Assembly (NCBI RefSeq): GCF_019551475.1
Contig: NZ_CP047159.1
Coordinates: 1,364,001-1,428,000, forward strand
DNA from: Prevotella sp. Rep29
GTDB lineage: Bacteria > Bacteroidota > Bacteroidia > Bacteroidales > Bacteroidaceae
Direction: 5' to 3'
Length of the DNA: 64,000 nt
A model generated the notes under the pieces. It ran no database searches. It worked only from the letters and a program-made list of their open reading frames with translations, and was not told where the DNA came from. Both the position numbers and the translations under genes were made by a program. Shown here piece by piece: positions 1 to 64,000 of the stretch; position 1 is the first letter of the stretch; every line of letters begins with the position of its first letter.

Positions 1-225
1 TCCGTCTTTAGGTGTGTAGAGGTCAGCTGCCAACGTCAGACCATACTGTGTTTCAAAGGTCACCTTCTGGTGCTTCACTTTCTCACTCAGCGGGAACACC
101 TTGTCCCACTCCTGTGTTAACTCAATCTTTGCCATACTGTCATTTTCTTTTTTGTTTGTTGCTTTTTCTGTGCAAGCCGTCAGTATTCCGGCGGTAAGCA
201 ATGCTGCAAATAATACTTTCTTCAT
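1..225 (-). CDS. alpha/beta hydrolase lipoprotein, N-terminal part only
   Basis: The first 75 codons of a gene that runs off the left edge. It starts with a lipoprotein signal peptide (MKKVLFAALLTAG, lipobox LTAC with Cys18), so the product is probably anchored facing the periplasm or outer membrane. The stretch KVTFETQYGLTLAADLYTPKDG resembles the first strands of dienelactone-hydrolase-like alpha/beta hydrolases. The catalytic residues lie outside the window, so the substrate cannot be inferred. Its ATG overlaps the TGA of the upstream remnant by an ATGA junction, which suggests translational coupling to whatever gene that tail belonged to. The family call rests on the N-terminus alone. Confidence 0.6.
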   Translation of the reverse strand, partial: MKKVLFAALLTAGILTACTEKATNKKENDSMAKIELTQEWDKVFPLSEKVKHQKVTFETQYGLTLAADLYTPKDG

Positions 226-335
226 CTTATTATTTTCTTTCCGTTTTGAATGATAATTCCTTTCTGTCTCGCCTGTGCCAATGTGCCTTGCAGGGTATAG
301 GCATTTGAGGAAAGTTTGTCGGCACTCACGTTGTT
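222..335 (-). pseudogene. Orphan C-terminal secretion-type tail (37 codons)
   Basis: An open stretch without a start codon reads ...NAYTLQGTLAQARQKGIII-QNGKKIIR and then stops. It matches the C-terminal tail of Prevotella secreted proteins; the LRR protein at 9072 ends in the same way (WYTLQGVRLAKKP...GIYIHNGKKIVIK). The stretch is preceded by an in-frame TAG at 336-338 and overlaps the end of the cyclophilin-like gene in another frame. Either a one-base indel near 332-345 has cut the tail off the cyclophilin-like gene, or this is the last piece of a deleted gene. Its stop codon overlaps the next start as ATGA. Confidence 0.55.
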
Positions 336-823
336 CTACTCAACGACAAGGTGACGCTGATGTTGTTCTCGCCTGCTTTGAGGAATGTCGTCAGTTCGCT
401 TGCTGTCAGATTGTCAATCTTTCCTAAGCGAGTATAAGTCCATGAGTTTGTGCCATAGAAGATACAGATGTTATCGCCGCTGTAAAGGATGACATCACCT
501 GGCTGGGCATTTATCCGTTCGTTGCTCGTTGGCAACGAGAACCCCAGGGGACCCCAGATTTCAAAGCCACCGCTCGAATTGAGCGTCACCGTGACAGGAG
601 CTTGCTGAAGTTTTTCCACAAGTGCTTGCGTGGCACTGTTGTCGGCAAGCGTCACTGACGCCGTCTTGCCGCCGATTGTAATATACATTTTTTGTGTCAT
701 AGTCTCATCGTTTGGGGTCTGCGCCTGTGTCTCGTCACTGCTGCACGAGATGATAACCAGAGCCGTAACCAACATTATCAGGCGATGAATGAATGCTGTT
801 TTCGTCATTTCCTTCGTTTCCAT
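326..823 (-). CDS. Cyclophilin-like fold lipoprotein
   Basis: Predicted product of 165 aa. A hydrophobic leader ends in a lipobox (IISC, Cys27), so it is probably a lipoprotein. The rest matches the bacterial cyclophilin-like domain (Cyclophil_like2): YITIGGKTASVTLADNSAT near the N-terminus, the central GFEIWGPLGFSLPTSNE with QPGDVILY following, and the end NNISVTLSLS. Proteins of this fold have no assigned enzymatic role and lack eukaryotic peptidyl-prolyl isomerase residues. ATG at 823 was chosen because nine bases upstream there is only a TTG; ATG 808 is also possible. The reading frame stops immediately where an out-of-frame sorting-type tail begins, so its true end may be altered by a frameshift. 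Confidence 0.7.
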   Translation of the reverse strand: METKEMTKTAFIHRLIMLVTALVIISCSSDETQAQTPNDETMTQKMYITIGGKTASVTLADNSATQALVEKLQQAPVTVTLNSSGGFEIWGPLGFSLPTSNERINAQPGDVILYSGDNICIFYGTNSWTYTRLGKIDNLTASELTTFLKAGENNISVTLSLSRTT

Positions 824-848
824 ATAAATCAATCTCTGTTACCCGATG

Positions 849-856
849 CAAAGATA
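849..856 (-). promoter_or_regulatory. -7 box upstream of the cyclophilin-like gene
   Basis: On the minus strand this reads TATCTTTG, a perfect Bacteroidetes -7 element (TAnnTTTG), 26 bases before ATG 823. No good -33 TTTG is visible at the usual distance. Confidence 0.55.
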
Positions 857-976
857 CAATTTTTTTTCGACATTTAAGCAGAAATTCCTATATAACGTAG
901 GTTCATATAAGATAAGAATAGGTGAAAGTTTGATGCGACATCTCTCATCTCACTCGTTCAGCGACTTGCAGCTTTT

Positions 977-1190
977 GTATATTTATGCAGAGGGTAGGGT
1001 ATTAAGGCGCGTTTTGTAAACTCCTGAATTTCAATACATTAAGTAGAGCTTTCCAAAAGTTGAACTTTTAGCTTGCAAAAGTTCAACTTTGAGGACGCAA
1101 AAGTTCAACTTTCAGCGTGCAAAAGTTCAACTTTTGGAAAGTGAAAGTTCAACTGCATATTTATACTACCTTTTCCGTATGTTTATACAG
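977..1190 (+). repeat. Modular 22-bp palindrome array element, copy A (5 units)
   Basis: A 214-bp element: GTATATTTATGCAG at 977; then, exactly 78 bases on, the first of five units at 1055, 1077, 1099, 1121 and 1143 (exact 22-bp period), each built on AAAAGTTSAACTTTT plus a 7-base linker such as AGCTTGC or AGCGTGC; then GCATATTTATAC at 1155 and GTATGTTTATACAG at 1177. Each core is palindromic, and neighbouring cores can also pair with each other. It fills most of the gap between the cyclophilin-like gene and glyA. Four related copies are at 13334, 27104-27317 (minus), 43881 and 50989. Confidence 0.9.
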
Positions 1191-1240
1191 GGTGTGTTTG
1201 GGTGATTATTTTCGCCGGATTCACATTCCATATAACACAA

Positions 1241-1281
1241 AAAAGCCGGATTCGCAACAGCAAATCCGGCTTTTCTTTTTT
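1241..1281. terminator. Terminator of glyA
   Basis: Stem AAAAGCCGGATT / AATCCGGCTTTT around a short loop, with T-runs on both strands. It lies 14 bases beyond the glyA stop and can act on the minus strand. Confidence 0.85.
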
Positions 1282-1295
1282 TGACCTCCTATTTC

Positions 1296-2576
1296 TTAAT
1301 AAGCGAACAGGGGATAGTCTTTCATCATCTCATTGACACGTGCGCGAACGCTTGCAATTACCTCTTCATTCTCAGGAGCGTTGAGCACTTCCTCAATGAG
1401 GTCGGCAATGACTGGCATCATGTCTTCCTTCACGCCACGAGTGGTGATGGCAGGAGTACCGAGACGAATACCGCTGGTCTGGAATGCAGAGCGCGTATCG
1501 AACGGAACCATGTTTTTGTTGACCGTGATGTCGGCAGCAACGAGTGCATTCTCAGCCACCTTACCAGTCAGTTCGGGATATTTCGAACGGAGGTCAACCA
1601 GCATGGAGTGGTTGTCTGTACCACCGCTGACGATACCGAATCCGCGCTTTACGAGTTCCTCTGCCAATACCTGCGCATTCTTCTGCACCTGTTTAGCCCA
1701 TTCCTTGAACTCAGGCTGCAGTGCCTCGCCGAAAGCAACTGCCTTTGCAGCGATAACATGCTCCAGCGGTCCGCCTTGCTGACCTGGGAATACGGCAGAA
1801 TTGAGTATCTGGCTCATCATCTTCACCTGTCCCTTCGGAGTGGTCAGTCCCCATGGGTTCTCAAAGTCTTTGCCCATCAGGATGATACCTCCGCGTGGTC
1901 CACGCAAAGTCTTATGAGTCGTAGATGTCACGATGTGTGCATATTTAACGGGGTTTTCCAACAGTCCGGCAGCAATGAGTCCGGCAGGGTGAGCCATGTC
2001 AATCATGAGCAATGCTCCCACCTTGTCGGCTATTTCGCGCATGCGTTTGTAATCCCATTCGCGGCTGTATGCCGAGCCACCACCAATAATCAGTTTGGGC
2101 TTGTGCTCGATGGCAAGCTGCTCCATCTCGTCATAGTCCACGCGTCCTGTTTCCTTTTTCAGATTGTAACCCACGGGCTTGTAGAGGATACCGCTGGTGT
2201 TCACGTGCGAACCGTGTGAGAGGTGACCGCCGTGGTCGAGGTTCATACCCATGAACGTATCGCCGGGCTTCAGTACGGCGAGGAGAACAGCCGCATTGGC
2301 TTGTGCGCCGGAGTGTGGCTGAACGTTAGCATACTCAGCACCAAACAACTCACAAACGCGGTCGATAGCGAGTTGCTCAACCTGGTCAACTACTTGACAA
2401 CCGCCATAATAACGCTTGCCAGGATAGCCCTCAGCATACTTATTGGTCAGGTAGGAACCCATAGCTTCCATTACCTGATCGCTTACAAAATTCTCACTGG
2501 CAATCAGCTCAATGCCTTTCAACTGGCGCTGATGCTCTTTTTCAATCAGTTCAAAAATCTGGTTGTCTCTTTTCAT
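1296..2576 (-). CDS. glyA: Serine hydroxymethyltransferase
   Basis: Cytosolic PLP enzyme converting serine and tetrahydrofolate into glycine and 5,10-methylene-tetrahydrofolate, the main one-carbon entry point. The 426-aa product is full length. N-terminal IELIASENF (22-30), the substrate-pocket KRYYGG (54-59), HSGAQAN (88-94), and the PLP-lysine motif [14 protein letters not shown] with Lys222 are all present. The start is ATG 2576 ([13 protein letters not shown]); 32 upstream in-frame codons are unlike the family and AT-rich leader DNA. It is monocistronic, ends at its own terminator, and is divergent from lepA. Confidence 0.98.
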
Positions 2577-2766
2577 AGTGATTTGAGTGTTATACAATTT
2601 TAATATGATTATATACGATTCAATTCGCCTGCGAAGGTACATATTATTTTTAACATAAAGCAGGAAAAGCATTAAAATTTAGGCTTATTTTTATTTTTCG
2701 CCACACAAGACACAGCCGTTTGCTCTAAATTTCCGCCCAACGGTGTGTATTCTCGGAAAAAATTCT

Positions 2767-2774
2767 TATCTTTG
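2767..2774 (+). promoter_or_regulatory. -7 box of lepA
   Basis: TATCTTTG, a perfect TAnnTTTG -7 element 24 bases before the lepA ATG. The -33 side is not clearly conserved. Confidence 0.6.
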
Positions 2775-2797
2775 CGTGTTGAAAACAAGAGTTACTC

Positions 2798-4591
2798 ATG
2801 AATAACATAAGGAATTTCTGTATCATTGCGCATATTGACCATGGCAAATCGACCCTGGCTGACCGCTTGCTGGAGTACACCAACACGATTCAGATTACCG
2901 AGGGACAGATGCTCGACGACATGGATCTGGAGAAAGAGCGTGGCATCACCATCAAGAGCCATGCCATTCAGATGGAATATGCCTATACAAAAGACGGGAA
3001 GACAGAGCCCTATATTCTGAATCTGATTGACACTCCGGGACATGTGGATTTTTCCTACGAAGTGTCGCGAAGCATTGCTGCGTGTGAGGGAGCATTGCTG
3101 GTGGTCGATGCCACACAGGGCGTTCAGGCGCAGACCATCTCCAACCTCTACATGGCAATCGACCAGGATTTGGAAATCATCCCCGTCATCAACAAGATAG
3201 ACATGCCAAGCGCCATGCCCGATGAGGTAGAGGATGAAATCATTGACCTGATAGGTTGCGACCGCTCCGAGATTATCCGTGCTTCGGGCAAGACTGGCGA
3301 AGGAGTGGAAGACATCCTTAACGCTGTGGTCGAACGCGTGCCGCATCCAGATGGAAACGCAGAAGCGCCCCTGCAGGCGCTGATATTCGACTCGGTGTTC
3401 AACTCGTTTCGGGGCATCATCGCCTATTTCAAAATAGAAAACGGCGTCATCAGGAAAGGTGACAAGGTGAAATTCTTCAACACGGGAATGGAATACGATG
3501 CTGACGAAGTGGGAGTTCTGAAGATGGATATGATTCCCCGCAAAGAGATGTCAGCAGGCGAAGTGGGGTATATCATCAGTGGTATAAAAAACGCAAAGGA
3601 AGTACAGGTCGGTGACACCATCACCCATGTGGCACGCCCTTGCGAAAAAGCTATTGAGGGATTCCAGGAAGTGAAGCCAATGGTCTTTGCAGGTGTGTAT
3701 CCGATAGACCCTACTGACTACGAAAACCTGCGGGCTTCACTCGAAAAACTGCAGCTCAACGATGCATCGCTCTCATTCATGCCCGAATCGTCCGTGGCAT
3801 TAGGCTTCGGTTTCCGCTGCGGATTCCTCGGATTGCTGCACATGGAGATTATCCAGGAACGGCTCGACCGCGAATTCGACATGGATGTGATTACGACGGT
3901 TCCTAACGTGTCATATATGGTTTATGACAAGCAGGGTGGGGTAAAGGAAGTGCACAATCCTTCCGGACTTCCCGACCAGACACTCATCGACCATATCGAA
4001 GAGCCCTACATCAAAGCGACCGTCATCTCCGATGCCAACTATATCGGACCTATCATGAAACTGTGTCTGGATAAACGCGGGGAACTCATCAAGCAAGAAT
4101 ATGTAAGCGGCAATCGGGTAGAATTGCATTTCTATCTGCCGCTGGGCGAGATTGTGATTGATTTCTACGATAAACTGAAATCCATATCAAAGGGCTACGC
4201 ATCATTTGACTACCATATATCGGGATTCCGTCCGTCGCATCTTGCCAAACTCGACATTCTGCTCAACGGCGAGCCCGTCGATGCACTGTCAACGCTGACG
4301 CACCACGACAATGCCGTCGCTTTCGGCAGACGGATGTGTGAGAAACTGAAGGAACTGATTCCGCGCCAGCAGTTTGATATTGCGATACAGGCTGCCATCG
4401 GTGCAAAGATTATTGCGCGTGAAACGGTCAAGCAGGTGAGAAAGGACGTCACGGCGAAGTGTTATGGCGGTGACGTGTCTCGTAAGCGCAAACTACTTGA
4501 GAAACAGAAACGGGGAAAGAAGCGCATGAAGCAGATTGGTAATGTGGAAGTGCCGCAAAAAGCCTTCCTCGCCGTTCTGAAACTCGACTAA
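2798..4591 (+). CDS. lepA: Elongation factor 4 (LepA), ribosome back-translocating GTPase
   Basis: A 597-aa translational GTPase that acts on stalled or mis-translocated ribosomes. GTPase motifs are intact: G1 AHIDHGKST (11-19), G2 RGIT (48-51), G3 DTPGH (78-82) and G4 NKID (132-135). EF-G-like domains follow, then the LepA-specific C-terminal domain ending in [20 protein letters not shown], typical of the family. Length and start are standard. The Crp-type gene follows after 23 bases, so read-through into it is likely. Confidence 0.98.
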
Positions 4592-4614
4592 AACAAGAGT
4601 CTTTTGTGGGAACC

Positions 4615-5211
4615 ATGAGAAGATTGCCAAGAAATACACGGGATGTTGCGCGCGAACTGGCACGTAAGTACAGTACGATGACGCATGAAGAACTCGACAT
4701 TCTCGAGCAGATTCTCGTGCCCATGAAATTTGCAAAAGGCGAGATGATTCTCCGTGAAGGTGAGGTGTGCAAGCACATCTATCACATTGACAGAGGACTT
4801 GTACGGCAATTTTATTATAAGGCGGATAAGGAGTTGACCGAACATATCGGCATCGACAATTCCATCGTGATGTGTATCGAAAGTCTTTTCCGCGAGGAAC
4901 CAACCTACCTGCAGATTGAGGCTTTGGAACCGACGGTTATCTATGCACTTCCTAAAAAGCGTTTGGAAGAGGTAGCCCTGCACAATGTGAACATCCAGAT
5001 TCTATATCGTAAGATATTGGAGGAGTCGCTGATTCTCTCCCAGGTACATGCCGACCTTGTGCGTTTCGAGACTGCCTACGACCGATATATGAAAATGTGC
5101 CGGCTGATGCCGCAGGTCGTCTTGCGTGCACCGCTGATTTATATTGCCAGCTATCTGCAGATGACTCCCGAGACACTCAGCCGCGTCAGGGCAAGCAAGG
5201 CTCCGGAGTAA
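4615..5211 (+). CDS. Crp/Fnr-family transcriptional regulator
   Basis: The 198-aa product has an N-terminal cyclic-nucleotide-binding-type beta-roll (about residues 15-115: KFAKGEMILREGEVCKHIYHI...GLVRQFYYK) and a C-terminal helix-turn-helix region (about 160-195: APLIYIASYLQMTPETLSRVRA). The fold is that of Crp-type activators; Bacteroidetes members often lack the arginine-containing cAMP cassette, and none is obvious here, so the ligand is unknown. The first ATG (4615) was chosen over an upstream GTG at 4606. It sits 23 bases downstream of lepA and ends before a strong bidirectional terminator. Confidence 0.85.
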   Translation: MRRLPRNTRDVARELARKYSTMTHEELDILEQILVPMKFAKGEMILREGEVCKHIYHIDRGLVRQFYYKADKELTEHIGIDNSIVMCIESLFREEPTYLQIEALEPTVIYALPKKRLEEVALHNVNIQILYRKILEESLILSQVHADLVRFETAYDRYMKMCRLMPQVVLRAPLIYIASYLQMTPETLSRVRASKAPE

Positions 5212-5226
5212 GAAGTATGCAGACAC

Positions 5227-5272
5227 GAAAAAAGTCCGTACAAACCTATCCAAGGTCTGTACGGACTTTTCA
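5227..5272. terminator. Bidirectional terminator between the crp-like and acyl-CoA ligase genes
   Basis: Stem AAAAGTCCGTACA / TGTACGGACTTTT with A-run on the left and T-run on the right. It separates two convergent genes and can serve both. Confidence 0.85.
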
Positions 5273-5291
5273 TTTGTGTTTCTTATAGCTC

Positions 5292-6974
5292 TTAGAAAAG
5301 GCTTGCTTTCTGATAGAGGAAGCGCTTGATGCTCTTCTTCGGTGTCTTTTCGAACTCTTCTTGGCGCAGGCGGATGGCTGAAAGTTTGCTGTAAGACGGC
5401 AACACTTCGTTAAGCTCCTGCCGGTTCTGCTCCATGATGTTCTGCAGGTCTTCATCGTTCAGTCCCAGGTTCTTTGCCTCGTCATAGTCGGGATGCACCA
5501 GTCCTACCAGCTTTTCACCTTCCTGTATGACCACGCTTTCCGCAACCATTGTCATGGAGTTGAGTTTGTCTTCAATCTCTTCCGGGTAAATATTCTGTCC
5601 GTTGGCGCCCAACAGCATATTCTTTGAACGTCCCTTTATAAAGACGTTTCCATTGGCATCCATCGTTCCCAAATCTCCCGTGTGATACCATCCTTCACTG
5701 TCAAGAGCCTCACGCGTTGCTTCTTCGTTTTTGTAATAACCGAGCATCACGTTGAGTCCTCTCGCAAGGATTTCTCCGGGAATGTTCTTCGGATCAGGGC
5801 TCACAATCTTCACCTCCATGTGCAAGGCTGCCCGCCCACATGAGCCGGGAACAAAGTCTTTCCATCCGCTATAGCAAATAATCGGTGCACATTCCGTAGC
5901 ACCATAGCCCACAGTGTAGGGGAATTCTATGCGGTGCATGAACTGTTCCACCTCTTGATTGAATGCCGCGCCGCCAATGATGACTTCGTGGAAGTTGCCG
6001 CCAAAAGCTGCAACCACCTGGTCACAGATTTTCTGGTTGACTTTCTTGTTGACGACAGGCATTCCGAGCAACAGGCGCATACGATTGTTCTGAATCTTCG
6101 GGAAAACTTTCTTTCGAATGATTTTCTCAATCACAAGCGGTACGGCAATGATGATTGCCGGGCGCACTTCGGCAAATGCCTGTGCGATGATGGCTGGCGA
6201 GGGGATGCGGTTGAGATAGAACACATGGCATCCGTGCAGGAATTCGAAGATAAACTCGAACGCCATTCCGTACATGTGTGCCATCGGAAGGATGCTCAGC
6301 ACGTTATCGCCACATTTAATCTTGTCGCCCAACACATGCTCCGCAAAATCGTAATTGCTCCAAAGGGCGCGATAAGGAATCATCACTCCTTTCGAAAAGC
6401 CTGTCGTTCCACTGGTATAGTTAATCATCGCCATCTCATCGGGCGACTCTTCTTTATAATAATGTACGTGTTCCTTTCTAAAATATTTAGGAAATTTCTT
6501 GCCGAACATCTCATTGAGGTGTTCTCTCGCATAGGTTAGTTTGTCGGAGCGGGAGAGTAGCAGCGAGTAGTCGGGATTGTTGATGATGCCTTCGAGTCCC
6601 GGCATTTTGGTCGGGTCAACAACTGTCGCAACGACATCGCCCACGAAAAGCAGTTTGGCATCGCTGTGGTTGACGATGTTATGCACTTGGTCTGGCGTGA
6701 ATTCGTGTAGGATGGGCACGGCAACTGCTCCGTAAGTCAGTGTGGCGAGGAACGCTACCGCCCATTGTGAACTGTTCCGTCCGCAGAGTGCTATCTTGTC
6801 GCCACGCTCGACACCGCTGTTCTCAAACAGGATATGCAGTTTCTCTATCTTGCGTGCCACGTCGTGAAACTGCAGGGTTGCCCCTTTGTAATCGGTCAGT
6901 GCGTCTCTGTCCCAGTTGCTGATGATGCTCTGTTCTATGATCGAGTTGAAGCAAGGTATTTGTTCCATGTTCAT
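5292..6974 (-). CDS. AMP-dependent long-chain fatty acid-CoA ligase, paralogue 1
   Basis: A 560-aa member of the ANL adenylating family that would activate a fatty acid to acyl-AMP and then acyl-CoA. Motifs: P-loop-like YTSGTTGFSKGV (about 186-197), YGATECAPII (adenine-site region), and WYHTGDLG followed by IKGRSKNM (A8 hinge), with the C-terminal lysine region KTPKKSIKRFLYQ. It is the downstream member of a tandem pair with the gene at 6990 (15 bases between them), and they share most residues, so this is a gene duplication. The exact chain length used cannot be read from sequence. ATG 6974 or 6968 are both usable starts. Confidence 0.9.
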   Translation of the reverse strand: MNMEQIPCFNSIIEQSIISNWDRDALTDYKGATLQFHDVARKIEKLHILFENSGVERGDKIALCGRNSSQWAVAFLATLTYGAVAVPILHEFTPDQVHNIVNHSDAKLLFVGDVVATVVDPTKMPGLEGIINNPDYSLLLSRSDKLTYAREHLNEMFGKKFPKYFRKEHVHYYKEESPDEMAMINYTSGTTGFSKGVMIPYRALWSNYDFAEHVLGDKIKCGDNVLSILPMAHMYGMAFEFIFEFLHGCHVFYLNRIPSPAIIAQAFAEVRPAIIIAVPLVIEKIIRKKVFPKIQNNRMRLLLGMPVVNKKVNQKICDQVVAAFGGNFHEVIIGGAAFNQEVEQFMHRIEFPYTVGYGATECAPIICYSGWKDFVPGSCGRAALHMEVKIVSPDPKNIPGEILARGLNVMLGYYKNEEATREALDSEGWYHTGDLGTMDANGNVFIKGRSKNMLLGANGQNIYPEEIEDKLNSMTMVAESVVIQEGEKLVGLVHPDYDEAKNLGLNDEDLQNIMEQNRQELNEVLPSYSKLSAIRLRQEEFEKTPKKSIKRFLYQKASLF

Positions 6975-6989
6975 TGTTTTTTTTGCCTG

Positions 6990-8651
6990 TTAGTTTTGGT
7001 ATAGGTAACGCTTGATGCTCTTTTTGGGCGTCTTTTCAAATTCGGTAGCATGAAGTTCTATTGAACTCAACTTGCAGTATGCGGGCAGTTTGCTGTTCAG
7101 CGTTTGCCTGTTCTGTTCCATGATATTCTTCAGGTCGTCGTTGGAGAATCCCATTGCACTGGCTTCGTCGAAATCGGGATGAACCAATGCGATGAGTTTG
7201 TCGCCCCGCTGTATGATGACGCTTTCCATGACCATTGCCATCGAATTGAGCTTGTCTTCGATTTCTTCGGGATATACGTTCTGTCCGTTGGAGCCGAGCA
7301 GCATGTTCTTGATGCGTCCACGTATGAATATGTGTCCGTCGGCAGCCATTGTTCCCAAGTCTCCCGTATGATACCAGCCCTCTTCGTCGAGTGCCTGTTG
7401 CGTCGCTTCCTCGTTCTTGTAATATCCCAGCATCACATTCGCACCTCTTGTAATAATCTCGCCAGGCACATTCTCCGGATCATTGCTCAATATCCGCACT
7501 TCCATGCGGTCAACGGGCGTTCCGCAACTGCCCACATGGAAGTCTTTATAGTCGCTGTAGGATATAAGCGGTGCACATTCCGTTGCGCCATAACCGACGG
7601 TCAGAGGAAAATCAATGCTCTTCAGGAAATGCTCCACTTCCTTGTTCAGCGCGGCACCACCGACAATCACCTCGTACATGTTGCCGCCAAACGCCTTGAT
7701 AACCTGTTCACAGATTTTCTGCTTCACTTTTTTGTTTACCACCGGCATGTTCAGCATCAAGCGCACGGCATTGGTCTGAATCCTCGGGAACACTTTCTTG
7801 CGGATAATCTTTTCGATAATCAGCGGCACTGAGATAACGATTGCTGGCTTGACATCATCAAACGCCTGCGCAATGATAGCAGGTGAGGGGAGACGTGTCA
7901 GGAAGAACAGATGGCTTCCGAAGCAGAATGGGAACAGAAACTCGATTGCCATTCCGTACATGTGTGCCATCGGCAGAATGCTCAGCGTGTTGCAGCCTTT
8001 CGGCAGATGCTGTCCTAATCTGTTCAGACAGAATTCGGTATTTCCCCACAGTGCCCTGTAAGGAAGCATCACACCTTTCGAGAATCCTGTCGTTCCGCTG
8101 GTATAGTTAATCAGTGCCAACTCTTCCGCCTCGTCCTTATGATAACTCACATCCTCCTTCGAAAACATCTTAGGATATTTCCTTCCGAAGAGTTCGTTCA
8201 GATGCTCCCGGGCATAAGAGAGTTGCTCGGAGCGGGAGACAAGCAGCGAGAAATCGGGGTTATAGACGATACCCTCAAGGGCAGGCATCTCGTCGGGCAC
8301 GATTGTCGTAGCGACAACATCGCCCACAAACAGCAACTTCGCATCACTGTGATTGACGATGTTATGAATCTGCTCTGCATTGAATTCATGGAGAATAGGC
8401 ACTGCTACGGCACCATAAGTCAGCGTGGCAAGGAACGAAACAGCCCAGTGGGCACTGTTTCTTCCGCACATGGCAATCTTGTCGCCTTTCTCCACACCGC
8501 TTTTCTCAAAAAGAATATGCAGTTTCTCAATCTTACGCGCCACGTCTTTATACTGTAACGTGACTCCTTTATAATCGGTCAGCGCATCATGATCCCAATT
8601 GTCTATGATGCTTTTTTGTATATAAGCATTAAAGCTCTGCGTGTTTTGCAT
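6990..8651 (-). CDS. AMP-dependent long-chain fatty acid-CoA ligase, paralogue 2
   Basis: A 553-aa ANL-family enzyme with the same motif order as its neighbour: INYTSGTTGFSKGVM, YGATECAPLISYS, WYHTGDLGTMAADG, FIRGRIKNMLLG and C-terminal KTPKKSIKRYLYQN. It is the first gene of the pair and sits behind the only clear promoter, so the two are probably co-transcribed. Residues differ mainly around the predicted acyl pocket (for example the CFGSHLFFLTRL region against FLHGCHVFYLNRI), which may mean different substrate preference; that is inference. Confidence 0.9.
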   Translation of the reverse strand: MQNTQSFNAYIQKSIIDNWDHDALTDYKGVTLQYKDVARKIEKLHILFEKSGVEKGDKIAMCGRNSAHWAVSFLATLTYGAVAVPILHEFNAEQIHNIVNHSDAKLLFVGDVVATTIVPDEMPALEGIVYNPDFSLLVSRSEQLSYAREHLNELFGRKYPKMFSKEDVSYHKDEAEELALINYTSGTTGFSKGVMLPYRALWGNTEFCLNRLGQHLPKGCNTLSILPMAHMYGMAIEFLFPFCFGSHLFFLTRLPSPAIIAQAFDDVKPAIVISVPLIIEKIIRKKVFPRIQTNAVRLMLNMPVVNKKVKQKICEQVIKAFGGNMYEVIVGGAALNKEVEHFLKSIDFPLTVGYGATECAPLISYSDYKDFHVGSCGTPVDRMEVRILSNDPENVPGEIITRGANVMLGYYKNEEATQQALDEEGWYHTGDLGTMAADGHIFIRGRIKNMLLGSNGQNVYPEEIEDKLNSMAMVMESVIIQRGDKLIALVHPDFDEASAMGFSNDDLKNIMEQNRQTLNSKLPAYCKLSSIELHATEFEKTPKKSIKRYLYQN

Positions 8652-8674
8652 TGCACAAAGTTCAAAAGTTTGTG

Positions 8675-8682
8675 CAAAGATA
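8675..8682 (-). promoter_or_regulatory. Promoter of the acyl-CoA ligase pair
   Basis: The minus strand reads TATCTTTG, a perfect -7 box 23 bases from ATG 8651. TTTGG and TTTTG motifs lie upstream at about the -33 position. Confidence 0.65.
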
Positions 8683-8767
8683 CACTCTTATTTGCACAAA
8701 ACCAAATTTTCTGTGCAATATTTTTAATATAAATGTATTTTTTGTCAATATTGGCTAAAAGAGAAAG

Positions 8768-8803
8768 AAAAAACCTCCTCATCTCGCGATGAAGAGGTTC
8801 TTT
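8768..8803 (-). terminator. Terminator after the small acidic protein
   Basis: Minus-strand stem GAACCTCTTCATC / GATGAGGAGGTTTTTT, with a T-run on the minus strand. It lies just past the stop of the 78-aa gene at 8822. Confidence 0.8.
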
Positions 8804-8821
8804 GTCTGACATGATGGTTAT

Positions 8822-9058
8822 TTACTTATCAAAATTGTCCCATCCTTTGTTCTTCCATCTTGGGAGTGTGTAGTTCCATACTCCCGTCTCATCGTCATCA
8901 TCCCAAGAAACACCTTTTCCTTCAAGGTCGTCGGCATCAGCTGGGTCGTTATTGAATTTGTATCCCGTGCCGGAGTTCTTCACGGGACCGTTACCCTCCA
9001 TGAGGTCTTCCATGTTGATGACCTCCGATTCTGGTTTGATATATGATTTCTTGTCCAT
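8822..9058 (-). CDS. Small acidic protein, unknown function
   Basis: A 78-aa product with no signal peptide and no family I can name. It begins MDKKSYIKPESEVINMEDLMEG, a leader-like start seen in many short Prevotella proteins, then a Gly/Asn/Asp-rich middle and a run DDDDE followed by Trp-rich VWNYTLPRWKNKGWDNFDK. It lies 13 bases downstream of the secreted LRR protein and before a good terminator, so the pair looks like one operon. The two-part layout (conserved-looking head, acidic aromatic tail) invites the thought of a processed peptide, but no maturation enzyme is visible nearby. Confidence 0.7.
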   Translation of the reverse strand: MDKKSYIKPESEVINMEDLMEGNGPVKNSGTGYKFNNDPADADDLEGKGVSWDDDDETGVWNYTLPRWKNKGWDNFDK

Positions 9059-9071
9059 AGTTTTTGCGTGA

Positions 9072-11537
9072 TTATTTGATGACTATTTTCTTTCCGTTGT
9101 GTATATAGATACCGTTGGTCGTTGGCTTCTTTGCCAGTCTGACACCTTGCAACGTGTACCATGCGTCAGCATGTGTCGCCGGAGTCACTTCGTCAATAGT
9201 TCTGATGCCTGTCGGTTCGCTGTCTGTGCCTTCTATGAAGATAGCAAGTTTACCGTCTGATGTGTTATCAAAGAGGTGAGGCATGTGGAAGCGACTAATA
9301 GAGAAATAGGCGCGGTTGGGCTGCGTCCATTTTGATTGGCTGCCGTCCAGCGCCGGCTCTGATTTCACTTGAACGAAATAACCTTTCGAAACACCAAAGT
9401 TGATGTATTCTATATCGCTGTCCAGGGTAGCATCGTTTCCGTTAATATCTTTCTGAGTGGCAAAATTGAAAAACCGTCCGTAATTGCCATTGCTGCTTGC
9501 GGTATATCCCGTACCCATGCGACCATATTCTGCGTACTTGAAATTGAGCGGGTCGCTCGTGTCACCGCTGAAGCGCTCTGACACATCCGGATGATTCGGG
9601 TCATCGTGCGCCGCATCAGAAGGATACGGGCTGGCTGCCCAATAAGGGAACAGCGGATAGCGGTCGGGCGTTCCGATAATCACGTTGTGGTCGGTTGCCG
9701 AATTGTGGTTTGCATTGAAATGCGCGGAGATGGTAGCTTGGTCTTGATAAAGCTGATCTACATCGGGCCAGTACTCTTCAGAGGCGTACCAAGTTATATT
9801 ATCATTCTTTAAATCTTCCCATGTCAATTCCTTGCAAGAGAGATATTGATGATTATTGATGCTGTCACGAATATGATCGACCCGTACTCCGTCTCCCCAC
9901 TCATAGAATTTGAACTTGAGGGGATTTGTTGATACGGGATGGCGCAAGTCTGCCCAATAATAGACATTCCAATCGCCACCGTAAACAGCTGCTGCATTCT
10001 CGACCCGTTCCCACGTCTTATTGGTTAGTACATTCTCGAATTCTGTTTCAGACAAACTCATGTTGTATCTTGCGATAATCGGTCCTTCGTCTCCTACATA
10101 GAGGGCTGGCGGAACGAGATAGGTTGCCGGTTTCGGGAAATCGATAATGATGCCCGTGTTACACGGCACGATGCCGTCACCGACAGGGCGTCGTCCGATC
10201 TGTTCCACTTCAGAACTTCCTGCATTGGCGTGGAACGAGTGGATGGAGTAGGGCATGAGCGACTGCGGATAGTTGGCAGGATCGGTTCCGCTGAAGCTGT
10301 AGCCGGTGAAGAACGCGTTCGGGTTTTCTATCGCCACTTCATCTCCCATCACACCTCGCACTTCCTCTTCTTTGCTTGACACAAGAATGGGCGTGGCTGC
10401 ATGGGAAGTCTCGTCCCAGACATCTACCGTGTTGCTATATACGTATGATGCCTCCTCTTCAAATTCGCCTGGAGGAGCTGCACTTGGAGAGATATTGACA
10501 ATCCGCTTGCTTTTCGCTGAGGCAGACGTGCTTCCTTCATCTTCGAAAACAGTGGGCTTCGCCGATACAAGAGGTACAGGATAACTCACGGTTGCTTCAT
10601 CAATGATTACTTCAGGACGGAAACAAAGATAGTCATTCTTCCACGAACTGGTGGCAATGAGCCGCTGCTGTGGTGTTATATTATATAAGGTGTAATCCAC
10701 CGCAGCCGGTGTGTCACCCGAATGGGTGCCGAGCTTGAATTTCACGCGATAGTTGTGATAAGGAATCGTCCCCATTGCCAGGTTGGAAAGGTACTTGGAG
10801 ACACAACCTACCGGAACAATAACGCGCAGGCATCCCAACCGACTCTGCCCCTCGCTGTCTGTATGGGGGCTGGAGCTAAAGGGAGATTCCCAAAGGTCTT
10901 GCACAAAATCCGGCACGTCTTGGAAATCGCTGAAATCAACGGTAAGTTCGCTTCTCTGTCCCGCAAAGGCATTGTAGCCAATCGTTGTCCAGTTGGCTAC
11001 CTTGATATAGCCAATCTTGCAATTAGCAAATGCTTCATCTGAAATGTTTGTAACATTGACGGGGAGAAAATCTAAAGACGTGATGCCGCAACTTTCAAAA
11101 GCGTTCATCTGAATAGTCGTCACCGTTTCGGGTAAAGAGACAGAAGTCAGTCTGTAACAATTCATAAACATTTCACCTAGCACCTCTGTAATACTGCATT
11201 CTGACAAATCTGCACTGACAAGACCCTGGCAATCATAAAAAGCCCCCCCATAGATGTCGGTAACAGAGCTGGGTATTTTTACGGAAGTGATGTCCCTGCA
11301 TTCTGCAAATCCCTGCATTTCTATTTCCGCGACAGAATAGGTGTTCCCTCCGTGACTGACTTGAGAGGGAATCACAATGTCTCCACTGATGCCAGTTGAA
11401 GATGCTCTGACGCTCACAATTGGTGACCCCGCTGAATTGGTAAATGTGAAATTGCCATCATCCCATGATGTTGTTTGTGCCGTTGCGGTCAATGCCGACA
11501 GCAAGGCAACACTCACTGCAAGTAGAAGTTTTCTCAT
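9072..11537 (-). CDS. Secreted BspA-type leucine-rich-repeat protein with C-terminal sorting-like tail
   Basis: An 821-aa protein. Residues 1-21 are a clear signal peptide (MRKLLLAVSVALLSALTATA). About residues 25-200 hold LRR_5/BspA-type repeats (for example IPSSVTDIYGGAFYDC, LPETVTTIQMNAFESC). A long middle region has no domain I recognise, though it is rich in aromatic and Asp residues. The protein ends with AWYTLQGVRLAKKP...GIYIHNGKKIVIK, the tail found on many Prevotella exported proteins and probably a type IX secretion signal. BspA-type repeats in related species mediate binding to host proteins; the role here is unknown. ATG 11537 was chosen because it opens the signal peptide. Confidence 0.85.
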   Translation of the reverse strand: MRKLLLAVSVALLSALTATAQTTSWDDGNFTFTNSAGSPIVSVRASSTGISGDIVIPSQVSHGGNTYSVAEIEMQGFAECRDITSVKIPSSVTDIYGGAFYDCQGLVSADLSECSITEVLGEMFMNCYRLTSVSLPETVTTIQMNAFESCGITSLDFLPVNVTNISDEAFANCKIGYIKVANWTTIGYNAFAGQRSELTVDFSDFQDVPDFVQDLWESPFSSSPHTDSEGQSRLGCLRVIVPVGCVSKYLSNLAMGTIPYHNYRVKFKLGTHSGDTPAAVDYTLYNITPQQRLIATSSWKNDYLCFRPEVIIDEATVSYPVPLVSAKPTVFEDEGSTSASAKSKRIVNISPSAAPPGEFEEEASYVYSNTVDVWDETSHAATPILVSSKEEEVRGVMGDEVAIENPNAFFTGYSFSGTDPANYPQSLMPYSIHSFHANAGSSEVEQIGRRPVGDGIVPCNTGIIIDFPKPATYLVPPALYVGDEGPIIARYNMSLSETEFENVLTNKTWERVENAAAVYGGDWNVYYWADLRHPVSTNPLKFKFYEWGDGVRVDHIRDSINNHQYLSCKELTWEDLKNDNITWYASEEYWPDVDQLYQDQATISAHFNANHNSATDHNVIIGTPDRYPLFPYWAASPYPSDAAHDDPNHPDVSERFSGDTSDPLNFKYAEYGRMGTGYTASSNGNYGRFFNFATQKDINGNDATLDSDIEYINFGVSKGYFVQVKSEPALDGSQSKWTQPNRAYFSISRFHMPHLFDNTSDGKLAIFIEGTDSEPTGIRTIDEVTPATHADAWYTLQGVRLAKKPTTNGIYIHNGKKIVIK

Positions 11538-11642
11538 AAGTTTATCTAGTTTATAATGATTACTCTCAAAAATAAGCGTGCAAATGTAGGTATTTTTCCT
11601 CACATACAGCATACAGGCGTGTTAAAAAATCAAAAATCCAGT

Positions 11643-12890
11643 TTATTCATACCGGATGGAGCGTGCGGGATGGATGTGCGATATGAGATAGCTGGGCGCG
11701 ATGAGGATAAAGATGCTCACGAGCAGCGTTGCTGCGTTGAGCAGGAGAATCCAAAGCGGATTCAGTTCGATGGGCACGGTGCTGACGTAATAGCTTGAAG
11801 GGTCGAGCTTGACGAGTCCCGTGAATTGCTGCAGCAAACACAGTCCGATGCCCAGCAGGTTGCCGATAAGCATTCCCTTGCCGATGATGAATACGGCAAA
11901 CCACAGAAAGGTGTGGCGGATGGTGCTGTTTTTCGCACCGAGCGCCTTCATCGTGCCAATCATCTGGGTACGCTCGAGAATGATGATGAGCAGCCCGGAA
12001 ATCATCGTCACACCGGCAACGGCAGTCATCAGTGCGAGAATAATCCACACGTTGAGATCGAGCAGGTCGAGCCAGGCAAAGATTTGCGGATTCGCTTGCT
12101 TGACGGTCGTCGACGAATAGGTTTCCCCGTACTTGTCAATGGTGCGGTTCACCTGTGCGGCTACTGCCGTTCCCATCTCGTCGAGCCGCTCAAAGTCGCT
12201 GATGGTCATCTCCGCTCCGGTGGCTTGGTCTTTCTCCCAACTGTTCAGTCGCACGGTCGTATAGATATCGGTGAAGCAGAGCGCCTCATCGAATCGCTTC
12301 ATGTTGGTCTCGTAGATGCCGGCGATGGTGAACCGCCGTGTGCGCACATCATTGTCGCCGATGAAGTAGGCAAATATTCTCTCACCCGCCTTCAGCCGGA
12401 GTTTGTCAGCAATAGGCTTGGAAATGAGCAACTGGTTGGTACTCTTTTCGTCGCTGAACACCGGCACTTCGCCCTCCACGAGGTTGTCTTTGAGGAACGA
12501 CGGGTCGAAATCGGGTCCCACGCCTTTGAACATGACGCCGAGAAAATCGCTGTCGGTCTTCAGCATACCCTGCTTGTAGGCATATCGCTGCACATGTTCC
12601 ACGCCCTTGATGCTGCGCAGCACGTTCACCATGCTGTCGTCCATGCAGACGGGATATTGCTCTCCGCTCTGAAGCGTCATGAAGTCAGCCACGACGAGAT
12701 GGCTTCCGAAGCCCACCACCTTGTCGCGAACGGTATGCTTGAATCCTACCACCACACCCACGGAGATAATCATGACTGCCAGTCCGATGGCAACACCTGC
12801 CATGGCGATGCGGACAGCGGGGCGGCTGATTTTCCTTTTCCCGTTGTCATCCGAATAGATATGCCGTGCAATAAATAAAGGTAGGTTCAT
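11643..12890 (-). CDS. LolC/LolE-family ABC transporter permease
   Basis: A 415-aa inner-membrane protein with the layout of lipoprotein-releasing permeases: cytoplasmic N-terminus with IARHIYSDDNGKRKISRPAVRIA, a first membrane segment (AGVAIGLAVMIISVGVVVGF), a periplasmic MacB-like domain of about 220 residues, then three FtsX-type membrane segments from about residue 270 to the end. It would work with a LolD ATPase to extract outer-membrane lipoproteins; no ATPase is encoded beside it. ATG 12890 is preferred to an upstream TTG. A strong promoter begins 11 bases upstream and has been tandemly duplicated. Confidence 0.88.
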   Translation of the reverse strand: MNLPLFIARHIYSDDNGKRKISRPAVRIAMAGVAIGLAVMIISVGVVVGFKHTVRDKVVGFGSHLVVADFMTLQSGEQYPVCMDDSMVNVLRSIKGVEHVQRYAYKQGMLKTDSDFLGVMFKGVGPDFDPSFLKDNLVEGEVPVFSDEKSTNQLLISKPIADKLRLKAGERIFAYFIGDNDVRTRRFTIAGIYETNMKRFDEALCFTDIYTTVRLNSWEKDQATGAEMTISDFERLDEMGTAVAAQVNRTIDKYGETYSSTTVKQANPQIFAWLDLLDLNVWIILALMTAVAGVTMISGLLIIILERTQMIGTMKALGAKNSTIRHTFLWFAVFIIGKGMLIGNLLGIGLCLLQQFTGLVKLDPSSYYVSTVPIELNPLWILLLNAATLLVSIFILIAPSYLISHIHPARSIRYE

Positions 12891-12900
12891 TTTCGGGGAC

Positions 12901-12932
12901 AAAGATAGTGCAAGTTGAGAGAAAAAGCAAAT
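12901..12932 (-). promoter_or_regulatory. Promoter of the LolC/E permease
   Basis: The minus strand reads TTTG, 20 bases, TATCTTTG: a full Bacteroidetes promoter. The -7 box ends 11 bases from ATG 12890, so the transcript leader would be very short. Confidence 0.7.
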
Positions 12933-13158
12933 ATATTTGCATTTTTCCGAGACGCCGCCTATCTTGGACGTCAGTCAAAGATACGATTAAGTGAGAACAA
13001 CACAAAATAAAAGCCTGTTTTTATTTTTGTTGTCGAGCGTGAGTATCTTATGAAAAGATAGTGCAAGTTGAGAGAAAAAGCAAATATATTTGCATTTCTC
13101 CGAGACGCCGCCTATCTTGGACGTCAGTCAAAGATACGATTAAGTGAGAACAACACAT
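12902..13158. repeat. Direct duplication of the permease promoter region (2 x 104 bp)
   Basis: Copies at 12902-13005 and 13055-13158 (period 153) differ at a single base inside the repeat (CATTTTTCC against CATTTCTCC). A shared 19-mer beginning TCGAGCGTGAG follows each, at 13034 and 13201, after unlike linkers. Each unit carries an internal minus-strand TATCTTTG. The outer copy's proximal -7 has lost its conserved G (aaaagata instead of caaagata), so only the inner copy keeps both -7 boxes. Confidence 0.9.
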
Positions 13159-13229
13159 TTAGAGTCCCTTGATAAGGGACGGCTATAATGCAGGGATTAT
13201 CGAGCGTGAGTATCTTATTATTCTTCATC

Positions 13230-13274
13230 CCTCCCTTTGGGAGGGGTAGGGGTGGGTTTAGGGGCTCCTCCCCG
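13230..13274. repeat. G/C-rich palindromic intergenic repeat, copy 1
   Basis: CCCTCCC-TTT-GGGAGGGG followed by TAGGGGTGGG and GGGGCTCCTCCCC. A relative lies at 58577-58616 between the two pdxS 3' ends. Its hairpin-forming design resembles REP-like intergenic repeats. Confidence 0.55.
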
Positions 13275-13333
13275 AATTGTTAAAATGTAAAGATTTCACC
13301 CGAAAAATGCTTACAAACGAGACGGAAGTTTTT

Positions 13334-13531
13334 GTATAAACATACGGCAGTTTCCGAATAATTATGCGAAACATGCATATCTTTCATCGAAAAACGGTGA
13401 AAATTGCTTCCAAAAGTGCCACTTTTAGCGTTCAAAAGGGCAACTATTGGAATGCGAAAGTGGCACTTTCGCAACGTGAAAGTTCAACTTTCACAAACCG
13501 ACAGCGCAAATATTCCGTATAAACCCCGCTT
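13334..13531 (+). repeat. Modular 22-bp palindrome array element, copy B (4 units, diverged)
   Basis: GTATAAACATACGGCAG at 13334 and the first unit at 13412, again exactly 78 bases apart. Units are at 13412, 13434, 13456 and 13478 (22-bp period). Cores here include AAAAGTGCCACTTTT and AAAGTGGCACTTT, so the palindrome is kept although two paired positions differ from the usual GTTSAAC. The right-hand motifs have decayed (CGTATAAACC near 13517). The remaining DNA to 13773 shows no gene or signal. Confidence 0.75.
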
Positions 13532-13773
13532 TTTCGCTTTCTAACACGTTGATTTTCAGAAAACTTTTCGCAGGAGCGCTTAAAATGCTTCCGCCCTCAT
13601 TACAGCCCACCGACAGAAATATACAGCCTTCTGGCGTGTTAATTTTTGTAAAGAAACCTAAAATACCTCTCGAAAAATGTCTAAGAGAAGATTGTTTTTC
13701 TGCAATAATTAATCTTCCTCAGATTCTTAATCAGAAATTTAAATTGGAATTTATCTTTTAGAATCGCTTCGCG

Positions 13774-14282
13774 AGAAATCTTACAAATCTATTCAAATCA
13801 TACAAATCCCTCTTAAAGCAACTTCACTTTGTCAATGATACCAGTCTTTGGGTCACGGTGATACCATTCGGAATAAAGCCCTTCGGGACTGAAATTGATA
13901 AGCATGCCGAACGGCAAGTGCGTTAGATTCATATAGTTCCAAAGCTGCCGCCGGTGGGGCGTATCTATATGTGCGATGGCTTTCAGTTCCACAATAATGT
14001 CACCGTCAATCACTAAGTCCATTCTATAAGTCTGGTCAAGTTGCACATCATCCCAGTAAATCGGAAGGCATACCTGACGTTCAACCTTATGTCCCTTTTG
14101 TTCCAAAAGATATTTCAAGGCAGCTTCATAAGCTGATTCCAAAAGTCCATAACGGTATTTTCTATGTACCTTCATTGCCATTCCTGTTATTTCTCGGAAG
14201 AATTCATATTTCTTGTTATACTCTGCTATCAAGTCCATCTTCAAACATATTTGTTAGATTTGTAAAGATTTGTAAGATTTCT
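13774..14282. repeat. 17-bp perfect inverted repeats framing the GxxExxY gene
   Basis: AGAAATCTTACAAATCT at 13774-13790 and its exact reverse complement at 14266-14282 enclose one gene. Outside them a 12-bp direct repeat AAATTGGAATTT occurs at 13741-13752 and 14310-14321. The arrangement looks like a small mobile or recombining cassette, although no transposase is present. Confidence 0.7.
13813..14238 (-). CDS. GxxExxY protein (PD-(D/E)XK nuclease-like fold)
   Basis: A 141-aa protein of the GxxExxY family, named after its N-terminal motif, seen here as YGLLESAYEAAL (about residues 30-41). The central MDLVIDGDIIVELKA (about 90-105) has the D...ExK pattern of PD-(D/E)XK nucleases. The family's cellular role is unknown. 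Length is normal and both motifs are intact. ATG 14238 is preferred to an upstream TTG. The gene stands alone between perfect inverted repeats, unlike its neighbours, which suggests it travels as a unit. Confidence 0.88.
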   Translation of the reverse strand: MDLIAEYNKKYEFFREITGMAMKVHRKYRYGLLESAYEAALKYLLEQKGHKVERQVCLPIYWDDVQLDQTYRMDLVIDGDIIVELKAIAHIDTPHRRQLWNYMNLTHLPFGMLINFSPEGLYSEWYHRDPKTGIIDKVKLL

Positions 14283-14349
14283 GTCCGAAGGACACTCCAT
14301 TAGTTCGCTAAATTGGAATTTTCATTTTTTTTCTTCGTCACAATCACAT

Positions 14350-14952
14350 TTAATGCCTTATGACCTCCAAAAGCGAATCGTTCTTTTCTTGTTCAAATTG
14401 ATAGCCATCATTTAATCTATAAAAGACAGTACAGTGATAGATGCTGTCACTTTCAAATTCCGTCACATCAAGTTCTTCTTTAATCAGGTCAAATTCTTTG
14501 TATATAGAAAAATAGGATTCCCTCAGTTCACCGAAACCGATGTTATTCATACGGTACATATGCCTGTCGATCAGCCCATCTCTTTTGTATAGGACAAACA
14601 TGTTGGGGTCAAAAAAGTCGTAGTATTGCGAATAAATGACATATTCTTTGTTACTCCATATTTTTTCATCATGCTTGACCATTGCAATATACATGCTAAT
14701 AAAACATGCCATGATCAATACGAAACAACCTATACAAGAAATTATTTTCTTCAGGATATGTTTTCCTTTCGAATAATGGATTGTTGATAAGATGCCAATG
14801 ATGGCAATCAGCAGCGAAGCGAAAATCCATGTCCAATTGCTCAATTGCCAAATCAACCTGTCACCATTTTTGAGGAACAATGTCGGCACAAAGGTAATAG
14901 CCAAAAGCACCAAGGCAATAATTGCCATGCCACATATTCTTATCTTCTTCAT
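14350..14952 (-). CDS. Hypothetical membrane protein with three N-terminal membrane segments
   Basis: A 200-aa product of no family I recognise. Membrane segments lie at about residues 8-27 (MAIIALVLLAITFVPTLFL), 41-58 (WTWIFASLLIAIIGIL) and 70-92 (IISCIGCFVLIMACFISMYIAMV), followed by a soluble domain of about 105 residues rich in Tyr, Asp and Phe. The gene is visibly AT-richer than its neighbours and sits alone beside the GxxExxY cassette, so it may be acquired. The soluble part would be periplasmic if the N-terminus is cytoplasmic. Confidence 0.65.
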   Translation of the reverse strand: MKKIRICGMAIIALVLLAITFVPTLFLKNGDRLIWQLSNWTWIFASLLIAIIGILSTIHYSKGKHILKKIISCIGCFVLIMACFISMYIAMVKHDEKIWSNKEYVIYSQYYDFFDPNMFVLYKRDGLIDRHMYRMNNIGFGELRESYFSIYKEFDLIKEELDVTEFESDSIYHCTVFYRLNDGYQFEQEKNDSLLEVIRH

Positions 14953-15130
14953 TTTGCCGTTAGTTAAATTCCGATTTATCTGTTAGTGCAAAACTAATAA
15001 TTTTATCGGAAACAGCCACACTTTTTGGAAGGAAAAGAAAAGAAGTGAGCATAATCACATCGTTTTTTCCTCTCATGGCGCCATCCCTTTTTCAGTTATT
15101 TTCTGTATCATCGTTAAAATCACACCACAC

Positions 15131-15162
15131 TTTTGCAGTTTCGGAATAATTGCGTAATTTTG
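15131..15162 (+). promoter_or_regulatory. Promoter of the DUF4494 gene
   Basis: TTTTG at 15131-15135, 19 bases, TAATTTTG at 15155-15162: a full Bacteroidetes promoter 26 bases before ATG 15189. Confidence 0.8.
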
Positions 15163-15188
15163 CACAACAAATAAAAACAACAGATACT

Positions 15189-15662
15189 ATGATAAGAAAA
15201 GATGCAACTTGGTTTGAAGTAAAAATCCGCTATGACAAGACGATGGACGACGGACAGCAGAAGGCTACCGACGAGCTGTATGTGGTTGACGCACTGACGT
15301 TCACCGAGGCAGAGGCAATCATTACCGAAGAAATGTCGTCGTACATCAGCGGCGATTTTGAAGTGAAGGACATCAAAAAAGCTACTTACAAGGAAATCCT
15401 TTTCAGCGACAAGGCTACTGATGACAAGTGGTACAAAGTGAAGGTACAGGCTATTTCCATCAACGAGAAGACCGAGAAGGAAACACGCGTGAACCGATAT
15501 TCGCTCGTGCAGGCACAGACGCTCATGCTCGCCGTGAAATATGTGGAGGACGACATGCGCGGCTCGCTGGCAGACGAGACGATTGTTAGCATAGCCGAGA
15601 CGAAAGTGATGGATGTGTTTGAACATCGGGAAATCCAGAAAAAGGAAGACTTGGAAGGGTAG
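15189..15662 (+). CDS. DUF4494 domain protein
   Basis: A 157-aa protein matching DUF4494, a family found in Bacteroidetes whose role is not known. It begins MIRKDATWFEVKIRYDKT and contains the typical DELYVVDALTFTEAEAII, followed by KWYKVKVQAISINEKTEKE. It is soluble with no signal peptide. ATG 15189 was chosen because the promoter lies just upstream and the residues before it are not conserved-looking. The YggS gene follows after 27 bases, probably in the same transcript. Confidence 0.85.
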   Translation: MIRKDATWFEVKIRYDKTMDDGQQKATDELYVVDALTFTEAEAIITEEMSSYISGDFEVKDIKKATYKEILFSDKATDDKWYKVKVQAISINEKTEKETRVNRYSLVQAQTLMLAVKYVEDDMRGSLADETIVSIAETKVMDVFEHREIQKKEDLEG

Positions 15663-15689
15663 TGGACAGAATAATCTAAGGGGAAAGTC

Positions 15690-16361
15690 ATGCACGACAT
15701 AAAAGGACATCTGCACGAAGTGCTTGCCAGTCTGCCCGACGGGGTGCGGCTGGTGGCTGTGGGGAAGTATCACCCATGCGAAGACATTATGGCAGCATAC
15801 GATGCCGGGCAACGCATCTTTGGCGAAAACCATGTGCAGGAACTGGCGAAGAAACAGCCTGTGCTGCCGCAGGACATTGAGTGGCACTTCATCGGACATC
15901 TGCAGACCAACAAGGTGAAATATATCGCATCATACATCTCGATGATTGAAGCGGTGGATTCGCTGAAGCTGCTTCGTGAGATTGACCGCCAAGCAGCGAA
16001 GCACGACCGGGTGGTGAAAGTGCTTCTCGAACTTCATGTTGCTCAGGAAGATACGAAATACGGGCTCTCGCTCGATGCTTGCCGCAACTTGCTGGAAGAA
16101 GGCTCGTGGAGAGCGTTGCAGCATGTGCAGATTTGCGGATTGATGACGATGGCATCGAACGTGGACGATGAAGAGCAGATACGCTCCGAATTGATGGCGG
16201 CTGCCGACTTCTTCGACGAAGTGAAGGAACAGTATTTTGGCGATTCACCTGAATTCTGCGAACGCAGCTGGGGCATGAGCCACGATTATCCGATAGCCGT
16301 GGAGTGTCGCAGCACCATTGTCCGTGTCGGCACTACGATTTTCGGCGAGCGCAAGTATTGA
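15690..16361 (+). CDS. YggS-family PLP homeostasis protein
   Basis: A 223-aa alanine-racemase-like barrel that binds pyridoxal 5'-phosphate and keeps B6 vitamers balanced. The PLP lysine lies in VAVGKYHP (about residue 26), followed by IFGENHVQEL (51-60) and WHFIGHLQTNK (about 72-82). The C-terminal phosphate-binding region is present as SWGMSHDYPIAVECRSTIVRVGTTIFG. Its likely partner is general PLP metabolism rather than a neighbour; note that a PLP synthase operon lies elsewhere in this window (57.9-60.4 kb). Confidence 0.92.
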   Translation: MHDIKGHLHEVLASLPDGVRLVAVGKYHPCEDIMAAYDAGQRIFGENHVQELAKKQPVLPQDIEWHFIGHLQTNKVKYIASYISMIEAVDSLKLLREIDRQAAKHDRVVKVLLELHVAQEDTKYGLSLDACRNLLEEGSWRALQHVQICGLMTMASNVDDEEQIRSELMAAADFFDEVKEQYFGDSPEFCERSWGMSHDYPIAVECRSTIVRVGTTIFGERKY

Positions 16362-16396
16362 GGCAAAGGTCGTATCATACCGCCCCCATAAAAGAA

Positions 16397-16435
16397 GCGA
16401 GGCTATATCTGCCCATGTGACAGGTATAGCCTCGC
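16397..16435. terminator. Hairpin after yggS
   Basis: GCGAGGCTATA / TATAGCCTCGC stem, 36 bases past the yggS stop. It lacks a T-run, so it is a weak or Rho-independent-like structure. Confidence 0.45.
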
Positions 16436-16460
16436 GCACGTACATTAACATATTATATAT

Positions 16461-16489
16461 AGGCGGATTCCAACATTAGGAATCCGCCT
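16461..16489. terminator. Hairpin after pepD
   Basis: AGGCGGATTCC / GGAATCCGCCT stem just beyond the pepD stop. On the minus strand it is followed by the AT-rich TATATATAATATG rather than a clean T-run. Confidence 0.5.
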
Positions 16490-16502
16490 GTTGTGCAAGC
16501 AT

Positions 16503-17960
16503 CTATTGCTGCGGGATGTTCTTCAGAATCTCGAGCAAGTGATCCCATACCATCTGCACGGTCGGAATGTGCAGACGCTCGTCGGGTGAGTGCACGCCGC
16601 GCAATGTCGGACCGAACGACACCATGTCGAGGTTCGGATAGCGCTCGGAGAAGAGACCACACTCCAATCCAGCGTGGATGCCCAGCACCTTCGGCTCTTT
16701 ATTAAACAGTTTCTTGTAAGTCTCTACTACCGTTTTTGTCAACTCGCTGTTCGGATTCATCTTCCATGCCGGATATGGATCCTTCTGCTTGATTTCCGCA
16801 CCAGCCAGTTCGAACGTTGCACGGATAGTATTGGCTTGGTTCTCAAGGTTGCTCATCACGTTAGAACGCTGACTGCAGACAATCTTGATTTCATCGTCGG
16901 TGGTCACGACGCTTGCCACGTTGTTGGAAGTTTCAACCAGCCATGCGATTGCCTCGTCCTGACACATGGTGAAGATGCCATTGTCAACAGCCTGCAAGGT
17001 GCGGATGAGGGTAGTGGAGATGTCTTTCGGAAGCACATTCTCTGCCTCTGCGCTCTCCATTCCGAAGTCCATGTTCTTTTCCGTCACGTGGAATTCCTCT
17101 TCCACATTGCTGATGAACACGTTCCAGTCGGCACGAACCTCTTCCTTCTTGTCGGCAGGAACAGCAAACACGACAATACCATCGCGCGGAATAGCGTTGT
17201 GGAGCTTGCCCGCATTGAAGTTAGCCACGCGCACGTCGAACTTGCTCATCTCCTTGTAAACGAAGCGTGTGAGCACCTTGATGGCATTGGCGCGCTTCTT
17301 GTTGATGTCGTCACCAGAGTGTCCGCCCACAAGTCCTTTCAGGGAAATCTTGATGAAGAAATAGCCAGCCGGTGCAGCCTCTTTCGTGAAATGGAACTTC
17401 GCTTCCGTCGTCATACCGCCTGCGCAGCTCACGAAAATCTGTCCCTCATCCTCAGAGTCGAGGTTGATGAGCATGTCGCCGCCCATAAAGCCAGCCTTCA
17501 TCCCTTCAGCTCCGGTGAGTCCGGTTTCCTCATCTACGGTGAATACACACTCGATGGGTCCGTGCTCGATGTCGTTAGAGTCGAGGATAGCAAGTTCGAT
17601 AGCCACTCCGATACCGTCGTCAGCACCGAGCGTTGTGCCCTTGGCTGTCAGCCATTCGCCGTCAACATAGGTCTGAATGGCATCTTTCTGGAAGTCGAAA
17701 TCGAGGTCAACCAACTTCTCGCACACCATGTCCATGTGGCTCTGCAAGATGACCGTCTTGCGATTCTCGTATCCAGGTGTAGCCGGCTTGCGGATAAGCA
17801 CATTGCCTGTTTCGTCAACTTTGGTTTCAAGTCCGCGACTCGTACCGAATTCCTTCAGGAACTCAATCATTTTCTCCTCGTGCTTGGAAGGACGGGGAAT
17901 CTCATTGATGCGCTCGAATTGCTCGAAGACGCAACGAGGTGTCAATTCATTTTTGTTCAT
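16503..17960 (-). CDS. pepD: Aminoacyl-histidine dipeptidase (cytosol non-specific dipeptidase)
   Basis: A 485-aa M20-family zinc dipeptidase that cleaves dipeptides such as Xaa-His in the cytoplasm, the last step of peptide use. Metal-site motifs are in order: LQSHMDMV (about 77-84), GADDGIG (about 116-122), TVDEETGLTGA (about 147-157) and the C-terminal HAGLECG. GHSGDDINKKRANAI marks the dimerisation domain. ATG 17960 is preferred to one six codons upstream because the N-terminus MNKNELTPRCVFEQFERI fits the family. The gene is convergent with yggS. Confidence 0.95.
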   Translation of the reverse strand: MNKNELTPRCVFEQFERINEIPRPSKHEEKMIEFLKEFGTSRGLETKVDETGNVLIRKPATPGYENRKTVILQSHMDMVCEKLVDLDFDFQKDAIQTYVDGEWLTAKGTTLGADDGIGVAIELAILDSNDIEHGPIECVFTVDEETGLTGAEGMKAGFMGGDMLINLDSEDEGQIFVSCAGGMTTEAKFHFTKEAAPAGYFFIKISLKGLVGGHSGDDINKKRANAIKVLTRFVYKEMSKFDVRVANFNAGKLHNAIPRDGIVVFAVPADKKEEVRADWNVFISNVEEEFHVTEKNMDFGMESAEAENVLPKDISTTLIRTLQAVDNGIFTMCQDEAIAWLVETSNNVASVVTTDDEIKIVCSQRSNVMSNLENQANTIRATFELAGAEIKQKDPYPAWKMNPNSELTKTVVETYKKLFNKEPKVLGIHAGLECGLFSERYPNLDMVSFGPTLRGVHSPDERLHIPTVQMVWDHLLEILKNIPQQ

Positions 17961-18030
17961 AAATGGTTGTTTTATCAATTAATAATTAATGTATGATGTT
18001 CTTCATTGGAGTAAAAAATAAATGAATTTA

Positions 18031-18062
18031 TTTTGTTCTTCCCTTGATTTGCACTATCTTTG
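18031..18062 (+). promoter_or_regulatory. Promoter of the 18.1-18.9 kb gene pair
   Basis: TTTTG at 18031-18035, 19 bases, TATCTTTG at 18055-18062, 21 bases before ATG 18084. Confidence 0.8.
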
Positions 18063-18083
18063 CAAGCGCAAAATTAATAAAAA

Positions 18084-18299
18084 ATGTTTGAAACTCTTTT
18101 ATTAAGCGTGTTAATAATTGCTATTGCGCTCATTTTATTGTTGGTGAAAGTGCTTCTGAAGAAGAACGGGAGTTTCTCTTCGCAACACATTCACGACAAT
18201 CCGGCTATGCGCGAGAGAGGTATAGACTGCGTATTGGAGCAAGACCGCAAGATGCGCACGAAGAGTAAGGGAGTGGCAGAGCAAAGTGTAAAACATTAA
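18084..18299 (+). CDS. Small single-pass membrane protein, unknown function
   Basis: A 71-aa protein with one strong membrane segment at residues 4-25 (TLLLSVLIIAIALILLLVKVLL) and a basic soluble tail. I do not recognise the family; small proteins of this layout before an OmpH-like gene look like conserved Bacteroidales hypotheticals. It is real on context: a full promoter lies upstream and the OmpH-like lipoprotein follows after 12 bases. Confidence 0.75.
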   Translation: MFETLLLSVLIIAIALILLLVKVLLKKNGSFSSQHIHDNPAMRERGIDCVLEQDRKMRTKSKGVAEQSVKH

Positions 18300-18311
18300 A
18301 ATCAGAATAAA

Positions 18312-18944
18312 ATGAATAAGAAAAATCTTTTTAGGACAATGATCCTTACGGCAGTGGCAGCAATTGCCGTGTCATCATGCGACAATGCAAACTCAAAGGC
18401 AGACAACAAATCGCAGGCGAACGGAAAACCGACAGAGTTGAAATTGGCTTATGTGGAAATCGACTCAATCATGACACAATATAATTTCTGCAAGGAATAT
18501 TCGAAGGTTCTGGAGAAGAAAGGACAGAATATCCAGAGCACACTGGCACAGAAACAGCAGGCTTTGCAGAATGCCGGTGTCAACTTCCAGCAGAAACTGC
18601 AGCAGAATGCTTACACCCGTGAGCAGGCAGAAGGAATCCAAGCCAGCCTGCAGAAACAGGCAGCCGACCTTGATGCACTCTCACAGCGACTGGGAAATGA
18701 GTTCCAGGCAGAAACGGAAAAGTTCAACGAAGCGCTCCGCGATTCTATCCGCCATTTCCTAGACCAATATAATAAGGATAAGAAATACAGCATCATCTTC
18801 AGTAAGCAAGGAGAAAACCTGCTCTACGCAGACAAGTCGTATGACATCACGGATGATGTGATTGCAGGACTGAACAAGAGCTACAAATCAACTATAAAGA
18901 AAGAAGAGACTGCAGCGAAGACTGAAAAAGCTGCAAAGAAATAA
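18312..18944 (+). CDS. OmpH/Skp-family lipoprotein
   Basis: A 210-aa protein with a lipoprotein leader (lipobox VSSC, Cys23) and an OmpH/Skp-type domain from about residue 43: ELKLAYVEIDSIMTQYNFCKEYSKVLEKK, a long amphipathic coiled coil (about 65-130) and a second strand segment KYSIIFSKQGENLLYADKSYDIT. Skp proteins chaperone outer-membrane proteins through the periplasm; the lipid anchor here would hold it at a membrane. The C-terminus is a Lys/Ala-rich tail. Second gene of a two-gene unit ending at a strong terminator. Confidence 0.88.
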   Translation: MNKKNLFRTMILTAVAAIAVSSCDNANSKADNKSQANGKPTELKLAYVEIDSIMTQYNFCKEYSKVLEKKGQNIQSTLAQKQQALQNAGVNFQQKLQQNAYTREQAEGIQASLQKQAADLDALSQRLGNEFQAETEKFNEALRDSIRHFLDQYNKDKKYSIIFSKQGENLLYADKSYDITDDVIAGLNKSYKSTIKKEETAAKTEKAAKK

Positions 18945-18960
18945 ATCAGAAAAAGAATTG

Positions 18961-18988
18961 GGGCAGGTGATGAGCCTGCCCTTTTTTA
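18961..18988 (+). terminator. Terminator after the OmpH-like gene
   Basis: GGGCAGG / CCTGCCC stem followed by TTTTTT. The nth ATG is only three bases after it. Confidence 0.85.
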
Positions 18989-18991
18989 TTG

Positions 18992-19639
18992 ATGACAAAG
19001 AAAGAACGATACAAATACATTCTGGAATACTTCCACACACAGCTGCCGGAGGTGACGACGGAACTGGAATTCGGAAACGTGTTCCAGCTATTGGTGGCTG
19101 TCGTGCTGAGTGCGCAATGTACGGATAAGCGCATCAACCAAGTGACACCGGAACTGTTCCGCCGCTTTCCCGATGCAAAGGCAATGGCAGAAGTGGAGGA
19201 AGACGAGTTGTACGAATATATCAAAAGCGTTTCCTATCCACACTCGAAAGCACGCCACTTGATGAGAATGGCGCAAATGATTGTGAAAGATTTCAAGGGT
19301 GAGGTGCCTGACAATCTGGACGACCTGATGCTTTTGCCCGGTGTGGGGCGGAAGACCGCCAACGTCATACAGGCAGTGGCTTTCGGAAAACAGACGATGG
19401 CAGTCGATACGCATGTATATAGAGTCAGTCACAGACTCGGATTGGTTGCAAAAACAGCCAACACACCTTATAAAGTGGAACAGGAACTGGTGAAAAACAT
19501 TCCCCCGGAAATCATTCCGAAAGCCCATCATTGGCTGCTGTTACACGGCAGATATGTATGCACCAGCCAGCGACCGAAATGCAAGGAATGTGAATTTGAC
19601 AAGATTTGCCCGAAACTTTTAGAAGGTTCAAAACTGTAA
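18992..19639 (+). CDS. nth: Endonuclease III (DNA glycosylase/AP lyase)
   Basis: A 215-aa base-excision repair enzyme that removes oxidised pyrimidines. The helix-hairpin-helix LPGVGRKTA carries catalytic Lys121, and VDTHVYR carries catalytic Asp139. The iron-sulphur cluster cysteines are complete (Cys190, 197, 200, 206; C-x6-C-x2-C-x5-C). The start is ATG 18992; it is odd in lying right behind the terminator of the previous gene with no room for its own promoter, so expression must come from read-through. The DUF2461 gene begins two bases after its stop. Confidence 0.97.
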   Translation: MTKKERYKYILEYFHTQLPEVTTELEFGNVFQLLVAVVLSAQCTDKRINQVTPELFRRFPDAKAMAEVEEDELYEYIKSVSYPHSKARHLMRMAQMIVKDFKGEVPDNLDDLMLLPGVGRKTANVIQAVAFGKQTMAVDTHVYRVSHRLGLVAKTANTPYKVEQELVKNIPPEIIPKAHHWLLLHGRYVCTSQRPKCKECEFDKICPKLLEGSKL

Positions 19640-19641
19640 AT

Positions 19642-20340
19642 ATGGACTCAAAACGAATATTAGCTTTTTTAAGAGAAGTACAACAAAACAACAACCGTGC
19701 ATGGTTCGCATCACATAGGGATGAGTATCTGGCGTGCAAGGAGGATTTCGAGAAAGATGTGGCAACCATCATTGCGCGGATTTCAGAGTTCGACCCGAGC
19801 ATTTCGCATATCACTCCGAAAGATGCCACCTATCGTTTTTATCGTGACACACGCTTCTCACCTGACAAATCGCCCTATAAAAACCATTTCGGGGCTTACA
19901 TCGCCGCACACGGAAAGAAAGCGCTGCATGGCGGATATTATGTCCATCTGGAGCCCAACCACTGCTTGCTTGCCTGCGGAACATACTGGCTGCCCACGAA
20001 TATCCTGACCTCATGTCGCAATGAAATCATGGGAAACATCGAAGAATGGCGCAAAAGGGTAGAGAACAAGGACTTCATGAAAACCTTCGGAAAACCGGCA
20101 GGAGGCAGCTGGGACGACAGCCACGGATTCGGAATGGAACACCTGAAATCCTGTCCGGCAGGATTCCCACGCGACTACGAACACATACACTACTTGCGGA
20201 TGAAAGATTACTGTTGCTGGAAAGGTGTGGATGAAACGTTTTTCACGAAAGCGAAATGGATGGACGAGATGGTGAAAATCTTCAAGACGGCAAAGCCAAT
20301 GATGGATTTCATCAATGCCGTCGTGGATGACTATGAATAA
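19642..20340 (+). CDS. DUF2461 (TIGR02453) family protein
   Basis: A 232-aa protein of the DUF2461/TIGR02453 family, of unknown function. It shows the family start (ILAFLREVQQNNNRAWFASHRDEY), the central YRFYRDTRFSPDKSPYKNHFGAY and GGYYVHLEPNHCLLACGTY. It is cytosolic. ATG 19642 lies just after the nth stop (TAAATATG), so the two are translationally close and probably co-transcribed. No catalytic residues are established for the family. Confidence 0.9.
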   Translation: MDSKRILAFLREVQQNNNRAWFASHRDEYLACKEDFEKDVATIIARISEFDPSISHITPKDATYRFYRDTRFSPDKSPYKNHFGAYIAAHGKKALHGGYYVHLEPNHCLLACGTYWLPTNILTSCRNEIMGNIEEWRKRVENKDFMKTFGKPAGGSWDDSHGFGMEHLKSCPAGFPRDYEHIHYLRMKDYCCWKGVDETFFTKAKWMDEMVKIFKTAKPMMDFINAVVDDYE

Positions 20341-20411
20341 CAACCAACGACATCCGTTGAGATTTTCGCCACGAATTAAATCCGTTTTTTGAAAAAATCT
20401 TTCAGAAAAAC

Positions 20412-20442
20412 TTGTGCATGAAAGAGAAAGTATTTACATTTG
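20412..20442 (+). promoter_or_regulatory. Promoter of the amidase gene
   Basis: TTG at 20412, about 20 bases, TACATTTG at 20435-20442, 18 bases before ATG 20461. Confidence 0.65.
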
Positions 20443-20460
20443 CAAACATAACAGGATAAG

Positions 20461-21207
20461 ATGATTGTCAGTATATTACAAACCGACATCGTATGGGCAC
20501 AGCCAGAATGCAATGCTCAGCATGCTGAACGCTTAATCAACGAGTGCAAGGGTAGTGACCTCTATGTGCTTCCGGAAATGTGGAGCACTGGATTTGCAAC
20601 CAATCCCGACGGAATCGCAGAAACAGATTCCCAGTCGTTGAAGTGGATGCAGAAAATGGCTGAGAAGAAACAGGCAGCCATCTGCGGAAGCCTTGCCATC
20701 AAAGACGCTGACGGTTCGTATAGAAACCGGCATTATTTTGTGAAGCCCGACGGTTCGTATCAGTTCTACGACAAACGCCATTTGTTCTCATACGGAGGAG
20801 AAGACAAGAATTACACACGTGGAGAGGAAAGGACTGTTGTGGAATATGGTGGCTGGCGGTTTTTGCTTCTGACCTGTTACGACCTGCGGTTCCCTGTATG
20901 GAGCCGATACCGTGGTGATTACGATGCTATCATCTACGTATCCAACTGGCCGGAAACACGCCAACGAGTGTGGGAAATCCTGCTGCGTGCACGAGCCATT
21001 GAGAACCAATGCTATGTCATTGCAGCCAATCGTGTGGGAAATGACGATCAGTGTTCATACGTCGGAGGAAGCTGCATCATCGATGCGAAAGGAACAACAA
21101 TCGTTGAGAGCGTCTCACCAACGGAGCAGGAGTTGACGGCAGAGTTGTCAAAAGAAAAGCTGGAACTGTTCAGGAATAAGTTTCAAGTATTAAAAGACCG
21201 AGATTAA
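20461..21207 (+). CDS. Nitrilase-superfamily omega-amidase
   Basis: A 248-aa carbon-nitrogen hydrolase. The catalytic Glu-Lys-Cys triad is visible: Glu39 (LPEMW), Lys105 (DKRHLF) and Cys139 (TCYDLRFP). Sequence around the triad (WSTGF, SYGGE, CYDLRFPVW) fits the YafV/Nit2 branch, which hydrolyses alpha-ketoglutaramate or alpha-ketosuccinamate, products of glutamine or methionine-salvage transamination. The exact substrate is inferred. It is followed after 19 bases by an acidic protein in the same direction. Confidence 0.9.
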   Translation: MIVSILQTDIVWAQPECNAQHAERLINECKGSDLYVLPEMWSTGFATNPDGIAETDSQSLKWMQKMAEKKQAAICGSLAIKDADGSYRNRHYFVKPDGSYQFYDKRHLFSYGGEDKNYTRGEERTVVEYGGWRFLLLTCYDLRFPVWSRYRGDYDAIIYVSNWPETRQRVWEILLRARAIENQCYVIAANRVGNDDQCSYVGGSCIIDAKGTTIVESVSPTEQELTAELSKEKLELFRNKFQVLKDRD

Positions 21208-21226
21208 TCAATTAAAACGACATAAC

Positions 21227-22021
21227 ATGAAAAAGGACAAAAAAGTATTAACCCTCAAAACTATTACAAAAAGTAACGTATGGGAGTTGCAGGAAAATGA
21301 TATCTTCCGTATGTGGGAGGCAGCAGAACGTGATGCTGACCTCAGAGATAATTTGCCACACTATCGGGACATTATCAAAAGTGCCTTTGAAATGGAAGAC
21401 TTGGTTGTGGACAAGCCTGAAGTCGTAAAAAAATATAAGCAGAGAGACTTCAAGGTGTCGCAGGTGAAACTGGCTGACGGCTCGAAGAAGAAAATCGCCA
21501 TCAAGAAGCGCGCCATCCTGCGGGTCACCGACTTGACGTATGAGAACATACGCCATATCTCCGCAGGAAAACTGCTGGAAGTGATTGACCGAAATTTCGG
21601 CGGCGGATGGGAAAGCCTCTCACAAAGCATCAGAGATATTATCGAAGCAGGTTTCGACATCAGCACAACCACACTACCGAAAGACAGACTCCGCAAGAAA
21701 GGCGGCATGTATGAAAAGAAAGTTGCCGACGGATTCGAAGTGCTTGAAATAGAAAAGGGAGCATGGATTGAAGCAATCTTTGCAAAGGAGAAACCCAAAG
21801 TTGAAAGAGTGAAGAGCAAGTATGATGCTGATGAAGAGAATCTCTCTGATGATGAAGATGAAAACCTTCCAGACCACAATTACACCAATGATGACGACGA
21901 TGACGACGACCTTTATGATGAGGACAAGCTGACGGAAGAAAGCTACCACACCACTTTCGACGAAGAGGCGCCCGACGATCTCAGCATTGCCGAAGATGTG
22001 GCGGATGAGTATGACGGATAA
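21227..22021 (+). CDS. Conserved-looking protein with acidic C-terminal tail, unknown function
   Basis: A 264-aa soluble protein I cannot assign. The first 190 residues are mixed charge and helical-looking, with a basic patch KLADGSKKKIAIKKRAILRVTDL and the segment NFGGGWESLSQSIRDIIEAGFDIS. From about residue 200 the sequence becomes a long acidic tail with DDEDE and a run of eight Asp (NDDDDDDDDLYDED). Such tails occur in proteins that handle nucleic acids or basic partners, but no known domain is visible. It ends at a strong terminator shared with the ribosomal protein operon from the other side. Confidence 0.75.
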   Translation: MKKDKKVLTLKTITKSNVWELQENDIFRMWEAAERDADLRDNLPHYRDIIKSAFEMEDLVVDKPEVVKKYKQRDFKVSQVKLADGSKKKIAIKKRAILRVTDLTYENIRHISAGKLLEVIDRNFGGGWESLSQSIRDIIEAGFDISTTTLPKDRLRKKGGMYEKKVADGFEVLEIEKGAWIEAIFAKEKPKVERVKSKYDADEENLSDDEDENLPDHNYTNDDDDDDDLYDEDKLTEESYHTTFDEEAPDDLSIAEDVADEYDG

Positions 22022-22045
22022 ATCATTCCGGAGACAATGATACAC

Positions 22046-22081
22046 AAAAAAGGGGTTGCATCGTAATGCAACCCCTTTTTT
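22046..22081. terminator. Bidirectional terminator between convergent genes
   Basis: AAAAAAGGGGTTGCAT / ATGCAACCCCTTTTTT. It serves the acidic protein on the plus strand and rpmB-rpmG-DUF4295 on the minus strand. Confidence 0.9.
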
Positions 22082-22098
22082 ATATGCTTAATTGACTT

Positions 22099-22257
22099 TT
22101 AATTCTTGAAGAATTTCTGTACGTCTTCGTTGGGAACCATTTGCTCATCGAAAATGTAAGCACCAGTCTTGGGGCTTTTCACCATTTTGATTACTTTTGT
22201 GTAAGCGCGACCATCCTTTGAGCCTTCGTGGAGGGTAGCGACGGTTTTCTTTGCCAT
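22099..22257 (-). CDS. DUF4295 family small protein
   Basis: A 52-aa protein (MAKKTVATLHEGSKDGRAYT...EDVQKFFKN) of DUF4295, a Bacteroidetes family found beside ribosomal proteins L28 and L33. It is basic and Lys-rich, with a role thought to be linked to the ribosome only by position. Third gene of rpmB-rpmG-DUF4295, 13 bases after rpmG. In many relatives ftsY follows at this point; here a terminator does. Confidence 0.92.
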   Translation of the reverse strand: MAKKTVATLHEGSKDGRAYTKVIKMVKSPKTGAYIFDEQMVPNEDVQKFFKN

Positions 22258-22270
22258 ATCCTAAATGCGT

Positions 22271-22462
22271 TTATTTAATTTCCTTGTGAAGAGTCATCTT
22301 CTTCAGGATGGGGTTATACTTTTTCAGTTCCATACGGTCGGGCGTGTTTTTACGGTTTTTCGTCGTGATATAACGACTTGTACCTGGCAGACCGCTGTTT
22401 TTCATCTCTGTGCACTCAAGAATGACCTGCACTCTGTTGCCTTTCGCTTTTTTGTTTGCCAT
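22271..22462 (-). CDS. rpmG: Ribosomal protein L33
   Basis: A 63-aa 50S subunit protein. It has the family core VQVILECTE...[22 protein letters not shown]. Only one cysteine (in ECTE) remains, so this is a zinc-independent (C-minus) form. It sits four bases downstream of rpmB. Confidence 0.96.
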
Positions 22463-22466
22463 AGCG

Positions 22467-22730
22467 TTATTCTCCTATCACTTTAATATCTTTCCAATCT
22501 ACATAGCCTTTTTCCACTGCTTTTTTAAGAGCGGCATCAAGACCAACCTTGTTAATGAGACGCAAGCCGGCAGCACTCACTTTGAGAGAAATCCAGCACT
22601 GTTCTTCAACATAATAGAATTTTTTCGTGAACAAGTTCACGTCGAACGTACGCTTTGTGCGATGTTTCGAGTGGGAAACATTGTTGCCGACGAGGGCTTT
22701 TTTCCCTGTAATTTGACAAATCTTCGACAT
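22467..22730 (-). CDS. rpmB: Ribosomal protein L28
   Basis: An 87-aa 50S subunit protein with the typical start [29 protein letters not shown] and the end [21 protein letters not shown]. It is the first gene of the small ribosomal operon and has its own promoter. Confidence 0.97.
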
Positions 22731-22774
22731 TGCTATCTATTTTTTCTTTTTTGACATCTATTCTAAACAGGGTG

Positions 22775-22806
22775 CAAAATTACATTTTTTTTCCAAATAA
22801 ACAAAA
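22775..22806 (-). promoter_or_regulatory. Promoter of rpmB-rpmG
   Basis: Minus strand: TTTTG, 19 bases, TAATTTTG, 44 bases before the rpmB start. Confidence 0.8.
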
Positions 22807-22904
22807 TAAAATTCTCAAAAATGTCACTATTTTATGTTTTTTTTATTTGAAAGTTGTCATTTATGGGGCATTTTTCCCTGTTTGCCTATTATTTTTCACT
22901 CCAT

Positions 22905-23426
22905 TTACCCTTCTGACGGCATTGATTTTTTATGCACTTGACGTTCCGTCAGATATTGCAGGAATAACTGCATGGCACGGCGAGAGGCTATGGCGATGTT
23001 GATATCGCGACCGAAATCATTCGTCAGTTTGCAAGTAATGATTTCGTCGGACGAGCCACATGCCAACCAAATGGTGCCGACAGGATTGTCTTTCGTTCCA
23101 CCTCCGGGACCTGCGACACCGGTCGATGCGATGGCATAGTCAACGTTGAGAGTATTAATTGCGCCTTTGACCATTGCAATGGCAACCTCCTCGCAGACTG
23201 CTGTTTTCTCTTCGAGCAGTTGGTGGTCAACATTCAGAAGTTTTTCCTTGATTTCGTCCGTATATGAGATGACGCTCCCTTTGAAGTAGGTGGAAGCCCC
23301 CGGGACGGCAATGAGCGATTCTGCAATCTTGCCACCCGTACAACTCTCAGCCGTTCCTACTGTTTTCCCTGATTCATAGAGAATCTGATGAACCTCGCGA
23401 CTTAAAATCTTATTTTCAAAATCCAT
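22905..23426 (-). CDS. CinA-family nicotinamide-nucleotide amidohydrolase
   Basis: A 173-aa stand-alone CinA C-terminal domain (PncC type), which deamidates nicotinamide mononucleotide in the NAD salvage cycle. Motifs: VGTAESCTGGKIAESL (about 22-37), FKGSVISYTDEIKEKLL, and STGVAGPGGGTKDNPVGTIWLA. The N-terminal MoaB-like domain of long CinA proteins is absent, which is normal for this subgroup. It is the last gene of the DMP19-smpB-HAD-map-tsaD-cinA run. Confidence 0.92.
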   Translation of the reverse strand: MDFENKILSREVHQILYESGKTVGTAESCTGGKIAESLIAVPGASTYFKGSVISYTDEIKEKLLNVDHQLLEEKTAVCEEVAIAMVKGAINTLNVDYAIASTGVAGPGGGTKDNPVGTIWLACGSSDEIITCKLTNDFGRDINIAIASRRAMQLFLQYLTERQVHKKSMPSEG

Positions 23427-23434
23427 GGTTTCAT

Positions 23435-24463
23435 TTATTTAAAGGTTATTTTGCTAAATGGTGGTTTGTCTATCTTACAGAAATCACCATCCTTATATTT
23501 ATAGTATCCTGTGACGGCAATCATTGCCGCATTGTCTGTCGTATAACTGAACTTCGGGATATAGATAGTCCATCCATATTTCTCGGCATGTTCCTTGAAA
23601 GCGTTTCGCAAACCGTTGTTTGCCGACACGCCTCCAGCGAGGGCTATATGCTTGATTCCTGTTTCTTTGGCAGCCAGGCGCAGTTTTTTCATGAGTATTT
23701 TGACGATGGTTGCTTCGATGCTTGCTGCCAGGTCTTCCTTGTGATGTTCCACAAAATCGGGGTCGTCCTTCACCCAATCCCGCAAATGATACAGGAACGA
23801 TGTCTTCAATCCGCTGAAACTATAGTCAAATCCCGGAATATTCGGTTCTGAGAACTGAAAGGCGTTCGGGTTTCCCTGCCGTGCAAGCTTGTCGATAATC
23901 GGACCTCCCGGATAGCCGAGCCCCATCACTTTTGAACATTTGTCGATGGCTTCGCCCGCAGCATCATCAATGGTCTGTCCGATAACTTCCATATCGTTGT
24001 AGGCATTCACCTTGACTATCTGCGAGTTGCCGCCACTGACCAGCAGGCACAGGAAGGGGTAGGGCGGAGATGATGTGTCGTTCTCCTGTTCTTTGATGAA
24101 GTGTGCCATGACGTGTCCTTGAAGATGATTCACGTCAATCATCGGAATGTTCAATGAACGTGCAAAGCCTTTTGCAAAACTCACGCCCACGAGCAGTGAC
24201 CCCATCAAGCCGGGACCAAGGGTGAAAGCAACGGCTGAGAGCTGTTCTTTGCTGATGCCTGCCTGTTTGAGGGCTTGATCGACAACAGGGACGACATTCT
24301 CCTGATGAGCCCGCGAAGCCAGTTCGGGGACGACTCCTCCGTATGCCTCGTGAACTTTTTGTGAGGCGGTGACGTTGCTCAACAGCACATCGTTCCTGAC
24401 GATTGCGGCTGAAGTGTCGTCACAACTGCTTTCCAGTCCTAATATATAGATATTGTCATTCAT
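23435..24463 (-). CDS. tsaD: tRNA threonylcarbamoyladenosine transferase subunit TsaD
   Basis: A 342-aa protein that transfers threonylcarbamoyl to A37 of ANN-decoding tRNAs together with TsaB and TsaE. It shows LGLESSCDDTSAAIV (8-22), the metal-binding HEAYGGVVPELASRAHQENV, LPLVSGGN-type LLVSGGNSQIV, and the ASKH-fold end KFSYTTDNAAMIAVTGYY. Length is standard. It is four bases downstream of map. Confidence 0.97.
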   Translation of the reverse strand: MNDNIYILGLESSCDDTSAAIVRNDVLLSNVTASQKVHEAYGGVVPELASRAHQENVVPVVDQALKQAGISKEQLSAVAFTLGPGLMGSLLVGVSFAKGFARSLNIPMIDVNHLQGHVMAHFIKEQENDTSSPPYPFLCLLVSGGNSQIVKVNAYNDMEVIGQTIDDAAGEAIDKCSKVMGLGYPGGPIIDKLARQGNPNAFQFSEPNIPGFDYSFSGLKTSFLYHLRDWVKDDPDFVEHHKEDLAASIEATIVKILMKKLRLAAKETGIKHIALAGGVSANNGLRNAFKEHAEKYGWTIYIPKFSYTTDNAAMIAVTGYYKYKDGDFCKIDKPPFSKITFK

Positions 24464-24467
24464 TTTT

Positions 24468-25328
24468 TCAATAAGTTAAAATCTCGACCCCATGTTCTGT
24501 CATGAGGAAGGTGTGCTCCCATTGTGCGCTCGGCAGTTCATCGCCGGAGATGACTTCCCATCCGGTCTCGTCGTCAGCATCGATAAACACCTTCCACGTT
24601 CCCATGTTGATCATCGGTTCGATGGTAAAGACCATTCCCGGAACGAGCAACATGCCCTCGCCACAATAACCGAAGTGGGGCACATCGGGCTCTTCATGGA
24701 ATTGCAGTCCCACACCATGTCCGCACAAATCTCGCACGACACCATAATGATATTTTTTAGCATGGCGCTGTATTGCGTGACCGATATCGCCGACAAAACC
24801 GTAAGGACGGGCAGCCTCGGCGCCAATCTCAAGACATTCCTTTGCCACCCGCACCAACTGTTCTTTTTCCGGTGTTGTCTTTCCAATGATAAACATGCGT
24901 GATGCGTCCGCATAATATCCGTCGAGAATGGTAGTAAAATCGACGTTGACGATATCGCCTTCCTGCAAGATGTCTTCAGCTTTCGGAATGCCGTGGCAGA
25001 CCACCTCGTTGATGCTCGTGCACACACTTTTCGGAAAGCCTTCATAGTTCAAGCATGCAGGTGTTGCCCCGTGACTGGTACAGTAGTCATAACAGATTTC
25101 ATCTATCTCGAGCGTGCTCATTCCCGCCCGTATATGCTTTGCCACTTCGTCAAGCACGCCTGTGTTGACCACGCCGCTGCGACGGATTCCTTCGATTTGC
25201 TCGGGAGTCTTGATCAGTTCGCGCGTCGGCACGGTTTTTCCTTTTTTCTCCCAAGCCATTATCTGCTTATCCATTTCCGTGAGTTGGTCGGAAAGCGGTA
25301 TCCATCTTTTCTTTTTCCTGAAAGCCAT
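24468..25328 (-). CDS. map: Methionine aminopeptidase, type I
   Basis: A 286-aa metallopeptidase removing the initiator methionine. The five metal ligands are in place: Asp in VNVDFTTILDG and DGYYADASRMF, His in GHGVGLQFHEEP, Glu in FTIEPMI, and Glu in QWEHTFLMTEHG. A 40-residue N-terminal extension (FRKKKRWIPLSDQLTEMDKQI) precedes the core, as in other Bacteroidetes enzymes. It is followed closely by tsaD. Confidence 0.96.
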   Translation of the reverse strand: MAFRKKKRWIPLSDQLTEMDKQIMAWEKKGKTVPTRELIKTPEQIEGIRRSGVVNTGVLDEVAKHIRAGMSTLEIDEICYDYCTSHGATPACLNYEGFPKSVCTSINEVVCHGIPKAEDILQEGDIVNVDFTTILDGYYADASRMFIIGKTTPEKEQLVRVAKECLEIGAEAARPYGFVGDIGHAIQRHAKKYHYGVVRDLCGHGVGLQFHEEPDVPHFGYCGEGMLLVPGMVFTIEPMINMGTWKVFIDADDETGWEVISGDELPSAQWEHTFLMTEHGVEILTY

Positions 25329-25370
25329 TATCTGTTGTTACTATATTTATTATAATGTGTTTGCTGTGCG

Positions 25371-25994
25371 TCAGAGATATTCATATATTTCCTTGGTCCA
25401 GTCTTCGCCGTTTTTCGGACAGAAGGTTTGGATGGAAAGTTGTCTGGCTGCTTCCACGTTGCGCCATCCGTCGTCCACGAAAAGTGTCTCTTCGGGTAGG
25501 ATTCGTTCCGTGTCCAACACTTTTTTGAAGAAAGCGAGGTCGGGCTTCATGATGCCGTGCTGATAGCTCACATAGAGCGCATCGAAATAGTCGCCGATGC
25601 CGTGTCCGTTTCCATCAAACTGGTCGCTCTGCGCCCATCCCATGACGAAGGGATTGTTGTTCGACATAAGCAACAGCCGATAGCCTTGTTCTCTCAGCGC
25701 AATCAATGTGTCGAGATTGCGTTGGGGCAGTTCGCCGCAGTAGCCCTGCCAGGCAAAGGCACACTCATCCATCGTCAGCGTCTTGCCTATCGTCGCACTC
25801 AGTTCTCTCCTGAAGTCTTCCGCATTGATTTTTCCGCTTTCCAACTCTCCGAAAAGTCCGAATTGCGTGTAAGCGTCCAGTTTTTTGTCGGCATCTTTCA
25901 GACCGATTTGCTGAAAGCGCCTGACTGCCTGTGGCTGATCAATGGTGATTACCACGCCGCCAAAATCGAAAATGATGTTCTTTATTCTGCCCAT
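25371..25994 (-). CDS. HAD-superfamily hydrolase (subfamily IA phosphatase)
   Basis: A 207-aa HAD phosphatase with motif I FDFGGVVITID (about 8-18; the second Asp of DxD is replaced by Gly, as in several YihX-like members), motif II LLMSNN (about 107-112), motif III lysine in HGIMKPDLAFF and motif IV FVDDGWRNVEAA. The cap domain is alpha-helical. The substrate is unknown; YihX-type enzymes act on sugar phosphates. It sits 13 bases downstream of smpB. Confidence 0.85.
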   Translation of the reverse strand: MGRIKNIIFDFGGVVITIDQPQAVRRFQQIGLKDADKKLDAYTQFGLFGELESGKINAEDFRRELSATIGKTLTMDECAFAWQGYCGELPQRNLDTLIALREQGYRLLLMSNNNPFVMGWAQSDQFDGNGHGIGDYFDALYVSYQHGIMKPDLAFFKKVLDTERILPEETLFVDDGWRNVEAARQLSIQTFCPKNGEDWTKEIYEYL

Positions 25995-26007
25995 ACGTCG
26001 TTAGTGG

Positions 26008-26487
26008 TCAAAAATGTTTGACGGCACGTTCCATCTCCCGCCGGTCTTCTTTTTCTTTCAGCGTCTGCCGCTTGTCGAACTCTTTCTTTCCTCGTGCCAG
26101 TGCGATATCCACTTTCGCGCGTCCTCGTGCATCGATGAAAATCAGTGTCGGAACGATGGTAAATCCCACTTGCTTGCCTGCATCCTCCAGCTTCCGGATT
26201 TCCCGTTTAGTGAGCAGCAGCTTGCGATCGCGTTTAGCGTTGTGGTTGTTATAGGAACCATAGAAATAGGGTGAGATGTTCATCCCCTTCACCCACATTT
26301 CGCCATTGAGCACAATGCAGTAGGCATCCACGAGCGATGCCTTTCCCATTCGGATGGATTTGATTTCCGTGCCGGTCAGCACGATGCCTGCGGTGAATGT
26401 GTCAACAAAATGGTATTCGAACGCAGCCTTTTTGTTCCTTATCTGTATGGGGCTCTTCTTCCTTAGTTCCTGTTCCGCCTTGTTCAT
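26008..26487 (-). CDS. smpB: SsrA-binding protein SmpB
   Basis: A 159-aa partner of tmRNA in ribosome rescue. It has the full core: [55 protein letters not shown], and the basic tail [27 protein letters not shown]. No ssrA gene is visible in the window. It follows the DMP19 gene after eight bases. Confidence 0.97.
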
Positions 26488-26495
26488 GATTCTTT

Positions 26496-27002
26496 CTACT
26501 TTTTGACAACGACAAACTGCTCGATGTGCTCGTCGATGTATTGTGCCACTTGCGCCATCCAGTCTTCTTCACACTCCACGAATTCGTCGTCGAACTCGTC
26601 GAAGGCGGGGAAACGCTCGAACATTGCCATGAACTCCTCGTCTGTGCAGTCACGCTCGATTTCCTCATGGTGCTGCTCATATTTCTTCCGCACCTTGTTC
26701 ATCAGCCTCGCCAGTTCGTCCACGCCCCACATACGCATCACCTTTGCAAAGGGATTGTGGAAAAAGAATGGTCCGTAGCCATTGTGTATGAGTTGCACGA
26801 ATCCTCCGTCCATCACTTCCTCATGAAGGATGTGGTAGGCGAGGAGCGTTGCCTGGTCAGCGTTCAGTTCGGCAAGGTGTTCCCCCGTCAATTCTCCGTC
26901 AATCGCCTGCATGACAGCATCGACGAAAAGTTGCACGAAAGCGTCCATGCCCGACTCGGCAGCCTCAATGATTTTCGTTTCCTCAAGTTCTATTTTTTTC
27001 AT
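26496..27002 (-). CDS. DMP19 family (DUF4375) protein
   Basis: A 168-aa acidic helical protein of the DMP19/DUF4375 family, named after a viral histone-mimic-like protein; its bacterial role is unknown. Signature region: [41 protein letters not shown] (given here as its span, residues about 76-116). The start is ATG 27002 with a promoter just upstream; 65 further upstream in-frame codons run into the repeat element and are not coding. First gene of the six-gene minus-strand run ending with cinA. Confidence 0.82.
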
Positions 27003-27009
27003 CGTGGTG

Positions 27010-27041
27010 CAAAAGTAACCTTTTTCCAACAAACTGGCAAA
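27010..27041 (-). promoter_or_regulatory. Promoter of the DMP19-smpB-map-tsaD run
   Basis: Minus strand: TTTG, 20 bases, TACTTTTG, seven bases from ATG 27002, so the leader would be very short or absent. Confidence 0.6.
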
Positions 27042-27103
27042 TGAATAGGCAAAAATAACAATTTGAGGGAATGAAGGCAACATGCAAAGCGGCAACGGAA
27101 CCT

Positions 27104-27317
27104 CTGCATAAACATGCAGAAAGGGATGTATAAATATGTAGTTGAACTTTCGCTTTCCAAAAGTTGAAGTTTTGCACGCTAAAAGTTCAACTTTCATCGC
27201 CTAAAAGTTCAACTTTTGCAAGCTAAAAGTTGAACTTTTGGAAACACATTCTTAAACCGTTAAGAATCAATTTGTTACAAATCACAACACAGCGACACAC
27301 CCACTGCATAAATATAC
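27104..27317 (-). repeat. Modular 22-bp palindrome array element, copy C (5 units)
   Basis: Read on the minus strand: GTATATTTATGCAG begins at 27317, and the first unit begins at 27239, exactly 78 bases later. Units start at 27239, 27217, 27195, 27173 and 27151 (22-bp period). The closing motifs ACATATTTATAC (27139) and GCATGTTTATGCAG (27117) are 22 bases apart. Total length is 214 bp, as in copies A and D. It lies between the divergent DMP19 and eno genes; the rest of the gap holds only their promoters. Confidence 0.9.
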
Positions 27318-27442
27318 AACACGAGCAGGAGGGAAACGGACATGTCCGACCCCGAAGATGACATCGCTCGACCTGCCCATGTGCATCAGAGATTTTGAGA
27401 TGCACGCCATATCGGCACAAAAACGACTTTTTTCCCTAAATA

Positions 27443-28900
<1,458 letters not shown>

Positions 28901-28920
28901 GAAATCGGACATATCAGTGG

Positions 28921-28950
28921 AAAAGGCGGGTGTAATAAATCCCGCCTTTT
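28921..28950 (+). terminator. Terminator of eno
   Basis: AAAAGGCGGG / CCCGCCTTTT stem 20 bases after the stop. Confidence 0.85.
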
Positions 28951-28979
28951 CACGTTATAATAATAAGTAAACATTTCGC

Positions 28980-30242
28980 ATGACCATGAAAACGGGAGTT
29001 CGTTGGCTCATATCAGCCCTTTTCCTGAGCATATTCTCTCATCCGGTATATGCCCAGCGGCATGAGATTTTCAGTAACCGAATTGCCACTTTACAAGTGG
29101 TGGCAGGTAGCGACTGGCTTTCACCGCCCATCATCCCGCTGCGAGGAGACATCCCCATCCACATCAGTTTCGACGAACTGTCGCACACCTATCAGCGCTA
29201 CGTTTACAAGATAGAACACTGCGAAGCCGACTGGAGCGTGTCGCAAGAACTCTTCGAGAGCGATTATCTCGAAGGCTTTGCATCCGGAAACCCGATAGAC
29301 GACGTCGTGGAGTCGATTAACACCAACGTCTTATACACGCATTACTCCATCCGCATTCCCAACGAATACTGCCGGTTGAAGATGAGCGGCAACTACCGGC
29401 TGACGGTTTACGACGACAACAACGACGACGAACCAGTGCTGACGGCATGCTTCATGGTCGTTGAACCACTGATGGGCGTAGCACTCGGCATGACGACAAA
29501 CACCGACATCGACATCAACCATGCCCACCAACAAGTGTCGATGGACGTGAACTATTCAGGCATCAACGTGAACAATCCGCAACAGCAAATCAAAACGGTG
29601 GTCATGCAGAACGGCAGATGGGACAATGCACGCATCAATACACAGCCGCAATACACCATGCCCGACGGATTGCGGTGGGAACATAACCGGCACCTTATCT
29701 TTGAGGCGGGCAACGAATATCGCAAGTTTGAAGTGCTCGACGTGGACCACCCGACGATGGGTGTTGACCAAATAGAGTGGGACGGCCGCGACTATCTGGT
29801 GCATCTCTTTCCCGACACGCCCCGCCCAAACTACCTGTACGACGAAGATGCCAACGGCGCATTCTACATCCGCAACAGCGACAACATCGAAAACGACCGC
29901 ATGACGGACTATGTGCTCGTGAATTTCCTCATCCCCAACGTGCCACGAATGGATGGCGAAGTCTATATCAATGGCGCATGGACCAACGACCGCTTCCTGC
30001 CACGCTACCGGATGCAGTACGACGAAGAGAAGCGCTGCTACCATGCTACCGTGCAACTCAAACAGGGATATTATTCTTACCAATACCTGCTCGTACGTCC
30101 CGACGGAAGCATTACGCCCATGCCGACGGAAGGTTCCTACCACCAGACAGAAAACTCCTATCAAGCACTCGTCTATTATAAAGAACAAGGCGGACGCACA
30201 GACCGACTTGTAGGCTACCAGCAGATTCGCAACAACAAATAG
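28980..30242 (+). CDS. DUF5103 protein (type IX secretion system plug-domain family)
   Basis: A 420-aa exported protein with a signal peptide (to about residue 25, SHPVYAQ). It matches DUF5103, the domain of the T9SS plug protein: IATLQVVAGSDWLSPPIIPLRGDIPIHISFDELSHTY region near the N-terminus (about 36-72), GYYSYQYLLVRPDGS and TEGSYHQTENSYQALVYYK near the end. In Flavobacteria the plug occludes the SprA translocon; whether this paralogue does so is inference. The presence fits the secretion-type tails on other proteins in this window. Confidence 0.85.
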   Translation: MTMKTGVRWLISALFLSIFSHPVYAQRHEIFSNRIATLQVVAGSDWLSPPIIPLRGDIPIHISFDELSHTYQRYVYKIEHCEADWSVSQELFESDYLEGFASGNPIDDVVESINTNVLYTHYSIRIPNEYCRLKMSGNYRLTVYDDNNDDEPVLTACFMVVEPLMGVALGMTTNTDIDINHAHQQVSMDVNYSGINVNNPQQQIKTVVMQNGRWDNARINTQPQYTMPDGLRWEHNRHLIFEAGNEYRKFEVLDVDHPTMGVDQIEWDGRDYLVHLFPDTPRPNYLYDEDANGAFYIRNSDNIENDRMTDYVLVNFLIPNVPRMDGEVYINGAWTNDRFLPRYRMQYDEEKRCYHATVQLKQGYYSYQYLLVRPDGSITPMPTEGSYHQTENSYQALVYYKEQGGRTDRLVGYQQIRNNK

Positions 30243-30325
30243 ACGGATTCCGCAAACGACAGGACTTGCCAAAGAATCGACAAGAAAATGTTTTGTTTTC
30301 TTGTGTCTGTATGAATATTTTTTCT

Positions 30326-30333
30326 TATCTTTG
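30326..30333 (+). promoter_or_regulatory. -7 box of the deoxynucleoside kinase pair
   Basis: TATCTTTG, a perfect -7 element 66 bases before ATG 30399. Confidence 0.6.
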
Positions 30334-30398
30334 TACACACGTTTTATCAACGTGGCAGGCAAAGGATTTCTTCCTTGCCTTCAAAAATCAGCAGACAC

Positions 30399-31016
30399 AT
30401 GCATATAGCAATCGCAGGAAATATGGGAAGTGGAAAGACAACATTGACGACAATGTTGTCCGAACACTATGGATGGACACCACGCTTCGAGGCTGTGGAC
30501 AACAATCCGTACCTAGACGACTACTATAAGGACATCGCACGATGGTCGTTCAATCTGGAAGTGTTTTTCCTAAAGCAGCGTTTCCGCGACCTGCTTGAGA
30601 TAGCCAACTCCTCAGAGACCATCATACAAGACCGCTCCATCTTCGAGGGAGTATATGTCTTTACAGCCAACAACAAGGCGATGGGAAACCTTTCCGACCG
30701 CGACTTTGAGACCTATATGGGACTGTTCGAGTCAATGATGGCGGCAGTGAAGCATCCGGACCTCATGATATATCTCAGGGCATCGGTCCCGCACCTGGTG
30801 CAGAACATTCAAAAACGGGGTAGGGAGTATGAACAGGCAATCCCACTGGACTACCTGAAAAACCTGAACGAACGCTACGAAGATTTCATCTTCAACAAAT
30901 ACAAGGGACGCATCCTCGTGGTGGACGTCGATCCACTCGACTTCCAGCACAATCCGAAAGACTTTGCCAGCATCATCGACAAGATAGACGCACAGATATT
31001 CGGACTATTTCCATAG
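30399..31016 (+). CDS. Deoxynucleoside kinase, paralogue 1
   Basis: A 205-aa cytosolic kinase phosphorylating deoxynucleosides for dNTP salvage. P-loop AGNMGSGKTTL (6-16), the EAVDNNPYLDDYY substrate loop (about 31-43), catalytic DRS in IIQDRSIFEG (about 78-87), and the lid RGREYEQAI (about 139-147). It is followed after 39 bases by a close paralogue; a pair of different specificity (such as deoxyadenosine and deoxyguanosine kinases) is known in several bacteria, and the assignment here is open. ATG 30399 starts the family-typical MHIAIAGN. Confidence 0.9.
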   Translation: MHIAIAGNMGSGKTTLTTMLSEHYGWTPRFEAVDNNPYLDDYYKDIARWSFNLEVFFLKQRFRDLLEIANSSETIIQDRSIFEGVYVFTANNKAMGNLSDRDFETYMGLFESMMAAVKHPDLMIYLRASVPHLVQNIQKRGREYEQAIPLDYLKNLNERYEDFIFNKYKGRILVVDVDPLDFQHNPKDFASIIDKIDAQIFGLFP

Positions 31017-31055
31017 GAGAATTCTTAGGAGTATTAAATAAATAGACAAAAGACT

Positions 31056-31676
31056 ATGCATATCGCAATCGCAGGAAACATTGGCAGCGGGAAAACCACA
31101 CTCACTAAATTGCTGACCAAACATTACGGCTGGACACCACGCTTCGAGCCAGTTGACAACAATCCGTACCTCGACGACTTCTATGCCGACATGGAACGGT
31201 GGTCGTTCAATCTACAGATATACTTCCTCAACAAACGATTCAAGGAAGTGGTGGAAATCTCAAAAAGCAGCGACACCATCATCCAAGACCGAACCATCTT
31301 CGAGGATGCACGCATATTTGCTCCCAACTTGCACGAGATGGGCATGATGAGCGACCGGGACTTCGCCAACTATTCCGACCTGTTCGACCTGATGATGTCA
31401 CTGGTGAAACTGCCCGACCTGATGATTTATATCCGTACATCCATACCGACCTTGGTCGCACAGATTCAGAAACGGGGACGCGAATACGAGAAGTCTATCC
31501 GCATCGACTATCTGCAAGGGCTCGGCAAACGCTACGAGGACTGGATTGCCACCTACAAGGGACACCTCATCATCATCGATGGTGACAACATCAAATTCGA
31601 GAACAACCCACAAGACTTCCAGATCGTCACAGACATGATTGACGCAAAACTCTACGGACTGTTCCCGATGGATTAG
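31056..31676 (+). CDS. Deoxynucleoside kinase, paralogue 2
   Basis: A 206-aa kinase, tandem copy of the previous gene. P-loop AGNIGSGKTTL, EPVDNNPYLDDFY, IIQDRTIFED with DRT instead of DRS, and RGREYEKSI. The differences at the DR[S/T] and lid positions are compatible with different base preference. Ends about 60 bases before the terminator shared with the convergent tRNA-Lys. Confidence 0.9.
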   Translation: MHIAIAGNIGSGKTTLTKLLTKHYGWTPRFEPVDNNPYLDDFYADMERWSFNLQIYFLNKRFKEVVEISKSSDTIIQDRTIFEDARIFAPNLHEMGMMSDRDFANYSDLFDLMMSLVKLPDLMIYIRTSIPTLVAQIQKRGREYEKSIRIDYLQGLGKRYEDWIATYKGHLIIIDGDNIKFENNPQDFQIVTDMIDAKLYGLFPMD

Positions 31677-31738
31677 AAAACTACACATTATTATATATAT
31701 AAGAGTGGGAGTAAGGTAAGATTGAAATATCGCCAATA

Positions 31739-31770
31739 AAAAAAGAGACCTCTGTTCGGGGTCTCTTTTT
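31739..31770. terminator. Bidirectional terminator between kinase 2 and tRNA-Lys
   Basis: AAAAAGAGACC / GGTCTCTTTTT stem, with A- and T-runs on both sides. Confidence 0.85.
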
Positions 31771-31771
31771 G

Positions 31772-31844
31772 TACGCCTGCAGGGGTTCGAACCCTGGACA
31801 CCCTGATTAAGAGTCAGGTGCTCTACCAACTGAGCTACAAGCGC
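31772..31844 (-). tRNA. tRNA-Lys (anticodon CTT)
   Basis: A 73-nt cloverleaf on the minus strand: acceptor GCGCTTG / CAGGCGT, D arm GCTC..GAGC, anticodon stem CCTGA / TCAGG with loop CTCTTAA (anticodon CTT), and TPsiC arm with GGTTCGAAC. CCA is not encoded. Confidence 0.95.
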
Positions 31845-32071
31845 ATCCTCATTCAAGCAAACGAGCTATATCTCGGATTTGCGTCTGCAAAGGTAAATTT
31901 TATTTTTGAACCGACCAAATATTTTCCCACTTTTTTGGCAAACTGAAACAAAACCGAGCAAAAAAGGAACGGTTTACAAGCGAAAAACAGTGTATTTATA
32001 GGGGATTGGAGAACAAATAAAAAAAGTCGAAGAAAATTTTACTTTTTCTCGTAAAAAAGAGATTTTTTTAT

Positions 32072-32079
32072 TATCTTTG
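32072..32079 (+). promoter_or_regulatory. -7 box of pyrBI
   Basis: TATCTTTG, 22 bases before ATG 32102. No attenuator-like leader is visible in the short gap. Confidence 0.65.
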
Positions 32080-32101
32080 CAGTCGATAAAACCTATATTA
32101 T

Positions 32102-33010
32102 ATGCACAAACGTAATTTAATCTCCATTTCGGATTTGTCGAAAGAAGAACTCCTGGCATTACTAAAACGAGCACAGGAATTTGAGAAGAACCCCAACCAA
32201 AATATCCTCGAAGGTAAGGTTGTGGGTTCTTTATTTTTTGAGCCCTCGACGCGCACCCGTCTTAGTTTCGAAACCGCTGTCAACCGCCTGGGTGGCCGAG
32301 TCATCGGATTCAGCGACGCCAGCACCAGCAGCCAGTCGAAGGGTGAGACTCTCAAAGACACTATCATGATGGTGGCCAACTATGCCGACCTTATCGTGAT
32401 GCGTCATCCTCTCGAAGGTGCAGCACGCTATGCAAGCGAAATTTCAAAGGTGCCTATCGTCAACGCAGGAGACGGCAGCAACCAGCATCCCACACAGACG
32501 ATGCTCGACCTCTACACCATCTATCAGACACAAGGCACGCTCGAGAACCTGACCATTACCATGGTGGGCGACCTGAAATACGGACGCACCGTGCACTCGC
32601 TGCTCGAAGCCATGCACTTCTTCAATCCACGATTCAAATTTGTGGCTTGCAACGAACTGCGCATGCCGGATCAGTACAAAAAATATTGCGAGAAACTCGG
32701 CATCGAATATGAGGAAACGACAGACTTCAATGAGGAAATCATCAACCAGACAGACATTCTCTACATGACACGCGTACAGCGCGAACGCTTCAGCGACCTG
32801 ATGGAATATGAGCGCGTGAAGAATGTATATACGCTGACGGCAAGCATGCTGAAAGGATGCAAACCCAACCTCCGCGTGCTCCACCCGCTGCCACGCGTGA
32901 CCGAAATCGCACAGGACGTGGACGACACGCCGCAGGCATACTACTTCGAACAGGCACTGAACGGACTTTACACCCGTGAGGCTATCATCTGCAGGGCATT
33001 AGGAATCTAA
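32102..33010 (+). CDS. pyrB: Aspartate carbamoyltransferase, catalytic subunit
   Basis: A 302-aa enzyme joining carbamoyl phosphate and aspartate, the committed step of pyrimidine synthesis. Carbamoyl-phosphate site [12 protein letters not shown] (about 43-54), the mobile-loop SKGETLKDT (about 80-88), [20 protein letters not shown] and the end HPLPRVTEI all fit. The pyrI subunit gene follows after 28 bases, giving the E. coli-type c6r6 holoenzyme. Confidence 0.98.
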
Positions 33011-33038
33011 AAAGAAACCGTAAACAAAAAGACAAACT

Positions 33039-33503
33039 ATGAGCAATCAAACAAAAAAGGAAATGGCCGTAGCAGCTTTGCGCAACGGTATCGTAATAGA
33101 CCATATCCCGTCAAACTCGCTATTCAAGGTGGTTAACATCTTGGGCATCGAAAACATGACGAACAACGTGACCATAGGCAATAACTTCGACAGCGGAAGC
33201 ATGGGAAAGAAAGGCTTTATCAAAATTGCCGACGTGGAAGTGCCTGAGGAGACTTTGAACCGCATCGCAGTGATAGCCCCGCAAGCAGTCATCAATATCA
33301 TCCGCGACTATGAGGTAGTGGACAAGCATCTGGTGGTTCTGCCCGACGACTTGGTGGACATCGTGCGCTGCAACAATCCGAAGTGCATCAGCAACAACGA
33401 ACCGATGAAGACCCACTTCCACGTGATAGATGCAGAACAGCACACCCTGCGCTGCCGCTATTGCGAACGCATCGTTTCCAACGAAGAAGTTGTGCTGAAA
33501 TAA
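33039..33503 (+). CDS. pyrI: Aspartate carbamoyltransferase, regulatory subunit
   Basis: A 154-aa allosteric subunit that binds CTP/ATP and contacts PyrB through a zinc domain. The N-terminal nucleotide domain has NGIVIDHIPSNSLFKVVNILGI; the C-terminal zinc site has four cysteines in CNNPKC and CRYC. It is the second gene of the operon, closed by a strong terminator. Confidence 0.97.
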   Translation: MSNQTKKEMAVAALRNGIVIDHIPSNSLFKVVNILGIENMTNNVTIGNNFDSGSMGKKGFIKIADVEVPEETLNRIAVIAPQAVINIIRDYEVVDKHLVVLPDDLVDIVRCNNPKCISNNEPMKTHFHVIDAEQHTLRCRYCERIVSNEEVVLK

Positions 33504-33537
33504 AGTGCGATAAACTTCTATGAAGTAATTACGTGAC

Positions 33538-33573
33538 AAGAGAGGATGTCCTGCTTTGGACATCCTCTCTTTT
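33538..33573 (+). terminator. Terminator of pyrBI
   Basis: AAGAGAGGATGTCC / GGACATCCTCTCTTTT stem with T-run. Confidence 0.88.
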
Positions 33574-33616
33574 ATATTAGAAAAAACATCTTGTGTAATA
33601 TTTTTTAGCAAAAAAG

Positions 33617-33647
33617 TTGCGCAATTAAATATTTATTAGTAATTTTG
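33617..33647 (+). promoter_or_regulatory. Promoter of the GldB-like gene
   Basis: TTG at 33617, 20 bases, TAATTTTG at 33640-33647, 26 bases before the GTG start. Confidence 0.65.
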
Positions 33648-33673
33648 CCTCAAATTTCAAAAAAAGGTTATTA

Positions 33674-34483
33674 GTGAAATTCTATTTTTACATATTATTC
33701 TCAGTATTGTTTTTACTATCAGCCTGTGAGTTGAAACTGAAACCATCGGAGGAAGAAGTGGAGGAGAGCGCCTTCATCAAGATACAGCGCTACGACCGTC
33801 TGGAAAGCCGCTATCTAACAACAGGTGACTTCTCGGCACTTCAGCAAATGAGTACAGAATATCCGATGGAAACGCGCATGCTAATAGAAGATGTGCTGAA
33901 ACTGGGGCAGGTGAACGACCCCGAAATCAACACCCGCTTTCTCAACTTCTTTCAAGACAGTATTTTGCAGACGCTCATCATAGACGCCGAGACACAATAT
34001 GCTGAAATTGAAGACCTGAACAAAGAATTTTCAGTTGCCTTTGAAAAACTGAAATTATGGATTCCGGATATCATCATCCCCATGGTTTATACACAGATAA
34101 CAGCGCTTGACCAGAGTATCGTTGTCAGCGAATCTTCGATAGGAATTTCGCTCGACAAGTATCTAGGCGAAAACTATCCGCTGTATGTACGCTATTATAC
34201 GCCCGAACAGCGTGCTACGATGAAACGCGAATACATCCTTCCTGACTGTCTGAGCTTTCTGCTAATCAGTCAATACCGTCTGCCCAACTTCGATACGTGT
34301 GAACAGATAGAGCGCGACTACCACATCGGTAAGATACATTGGGTGGTCAACAAGGTGCTGGGACGGCGCCAGTATCAGAGCGAAATTATCGACAATATCG
34401 AAAAATATATGCTGAAGCACGGCAACATAAGCTATCACGACCTATTAAAGGACAATGACTTCAGCAGATTTATCTCCAAATAG
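33674..34483 (+). CDS. GldB-like gliding-motility family lipoprotein
   Basis: A 269-aa lipoprotein: leader KFYFYILFSVLFLLSAC with lipobox LSAC (Cys18). The body matches the GldB-type fold (distantly zinc-protease-like): FIKIQRYDRLESRYLTTGDF, IIIPMVYTQITALDQSIVVSESSIGISLDKYLG region (about 133-166) and the conserved YYTPEQRATMKREYILPDCL. GldB is needed for gliding in Flavobacterium; non-gliding Bacteroidales keep it, probably in envelope or T9SS-linked roles. The start is GTG 33674; no ATG upstream of the signal peptide is available. Confidence 0.82.
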   Translation: MKFYFYILFSVLFLLSACELKLKPSEEEVEESAFIKIQRYDRLESRYLTTGDFSALQQMSTEYPMETRMLIEDVLKLGQVNDPEINTRFLNFFQDSILQTLIIDAETQYAEIEDLNKEFSVAFEKLKLWIPDIIIPMVYTQITALDQSIVVSESSIGISLDKYLGENYPLYVRYYTPEQRATMKREYILPDCLSFLLISQYRLPNFDTCEQIERDYHIGKIHWVVNKVLGRRQYQSEIIDNIEKYMLKHGNISYHDLLKDNDFSRFISK

Positions 34484-34549
34484 TCCTCCTCCCACATTAT
34501 TATATTTATTAAAAGCTGACGGACATCAACAGGTATGCTCGTATTTGTG

Positions 34550-35461
34550 TCATAGATGTCCAGCCAATTTTCCTTGCCGGATATCGTGTTCGTCCATATA
34601 TTTTAGCAAGCGGTGGGTGAACTCATAGTTTTTCAGTCCCCAGTTAGGAGCTATGAGCAACTGCGATGGTGCCTGTGACACAAAGCGTTCTAAAACCAAA
34701 TCTTCCCTTAGATATTGAATATAGTTGGCTATCAACCGAATATATTCATCGCAGGAATAGACGTGGAAAGGCGTTTTTTCGTAGATGTCAGCAAGTTTGG
34801 TTCCCCGTATGACCTGCATCTGGTGGATTTTCAAGATGTGGAGCGGGAGAGCAGATATGATTGCTGCTTGCCGCACACTCTCTTCCGCATCTTCACCCGG
34901 CAGCCCTAAAATAACGTGTCCGCCAATGGTGATGCCCCTTTCCGCTGCCGCTTCCACAGCCTCCACGGTACATGCAAATGAATGTCCGCGATTGATGCGC
35001 TGCAGAGTTGCGTCATTGCAACTCTCAATGCCAAATTCCAGAATCAGGAAAGTCTGTCGGCTCTGCGTTTCGAGATAATTGAGCAGTTCTGTGCTGACAC
35101 AATCGGGGCGTGTTCCGATGACAATGCCTACAACATCATCAACATCCAGCGCCTCCTCATACATGCGCTTCAGGTTCTCCACAGAATCGTAGGTATTGGT
35201 GTACGCCTGAAAGTAAGCAAGATACTTCATTTCCGGGTATTTACCTGCAAAGAAATTCTTTCCTGCCTCAATCTGCTGACGGATGGTTTTCTTTCGCTCG
35301 CAATAGGCGGGATTGAACGTGCGGTTATCACAATAGATGCACCCTCCTGTGGATAGACTGCCGTCTCGGTTGGGACAGGTGAAGCCTGCATCAATCGATA
35401 TCTTCTGCACTCGATAAGGGAATGCAGTTCTTATCCATGTTCCGAAATCGTTATATCGCAT
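34550..35461 (-). CDS. TIGR01212 family radical SAM protein (YtqA/YhcC type)
   Basis: A 303-aa radical SAM enzyme. The cluster-binding cysteines lie in FTCPNRDGSLSTGGCIYCDN (about 28-47), in the extended spacing typical of the TIGR01212 family. GYPGE-like GLPGEDAEES and the Elp3-like middle (LILEFGIESCNDATLQRINRGHS) follow. Substrate is unknown. ATG 35461 starts MRYNDFGTWIRTAFPYRVQKI; the start is close to the divergent DPP IV promoter. Confidence 0.9.
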   Translation of the reverse strand: MRYNDFGTWIRTAFPYRVQKISIDAGFTCPNRDGSLSTGGCIYCDNRTFNPAYCERKKTIRQQIEAGKNFFAGKYPEMKYLAYFQAYTNTYDSVENLKRMYEEALDVDDVVGIVIGTRPDCVSTELLNYLETQSRQTFLILEFGIESCNDATLQRINRGHSFACTVEAVEAAAERGITIGGHVILGLPGEDAEESVRQAAIISALPLHILKIHQMQVIRGTKLADIYEKTPFHVYSCDEYIRLIANYIQYLREDLVLERFVSQAPSQLLIAPNWGLKNYEFTHRLLKYMDEHDIRQGKLAGHL

Positions 35462-35478
35462 GATAATTATCCAATTCG

Positions 35479-35510
35479 TTTGCAAATGTACAGAAAAATC
35501 GCTAACTTTG
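35479..35510 (+). promoter_or_regulatory. Promoter of the DPP IV gene
   Basis: TTTG at 35479-35482, 20 bases, TAACTTTG at 35503-35510, 32 bases before ATG 35543. Confidence 0.75.
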
Positions 35511-35542
35511 CGCAAATTTATAATGAAAAACAGATTGTCAAC

Positions 35543-37747
35543 ATGAACAGAATCATCAGTTTGGTAATTGCTTTGGTGAGTGTAACGTTCTCACTGAATG
35601 CACAAAATCAATTGTCTATCAAAGACATCACCAGTGGTAAATTCGGAACAGAGAGCGTTCGCGCCATGACTCCTCTCGGAGATGGTGAGACGTATGCACA
35701 AATCAAACAAGGAGGCAAGCAGATTGTCGTCTATTCGTTTAAGACGGGGAAGCAAAGCGGTGTTTTGTTTGACGTGGACGGCTGCACAGGCAGTAAAATC
35801 AAACGCATCGACAACTACAGCGTGAGCCCCGACGGGAAGCGTCTGCTCATCCAGACCAACACCGTCAGCGTCTATCGCCGTTCATTCAAAGCGGAGTTTT
35901 ATATCTACACGATTGCCGACAAGAGGTTGGAACCTCTGTCTGCAAACGGTCCTCAGCAGACTCCTATATGGTCGCCCGACGGTCAGCAGATAGCATTCGT
36001 GCGTGACAACAACATTTTCCTCGTGAAATTGCTCTACGACAATTCGGAGAGTCAAGTGACAAAGGACGGCGAGTTCAACAAGATTATCAACGGAATTCCC
36101 GATTGGGTCTATGAAGAGGAGTTCGGTTATAACTCTGCGATGACATTCAATGCAGACGGCACGATGATCTGTTGGGTACGGTTCGATGAATCCAACGTCA
36201 AGACCTATGCCCTCCAGTTGTTCAAAGGCGACAAGCCCGAAATGAAAGCCTTTTCGGATTATCCGGGCGAATATGCCTACAAATATCCCAAAGCCGGACA
36301 CGACAATTCGGTAGTGACGGCATGGAGTTACGACATCAAGAGCCACCAGACACGACAGATACAATTGCCGTTGGATGCCGACGGATATATCCCACGCATC
36401 AAGGCAACAAGCGATGCGCAAACGATTCTTCTTTACACGATGAACCGCCATCAGGACGTGCTGAACATCTATGCAGCCAATCCGCGCTCGACGGTATGCA
36501 GACTGCTGATTAAGGAAAGTGTTCCCAAATATGTACCCGAGGAGGTTCTCGAAGGTTCACAAGTGACCGATAACCATATCCTGCTGCCCAGCGACCGCAG
36601 CGGAAAGATGCAACTCTATCTGTATGACATGAACGGAAGTCTGTTGAAAAAACTGACTGATGACAAGTATATCGTGACCCACGTCTATGGCTACGACGAG
36701 AAGAGTGGCGACGTTTACTATCAAGCCGTTGGCGGAAGTCCCATCAACAAAGAAATCTATGTCACCAATAAGAAAGGTAAGACCACCTGTCTAAGTCGCA
36801 AAGAAGGTGTTACGTCTGCCATCTTCAGCAAGAATTTCAAATATTTCCTCTCCACATGGAGCGACAGCAACACTCCATATCGCTATTCCATTTATGACAA
36901 TAACGGCAAAGAACTGCAGGTGTTGGTTGACAATCGTGCACAGCAGGAGAAGCGGAAGGAACTCGCATTTGCGAAATGTGAATTCTTCACGTTTAAAACC
37001 AGCGAAGGGGTAGAACTGAATGGGTATATTTTCAAGCCTGCAGATTTCGACCCCAACAAGAAATATCCGGTCATTATGCACCAATACAGCGGGCCTGGCA
37101 GCCAACAAGTGGTCAACTCATGGTCGATTGGATCGATGGGACAGGGCGGACTTTTTGACCAATATTTCATTCAACACGGATTTATCACTGTTGGTGTTGA
37201 CGGCAGAGGAACTGGTGGTCGTGGCGCAGAGTTTGAGAAATGCACCTATCTCAAGCTTGGAGAACTCGAAGCCAAAGACCAAGTAGAGACAGCCATCTAT
37301 CTGGGCACGCTGCCATTTGTCGATAAAGAGCGCATCGGAATTTGGGGATGGAGTTTCGGCGGCTTCTGCACACTGATGAGCATGAGCGAAGGACGTGAGG
37401 TGTTCAAGGCGGGTGTCGCCATCGCAGCGCCCACCAACTGGAAGTATTACGATACGGTTTATACGGAGCGCTTTATGCGGACACCGCAGGAAAATCCTTC
37501 AGGCTATGACATCAATCCCATTAACCGCGCAGCCAAACTGCATGGCGCACTGCTGTTATGCCATGGTCTGACCGACGACAACGTGCATCCGCAAAATGCG
37601 TTTGAATACTCGGAAGCATTGGTGCAGGCGGATAAGGACTTCAAGGAGTTGATATACACTAATCGTAACCATAGCATATATGGCGGAAACACGCGTAATC
37701 ACTTGCTCCGACAGGTGGCTGACTTCTTCGAGCGCGAACTGAAATAA
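35543..37747 (+). CDS. Dipeptidyl peptidase IV (S9B prolyl peptidase)
   Basis: A 734-aa exported serine peptidase that removes Xaa-Pro dipeptides. Signal peptide to about residue 21 (LVSVTFSLNAQ). The N-terminal beta-propeller covers about 40-480, including the double-Glu substrate motif DWVYEEEFGY. The catalytic domain has Ser604 (GWSFGGF), Asp in HGLTDDNVHPQ (678/679) and His710 (NRNHSIYGG). Length and motifs match DPP IV of oral Bacteroidales. It would feed dipeptides to uptake and, inside, to enzymes such as PepD. Confidence 0.95.
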   Translation: MNRIISLVIALVSVTFSLNAQNQLSIKDITSGKFGTESVRAMTPLGDGETYAQIKQGGKQIVVYSFKTGKQSGVLFDVDGCTGSKIKRIDNYSVSPDGKRLLIQTNTVSVYRRSFKAEFYIYTIADKRLEPLSANGPQQTPIWSPDGQQIAFVRDNNIFLVKLLYDNSESQVTKDGEFNKIINGIPDWVYEEEFGYNSAMTFNADGTMICWVRFDESNVKTYALQLFKGDKPEMKAFSDYPGEYAYKYPKAGHDNSVVTAWSYDIKSHQTRQIQLPLDADGYIPRIKATSDAQTILLYTMNRHQDVLNIYAANPRSTVCRLLIKESVPKYVPEEVLEGSQVTDNHILLPSDRSGKMQLYLYDMNGSLLKKLTDDKYIVTHVYGYDEKSGDVYYQAVGGSPINKEIYVTNKKGKTTCLSRKEGVTSAIFSKNFKYFLSTWSDSNTPYRYSIYDNNGKELQVLVDNRAQQEKRKELAFAKCEFFTFKTSEGVELNGYIFKPADFDPNKKYPVIMHQYSGPGSQQVVNSWSIGSMGQGGLFDQYFIQHGFITVGVDGRGTGGRGAEFEKCTYLKLGELEAKDQVETAIYLGTLPFVDKERIGIWGWSFGGFCTLMSMSEGREVFKAGVAIAAPTNWKYYDTVYTERFMRTPQENPSGYDINPINRAAKLHGALLLCHGLTDDNVHPQNAFEYSEALVQADKDFKELIYTNRNHSIYGGNTRNHLLRQVADFFERELK

Positions 37748-37771
37748 ATTAGATAAATATCTGAATGGCGT

Positions 37772-37805
37772 AGGGGCACAGCCGCTTTTGTGGCTGTGCC
37801 CCTTA
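37772..37805 (+). terminator. Terminator of the DPP IV gene
   Basis: AGGGGCACAGCC / GGCTGTGCCCCT stem, weak T-run. Confidence 0.75.
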
Positions 37806-37865
37806 ATGTATCGGAAGGTTTTAGATGGTTTTGGCGTTAAAAATATGCAATTAAGTTGCGGTTTC

Positions 37866-37897
37866 TTTTGTCATTTAGGTATTTTTTGTTATCTTTG
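37866..37897 (+). promoter_or_regulatory. Promoter of iorAB
   Basis: TTTTG at 37866-37870, 19 bases, TATCTTTG at 37890-37897. ATG 37968 follows after a 70-base leader. Confidence 0.78.
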
Positions 37898-37967
37898 CAG
37901 GTGGTATTTGAATTGAAATACTGCATGAAAAACTGATTACAACTAATGAAAAACAAATTATAACATT

Positions 37968-39581
37968 ATGAAGAAACTATTATTAGGTGACGAAGCTATT
38001 GCACAGGGAGCAATAGACGCTGGTCTCAGCGGGGTGTATGCTTATCCGGGCACTCCCTCAACAGAGATTACAGAGTACATTCAGGAGTCGCCGATTGCAA
38101 AGGAACGTGATTTGCACCGTAAGTGGTGCACGAACGAAAAGACTGCCATGGAGGCAGCTCTGGGCATGTCGTTCATGGGTAAAAGGGCGTTGGTCTGCAT
38201 GAAGCACGTAGGTTTGAACGTTTGTGCCGACCCGTTTGTGAATTCGGGTATGACGGGTACGAACGGTGGACTGGTGGTGCTTGTGGCTGACGACCCGTCG
38301 ATGCACTCTTCGCAGGATGAGCAGGACAGTCGTTTCTACGGCAAGTTTGCGTTGATTCCGACATTTGAACCGGCTAATCAGCAGGAGGCTTACGACATGA
38401 TGGAAGTGGCTTTCGAGTATTCAGAGCGTGTGAAACTGCCTGTATTGATGCGTGTAACGACGCGCATGGCGCACTCGCGGGCTGTCGTGGAAATCAAGGA
38501 CGAGCCGCGTAAGGAGAACGAATTGAACTATAATGCTGACTCGAGCAGTTGGGTTTTGCTGCCGGCGAATGCGCGCAAGCGCAACGACATCGTCACAAAG
38601 CAGCAGCTTGAGTTGGAGGAGGATGCTGCGGAGCGTTCGCCTTGGAACGTTTACAAGGATGCAGCGGACCACTCGGTGGGCATCGTGGCGAGCGGTATTG
38701 CGTACAACTACCTGTGTGAATGCTTCCCCGAAGGGTGTCCTTATCCTGTGCTGAAGATAGGACAGTATCCGCTTCCGAAGAAGTTGGTGCGCCGGATGTG
38801 TGACGAGTGCGACGCGGTACTGGTAGCCGAAGAGGGACAGCCATTTATCGAAGACATGTTGCGGGGTGTGATGCCGGGCAACACGGAGGTACGTGGTCGC
38901 CTCACGGGCGAACTCCCACGGACGGGCGAACTTAATCCGGACGTGATGAAACGGGCGCTCGGACTCAAGACGGAGGCAACTTTCGAGGCGTGCGGAGACG
39001 TAGTTTCTCGTCCGCCGGCACTCTGTCAGGGATGCGGACACCGCGATGTGTATGCTGCTCTGAACGAGGTGCTGCGTGAGTACGACAATCCGCGTGTCTT
39101 CGGCGACATCGGCTGTTACACGCTGGGCTTCTTGCCACCGTTCCGCGCGATTCACTCTTGCGTTGACATGGGTGCGAGCATCACGATGGCGAAGGGTGCG
39201 GCAGATGCCGGACAGTGGCCGGCAGTGGCAGTCATCGGCGACTCTACGTTCACTCACAGTGGCATGACGGGATTGCTGGATGCTGTAAACGAAAATGCCA
39301 ACATCGTCGTAATCATCAGCGACAACCTCACCACGGGCATGACGGGTGGTCAGGACAGTGCCGGCACGAATAAGTTTGAGGCTATCTGCCGCGGACTTGG
39401 CGTGCCCGAGGAGCATCTGCGCGTGGTTGTTCCGCTGCCAAAAAACATGCCGGAAATTACTCGCATCATACGTGAAGAGATTAACTATCAAGGCGTCAGC
39501 GTCATCATTCCGCGTCGCGAATGCATGCAAACGCTGCAGCGCCACCTTAAACAAAAGAAAGCAAAGGAGGCTCAGAAATGA
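37968..39581 (+). CDS. iorA: Indolepyruvate ferredoxin oxidoreductase, alpha subunit
   Basis: A 537-aa thiamine-diphosphate enzyme subunit oxidising aryl-pyruvates (from Trp, Phe, Tyr) to acyl-CoA. It has the N-terminal GDEAIAQGAIDAGLSGVYAYPGTPSTEI, CQGCGHRDVYAAL, and the ThDP-binding GDSTFTHSGMTGLLDAV with NLTTGMTGGQDS. The family's C-terminal ferredoxin domain with two 4Fe-4S clusters is missing: the protein ends shortly after IPRRECMQTLQRH in a Lys-rich tail, so electrons must leave by a separate ferredoxin. It overlaps iorB by four bases. Confidence 0.93.
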   Translation: MKKLLLGDEAIAQGAIDAGLSGVYAYPGTPSTEITEYIQESPIAKERDLHRKWCTNEKTAMEAALGMSFMGKRALVCMKHVGLNVCADPFVNSGMTGTNGGLVVLVADDPSMHSSQDEQDSRFYGKFALIPTFEPANQQEAYDMMEVAFEYSERVKLPVLMRVTTRMAHSRAVVEIKDEPRKENELNYNADSSSWVLLPANARKRNDIVTKQQLELEEDAAERSPWNVYKDAADHSVGIVASGIAYNYLCECFPEGCPYPVLKIGQYPLPKKLVRRMCDECDAVLVAEEGQPFIEDMLRGVMPGNTEVRGRLTGELPRTGELNPDVMKRALGLKTEATFEACGDVVSRPPALCQGCGHRDVYAALNEVLREYDNPRVFGDIGCYTLGFLPPFRAIHSCVDMGASITMAKGAADAGQWPAVAVIGDSTFTHSGMTGLLDAVNENANIVVIISDNLTTGMTGGQDSAGTNKFEAICRGLGVPEEHLRVVVPLPKNMPEITRIIREEINYQGVSVIIPRRECMQTLQRHLKQKKAKEAQK

Positions 39582-40150
39582 AGACAGACATTATCTTATG
39601 CGGAGTAGGGGGGCAGGGAATCCTCTCCATAGCGACCATCATCGGCGAAGCTGCGCTGAAGGAAGGTCTTTACATCAAGCAGGCTGAAGTGCACGGAATG
39701 TCACAGCGCGGAGGCGACGTGCAGTCTAATCTGCGCATCTCGAGTGCGCCCATACACAGCGACCTCATAGCGCAGGGACAGGCAGACGTCATCATATCGA
39801 TGGAACCGATGGAGGCGCTGCGCTATCTGCCTTACCTCAAGCGTGACGGATGGGTCATCACATCGACAACCCCGTATGTCAATATACCGAACTATCCCGA
39901 CATGGAGGTAATCAACGGTGACTTGGCGAAACTGCCCAACGTCATCGCAATCGACATCGAGGAGATGGCAAAGGAGGGCGGCGTACCCCGTTCGGCGAAC
40001 GTCATCCTGCTCGGAGCGGCTCAGCAGGCTCTGGGACTGGACTACGAGAAGCTCGAAGACGCCATCCGCCGGGTGTTCGGACGCAAGGGCGAAGCCGTCG
40101 TTGAGGCAAACATCAAGGCGCTCGCTATCGGACGAAGCCACCAGAAATAG
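39578..40150 (+). CDS. iorB: Indolepyruvate ferredoxin oxidoreductase, beta subunit
   Basis: A 190-aa gamma-domain-type subunit with GVGGQGILSIATIIGEAALKEG (8-29), VHGMSQRGGDVQSNLRIS and NVILLGAA. It starts inside the last codon of iorA (ATGA overlap), giving tight coupling of the two subunits. The pair supports aromatic amino acid fermentation together with peptide-cleaving enzymes in the region. Confidence 0.95.
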   Translation: MKTDIILCGVGGQGILSIATIIGEAALKEGLYIKQAEVHGMSQRGGDVQSNLRISSAPIHSDLIAQGQADVIISMEPMEALRYLPYLKRDGWVITSTTPYVNIPNYPDMEVINGDLAKLPNVIAIDIEEMAKEGGVPRSANVILLGAAQQALGLDYEKLEDAIRRVFGRKGEAVVEANIKALAIGRSHQK

Positions 40151-40201
40151 GGCAGGGGAAGACAGGCGGCGGAATGCCAGAATCCTGCCTGGCGACTGTT
40201 T

Positions 40202-40244
40202 GCGTCCAGCTTTTTCACTTTGTGAAGGGGCTGGGCGCTTTTTT
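40202..40244 (+). terminator. Terminator of iorAB
   Basis: GCGTCCAGC / GCTGGGCGC stem with an inner TTTTCAC / GTGAAgg pairing and a TTTTTT run. Confidence 0.8.
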
Positions 40245-40276
40245 GTAAGCCATGGTTTCCGTCTGTGTCAGCTAAT

Positions 40277-40401
40277 ATATATAATAATGTGTAGCGTCTT
40301 GGACGGACCGTTCCCACACATTCCCATGACAGAAAACATGTTGCAGAGATACCATAAAAGCCGGCTGGATTTCTCCAGCCGGCTTTTATTGATTGTCTTT
40401 T
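40277..40401. repeat. 125-bp direct repeat, left copy (IS-flanking duplication)
   Basis: Identical over all 125 bases to 42085-42209. It contains a terminator-like stem, AAAAGCCGGCTGG / CCAGCCGGCTTTT, at 40356-40387. It ends exactly where the IS terminal repeat CCTGACTTC begins. Confidence 0.95.
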
Positions 40402-42084
40402 CCTGACTTCGTCAATGCGCCACCCAAATTAAGATTTGTTGCCAGATATGTCGAAAAGTGGTTTCACTGCGAGGTGCTTCTCCGTCAAGAAGAGTGTCTT
40501 AGTGAAGTAAGTCCCGTTTTTAGGCATCCTTACCCTGATTGTCGTGATAGTTTTGGCTGCCTCAAGCACCTTATCGACACTCATCCCAATCTTGTTAATG
40601 GCAATGAGTCGCTCCAGTTCCTTATATACCTTATAGGCGATGAAGCAAATGCAGACATGTGCCTCTATCCTACGTTCTGTAAAATGAAACATCGGACGCA
40701 TTTCCAGAGTTCCTTTTGAAATACGGAATGCACGTTCCACCACCCAGAGTCCATGATACTCGGCAATGACACGCTCGGCGTCAAGGTCTGTATTGGTGAT
40801 GTAGCCCTTGAGTCCGTCCCACTGGCAGTCCTCTGCAATCTTCTCTTCGCTGATGACGACTTCTATGTCCTTGCTGATTTCAAGAAACTTGTTGTAGCCA
40901 CGCTTGTTCACCTGACTCTTCGTGATGCGTCCGGTCTTATAGGCTTTTCTCAATCGGACAATTCCGCGGTCACGGTTGTAGGCATCCTTCTTTGCACGCT
41001 TGTCGGAATAACTGACGATAAGTCTTTCCCCATTCTCACGTTTGTAGTCGTAACAGGCTTTATCAACCTTCTCTAAAGAGAGAATCCATTGCTTCACGCT
41101 TGCGCTCTCGCTCTTGATGCGGGCTCCAAGTATGTAGTTGTAGCCAGCCTCCTGCAGCAAAGTGACATTGTTCTTGTTCATCAAGCCTGAGTCTGCCACC
41201 ACAACAAAATCTTTCCCCAGATTGAAACGCTGCTTGAAGTCATCTATCATTGGTATCATGGTGAAGCCCTCATACTGGCTGCCGTTGAACAGAGAGTATG
41301 AAAGCGGGTAGCCTCCTTCTGATACAAGCAGACCGAGTATAACCTGTGACTCTGCCGTCTTTCCATCCTTTGAAAACCCCGGTTCACGCAATACGTCCGT
41401 CTGTGCTGTCTCAAAGTAGAGCGTCGTCACGTCGTAGAACATCAATCCAATCTTGCCTCCGAACAGTTTCCGGGTGTGCTCTACGCTAATCTGCTGCGCA
41501 AGCTCCATCTGGGTATTGTAGAGCTTGTCCATGTAGCGATAGATGTGGTTGAGGTCAACATCTTCATCATAATATGACTTCAGGTAATCTACTGTGGCAA
41601 GTTTGCTTCTGGGCTGCGACACCCTTGCGATTACCAAATGACGCAGAATCTCATCGGGAATCCGGTTGAAGCCGATGCTGTCATAGACTTGATCAAGCAG
41701 AAGCCGAGTACCGTTTATCAACACGTTGTCAATATTGCTAAGGAAACGCTCTGTCTCCTCGACTTCCTTTCCCTTGCGGTCATCAAAGTCAAGTTCTTGC
41801 TGACCGCCAAATGAACGTATCCATGCAGCAGCCTTATCGCATAATGAATGTATTTCCTCTTCGGATGTAGAGGAGCCAAACGATTTTATTTCTTTATACT
41901 TTCCACTCGCTTTACTGACCACTACCACACTTGTAGAGCCGGAACGATTGTGTTTCTTGCGTACATACATGGTGCAAAGGTACACGTTTTTCGCTTGCGC
42001 CACCCAAACCACCCAATAATTTTACGTAACTCGCTGATTATCATTGTGCGCTATATGATGGCGCAAAAAAGTGATGAAGTCAGG
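40402..42084 (-). mobile_element. IS1634-family insertion sequence, 1683 bp
   Basis: Bounded by imperfect terminal inverted repeats: CCTGACTTCGTCA at the left end and, on the complementary strand at the right end, CCTGACTTCATCA, each followed by a GCGCCA a few bases in. One transposase gene fills the element. The 125-bp perfect direct repeats immediately outside both ends mark an unusually long target duplication, a trait first reported for IS1634 of Mycoplasma mycoides. The element lies between the convergent iorB and DUF1573 genes and breaks neither. Confidence 0.93.
40429..41970 (-). CDS. IS1634-family transposase (IS4-group DDE)
   Basis: A 513-aa transposase. The DDE-type core has a first Asp in MFYDVTTLYFE, the segment AESQVILGLLVSEGGYPLSYSLFNG, a second Asp in FVVVADSGLMNKNN, and the Glu region YHGLWVVERAFRISKGTLEMRP resembling the YREK signature. 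It seems intact with no frameshift, so the element may still be active. ATG 41970 (MYVRKKHNRSG) is preferred to a start 14 codons upstream because it follows the likely minus-strand leader. Confidence 0.93.
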   Translation of the reverse strand: MYVRKKHNRSGSTSVVVVSKASGKYKEIKSFGSSTSEEEIHSLCDKAAAWIRSFGGQQELDFDDRKGKEVEETERFLSNIDNVLINGTRLLLDQVYDSIGFNRIPDEILRHLVIARVSQPRSKLATVDYLKSYYDEDVDLNHIYRYMDKLYNTQMELAQQISVEHTRKLFGGKIGLMFYDVTTLYFETAQTDVLREPGFSKDGKTAESQVILGLLVSEGGYPLSYSLFNGSQYEGFTMIPMIDDFKQRFNLGKDFVVVADSGLMNKNNVTLLQEAGYNYILGARIKSESASVKQWILSLEKVDKACYDYKRENGERLIVSYSDKRAKKDAYNRDRGIVRLRKAYKTGRITKSQVNKRGYNKFLEISKDIEVVISEEKIAEDCQWDGLKGYITNTDLDAERVIAEYHGLWVVERAFRISKGTLEMRPMFHFTERRIEAHVCICFIAYKVYKELERLIAINKIGMSVDKVLEAAKTITTIRVRMPKNGTYFTKTLFLTEKHLAVKPLFDISGNKS

Positions 42085-42209
42085 ATATATAATAATGTGT
42101 AGCGTCTTGGACGGACCGTTCCCACACATTCCCATGACAGAAAACATGTTGCAGAGATACCATAAAAGCCGGCTGGATTTCTCCAGCCGGCTTTTATTGA
42201 TTGTCTTTT
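42085..42209. repeat. 125-bp direct repeat, right copy (IS-flanking duplication)
   Basis: Exact copy of 40277-40401. Its stem at 42164-42195 is now the terminator of the DUF1573 gene, while the left copy lies behind iorB. Confidence 0.95.
42164..42195. terminator. Terminator inside the duplicated segment
   Basis: AAAAGCCGGCTGG / CCAGCCGGCTTTT, with T-runs in both directions; it was probably the shared terminator of iorB and DUF1573 before the IS arrived. Confidence 0.85.
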
Positions 42210-42229
42210 TATCGTCTTTCGCCGTCAGG

Positions 42230-42610
42230 TCAGTCCGTCATTTCACCCTCAATGTACAGACGGGTCATTTCGGGCTTGCCGTTTGTCTGTATCGTAATGG
42301 TCTTCTTGAAATAGCCGGGCACGCGACCTGCTCCGTTATAAGCAACCTTGATTTCGCCTTTCTGTCCCGGAGCAATCGGGGTCTTAGTGTACTTAGGAAC
42401 CGTGCAGCCGCAACTTGCCACTGCCTGATTGATAACCAATGGCTTCTCGCCAACGTTTGTGAAAGTGAATACACATTCCTGCTTGGCGTTCTTACTGGAG
42501 AATTTGCCGAAGCTGTGTGTGACTTTTTCGAATTTGGCTTCTGCCGGCTTTTGTGCTGAAACCAACAAACATACTGCCAGCAAAGACATTGTAAATAGTA
42601 TTCTTTTCAT
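42230..42610 (-). CDS. DUF1573 exported protein
   Basis: A 126-aa protein with a signal peptide (KRILFTMSLLAVCLLVSA) and a DUF1573 immunoglobulin-like domain: FEKVTHSFGKFSSKNAKQECVFTFTNVG, VASCGCTVPKYTKTPIAPGQKGEI, and IYIEGEM-type end. The Cys-Gly-Cys is typical. The role is unknown; the family is abundant and exported in Bacteroidetes. It follows rpoD after 76 bases. ATG 42610 opens the signal peptide. Confidence 0.92.
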   Translation of the reverse strand: MKRILFTMSLLAVCLLVSAQKPAEAKFEKVTHSFGKFSSKNAKQECVFTFTNVGEKPLVINQAVASCGCTVPKYTKTPIAPGQKGEIKVAYNGAGRVPGYFKKTITIQTNGKPEMTRLYIEGEMTD

Positions 42611-42686
42611 ATTCAATCCTTTCATTTATATTGTCTTTAATGTTTAGATGAATGACTATCTAAAATGTTTAATCCGTCATGCAGGA

Positions 42687-43559
42687 CTATCCCAGATATT
42701 TCATGAGAATCTTCGCATTGCCACTGTCGCGCAGCTTGGCAATGCTCTTTTCCCTGATTTGGCGTACACGCTCACGAGTCAGCCCGAGCTGATCGCCGAT
42801 TTCCTCCAAACCTTTCTCGTGACAGCCAATGCCGAAACACTCGCGAATAATGGTAATCTCACGCTCTTTGAGCACCTTGTTCAACACGGAATTCAACTCA
42901 AGTGCCATCGACTCGTGGTCAACCTGACGGTCGGTGCGACTGTCATCGCCACTCGGCATCACATCAAGCATACAGTTGTCCTCACCGTCCTGGAATGGGG
43001 CGTCGATACTCACGTGGTGACCGTCAGCCATGAGACTTTGTCCAATCTTTTCCTCGTCGAGTTTGGTTGCCTCAGAAAGCTCCGACACTGAAGGATGACG
43101 CTGATTCTCTTGCTCAAAACGGTTGATTTCGTGGTTAATCTTGTTAAGCGAACCAACCTGGTTGAGCGGGAGCCTTACGATGCGGCTCTGCTCGGCTATC
43201 GCCTGCAGAATGCTCTGGCGTATCCACCAAACGGCATAAGAGATGAACTTGAAACCGCGTGTCTCGTCAAACTTCTGCGCAGCTTTTATCAATCCGATAT
43301 TACCCTCGTCGATCAAGTCGGTCAGCGTAAGTCCCTGATGCTGATATTGTTTGGCAACGGACACGACGAAACGCAAGTTGGCTGTGACCAACTTGTCCTT
43401 AGCCCGTTCGCCTTCCGGTCCGCCTTTTTTGATTTTCTGCGCCAATTCAATCTCTTCATCAATAGAAATCAATGGCGCACGTCCAATCTCCACCAGATAT
43501 TTGTCCAGTGCCTCACTCGAGCGATTGGTAATACTCTTTTGGATTTTCAGTTGTCTCAT
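42687..43559 (-). CDS. rpoD: Primary RNA polymerase sigma factor (sigma-70 family)
   Basis: A 290-aa housekeeping sigma factor of the short Bacteroidetes type without region 1.1. Region 1.2 ([19 protein letters not shown]), region 2 ([49 protein letters not shown]), region 3 ([15 protein letters not shown]) and region 4 ([23 protein letters not shown]) are intact. It recognises the TTTG / TAnnTTTG promoters found throughout this window. Confidence 0.97.
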   Translation of the reverse strand: [290 protein letters not shown]

Positions 43560-43627
43560 TTAACGTGCAAAAGTTGTTAAGTGGCTGATTTACAATTTAA
43601 TAAAGCAAAATGTTTTTAAAAACGTTG

Positions 43628-43635
43628 CAAAATTA
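43628..43635 (-). promoter_or_regulatory. -7 box of rpoD
   Basis: Minus strand TAATTTTG, 68 bases before ATG 43559. The 43636-43880 stretch holds no other signal I can see. Confidence 0.55.
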
Positions 43636-43880
43636 CAAAAAAAATCAATAGGTTGTACACTTTTATATGTTTAATTTGCTTAATAAAACTTAAATCGCGG
43701 TTTAGGAGTTCGAGATTGCGCTGAAACAAAATGAAGTGGGGTAGGAGCAACTGGACTATTCCGTCAATCCACTTTTTTGAAATTAAAGTCCGCAAAATGT
43801 TCTACTATCTTTACAAATCCGAGGTGTTTCCGACAAATTTCTGCATCGAAGAATAAGCAGCTTTACAAACCTTCACAATT

Positions 43881-44094
43881 GTATATTTATACAGTTGCAT
43901 CCGCATTGCAGGACAATTTGCAAAGTTCTGATTTTCAACTCGTTATATATGGCCTTCTAAAAGTGCCACTTTCAGCGTGTAAAAGTTGAACTTTTAGCGC
44001 CTGAAAGTTGAACTTTTAGAACGCAAAAGTTCAACTTTTGGAAAATGAAAGTTCACCCGTCATATTTATACGCTTTCGTGGTATATTTATACAG
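43881..44094 (+). repeat. Modular 22-bp palindrome array element, copy D (5 units)
   Basis: GTATATTTATACAG at 43881; first unit at 43959, 78 bases later. Units at 43959, 43981, 44003, 44025 and 44047 (22-bp period). The first unit carries the paired variant AAAAGTGCCACTTT and the others GTTSAAC. Closing motifs TCATATTTATAC (44060) and GTATATTTATACAG (44081). Total 214 bp. Confidence 0.9.
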
Positions 44095-44140
44095 AGATGG
44101 AGGGGAGAGTAAAAACAGACTGCTCTATTCACGAAAAGAG

Positions 44141-44211
44141 AGCGGAATACGGGAATCGAACCCGCCTCTCAGGCTTGGGAAGCCCACGCACTACCGATGT
44201 GCTAATTCCGC
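44141..44211 (-). tRNA. tRNA-Gly (anticodon CCC)
   Basis: A 71-nt cloverleaf on the minus strand: acceptor GCGGAAT / ATTCCGC, D arm GCAC..GTGC, anticodon stem TGGGC / GCCTG with loop TTCCCAA (anticodon CCC), TPsiC GGTTCGATTC. No CCA encoded. Confidence 0.92.
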
Positions 44212-44221
44212 CTTAACAATA

Positions 44222-44272
44222 AAAGATTAAAAGAACGTCATGCCAAAAGGCATATCCATTGTTTTAATCTTT
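44222..44272. repeat. Inverted repeat in the tRNA spacer
   Basis: AAAGATTAAAA / TTTTAATCTTT with an inner ATGCC / GGCAT stem, lying between tRNA-Gly and tRNA-Thr. It may be a processing hairpin in a joint tRNA transcript. Confidence 0.5.
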
Positions 44273-44276
44273 ATGG

Positions 44277-44349
44277 AGCCGATACCCGGACTCGAACCGG
44301 GGACCTATTCATTACGAATGAATTGCTCTACCAACTGAGCCATATCGGC
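44277..44349 (-). tRNA. tRNA-Thr (anticodon CGT)
   Basis: A 73-nt cloverleaf on the minus strand: acceptor GCCGATA / TATCGGC, D arm GCTC..GAGC, anticodon stem ATTCA / TGAAT with loop TTCGTAA (anticodon CGT), TPsiC GGTTCGAGTC. No CCA encoded. Confidence 0.95.
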
Positions 44350-44430
44350 AACGGTACAGGGCGAATAATCGTTCGCCTGATTTTATGCGGTGCAAAGGTA
44401 GTGTTATTTTTCGTATGCGCAAAATATTTT

Positions 44431-47247
44431 TCAATTTATTTTTCCTGCGAGATATTTGCCCGTAAGACTATTCTCATTGCGCACGATGTCTTCCGGGGTG
44501 CCGGCACAAACAAGGTTTCCACCCATGTCGCCGCCTTCCGGACCGAGGTCTATCACGTAATCGGCACATTTGATGATGTCAAGATTATGCTCAATGACGA
44601 TGATGGTATGGCCGCGCGCTATCAATGCGTCAAAGGCGGTGAGCAGGCGCTGGATGTCATGAAAATGGAGACCGGTGGTCGGCTCGTCGAAGATAAACAG
44701 GGTGGGGTCCTGTCGCTCCTGACCGATGAAATATGCCAGTTTCACCCGCTGATTCTCACCGCCGGAGAGCGTTGAGGAACTCTGTCCGAGCTTAATGTAT
44801 CCCAATCCGACATCTTCAAGCGGCTTGAGTCGTCCGACGATGCCTTTCTCCTTATGCTCTTCGAAAAAGGATATCGCTTCGGAAACGGTAAGGTCTAAGA
44901 TGTCGTTGATGTTTTTTCCCGCAAACCGTACGTCGAGAATATCTTTCTTGAAACGTTTCCCATGGCAGGATTCGCATTCCAGAACCAAGTCTGCCATGAA
45001 CTGCATCTCAACGGTGATGACGCCGGCACCTTTGCATTCCTCGCAGCGTCCTCCGTCGGCATTGAAAGAAAAATGCTGCGGCGAGAAATTCAGCTGCTTG
45101 GAAAGTGGCTGTTCGGCAAAAAGCTGGCGGATGGCGTCGTAGGCTTTAACGTATGTGGCGGGATTGGAACGAGTGCTCTTTCCTATTGGATTTTGATCAA
45201 CAAACTCCACGTGTTTCACTTGTTGCCAGTCGCCCTCGAGACCGCCGTATTCGCCAGGGGCATCGCACACCTCATCCAAATGACGCTTCAGGGCAGGGTA
45301 GAGGATGCCTTTCACGAGCGACGACTTGCCGCTGCCGCTGACTCCTGTAATCACATTCAGCACGTTGAGCGGAAATTTCACGTCAATGCCTTTCAGGTTG
45401 TTCATCCGTGCACCTTTGATTTCAATCGCCATATTCCACGGGCGACGGGTTGTCGGAGTTGCAATCGTGTCGGTATGGGTGAGATAACGCACGGTGTGTG
45501 AGCGCGGATATTTCTTGAGCGCTTTCTTGTCAATATCGCTTCCTTTTCCTTCAAAAACAATTTCTCCACCGAGTCTTCCTGCGTCTGGACCGATATCGAT
45601 GAGATAATCGGCTGTCCGCATGATTTCTTCATCGTGTTCAACGACGATGACGGTGTTGCCCACATCGCGCAAGTCTTTTAGCACCTGTACCAGCCTGTCT
45701 GTATCGCGGCTATGCAGTCCGATACTGGGCTCATCGAGGATGTAGAGCGAACCGACAAGTGAACTGCCAAGCGAGGTGGTCAGGTTGATTCGTTGGCTTT
45801 CGCCTCCGCTCAGCGAGTTGGACTGTCTGTTGAGCGTGAGATATCCCAGTCCCACATTTACCAGGAACTGCAGGCGGTTTTTGATTTCCACCAAGAGTCT
45901 GTTTGCGATTTTTTCCTCGTGCGCATCCAGTTTCAGGTTGTCGAACCACTGCTTGAGGTTCCATACGGACATCTCGACCAAGTCGGTAATGCTCTTGCCG
46001 TTAATCTTCACGTAACTTGCCGTTTTCTTCAGTCGTGTTCCGTGACAATCCGGGCAGAACGTCTTGCCTCGGTATCGGCTCATCATGACTCGATATTGAA
46101 TCTTGTATTGGTTCTCTTTGAGCATCTGGAAGAACGAGTCGATGGAGACTTGTTCGTGAATATCCTTGCCGCTTTCTGACGGCAATCCGTGCCAGAGCAT
46201 GTCTTTCTCTTCACGCGACAGCTTATAGTAAGGAGTGAAAATAGGGAAGTCATCTTTGGCTGCACGCCTGCAGAACTCCTCCTGCCACACCTTCATTTTC
46301 TCTCCATGCCAGCATTGTACGCAGCCGTCGTAAACGCTCAGGGTGGTATTTGGAATCACCAGTTTTTCGTCAATTCCGATGATGCGCCCGAATCCTTCGC
46401 AGGTAGGACATGCTCCGACGGGCGAATTGAACGAGAACATGTTGTCGTTCGGCTCTTCAAAAGTGATGCCGTCAGCCTCAAAACGGGTCGAGAAGTCGTA
46501 GGATATATTGGCAGGAAGGAATGCGAGGCGGCAAACGCCGTCGCCTTCGTACAGGGCTGTTTCAAGCGAATCGGTCAAACGGGACATCGTGTCGGCGCTG
46601 TCGTCAACAGACATGCGGTCAACGACGAGGTACAAATCGTTGGCATTGATTTTGTCAAGCAGCGAAGCATCGCTAAGCACATCGCTGATGCGCATAATCT
46701 CTCCTTTACAGCTCAAACGGACGAATCCCTGCTGCATTTCCATTTCCAGATGCTTTTGGAGCGGCCTGCCTTCGGGTATCTGGAGAGGCGCCATGACGAT
46801 AAACTTGGTGCCTGGAGAGAAAGAAAACACCCGTTTCAGTATGTCTTCCGTCGTGTGTTTCTTCACTTCTTCGCCGCTGATAGGGGAGTAGGTGTGTCCG
46901 ATGCGGGTGTATAGTAGCCTGAGATACTCGTAAATCTCGGTTGAAGTTCCGACTGTGGAACGTGGATTGCGGCTGTTGACCTTCTGTTCGATGGCGATTG
47001 CGGGCGGCAGACCTCTTATAAAGTCGCACTCAGGTTTGCTCAAGCGACCCAAAAACTGGCGTGCATAGGACGACAGACTCTCGACGTATCGGCGCTGACC
47101 TTCTGCATAGAGGGTGTCGAATGCCAACGACGACTTGCCGCTACCACTGACTCCAGTAACCGCAACGAATTGGTCTCGTGGGATTTTCACGTCAATATGC
47201 TTCAGGTTATTGACCCGTGCGCCTTTGATTTCGATGTATTCTGCCAT
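44431..47247 (-). CDS. uvrA: UvrABC excinuclease subunit A
   Basis: A 938-aa ABC-type ATPase that finds bulky DNA lesions and loads UvrB. Two nucleotide-binding halves: Walker A GVSGSGKSSLAFDTLY and GVSGSGKSSLVKGILY, signature LSGGESQRINL and LSGGENQRVKLA, with Walker B YILDEPSIGLH and FIFDEPTTGLH. Zinc-finger cysteines are visible (CPTCEGFG, CPDCHG, CEECKGAG, CESCHG). ATG 47247 (MAEYIEIKGARVNNL) is the family start; 64 codons upstream are an unlikely Arg-rich extension that overlaps the upstream gene. Confidence 0.98.
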   Translation of the reverse strand: MAEYIEIKGARVNNLKHIDVKIPRDQFVAVTGVSGSGKSSLAFDTLYAEGQRRYVESLSSYARQFLGRLSKPECDFIRGLPPAIAIEQKVNSRNPRSTVGTSTEIYEYLRLLYTRIGHTYSPISGEEVKKHTTEDILKRVFSFSPGTKFIVMAPLQIPEGRPLQKHLEMEMQQGFVRLSCKGEIMRISDVLSDASLLDKINANDLYLVVDRMSVDDSADTMSRLTDSLETALYEGDGVCRLAFLPANISYDFSTRFEADGITFEEPNDNMFSFNSPVGACPTCEGFGRIIGIDEKLVIPNTTLSVYDGCVQCWHGEKMKVWQEEFCRRAAKDDFPIFTPYYKLSREEKDMLWHGLPSESGKDIHEQVSIDSFFQMLKENQYKIQYRVMMSRYRGKTFCPDCHGTRLKKTASYVKINGKSITDLVEMSVWNLKQWFDNLKLDAHEEKIANRLLVEIKNRLQFLVNVGLGYLTLNRQSNSLSGGESQRINLTTSLGSSLVGSLYILDEPSIGLHSRDTDRLVQVLKDLRDVGNTVIVVEHDEEIMRTADYLIDIGPDAGRLGGEIVFEGKGSDIDKKALKKYPRSHTVRYLTHTDTIATPTTRRPWNMAIEIKGARMNNLKGIDVKFPLNVLNVITGVSGSGKSSLVKGILYPALKRHLDEVCDAPGEYGGLEGDWQQVKHVEFVDQNPIGKSTRSNPATYVKAYDAIRQLFAEQPLSKQLNFSPQHFSFNADGGRCEECKGAGVITVEMQFMADLVLECESCHGKRFKKDILDVRFAGKNINDILDLTVSEAISFFEEHKEKGIVGRLKPLEDVGLGYIKLGQSSSTLSGGENQRVKLAYFIGQERQDPTLFIFDEPTTGLHFHDIQRLLTAFDALIARGHTIIVIEHNLDIIKCADYVIDLGPEGGDMGGNLVCAGTPEDIVRNENSLTGKYLAGKIN

Positions 47248-47276
47248 GCTTTTTCGTCGGATAAGTTGCCTGCAAG

Positions 47277-47852
47277 CTATTCGTAGGAGATGCCGTTGTC
47301 TTTGATAAATGTCTCGAGACTTTTGCCTCCGTCGAGCGATGGTGAGAATTCCGTGAGTACCCGGAAGAGCTTTTTGCCATATTGTTCGATGCCGTCTTTC
47401 AGTGTGTCGAGCACGCAGACATCTCCGGCAAGTCCGCAAAGGTCTATCTGACTGATTTCCAGCGCCGTGATAAGTTGCTTCAAAGTATTTGCTGAAGCAT
47501 GGTTTTTGAATATGGAGTATTCTTCGCGGTCCTCGTAAACGCCTTTGCGGAGTACTTTCAGCAGTCCGCCTGATTCATTCAGCGGTGCAACAAGTGCGGG
47601 ATAAATGGCTGCACCGACGGTGTTACTCACACAATGAATGGGCCATTGTCCGCCTTGTGGCTGGAACGAGCAGTGTCTGTACGGGTGCCAGTCGGTCGTT
47701 ACAACTTTGCAGCAATACTTGTCTTTGTTATCTGAAATGTATGCGCCCAGTGCCTCCATAGCTTCCTGGGCGTGGGGCACGGGGAGTGATCCGCTGATGA
47801 AATCAATTTGCGGATCAACTATTAATAGCATCTTTTTCTCCATATTCTCCAT
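47277..47852 (-). CDS. pncA: Nicotinamidase-type isochorismatase-fold hydrolase
   Basis: A 191-aa enzyme, probably turning nicotinamide into nicotinate for NAD salvage. The catalytic triad fits: Asp13 (IVDPQIDF), Lys103 (RKGV) and Cys146 (AGDVCVLDT). The metal site TTDWHPYRHCSF is typical of nicotinamidases rather than isochorismatases. It is 29 bases upstream of uvrA. The symbol is by family and motif. Confidence 0.88.
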   Translation of the reverse strand: MENMEKKMLLIVDPQIDFISGSLPVPHAQEAMEALGAYISDNKDKYCCKVVTTDWHPYRHCSFQPQGGQWPIHCVSNTVGAAIYPALVAPLNESGGLLKVLRKGVYEDREEYSIFKNHASANTLKQLITALEISQIDLCGLAGDVCVLDTLKDGIEQYGKKLFRVLTEFSPSLDGGKSLETFIKDNGISYE

Positions 47853-48037
47853 ATATTTGTCCGTTAGGGGTTACCCGATTATCTTATTTATCATAATGTA
47901 TATTATCTAAAAATTGTACATATGCATTGCTTAAGTATATTGCGTGCAGTTTTTCATCACGCAACGTGCAATGTCATTGCGCCTCCTACACATTATTTAT
48001 ATATACGCGCACGCATGCGCAGGGTTTGTTTTCATGA

Positions 48038-49351
48038 TCACACGGGATTATTCTCGGCGAAAATTTGCATACGTTTATCAAGCAACGTGTACTGGTTGTC
48101 AGTTACGAATGATGTACAGATGCGCAGACCTTGCTGCTCGCTGCCAGTTGTTCCGAGGTTGATGGCTGATACGCCGTAGTACATCAGTTCGCGTGCAAGT
48201 TGGCTGGAAGTCATGCCCGGGTAGCCGATTGTGAAATAGAATCCGTCGGCTATGGGTTCTGTTCCGTCTCGGTCGTAAACGATTTGGAAGCCGTGGCGTG
48301 TGAATATTTCCTTGAGTCGGTGTGCCCGTTGTCCGTAGATAATGATATCGTCGCGGAAATTGAAGTGCCCGTCGGTGGCTTCGCGCATGATTGCTGCTAG
48401 TGCGTATTGTGCGCTGTGGCTCGTTCCTGAGCTGAGTGCGTATAGCATGCGTGTTGAGAATACGGCTCCGAAAGGCAGTCCGTCGTAACGTGCTGCGAGA
48501 TCCGGATATGTGCGGTGATAAAGCCGGTTGCTGATGCAGGTAACGGCAATGCGCTCGCCAGCATAACTGAAGGCTTTCGAGCCGCTGATGAGGAGTATGT
48601 AGTTGTCGGTATAGTGTCCCACTGTCGGCTGGTATGGCGGCTCGAACGGACGGCTCAGGTCGTTCCTGAAGTCCATCGCGAAATATGCCAGGTCTTCGAT
48701 AATGGTGACGTCGTACTCTTGTGAGAGCTCCCCTATCGTGCGCAGTTCGTCCTCAGTGAGGCATATCCACGAGGGATTGTTGGGGTTGGAATAGACGATG
48801 GCACAGATGTTTCCTGCCTTGAGATAGCTTTCAAGTTTGGCGCGCAGCCGGTCTCCGCGGTGCTCATAGACGTCGAAAGTCTCGCAGCGTGCACCCATGA
48901 CGTTAATCTGCATTTTCTGTACGGGGAATCCCGGGTCGATGAAGAGCACGGTGTCTTTTTTCCGGTCTGCCTGCGAGCATGCGAGGAAAGATGCGTAGCC
49001 GCCTTGCATGCTGCCTACGACGGGTATGCAGCCTTCGGCTTCGATGTCGATACCGATGAATGCTTTGACGAACCGTGATGCTTGTTTTTTGAGTTCGGGC
49101 AGTCCCTGTATGTCGGGATACATGTTGGCGATGCCGTCTTGTAGGGCTTTGATTTGCGCTTCCACACCCACGCGTGCTGCCGGCAGTCCGGGTATGCCCA
49201 TTTCCATCTTGATGAATTCTTCACCTGAGGCGCGCTCTGCAATGGCTGCAACCTGTTTCACTTCGCGTATGGTGGCGCGTCCAAAGTCTTGTATGCCAAA
49301 CTCTTGTATGGCTTGGTCGATAATTTCTCGTTTAATTGGTGTGGGTTTCAT
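48038..49351 (-). CDS. PLP-dependent aminotransferase, class I/II
   Basis: A 437-aa fold-type I aminotransferase. PLP lysine in SGSKAFSYAGERIAV, the NPNNPSW motif for the carboxylate-binding Asn, and a late Arg in GLRICTSFV. The N-terminus (FGRATIREVKQVAAIAERASGEEFIKMEMG) matches Bacteroidetes aminotransferases annotated only as class I/II, so the amino acid is not assigned. ATG 49351 fits the family; upstream in-frame codons run through its promoter. Confidence 0.9.
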   Translation of the reverse strand: MKPTPIKREIIDQAIQEFGIQDFGRATIREVKQVAAIAERASGEEFIKMEMGIPGLPAARVGVEAQIKALQDGIANMYPDIQGLPELKKQASRFVKAFIGIDIEAEGCIPVVGSMQGGYASFLACSQADRKKDTVLFIDPGFPVQKMQINVMGARCETFDVYEHRGDRLRAKLESYLKAGNICAIVYSNPNNPSWICLTEDELRTIGELSQEYDVTIIEDLAYFAMDFRNDLSRPFEPPYQPTVGHYTDNYILLISGSKAFSYAGERIAVTCISNRLYHRTYPDLAARYDGLPFGAVFSTRMLYALSSGTSHSAQYALAAIMREATDGHFNFRDDIIIYGQRAHRLKEIFTRHGFQIVYDRDGTEPIADGFYFTIGYPGMTSSQLARELMYYGVSAINLGTTGSEQQGLRICTSFVTDNQYTLLDKRMQIFAENNPV

Positions 49352-49386
49352 AGTGTTTTTGATTTTAGATTTTTCGTTTCTTTGTG

Positions 49387-49418
49387 CAAAGATACGGCTT
49401 TCGTCTGTATTTTCCAAA
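49387..49418 (-). promoter_or_regulatory. Promoter of the aminotransferase gene
   Basis: Minus strand: TTTG, 20 bases, TATCTTTG, 35 bases before ATG 49351. Confidence 0.78.
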
Positions 49419-49484
49419 CGAACCCTTTGCCTTTTTTTGCCTATAAATATATTAATGTACAGAAAGGACCTCTCCCCTCGCCTA

Positions 49485-50807
49485 TCAGAATGAATAAGCA
49501 AAGCCAACGGAGGCAAACTCTTTCAACTGCCAGTAACCATGGTGCCCGTCGCGCGCAACACCATCATCGAAACGCGGATAGATAAACACGTTTGTCGAAA
49601 TATACCTATTGAACTTGAAGACAAATGTATTCTCCCATTCAAACTCAGCACGCTTATAGGTCGTGAAGCCGTAGATTCGCATTTTCCAGTTAATCTGGTC
49701 GGTGAACTTCCACATCAGGTCGATCGTAAACTGAGAACCGATGTCATGCAGCGTCTTCTTGCCTTCTTCCAGATTATATCGGGTTGCCAGTTCCTTCCGT
49801 TTCACAAAGCGGAAGTTGTATGCTGCCGGTGCCAGATGGACATTTCCTGTCAGTTTTTTATTGAATGCCTCGACCGTATAGTCCATACCCAGCGAGATGT
49901 TGAGGTCGAACGGAGAGAGGAAGTCGGAGTAGATGCGCTCGTCATTGCTCTTATAGCCGCGATAGAACTGAGTAGATGCCAAGACTTGCAGCGTGTAATA
50001 CCATTTCTTAGATGCCTGCAAGCCCAGTTTTCCCGTGTATCGGATAAGGTCTTCCGACGCTTTGAATGAATGGAGGCTGTCGCTCCGTGAGGTCAGGAAG
50101 CCCAGTTTCATCTCCAGCTTATTGTCCCATTTCACCTTCTGCTTATTATTATAATTGGCTTCCATGGTGATACTTCCGAGCATTGAATAGGTGCTTTCGC
50201 CTCCCTTATACCAATTGCTCGAGACGTAATTTTGCAGGAACTGCAGATAATAGTCACCCTTTATCGTCCAGAAATTCGGACGTTTCACCAACACCTCGAC
50301 CGGTGTTTTCGTCGGCTCTATCGTGGTCGGTGAAATCTTCTCTACAAGTCCGGCATCATGATGAACCGGCACGTCAATTTCCGGGGTCGCCCCATCCGCT
50401 TTCTGCAGGTTGTTTTCGCTGTTCGCCACCAAGTCCTGACGCTTCAAGTAAATATTCATTAAAGCGTTTTCAATATACTTGTTTTCAAGACTTTGCATCG
50501 CAGAGTCACTTCCGAGTGAAAACTTGTTTTTTGCCAACGAATGATAGAAAGTCAACGGCACGAAAAGTTTGTAATATTTACCATCAAGAAGTGGTGCTTC
50601 AGAAGACAGTTTCAGCCTTCTGTTCTCCTCCGCCAGCGAGTCAATCCTGTGTCGGTAAATAGCCAATGAGTCGGTATAGTTTTTCACTAATTGTGAATGG
50701 CTGTCAACGTGCACCGCTCCGCTTCGAACGACCTGCGCACTTGCGTCAAGATGGCTCAGCAAACAGAAGCAAGCGACAATGAAGATTTTATATATTGGAC
50801 ATTTCAT
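49485..50807 (-). CDS. DUF3078 outer-membrane beta-barrel protein
   Basis: A 440-aa exported protein. Signal peptide to about residue 24 (FIVACFCLLSHLDASAQ), a coiled-coil-like stretch (SLAIYRHRIDSLAEENRRLKLS), and a C-terminal DUF3078 domain from about 175: WTIKGDYYLQFLQNYVSSNWYKGG, WDNKLEMKLGF, then alternating aromatic strands to the terminal SVGFAYSF, whose final Phe fits an outer-membrane barrel. Function is unknown. Its 5' end faces element copy E. Confidence 0.85.
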   Translation of the reverse strand: MKCPIYKIFIVACFCLLSHLDASAQVVRSGAVHVDSHSQLVKNYTDSLAIYRHRIDSLAEENRRLKLSSEAPLLDGKYYKLFVPLTFYHSLAKNKFSLGSDSAMQSLENKYIENALMNIYLKRQDLVANSENNLQKADGATPEIDVPVHHDAGLVEKISPTTIEPTKTPVEVLVKRPNFWTIKGDYYLQFLQNYVSSNWYKGGESTYSMLGSITMEANYNNKQKVKWDNKLEMKLGFLTSRSDSLHSFKASEDLIRYTGKLGLQASKKWYYTLQVLASTQFYRGYKSNDERIYSDFLSPFDLNISLGMDYTVEAFNKKLTGNVHLAPAAYNFRFVKRKELATRYNLEEGKKTLHDIGSQFTIDLMWKFTDQINWKMRIYGFTTYKRAEFEWENTFVFKFNRYISTNVFIYPRFDDGVARDGHHGYWQLKEFASVGFAYSF

Positions 50808-50820
50808 GCTGTTTTTGGTG

Positions 50821-50828
50821 CAAATTTA
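50821..50828 (-). promoter_or_regulatory. -7 box of the DUF3078 gene
   Basis: Minus strand TAAATTTG, 13 bases from the ATG 50807; no clear -33. Confidence 0.45.
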
Positions 50829-50988
50829 GACAAAATTCTCGAATTACGATACTATCGGCACAAAGAATTATGGTTTCTTCCATGTCATATCAATATTCAC
50901 GCGAGTTTCCATATAGGGGTGGATGAAAGTCTGACGGCAGCTTTTGTGCCGCTCCGGCATTCCGTTCGTTTTGCCGCTGACAGCTTTT

Positions 50989-51135
50989 GTATATTTATGC
51001 AAGGGTGAAGCGAATGATGTGCAATTCATAAACGATTGATTTTCAAAGCATTAAGAAATACTTTCCAAAAGTTAAACTTTTGGAAAGCGAAAGTTCAACC
51101 GTATATTTATACGCGTTTAGCGTATGTTTATGCAA
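50989..51135 (+). repeat. Modular 22-bp palindrome array element, copy E (2 units)
   Basis: GTATATTTATGC at 50989; first unit at 51067, again 78 bases later; second at 51089. Closing motifs GTATATTTATAC (51101) and GTATGTTTATGCAAGG (51122). This is the short form: identical frame, three units fewer. It lies between the divergent DUF3078 and pyrG genes. Confidence 0.9.
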
Positions 51136-51232
51136 GGCGTGTTTTGGGGGCATTTTTGTTGAATTTACGCAGAGCTTTCAGGGCATTTTTTGACGTTCTG
51201 ACCACATCTTATATATATTGAACTGTTATTTA

Positions 51233-51264
51233 TTTGCTCCTTTCACTTTTTTATTGTAATTTTG
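51233..51264 (+). promoter_or_regulatory. Promoter of pyrG
   Basis: TTTG at 51233-51236, 20 bases, TAATTTTG at 51257-51264, 44 bases before the GTG start. Confidence 0.75.
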
Positions 51265-51287
51265 CACCTTGACTTAGTTACTCATAA

Positions 51288-52916
<1,629 letters not shown>

Positions 52917-52919
52917 GTT

Positions 52920-54815
52920 ATGGACAAAAACACAATCATAGGAATTCTACTCATAGGAGCTGTTATCATCGGATTCAGCATATATAATCAGCCGTCAGAA
53001 GAACAAATCAAAGCCCAGCAAGAACTGTTGGCAAAGCAAGAAGCTGACAAGAAAAAGGCTGTAGAACAGCAGAAAGCCGCTCAGAAAAAACAGGAAGAAA
53101 TCAAAAAGCAGACATTGGAAGACACCACTGCCCTCTTCCACCAAGCACTCACAGGGAGTGCAGAGAACATTGTTCTCAAGAACGACAAGCTGGAACTGAC
53201 CATCAACAGCAAAGGAGGAACGGTCACAAAAGCCGTCATCAAAGACTATAAAAGCCTGGATGGTGCGAAAGACGTGACACTCTTTGACGAAAAGGACCAG
53301 AGCCTGTCGTTCAAAATCGACGGCAAAGAACAGAACATCAACACGGAAGAACTCTTTTTCTCCGCATCGGAAAAGACCGATTCCACGGTGACACTGACAG
53401 CAACAGCCGGTGCAGGAAAGACCCTCACCATGCGCTATCTGCTGGGAAAAGACTATATGCTTCACTTCTCTCTGCAAGCACAGGGAATGGAAGGCGTGTT
53501 CTCTTCAAAGACCAACGCGGTGAACGTAGAGTGGAACGAGCGCTGCCGGCAGCAGGAAAAAGGTTTTACGTTTGAAAACCGATATGCCACACTGACCTAT
53601 AAGGAGAAAGACGGAGGCACCGATTATCTGAGTGAAACATCCGAGAAAATCGACGAGCGAATCAGCGAAACGCTTGACTGGATAGCCTTTAAGAACCAGT
53701 TCTTCAGCGCCATGATGATTGCGAAGAACGACTTCGCACCAAACGCCTCACTGACCAGCATTCCCCAACAAAAGGAGTCAGGCTATCTGAAGGAGTACAA
53801 AGCACGCGTGGAGACATTCTTCGACCCGACCGGAAAGACACCCACTGAACTGGAGTTTTTCTTCGGTCCCAACGACTTCCGCCTGCTTCAAGCCATGGAG
53901 AAAGAAAGCAAATTCGGAAAGGACTTGAAGATGGAACGCCTCGTTTACTTAGGATGGCCATTGTTCCGCATCATCAACAGATGGTTCACCCTCTATGTCT
54001 TTGACTGGCTGACCAATCTTGGTCTCAACATGGGTATCGTACTCATTCTCATCACCCTGCTCCTGAAAGCCATCACCTATCCGCTGGTGAAGAAGAGTTA
54101 CATGAGCAGTGCCAAGATGCGTGTGCTCAAACCGAAACTCGACGAGGCAACCAAACAATACGACAAGCCCGAAGACCAGATGCAGAAACAGCAAGCCATG
54201 ATGCAGATGTATGCACAGTATGGCGTGAGCCCGCTGAGCGGCTGTCTGCCGATGGTCATCCAGATGCCTATCTGGATTGCGATGTTCAACTTCGTGCCGA
54301 ACGCCATACAGCTGCGCGGTGAGAGCTTCCTTTGGATTGAAGACCTCTCCACCTACGACCCGATTGCTGAATGGGGAACGAACATCTGGATGATTGGCGA
54401 CCACCTCTCCCTGACGTGTATCCTCTTCTGCGGAGCCAACCTGCTCTACTCATGGATGACAATGCGCCAGCAACGCGACCAGATGGTGGGAGCACAGGCT
54501 CAACAAATGAAAATGATGCAATGGATGATGTTCCTCATGCCGCTCATGTTCTTCTTCATCTTCAACGACTACAGTGCCGGACTGAACTTCTACTACTTCG
54601 TCAGCCTCTTCTTCAGTGCTGCCATCATGTGGGCACTGCGCAAGACGACCAACGACGAGAAACTGCTCAAGGCACTCGAAGCACGTTATCAAGAGAACAA
54701 GAACAACCCCAAGAAGGTCGGAGGATTAGCCGCCCGACTCGAGGCGATGCAGAAACAGCAACAGGAAATGCAGCGCAAGAGAGAGGAACTGGAACGAAAG
54801 CGAAAAGGCGTATAA
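52920..54815 (+). CDS. yidC: Membrane protein insertase YidC
   Basis: A 631-aa inner-membrane insertase. N-terminal membrane segment (IIGILLIGAVIIGFSIY, 5-21), a Lys/Gln-rich coiled-coil stretch (about 28-70), the large periplasmic domain (about 75-345), and the conserved membrane core (FDWLTNLGLNMGIVLILITLLLKAITYPL, MYAQYGVSPLSGCLPMVIQMPIWIAMFNFV, shown as spans about 360-470) with the last segments to about 580. The tail is basic and Gln/Lys-rich, as expected for ribosome contact. It is tightly linked behind pyrG. Confidence 0.97.
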   Translation: MDKNTIIGILLIGAVIIGFSIYNQPSEEQIKAQQELLAKQEADKKKAVEQQKAAQKKQEEIKKQTLEDTTALFHQALTGSAENIVLKNDKLELTINSKGGTVTKAVIKDYKSLDGAKDVTLFDEKDQSLSFKIDGKEQNINTEELFFSASEKTDSTVTLTATAGAGKTLTMRYLLGKDYMLHFSLQAQGMEGVFSSKTNAVNVEWNERCRQQEKGFTFENRYATLTYKEKDGGTDYLSETSEKIDERISETLDWIAFKNQFFSAMMIAKNDFAPNASLTSIPQQKESGYLKEYKARVETFFDPTGKTPTELEFFFGPNDFRLLQAMEKESKFGKDLKMERLVYLGWPLFRIINRWFTLYVFDWLTNLGLNMGIVLILITLLLKAITYPLVKKSYMSSAKMRVLKPKLDEATKQYDKPEDQMQKQQAMMQMYAQYGVSPLSGCLPMVIQMPIWIAMFNFVPNAIQLRGESFLWIEDLSTYDPIAEWGTNIWMIGDHLSLTCILFCGANLLYSWMTMRQQRDQMVGAQAQQMKMMQWMMFLMPLMFFFIFNDYSAGLNFYYFVSLFFSAAIMWALRKTTNDEKLLKALEARYQENKNNPKKVGGLAARLEAMQKQQQEMQRKREELERKRKGV

Positions 54816-54838
54816 ACTTAAATCTAATTTATCAAAAT

Positions 54839-57016
54839 ATGAGAAAAACAATGATGATGGCTGTCTTGCTGACTATGCTCTGCAGCAGTCCGATTAAAGC
54901 ACAGAATGAAGTGAACATAGGAAAAAGTAACATCAAACTGAGCAGCAAGATGCTGACACCCGAGGCGCTTTGGGCTATGGGACGTATCAGCGGCTATGCA
55001 GCATCGCCCGATGGTAAGCAGATTGTGTACCAGGTTGGGTATTACAGTGTGAAAGAAAACAAGAGCCACCACGTTCTTTACATCATGGATGCTGATGGAA
55101 AGAATAATCGCAAACTGACAACAGGTGCGAAAAATGAGACCGACGCGGCTTGGATTGAGAACGGCAAGCGCATCGCATTCATCACTGGTGGACAGCTCTG
55201 GAGCATGAATCCCGACGGCACTGGTCGCAAGCAGCTCACCAAAGATGCTAAGGGCATTGAAGGTTTTAAGTTCTCGCCAAACGGCAAGAAGGTGATTCTT
55301 ATCAAGGAACTCCCCTACCATGGCACCATCAAGAAGAACCCGGACGACCTCCCAAAGGCTACCGGACGCTTGGTTACGGACATGAACTACCGCCACTGGG
55401 ACCACTATGTAGAGTCTATTCTGCACCCGTTCGTGGCTGATGTGGCTGCCGACGGAAGCATCGACGAGGGCATTGACATCATCGAGGGCGAACCATACGA
55501 GTGTCCGATGGCACCATTCGGAGGCATCGAACAGCTCGACTGGAGCATCGATTCGGAAAACATCGCCTACACTTGTCGTAAGAAAGAGGGCGTGAAATAT
55601 GCCATCTCGACCGACTCTGACATATTTTTATATAATGTGGCAAGCAAGACAACGACGAACCTCTGCAAACCTGCCAACTATAAAGACTTTGAGTTCGACG
55701 CTACGAAATCGCTGAAAAATCAGCCGGTCAATGCGCCGGAGAACTTGAAGAACAATCCCGGCTACGACCAGAATCCGAAATTCTCTCCCGACGGCAAGTA
55801 CGTTGCTTGGCTCTCAATGGCACGCGACGGCTATGAAGCTGACCGCCAGCGCCTCTGCGTGTACGACCTCAAGACAGGCGAAAAGCGCTATCTGACCGAG
55901 AGTTTCGACTCGAATGTCGATGAGTTCTGCTGGTCTGACACGAAGGATGCACTCATCTATTTCATCGGTGTATGGCACGGATGTGTGAACATATACGGCG
56001 TCAACTGGAAGGGTGAAGTGAAGAAACTGACCGATTTCCAAGCCGATTTCGGTTCGTTGCAGATGCTAAACAACGGCAAACAGATACTCGCCGAGCGCCA
56101 CGACCACATGAATCCTGCCGATCTGTATGTGGTTACGCCTAACTTCAAGTCACCGCAAAAGACCACATGCCAGCAAATTACATGTGAGAACAAGCACATC
56201 TTCGACCAGCTGGAGAGAGGCACCGTTCAGCCGCGATGGACCAAGACGAGCACGGGCGAAGACCTGCACTACTGGGTTATCCTGCCGCCGAACTTCGACG
56301 AGACGAAGAAATATCCTACGCTGCTCTTCTGTGAAGGTGGTCCGCAAAGCCCTGTCAGCCAGTTCTGGAGCTATCGTTGGAACTTCATGATTATGGCTGC
56401 TCACGGCTACGTAGTCATTGCACCCAACCGCCACGGTCTGCCCGGCTTCGGCAGCAAGTGGTGCGAGCAAATCAGCGGCGACTGGACGGGTCAGTGCATG
56501 CGCGACTATCTTGCAGCCATCGACGATGCGGCAGCCAACCTGCCCTACGTTGACAAAGACCGCATGGGTGCCGTAGGTGCTTCGTTCGGAGGATTCTCGG
56601 TTTATTATCTTGCCGGTCACCACGACAAACGATTCAAAGCATTCATCTCTCACGACGGTGCTTTCAACCTCGAGTCGATGTACACCGACACCGAAGAGGT
56701 ATGGTTCTCTAACTGGGAATATGACGATGCGTACTGGAACAAGGACCTTACGCCGAACGCCAAGCGCACATACGAGAACTCGCCCCACCGCTTTGTCGAT
56801 AAGTGGGACACACCGATACTCTGCATCCACGGCGAAATGGACTATCGCATCAACGCCAACCAGGGAATGGGAGCATTCAATGCGGCTCGTCTGCGCGGCA
56901 TTCCTGCCGAACTGCTCATCTTCCCCGACGAGAACCACTGGGTGCTCAAACCGCAGAACGGCGTCCTCTGGCAGCGCACATTCTTCAACTGGCTCGACCG
57001 CTGGCTGAAGAAATAA
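54839..57016 (+). CDS. DPP5-like S9C prolyl-oligopeptidase-family peptidase
   Basis: A 725-aa exported serine peptidase. Signal peptide to about residue 22 (MMMAVLLTMLCSSPIKAQ). N-terminal WD40-like propeller with TolB-type motifs (SPDGKQIVYQ, FSPNGKKVILI, FSPDGKYVAWL). Catalytic triad Ser582 (GASFGGF), Asp668 (GEMDYRI) and His700 (DENHWVL). It resembles dipeptidyl-peptidase 5, which releases dipeptides with hydrophobic P1, and complements the DPP IV at 35.5 kb. Start ATG 54839; the frame stays open upstream through yidC by chance. Confidence 0.93.
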   Translation: MRKTMMMAVLLTMLCSSPIKAQNEVNIGKSNIKLSSKMLTPEALWAMGRISGYAASPDGKQIVYQVGYYSVKENKSHHVLYIMDADGKNNRKLTTGAKNETDAAWIENGKRIAFITGGQLWSMNPDGTGRKQLTKDAKGIEGFKFSPNGKKVILIKELPYHGTIKKNPDDLPKATGRLVTDMNYRHWDHYVESILHPFVADVAADGSIDEGIDIIEGEPYECPMAPFGGIEQLDWSIDSENIAYTCRKKEGVKYAISTDSDIFLYNVASKTTTNLCKPANYKDFEFDATKSLKNQPVNAPENLKNNPGYDQNPKFSPDGKYVAWLSMARDGYEADRQRLCVYDLKTGEKRYLTESFDSNVDEFCWSDTKDALIYFIGVWHGCVNIYGVNWKGEVKKLTDFQADFGSLQMLNNGKQILAERHDHMNPADLYVVTPNFKSPQKTTCQQITCENKHIFDQLERGTVQPRWTKTSTGEDLHYWVILPPNFDETKKYPTLLFCEGGPQSPVSQFWSYRWNFMIMAAHGYVVIAPNRHGLPGFGSKWCEQISGDWTGQCMRDYLAAIDDAAANLPYVDKDRMGAVGASFGGFSVYYLAGHHDKRFKAFISHDGAFNLESMYTDTEEVWFSNWEYDDAYWNKDLTPNAKRTYENSPHRFVDKWDTPILCIHGEMDYRINANQGMGAFNAARLRGIPAELLIFPDENHWVLKPQNGVLWQRTFFNWLDRWLKK

Positions 57017-57031
57017 GGTATAGCACAGACT

Positions 57032-57073
57032 ACAAAAACGGCTTTCAGCAGATTTCGCTGAAAGCCGTTTTTG
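57032..57073 (+). terminator. Terminator after the DPP5-like gene
   Basis: ACAAAAACGGCTTTCAGC / GCTGAAAGCCGTTTTTGT stem, T-runs on both strands. Confidence 0.9.
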
Positions 57074-57104
57074 TATTTCGTTCTTATAAAACAAATTAGA
57101 TTGA

Positions 57105-57569
57105 TTATTTTGGATAATAGTTTACGTATCCCCTACCGACGACACCTTTAGTTAATTTAAACTTATATATCTTTCCTTCATTAGACAACATTAATGTATT
57201 TCCATTGATTGTGTATTGATATTCACTACCTTCAAATACAAACTCTATTGTTCCAGAATTTTCGCTGGCGGTAAATATTGTTATTTTACCTTCTTTATAC
57301 GCATACCATTTCCCATCAGACATTTTGCAATATTGTTTACAAAGGAAAATTTGCTTATCTGTCTTTATAAACTCCCAAACAACACCTTCACACTCTTTTA
57401 GCAGTGGATAGTTATAATCTTCCTTGTTGGTCATTTCCCACTGATTAAAAAGGAATATTTTTTCATCATTATCCTCACTACAAGAGACAAATAGCATGAT
57501 ATCTGCTATTAGCATAACTACTACCATTAACATTAAATAGAAGTTCTTTGCGTTAACTGCTTTGCTCAT
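57105..57569 (-). CDS. Hypothetical lipoprotein, lipocalin-like
   Basis: A 154-aa protein with a lipoprotein leader (VVVMLIADIMLFVSCSE, lipobox FVSC). The body is beta-rich (QWEMTNKED, GTIEFVFEGSEYQYTINGNTLMLSNEGKIYKFKL), as in lipocalin-like domains of Bacteroidetes, but I cannot name a family. It is markedly AT-richer than the flanking peptidase gene, which suggests acquisition. ATG 57569 or 57590 both fit. Confidence 0.65.
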   Translation of the reverse strand: MSKAVNAKNFYLMLMVVVMLIADIMLFVSCSEDNDEKIFLFNQWEMTNKEDYNYPLLKECEGVVWEFIKTDKQIFLCKQYCKMSDGKWYAYKEGKITIFTASENSGTIEFVFEGSEYQYTINGNTLMLSNEGKIYKFKLTKGVVGRGYVNYYPK

Positions 57570-57660
57570 TTGTTGTAATTTTAAAAACATTATTATTATG
57601 AATTAAAAGATTAAAACGTCAACAATATCATTGTTATGTTTATTCACAATATACACATTG

Positions 57661-57690
57661 CAAAGATAATAAATTCTTTATAAAAACAAA
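57661..57690 (-). promoter_or_regulatory. Promoter of the lipocalin-like lipoprotein
   Basis: Minus strand: TTTG, 18 bases, TATCTTTG. Its -33 side lies inside the left end of repeat segment (a). Confidence 0.55.
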
Positions 57691-57794
57691 TAAGGATAAC
57701 GCTTTTTTATTTCTATCTTGCGTAAAATATATCGTAAAAGAATCATTTAACGCAATATCATTAACTTAAAAATAGTCTTAAAATGACACAAACA
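57678..57794 (+). repeat. MFS promoter/start segment, copy (a), decayed
   Basis: 117 bp closely matching 61757-61873, the promoter and first codons of the MFS gene: shared CGTAAAAGAATCATTTAACG, TATCATTAACTTAAAAATA and the start AAAATGACACAAACA. Here the -7 box TATCTTTG has been replaced (CGTAAAATAT), and the open frame MTQT stops at the next codon. The remaining DNA up to 57913 shows nothing recognisable. Confidence 0.85.
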
Positions 57795-57913
57795 TGAAAC
57801 AAAACATTTTTTCTAAGGTACGGTGATTGCACACCAAATTCTTGAGATAACAAGACATTGATGAAGTTGATTATAAATCAACATATCATAAACAAAAAAT
57901 CAAAACATCATCT

Positions 57914-58471
57914 TTACATAGAACATAATCCTAAGAAATATTGATGTACACGCAAGTCCTGATTTAGCTCGGGATGAAAAGCCGTAACGAGTTGTTTTCC
58001 TTGTCGTGCGGCAACAATATGTCCGTCAACCTCGGCAAGCACCTCTACTTTTTTTGACAGCAACCGATTGATGTACGGAGCACGAATGAAGGTCATTGGA
58101 ACATTCTTCCCCACACCTTCCATCTCATGCTCCACGTAAAAGCTTCCCAATTGTCTACCATAAGCATTACGACGAACATCAACATCCATCGTATTCAAGC
58201 ATTTATCCGACAAAAGAATCAATCCTGCACAAGTGCCAAACACGGGTAATCCATCTTGAATGGCATGCTGGATAGGCGTAAACAATTGTAATTCGTGCAA
58301 CAACTTGGTTTGTACGGTAGATTCTCCCCCAGGGATGATGAGACCGTCTTTATGTCTATCCCAATCAGATAAGCTTCTCACTTCGAAAGATTCTACTCCC
58401 AAGCGATTCAGTGTTTGTGCATGCTCCGCAAAAGCACCTTGTAAAGCCAATATTGCAATTGTCTTTCCCAT
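57914..58471 (-). CDS. pdxT: Pyridoxal 5'-phosphate synthase glutaminase subunit
   Basis: A 185-aa glutaminase that feeds ammonia to PdxS. Motifs: ALQGAFAEH (9-17), PGGES (47-51), catalytic Cys81 in [10 protein letters not shown], and His166/Glu168 in AFHPEL. ATG 58471 ([12 protein letters not shown]) is the family start. Upstream the frame stays open for 50 codons because it continues into a duplicate of the pdxS 3' end, reading [18 protein letters not shown]; this is discussed as a finding and is not taken as part of PdxT. Confidence 0.95.
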
Positions 58472-58492
58472 ACAATAATGTTGTGTTGAACA

Positions 58493-58562
58493 CCTCTCTG
58501 CCATCAATAATTCTATTTCCTGTTCGTTGATTCCAACCATTGCCTCGCCCAAGTCCTCGCTC
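58493..58562 (-). repeat. 70-bp duplicate of the pdxS 3' end
   Basis: Matches 58627-58696 (inside pdxS) at 66 of 70 bases. All four differences fall at third codon positions and are synonymous in the pdxS frame (GAT/GAC, GAA/GAG, GAG/GAA, TTG/TTA). The frame runs on into pdxT without a stop. Confidence 0.92.
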
Positions 58563-58576
58563 GAGGAAGCACAAAG

Positions 58577-58616
58577 CCTCCCCCATTTTTGGGGGGGGAG
58601 ATTGGAGGGGGCTCCC
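58577..58616. repeat. G/C-rich palindromic intergenic repeat, copy 2
   Basis: CCTCCCCC-ATTTTT-GGGGGGGG followed by GAGATTGGAGGGGGCTCCC. It lies between the two pdxS-end copies and is related to 13230-13274. Confidence 0.6.
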
Positions 58617-58617
58617 G

Positions 58618-59493
58618 TCACTTACCCCTCTCTGCCATCAACAATTCTATCTCCTGTTCGTTGATTCCAACCATTGCTTCGCCCAAATCCTCGCTCAAAT
58701 CAGCCAATACTTTCGCATCGTTGTAATTGGCAACTGCTTTAACAATGGCAGCAGCACGTTTTTCTGGATTGCCACTCTTAAAGATACCACTTCCAACGAA
58801 TACGCCTTCTGCGCCTAATTGCATCATTAAAGCAGCATCAGCAGGTGTAGCTACACCACCAGCCGCAAAGTTTACCACGGGCAATTTACCATTCTCATGT
58901 ACGAACTTCACCAATTCGTAGGGAGCTTGCAATTGTTTGGCGGCTTCAAACAACTCGTCTTCCGACATAGATACCAATCGACGTATCTCGCTTTGCATCT
59001 GTCGCATGTGACTAACTGCTTGTATAACATCGCCCGTACCTGGTTCACCTTTCGTTCGTATCATCGTAGCACCTTCGGCAATTCGTCTTAATGCCTCGCC
59101 TAAATTCTTCGCTCCACAAACAAAAGGCACGTCAAATTTCGTTTTGTCTATATGATAAATATTGTCAGCAGGACTTAAAACCTCACTTTCGTCAATATAA
59201 TCTATCTCTATGGCTTGCAATATCTGAGCTTCGGTAATATGTCCTATGCGACATTTTGCCATAACAGGAATGGAAACGGCTGCTTGTATTCCTTTAATCA
59301 TTTTCGGATCACTCATACGAGAAACGCCACCAGCCGCACGAATATCGGCAGGTATTCGTTCTAAAGCCATAACTGCGCACGCTCCTGCTTGTTCGGCAAT
59401 ACGAGCCTGTTCAGGGGTCGTTACGTCCATAATCACTCCGCCCTTTAGCATCTGTGCTAAATTGCGATTCAATGTTTGTCTGTCTTGTTTCAT
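58618..59493 (-). CDS. pdxS: Pyridoxal 5'-phosphate synthase subunit PdxS
   Basis: A 291-aa barrel enzyme that makes PLP from ribose 5-phosphate, glyceraldehyde 3-phosphate and ammonia. Catalytic Asp23 ([10 protein letters not shown]), Lys80 (VMAKCRIGH) and Lys148 ([10 protein letters not shown]) are present, as is the phosphate loop [17 protein letters not shown]. It overlaps the upstream kinase-like/AraC gene by four bases (ATGA), showing translational coupling. The last codons AERGK-stop end right at the G-rich repeat. Confidence 0.97.
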
Positions 59494-60374
59494 AATTTCC
59501 TAAATTTTGTAGGACTAATATTCTTCATCTTCTTGAAGAACTTGGTAAAATGTGCTTGTGAAGAGAAGCCACAATGATAGGCGATTTCTTGTACGGTCTT
59601 ATCCGTAGTAAGTAGTTGCAACTCTATTTCCTGCATCAATCGCTCGTCAATAATCGTCTTGGGAGCTTTTCCGCAAATACGTTTGGTTACTTGTGCCAGA
59701 TACCTCGAACTTACATTCAGGCAATCGGCATAGAAATGTACATCGCTATTGGTTAACATATGAGTTTCGAGCGCATCTATAAATTCATTATACAATTCGC
59801 TACTCCGTCCCTGCAAGCCTCCCATTCTCACGACCTGCGCATTCACGTATGCTTTGGCAAGTTGTTGAGCGCGTTCTTCAGTCTCTCCTTTGCTCAGATA
59901 CACCGCCACGGCACTCGAATAATGATTGGCAAGCCCATGTCTGGAAGCTGCATCAAATTGAATAACAAGTGTGCAAAGAGGTAACAATCGTTCAGAAATA
60001 GCCTTTGCCACTTCTTCTGGAACAAGTGCGTCTCCGCAACTCGAAAGGAACACCGAATCATAAATCACGTGCTTAGGCTTATACTTACGAATGGCATTGA
60101 CAATAACATCCAACACGTCAACTCGCCGAATCATTCCAATCTTGATAACTTCAGGCTCCACGTCATTCATCACAGCCTCTATTTGTCCTTCTACAATCTT
60201 TGCTGGCAGGTCATGAAACTCCTGAATACCGAGAGTGGTTTGCACCGTAACTGAAGTAATTGCAGAAACCGCATATCCACCTAAAGCAGAAATCGTCTTG
60301 ATGTCTGCTTGCACTCCAGAGCCACTCGTTGAGTCACTTCCAGTAACAGTCAATATGGGTTTCGTTTCATTCAT
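59490..60374 (-). CDS. Kinase-derived domain fused to AraC-type DNA-binding domain (candidate B6 regulator)
   Basis: A 294-aa fusion. Residues 1-180 derive from the PLP/HMP-kinase (PdxK/ThiD) fold: [28 protein letters not shown] from residue 12, IKIGMIR (78-83), [13 protein letters not shown] (105-117) and a final helix [22 protein letters not shown]. Compared with stand-alone kinases about 70 residues are missing after LLPLCTLV (131-137), including the KGGH region, and the GTGC catalytic motif is replaced by HGLANHY (146-152). Residues 215-294 form an AraC family domain with two helix-turn-helix motifs ([33 protein letters not shown]). It overlaps pdxS by ATGA. Inference: a ligand-sensing regulator of the pdx genes rather than a working kinase. 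Confidence 0.85.
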
Positions 60375-60553
60375 GGTGCAAAGGAAATACTTTTTTACGA
60401 AACTACAAAAGCAAGTTCTTTTTATGACAAGGAAAACTTCAATTTATGCAAATATATGACAATTTTTTTGATGTTTTTCATGTTGTGATATTTCTTGAGA
60501 ATGATAAGGTGTATTTTCCACATATTTTATAATAAACAAGCAAAGTCCTTATC

Positions 60554-60612
60554 TAAAAAAACGAATAAGGATAGCGTTTTTTATTTCTGTTTTGTATCTT
60601 TGCATCGTAAAA
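60554..60612 (+). promoter_or_regulatory. Promoter segment, copy (b), of the phosphodiesterase-fold lipoprotein
   Basis: Shares CGAATAAGGATAGCG, TTTTTTATTTCTGTTTTG and TATCTTTGCATCGTAAAA with segments (a) and (c). The -7 box TATCTTTG is at 60595-60602, 27 bases before ATG 60630. Confidence 0.8.
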
Positions 60613-60629
60613 TAACAATTATAACCAAT

Positions 60630-61667
60630 ATGATGAACCAGAAAAATACTTTAAGCATACTTTCCACCATCATGGTAGCATTGGTATGCGCGTGCATGGT
60701 TTCCTGTGATGACGAGAGCGATCCAGAGCCTAAAGTGCAGGAAGAACAATTTAGCGTGTGTACGCTGAACGTGGACGGGCTGGTGGGTCTGGATAATCCT
60801 GGTCCGGAGTACACACCAGTCATCGGGCAGTGGTTGACTCAAGGCGGTTTCGATTTCATCGGCGTGCAAGAAGACTTTGACTATGATCAAGAGCTATCTG
60901 GTTCCTTTGCCGAAGGCTACGACTTTGACTGTTGGGGAGGAGGTATGATGAACGGGGTTAAGTTGATCTATGAACCGAACGAAGAGAATCCCGAAAAAAT
61001 CCGTTTCAATACTGATGGTCTCAAGGGATTCTGGAAAAAAGGTCTAAAGGTTGAACGTACAGACAGCGTGCGTTGGAACCGTAACTGTGGCTATTTTGCC
61101 CATGCTTGGGACGAGAACGTAGTAAAGGGATTCCGCCGCTATGAGGTGACAACTCCCCTTGGACATCAACTTGTCATTTACAACATGCACATGGATGCAG
61201 GTGATACAGAGGAGGAACTTGCAGGAACCGACGAGGAAGACCGCTTAGTACGCATGAGCCAGTGGCGCCAACTACGCGACTATATCATGGCACATCTGGA
61301 TCATCGTCCTATTATCATCATGGGCGACTTGAACACCTATTATGTACGTGACAGCGTGGAAAGTCAGGTTATTAACGTCATCAACCGCTCTGGTCGCGCC
61401 ACTATCACCGATGCGTGGATTCAGCAGGAAAAAGGCGGCAAATATCCCTCAATGGGCGATACCCGCATACAATACGATAGTCCCACCAGCGGCTGGACGG
61501 TCAACGGCGAAGCTCCCGACAAAGTATTCTTCATCAACCCCACCGCTTCTAATAGCAAACTGATACTGGAAAACGTGATATTCCATAACAAAACCTATTT
61601 CCGTGAAGATGGTGTGTCACCTCTTGGCGACCACTACCCACTCTCGGTTCACTTCCGCATTAAATAA
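60630..61667 (+). CDS. Endonuclease/exonuclease/phosphatase-family lipoprotein
   Basis: A 345-aa lipoprotein: leader with lipobox MVSC (Cys25, DDESDPEP after it) and an EEP (DNase I-like) fold: FSVCTLNVDGLVG, FIGVQEDF with metal-binding Glu, YNMHMDAG with catalytic His/Asp context, IIMGDLNTYY, and the final GDHYPLSVHF with catalytic Asp-His. Substrates of exported EEP proteins include phospholipids, nucleic acids and sugar phosphates, and are not assigned here. It has its own copy of the repeated promoter and lies between the divergent pdx operon and the MFS gene. Confidence 0.85.
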   Translation: MMNQKNTLSILSTIMVALVCACMVSCDDESDPEPKVQEEQFSVCTLNVDGLVGLDNPGPEYTPVIGQWLTQGGFDFIGVQEDFDYDQELSGSFAEGYDFDCWGGGMMNGVKLIYEPNEENPEKIRFNTDGLKGFWKKGLKVERTDSVRWNRNCGYFAHAWDENVVKGFRRYEVTTPLGHQLVIYNMHMDAGDTEEELAGTDEEDRLVRMSQWRQLRDYIMAHLDHRPIIIMGDLNTYYVRDSVESQVINVINRSGRATITDAWIQQEKGGKYPSMGDTRIQYDSPTSGWTVNGEAPDKVFFINPTASNSKLILENVIFHNKTYFREDGVSPLGDHYPLSVHFRIK

Positions 61668-61756
61668 CTGCGGATTTAATCCGTTAAAAACAAGATATAC
61701 TGAAATCGGTGGCTACATATTTTTTTGTTTGCAAGTATATTTTCATCGAAGATTTA

Positions 61757-61873
61757 TTTATAAAAAACAAATAAAATAACGCTTTTTTATTTCTATTTTG
61801 TATCTTTGCATCGTAAAAGAATCATTTAACGCAATATCATTAACTTAAAAATAACCTTAAAATGACACAAACA
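61757..61873 (+). repeat. MFS promoter/start segment, copy (c), intact
   Basis: The intact version of the 117-bp segment, with TATCTTTG at 61801-61808 and the start codon of the MFS gene at 61862. Copy (a) lies at 57678-57794; a shorter copy (b) at 60554. Confidence 0.88.
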
Positions 61874-63484
61874 ATTCAGAAAACCTTGCGCGACTCTGCC
61901 GGCATGCGGTGGACGGCGCTGCTGCTCCTGGCGCTCGCCATGTTCTGCAGCTACATTTTCATGGACATTCTCTCGCCCATCAAGGACCTGATGCAGGAGA
62001 CCCGCGGGTGGGACTCCGATGCTTTCGGTACGATGCAGGGCGCAGAGACGTTCCTCAACGTGTTCGTGTTTTTCCTCATCTTTGCCGGAATCATCCTCGA
62101 CAAGATGGGTGTGCGCTTCACAGCCATTCTTTCCGGCGTGGTGATGCTCATCGGTGCAGTGATTAAATGGTATGCAGTGAGTGATTCGTTTATCGGTAGC
62201 GGATTGGAGACATGGTTTACCAACAACCTGAACTACATTCCCGGCTTCGACGAGTTGGGCGTCAGTCCATTCTACGAGGGCATGCCCGCCTCCGCCAAAG
62301 TAGCCGCCATCGGTTTCATGATTTTCGGCTGTGGCGTCGAGATGGCTGGTATCACGGTGAGCCGTGGTATCGTGAAATGGTTCAAGGGGCGCGAGATGGC
62401 GTTGGCTATGGGCTCTGAAATGGCACTCGCACGCCTCGGTGTTGCTACGTGCATGATTTTCTCACCGTTCTTTGCCAAGCTCGGCGGTGAAGTCAGCGTT
62501 TCGCGCTCGGTTGCCTTTGGCGTAGTGCTGCTCTGCATTGCACTCATCATGTTTGTCGTTTACTTCTTCATGGACAAGAAGCTCGATGCACAGACGGGCG
62601 AGGCAGAAGAGAAAGACGACCCATTCAAAATCAGCGACCTCGGACAGATTCTCACCTCAAGTGGCTTCTGGCTCGTAGCACTGCTCTGCGTACTCTACTA
62701 TTCAGCCATTTTCCCGTTCCAGAAATATGCCGTGAACATGCTGCAGTGCAACCTCGACCTGACGGCTCCGGCTTCTGACTCGTTCTGGGCAAGCAACAGC
62801 GTGACCATCGTTCAGTACGTCATTATGCTCGTTGTGGCAGCAGCCGGATTCGCAAGCAACTTCCAGAAGAACAAAGGCATGAAATACTGTCTGCTGACAA
62901 TCTCTGTTGTCTCTCTCGTGGTTTACTGCTACATGGGCTACATGCGCCAGTCTGCTGAAGCCATCTTCGCCGTGTTCCCACTGCTGGCAGTGCTCATCAC
63001 GCCGATACTCGGAAGCTACGTTGACCACAAGGGAAAAGCTGCTTCGATGCTCGTACTCGGCTCGCTGCTGCTCATCGCTTGCCACCTGACATTCGCTTTC
63101 GTGCTTCCCGCATTCAAGGGAAATGGTGCCGGTGGAGTTGTCATTGCCTACCTGACGATTCTCATTCTCGGTGCATCTTTCTCGTTGGTTCCGGCATCAT
63201 TGTGGCCGAGCGTACCGAAACTTGTTGATGCCAAGGTGATTGGTTCTGCCTATGCGCTGATTTTCTGGATTCAGAACATCGGACTCTGGCTCTTCCCGCT
63301 GCTCATCGGAAAGGTGCTGACAGCGACCAATCCCGAGGGAACGCCTGCCGACCAGCTCAACTATACAGCACCGCTCATCATGTTGGCATGCTTGGGTATT
63401 GCTGCCCTGCTGTTAGGATTCATCCTCAAGATTGTTGACAAGAAGAAGCACCTCGGACTCGAGGAGCCCAACATCAAAGAATAA
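61862..63484 (+). CDS. Major facilitator superfamily transporter, paralogue 1
   Basis: A 540-aa inner-membrane transporter with about 12 membrane segments: first at 17-37 (WTALLLLALAMFCSYIF), the loop motif GIILDKMGVRF between segments 2 and 3 (MFS motif A position), VEMAGITVSRGIVKWFKGREMALAMG, and the last near 510-530. Between segments 3 and 4 a long loop (about 100-140) is inserted. The substrate is unknown. A related transporter follows after a terminator. Confidence 0.9.
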   Translation: MTQTIQKTLRDSAGMRWTALLLLALAMFCSYIFMDILSPIKDLMQETRGWDSDAFGTMQGAETFLNVFVFFLIFAGIILDKMGVRFTAILSGVVMLIGAVIKWYAVSDSFIGSGLETWFTNNLNYIPGFDELGVSPFYEGMPASAKVAAIGFMIFGCGVEMAGITVSRGIVKWFKGREMALAMGSEMALARLGVATCMIFSPFFAKLGGEVSVSRSVAFGVVLLCIALIMFVVYFFMDKKLDAQTGEAEEKDDPFKISDLGQILTSSGFWLVALLCVLYYSAIFPFQKYAVNMLQCNLDLTAPASDSFWASNSVTIVQYVIMLVVAAAGFASNFQKNKGMKYCLLTISVVSLVVYCYMGYMRQSAEAIFAVFPLLAVLITPILGSYVDHKGKAASMLVLGSLLLIACHLTFAFVLPAFKGNGAGGVVIAYLTILILGASFSLVPASLWPSVPKLVDAKVIGSAYALIFWIQNIGLWLFPLLIGKVLTATNPEGTPADQLNYTAPLIMLACLGIAALLLGFILKIVDKKKHLGLEEPNIKE

Positions 63485-63501
63485 GATTCAGAAAACAAAA
63501 C

Positions 63502-63543
63502 AGCCGCGGAGGGTTTGTAATGAACCGTCCGCGGCTTTCTTTA
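63502..63543 (+). terminator. Terminator between the two MFS genes
   Basis: AGCCGCGGA / TCCGCGGCT stem with a T-rich tail. Confidence 0.8.
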
Positions 63544-63565
63544 CATTATTATATATAACTGACGC

Positions 63566-64000
63566 ATGACCGAACAACTCCGCAGAAAACTCAGCGACTT
63601 GCCAGTGGTGCGCTGGACAGCACTCCTCATCGTTGCTTTCACCATGATGATGGGCTATTACATCACCTATCAGATGTCGCCGTTGGAGTCACTCCTCGAA
63701 TCGCCGGTAGCCAGTGGTGGCATGAACTGGACGAGCACGGAGTACGGATTCTTCTCCGGCTCCTACGGATTCATCAACGTCTTTCTCCTGATGCTGTTCT
63801 TCGGCGGACTGATTCTCGACAAGATGGGCGTCCGCTTCACGGGCATATTGGCTTGCACGCTGATGGTTGCCGGTGTACTGATGATGTATTATGCCGTCAC
63901 ATTCATCACGCCCGATGCTGCCACGCACGTCAATCTTCCCCTGCTGGGGCTTCCCGACATGATGCTCAAACGGCAAGTTATCTATTCGGCACTGGGCTTC
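63566..64000 (+). CDS. Major facilitator superfamily transporter, paralogue 2 (truncated by window edge)
   Basis: The first 145 codons of a second MFS protein that runs past the right edge: MTEQLRRKLSDLPVVRWTALLIVAF..., then LMLFFGGLILDKMGVRFTGILACTLMVAGVLMMYY (about 75-108), matching the same position of paralogue 1 (IILDKMGVRFTAILSG). The tandem pair probably arose by duplication and may handle related substrates. The upstream motif ACATTATTATATATA lies just before ATG 63566. Confidence 0.88.
   Translation, partial: MTEQLRRKLSDLPVVRWTALLIVAFTMMMGYYITYQMSPLESLLESPVASGGMNWTSTEYGFFSGSYGFINVFLLMLFFGGLILDKMGVRFTGILACTLMVAGVLMMYYAVTFITPDAATHVNLPLLGLPDMMLKRQVIYSALGF

Follow-up and report, generated by a model that had tools for sequence, protein, structure and literature searches.

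A dispersed family of intergenic arrays with a 22-bp repeat frame in a Prevotella chromosome, and its relation to PINSR

The window analysed here, a 64,000-nucleotide stretch of the chromosome of Prevotella sp. Rep29 (NZ_CP047159.1, positions 1,364,001 to 1,428,000), contains five copies of a modular element (Table 1). All five lie where the initial annotation had placed them, and their units follow one another in 22-bp steps as described there, with 5, 4, 5, 5, and 2 units in copies A to E. The unit has the frame AAAAG-N5-CTTTT-N7 and is built of two inverted half-sites, each consisting of an A-tract and a triplet; a copy typically carries four to five such units. A dyad is located about three turns upstream of the array, and the element is bounded by palindromic AT-rich end motifs (GTATATTTATRC), one on the left and two on the right, 22 bp apart.

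Table 1. Copies of the element in the window and their parts.
Feature	Position	Strand	Description
Copy A	977-1190	+	Type 1; 214 bp; 5 units
Copy A, left motif	977-990	+	
Copy A, dyad	about 1016-1041	+	
Copy A, array	1055-1157	+	Five AAAAGTTSAACTTTT units in 22-bp steps, the last degenerate (AAAGTTCAACTG)
Copy A, R1	1155-1166	+	Right part
Copy A, R2	1177-1190	+	Right part
Copy B	13334-13560	.	Second subtype; 4 units: GTGCCAC, GGGCAAC, GTGGCAC, GTTCAAC
Copy B, first motif	13334		Inverted GTATAAACATAC
Copy B, similar motif	13356		
Copy B, array	13412-13494		
Copy B, dyad	about 13542-13559		TAACACGTTGATTTTCAG
Copy C	27104-27317	-	Type 1; 214 bp; 5 units; upstream of enolase gene (27560-28900)
Copy D	43881-44094	+	Type 1; 214 bp; 5 units; 45 bp from tRNA-Gly(ccc)
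Copy E	50989-51135	+	Type 1 shortened to 2 units; 147 bp; intergenic space between DUF3078 gene and CTP synthase gene

Two statements on the layout need qualification. The distance of 78 bases reported between the first motif and the array stands in every copy (977 to 1055, 13334 to 13412, 27317 to 27239 on the minus strand, 43881 to 43959, and 50989 to 51067), but the motif of copy B is inverted relative to those of the other copies, a similar motif is found 22 bp further along, and the dyad lies beyond the array. Loci L011, L024, and L025 resemble this subtype. Likewise, the length of 214 bp is exact for copies A, C, and D when counted with the first and last motifs included (147 bp in E), but the element extends further: conservation begins about 35–40 bp upstream of this core, and some copies have wings with inverted ends that reach about -90 on one side and +250 on the other. 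Copy E occupies an intergenic space of 502 bp, against an estimated 88–311 bp in 34 relatives out of the 44 that allowed placement of both genes, and by this measure the site looks lineage-specific. Alignment of site E with relatives revealed no clean empty site. An array was found at 8 of 80 loci anchored on YidC, none of them at the site of copy E, in a three-unit frame scan that misses two-unit copies.

The five copies are members of a larger dispersed non-coding family, and the observation is bigger than first described. At least 117 places are known in the 2.73-Mb chromosome, and extrapolation from an even 464-kb sample gives an estimated total of about 147 copies. A genome-wide scan of the kind proposed in the initial annotation returned many further copies that keep the spacing: a two-unit array pattern allowing up to 3 mismatches gave 298 forward matches in the whole genome versus 7 for the reversed control, and a sequence-only model gave at least 154 matches among the best 150 of 1,435 candidates scored, some arrays being counted on both strands. 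Copies occur in both orientations over the whole chromosome, at an even density of 6 to 13 listed places per chromosome twelfth. They lie mostly between genes, with 8 of 186 flanking sides overlapping an ORF call of at least 130 aa; for the 93 copies classified (3 of 96 were left out), the flanking genes are convergent in 30 cases, co-directional in 47, and divergent in 16. This set of 96 comprises the copies scoring at least 60, so defined that copies B and E and the second subtype fall outside it. A scan of the 464-kb sample with leader and end parts only, ignoring the frames, found 19 copies versus 0 in the reversed control. All 19 have intact frames, with at least 8 of 10 letters in each unit even where the flank score is weak, which argues that frame conservation is not an artefact of frame-based copy finding.

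The claim that spacing is stricter than sequence is borne out across the family. Among the 96 copies, the step from one unit to the next is exactly 22 bp in 371 of 382 cases; 77 copies have 5 units, 11 have 4, 7 have 6, and a single one has 7. Ungapped stacking was achieved for 84 of the 96, the profile omitting the 12 copies with an ungapped score below 110, and over these 84 divergence is very uneven: 3.9% in AAAAG/CTTTT, 10% in the left motif, 11% in R2, 21.5% in the inner five letters, 26.9% in the linker, 28% in the leader, and 48% in the spacer of fixed length. Median divergence between nearest-neighbour copies is 17.6%. Between such neighbours the frame differs by 4% and the spacer by 46%, indicating that constraint acts on recent branches. 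Since each 22-bp unit holds inverted half-sites, AAAA tracts take turns with TTTT tracts at 11-bp intervals on one helix face; the A-tract spectrum peaks at 11–11.25 bp. Mean predicted curvature of the 96 copies reaches the 98th percentile of the window, and that of copy E is not extreme (80–95th percentile).

The frame itself occurs across the genus with species-specific inner letters. At least 10 unit pairs were found in 28 of 150 genomes of the genus, Rep29 included, versus 4 of 150 in the control, and in 1 of the 294 genomes from elsewhere in the order. By contrast, the model built on the window's copies matched only 12 of 396 relatives at 1e-12, and its best match in a relative (5.1e-18) is far weaker than that in its own genome (8.2e-56), both results being based on the best 5 candidates per genome. 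Together with the lineage-specific site E, these weaker matches suggest that copies have been gained or replaced over time. In 30 unit sets from other genomes, of which 27 come from a single locus, among them three (from L034, L038, and L043) that represent further loci of genomes G012, G010, and G084, the half-site triplets are genome-specific.

Several known repeats share parts of this plan. BOX elements of Streptococcus pneumoniae have a similar modular A-(B)n-C plan, and the BIME-2/REP sequences of E. coli are likewise dispersed intergenic palindromes; to our knowledge, neither 22-bp phasing in the former nor a 22-bp phased array in the latter is known. BrickBuilt/MITE239 of Porphyromonas gingivalis is also intergenic, with a modular leader, short tandem repeats, and a tail, and the end of MITE239 resembles the wings of some copies of the present family; compared by description, it differs in its 23-nt units, 1 to 22.8 repeats, 19 copies, and IS5-type ends (PMC4596501). 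The closest relative is PINSR, a 188-bp repeat of P. intermedia and P. nigrescens left without function in 2015 (PMC4755523). The statement that no described family has this layout therefore stands in part: PINSR is a relative, but its authors' description, in the portion of the report consulted, does not include the 22-bp frame. According to the same portion, PINSR is non-coding, intergenic, about 188 bp long, present in about 180 copies, and a repeat of the same genus; terminal inverted repeats are not reported for it, and two strains have about three quarters of its sites in common (PMC4755523).

Elements of genomes G084 and G017, with 185 bp between end motifs, match P. nigrescens NZ_CP082843.1 at 8 places (83.4% over 193 bp). 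These PINSR-type elements have the same plan as those of the window (left motif, dyad, four 22-bp units, and paired right motifs), but their leader, end-motif, and unit sequences are different, and the left motif lies 57 bp from the array instead of 79 bp, a change of 22 bp. Compared via the G084 elements, the sequence match between the two families is at frame level only. Divergence in 18 PINSR-type copies (16 from G084, 2 from G017) is 0.7% in AAAA, 2.1% in TTTT, 10.7% in the linker, and 30.6% in the spacer, the same ranking as in the window's family. Whereas the available part of the PINSR report describes a PCR survey, including P. marshii, in which the repeat was confined to a single clade (PMC4755523), the 22-bp frame is present in Hoylesella marshii (G076, probably NZ_GL397214.1), with 17 matches against 1 in the control.

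A further property is that copies exclude one another. Among 103 listed copies in the genome, none of the gaps is below 7 kb versus 23.8 expected, and 5000 simulations never gave fewer than 10; in the even 464-kb sample, 25 arrays (24 from the scan, plus copy E added manually) form 0 pairs below 7 kb versus 6.5 expected (P=0.0001). The 96 own-genome loci of about 3 kb contain a second array in no case; the reversed-string control of that scan, which hit 10 times in the stretches and once within the window, itself picks up some true arrays and was set aside. Close pairs in this genome are one 2.8 kb and one about 7.0 kb apart. For the PINSR-type genome, 104 listed copies on the main contig (54 plus, 50 minus) show 0 gaps below 3 kb versus 15.2 expected and 14 below 5 kb versus 24.0; exclusion is weak on the second contig, with 2 gaps below 2 kb versus 5.5 expected and 9 below 3 kb versus 8.0. 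The 7-kb and 3-kb limits were picked after the data were seen, against a null of uniform placement. Copy lists derive from the best 150 of 1,435 candidates in the window's genome and the best 150 of 1,927 in the PINSR-type genome. The spacing list combines model matches, with opposite-strand or split matches merged by eye, with places from the locus scan and from the pattern scan, whose matches were listed up to about 1.13 Mb. The shared 22/11-bp design, the uneven part-by-part conservation, and this mutual exclusion are new.

Dispersed bacterial repeats are usually taken for junk or dead mobile DNA. Here, a fixed-length spacer of free sequence, a frame near-invariant on recent branches, and strong exclusion indicate a working site. 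The explanation that we tentatively favour, although we stop short of calling it probable, is that each copy is a phased array of sites for a dimeric protein that would bend or wrap DNA, forming a spaced chromosome-architecture site of MITE-like origin. A phased array for a dimeric protein or a nucleoid site had been proposed from the start; the layout fits the former and the copy spacing a nucleoid-type role, with the binding protein remaining putative. A putative dimeric sequence-reading protein with a species-varying triplet preference would fill the array and bend or wrap the DNA, and a second putative protein would hold the element ends; the resulting complex could serve as an anchor, topological or nucleoid, set at intervals along the chromosome. 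Copies lying too near each other would then be redundant or harmful and be lost. The family was probably dispersed in the distant past as a MITE-like element, with its copies maintained at their sites thereafter. Patchy distribution in the genus (28 of 150 genomes) is odd for an important function and counts against an architectural role, as do the turnover of copies, the MITE-type ends on some of them, and the unexceptional curvature predicted for copy E.

The main rival is that the family is a non-autonomous MITE-like element moved in trans, its array and end motifs serving as transpososome sites; we regard this as rather unlikely. Target immunity of the Tn7, Mu, and Tn3 type would produce exclusion, and the lineage-specific length of site E is in line with mobility. 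A right inverted end (TYATCGAATTCACGT) matches at 12 or more of 15 letters in 16 copies out of 96, against 1 of 96 in the control, and a left end (ACGTGARTYCGATATAAG) at 16 of 18 in 3 of 96 (control 0 of 96; 6 versus 3 at 13 or more); ends of this type occur at 7 genome places (control 0), 4 of which have no array in the stretch inspected. Both ends resemble that of MITE239 (PMC4596501). Yet most copies have no recognisable ends, and the copies are old, as their median divergence indicates, with near-unchanged frames, which is unexpected for dead MITEs. PINSR, in the part of its description consulted, likewise speaks against mobility through its site sharing between strains and the terminal inverted repeats it does not report (PMC4755523). 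The Mu-type transposase family PF09299 matched 0 of 150 genomes, in a search whose control failed too.

As a special case of the architectural reading, the arrays could be strong DNA gyrase sites, in which the C-terminal domains of gyrase would wrap the phased A-tracts in the manner of BIME-2 or the Mu centre. The 11-bp A-tract period, the mostly intergenic location, and the spacing of copies are compatible with this proposal; from what the cited part of one study reports, the arms of the E. coli gyrase motif are periodic at 10.75 bp, and BIME-2 elements have properties of strong gyrase sites and might contribute to genome organisation (PMC6379681). The same text holds that gyrase is thought to read DNA indirectly (PMC6379681), so that species-specific triplets and fixed end motifs would be unexpected, and in the published motif two arms flank a non-periodic centre, whereas the array here is continuous. 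We consider this identity improbable.

A transcribed structured RNA or a bidirectional terminator is less probable again. Copy A folds strongly (-66.2 kcal/mol, z -6.55), few copies (16 of 93) lie between divergent genes, and the third inner unit pair covaries in the window's genome (0.826 paired versus 0.579 expected). The fold is no proof of RNA, however, since self-complementary units fold anyway; two-sided change affects only 3 of 46 predicted pairs in 11 copies, and no inner-letter covariation was seen within the 30 sets from other genomes, a low-power test that omits sets of fewer than 3 units, most sets having 3 to 5. The 22-bp helical phase has no RNA rationale, and Rfam gave no match at the element, its only matches in the window being tRNAs. 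The structured RNA suggested earlier is therefore unsupported, and tRNA or Rfam RNA identity is rejected. REP/BIME-type elements spread by a RAYT (Y1) transposase would likewise be short, intergenic, species-specific palindromes in over a hundred copies, and Y1_Tnp matches exist in array-rich genomes G004, G010, G053, G065, and G140, but this origin is highly improbable, with no Y1_Tnp (PF01797) in the window's genome (G000) or array-rich G012, and array-rich G039, G078, and G084 outside the 76 genomes with a match.

Other identities were discarded. Coding is rejected because a 22-bp period is not divisible by 3. The arrays do not resemble CRISPRs: position by position, their 7-base linkers are conserved from copy to copy rather than being unique spacers. 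An iteron-type origin, suggested by the 22-bp steps and, in some species, a TTATCAAC-like dyad, was abandoned because TTATCAAC is absent from the consensus dyad of the window's family and the copies are dispersed. Phage or plasmid origin is unsupported, copy A having no match in plasmid or phage records. Viral contigs gave 0 exact three-unit matches and 0 matches of the window's own unit pair; the 9 two-unit viral matches comprise a true array in one 4.2-kb contig (L281), a doubtful one (L285), six sharing one non-array sequence, and a lone inverted repeat (L288).

A wider version of the architectural reading is possible but more speculative. The arrays may be genus-wide chromosome-spacing sites, read by a fast-evolving dimeric architectural protein with a species-specific triplet 'dialect' and pinning supercoiled loops at a minimum distance of about 7 kb in this genome and about 3 kb on the PINSR-type main contig, with PINSR as one member. 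PINSR thereby gains a design and a wider family. The finding raises a testable question, namely whether bacterial chromosomes carry sequence-defined, spaced topological anchors, and which protein reads them; as Prevotella is a common human and rumen genus, this question is accessible there.

All five copies of the modular intergenic element that the initial annotation had described in the window, A, B, C, D and E at 977, 13334, 27317 (minus strand), 43881 and 50989, are present there, and the 214-bp length it gave to three of them is that of A, C and D. Copy E is a two-unit version of the element. Copy B shares the 22-bp frame (AAAAG-N5-CTTTT-N7), as had been claimed, but it represents a second subtype, with an inverted end motif and the dyad on the other side. 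A period-76 tandem repeat adjoins copy B (window 12916-13149, 3.1 copies, 55% matches) and contains CGAGCGTGAGTATCTT. A GC-rich dispersed sequence unlike the array (GGAGCCCCACCC...CCTCCC...GGGAGGG and similar) often lies beside array copies, B among them (see table). The longest reading of a DMP19-like gene (window 26496-27197) begins within copy C; the gene proper probably starts deeper in this reading frame.

The genome is a single contig of 2,730,135 bases, the window occupying 1364001-1428000. A sequence-only model built from 11 copies, with scoring of the best 150 among 1,435 first-look candidates, gave at least 154 matches, some arrays being counted on both strands, and hand resolution of the matches listed left at least 103 distinct places. 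With places from two further scans and window copies B and E, at least 117 are known, and the expectation of more copies keeping the 22-bp spacing was borne out, exact steps being found in 371 of 382 (96 copies). In an even 464-kb sample, made up of the window and 20 stretches, there are 25 arrays, counting E, which was entered by hand; at that density the whole genome would carry about 147.

The arrays are phased. Anatomy was read from 96 copies scoring at least 60 in the stretches examined, 84 of which, with an ungapped score of at least 110, were stacked gap-free (see table). Five units are found in 77 of the 96. The distance from A-tract to T-tract is 11 bp inside each unit and likewise between neighbouring units, and the A-tract spectrum peaks at 11 to 11.25 bp. 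Predicted curvature, based on bend values from the literature, averages 95.3 over the 96 copies versus 68.3 in shuffled letters, corresponding to the 98th percentile of the window.

Parts of the element, left to right, in the stack of 84 copies, and places of the GC-rich dispersed sequence
Feature	Form	Position
Upstream stretch	~35-40 bp, weakly conserved	
Left motif	GTATATTTATGCA	after the upstream stretch
Spacer	23 bases, length fixed, letters nearly free	right of GTATATTTATGCA
Dyad	GTAAAC..TTGA...TCAA..CGTTA, then GCTTTCC	right of the spacer
Array	four units AAAAGTTSAACTTTT, 7-base linkers differing by position	right of GCTTTCC
Fifth unit	degenerate	right of the four units
Right motifs	GTATATTTATAC, then GTATGTTTATGCA 22 bp further on	right of the fifth unit
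GC-rich sequence beside copy B		window 13229-13262
GC-rich sequence		right flanks of loci L004, L018, L021, L057, L061, L062, L068, L073, L084
GC-rich sequence		left flanks of loci L053, L061

Conservation of these parts is uneven. Measured against the consensus, AAAAG/CTTTT diverges by 3.9%, the end motifs by 10-17%, the inner five bases (N5) by 21.5%, the linkers (N7) by 26.9%, the leader by 28% and the spacer by 48%, and nearest-neighbour comparison of copies ranks the parts alike (4% vs 46%). Such unevenness should not arise in a repeat merely decaying after insertion. Because the models that first found the copies reward intact frames, the 464-kb sample was also scanned by leader and end parts alone. 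This gave 19 matches, and none in the reversed control; all 19 carry at least 8 of 10 frame letters in every unit, even as the flanking score drops from 150 to 58, which removes the doubt that frame conservation is a product of frame-based finding.

A two-unit frame pattern (AAAAG-N5-CTTTT-N7-AAAAG-N5-CTTTT, at most 2 mismatches) was sought across the genus, which we take to be Prevotella in the wide GTDB sense, including Hoylesella marshii. It is present in 70 of 150 genomes, own included; 28 have at least 10 matches (maximum 440), against 4 in the reversed control. Elsewhere in the order, 1 of 294 genomes reaches 10 (G332, 17 matches vs 1 in its control), as does 1 of 294 in the control (G206). 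The G332 arrays (L301, L306, L311) have period 22 and frame AAAAGTYNNACTTTT; these loci are assigned to it because none of the remaining four genomes searched has units like theirs, and the arrays probably come from a 2.0-Mb genome of another family of the order. At 1e-12, 13 of 397 relatives (own included) match the model of the window's own family, all except the own genome far more weakly. A four-unit Prevotella-type array also lies on L281, a 4.2-kb IMG/VR contig filed as viral.

Half-sites (A-tract plus triplet) are species-specific: the inner triplets are GTT/GTG in the window's genome, GGT/GAT in G010, GCA/GCT/GGG in G012 and GCG/CCT/CAG in G084. One inner pair covaries in the window's genome. 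The inner letters are more complementary than in pooled shuffles, yet not more so than when shuffled within a set, where units are few. The shared feature is thus a half-site particular to each genome, of the kind a dimeric protein would read, and not a paired stem.

The closest published description found by searching the literature for 22-bp phased Prevotella repeats is PINSR, and a search on that name returned PMC4755523 alone. That paper gives a length of 188 bp, 177 copies in one P. intermedia strain and 184 in another, about three quarters of the sites common to both, no terminal inverted repeats and most likely no encoded protein (PMC4755523). Elements of G084 match P. nigrescens NZ_CP082843.1, and the copies of G084 and G017 are therefore of PINSR type. 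Eighteen such copies rank the parts by divergence as in the window's family. In PINSR-type copies (L161-L179), units 2 and 3 have right halves of two forms, GCT[GC] and TAGG, which trade places from copy to copy; almost every copy has both forms, set about an invariant linker core, CACGGT.

Copies also exclude one another. No two of the 103 listed copies in the own genome are less than 7,259 bp apart, and no gap falls below 7 kb, a limit picked after viewing the data, versus 23.8 by random (uniform) placement; 5000 simulated trials never gave fewer than 10. Adding 14 further places brings one pair 2.8 kb apart and one of about 7.0 kb (6,965 in the list's mixed coordinates; 7,018 between array starts), leaving 1 gap below 6.5 kb vs 28.4 expected under the uniform null. 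The sole clear exception is a short array-like match at 500078, whose neighbour at 497274 is 2.8 kb away. The even sample has no pair below 7 kb (6.5 expected, P=0.0001; uniform null, post-hoc limit), and a second array was found in none of 96 own-genome loci of ~3 kb. In G084, with lists from the best 150 of 1,927 candidates scored and with limits likewise post hoc and a uniform null, the 104 copies listed on the main contig show no gap below 3 kb vs 15.2 expected and 14 below 5 kb vs 24.0, and those listed on the second contig show little exclusion (2 below 2 kb vs 5.5; 9 below 3 kb vs 8.0). Known copies occupy every twelfth of the own chromosome (6 to 13 each), with 54 on the plus strand and 50 on the minus strand. 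Simple ORF calls place them mostly in intergenic DNA, with ORF overlap on 8 of 186 flanking sides, and the neighbours of 93 classified copies are convergent in 30, co-directional in 47 and divergent in 16. The chief rival reading, that of an ancient mobile element showing target immunity, accounts for this exclusion, but leaves unexplained why the frames of old copies have diverged so little.

Mobility probably lies at the origin. Site E is flanked by the DUF3078 gene and the CTP synthase gene, which are 502 bp apart in the window; by estimates from protein matches in 44 relatives with both genes placed, the interval measures 88 to 311 bp in 34 (the closest relative, L201, has 245 bp) and 493, 575 and 770 bp in three others, the genes being further apart or rearranged in seven. 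No three-unit array was found between these genes in relatives, and aligning them yielded no clean empty site for copy E. Given the shorter interval and the missing array, site E was probably gained in the window's lineage or lost in others. The MITE239 end ACGTGAGTTCGATATAAAGGAA, listed in a table of the BrickBuilt paper (PMC4596501), resembles the wings (flanking stretches with MITE-type inverted ends) of some window-family copies, and this turnover together with the wings favours an origin by transposition, then long maintenance. Ends like ACGTGAGTTCGATATAAG also occur at four own-genome places (L290, L291, L292, L293), where the 560 bases examined contain no array.

Among proteins that might wrap the arrays, DNA gyrase is possible (PMC6379681), but it leaves the triplets unexplained. 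An RNA role of the element is weakly supported. The reading we prefer is that a dimeric protein would occupy the array, bending or wrapping the DNA, that a second protein may bind the end motifs, and that the element may have a role in chromosome architecture.
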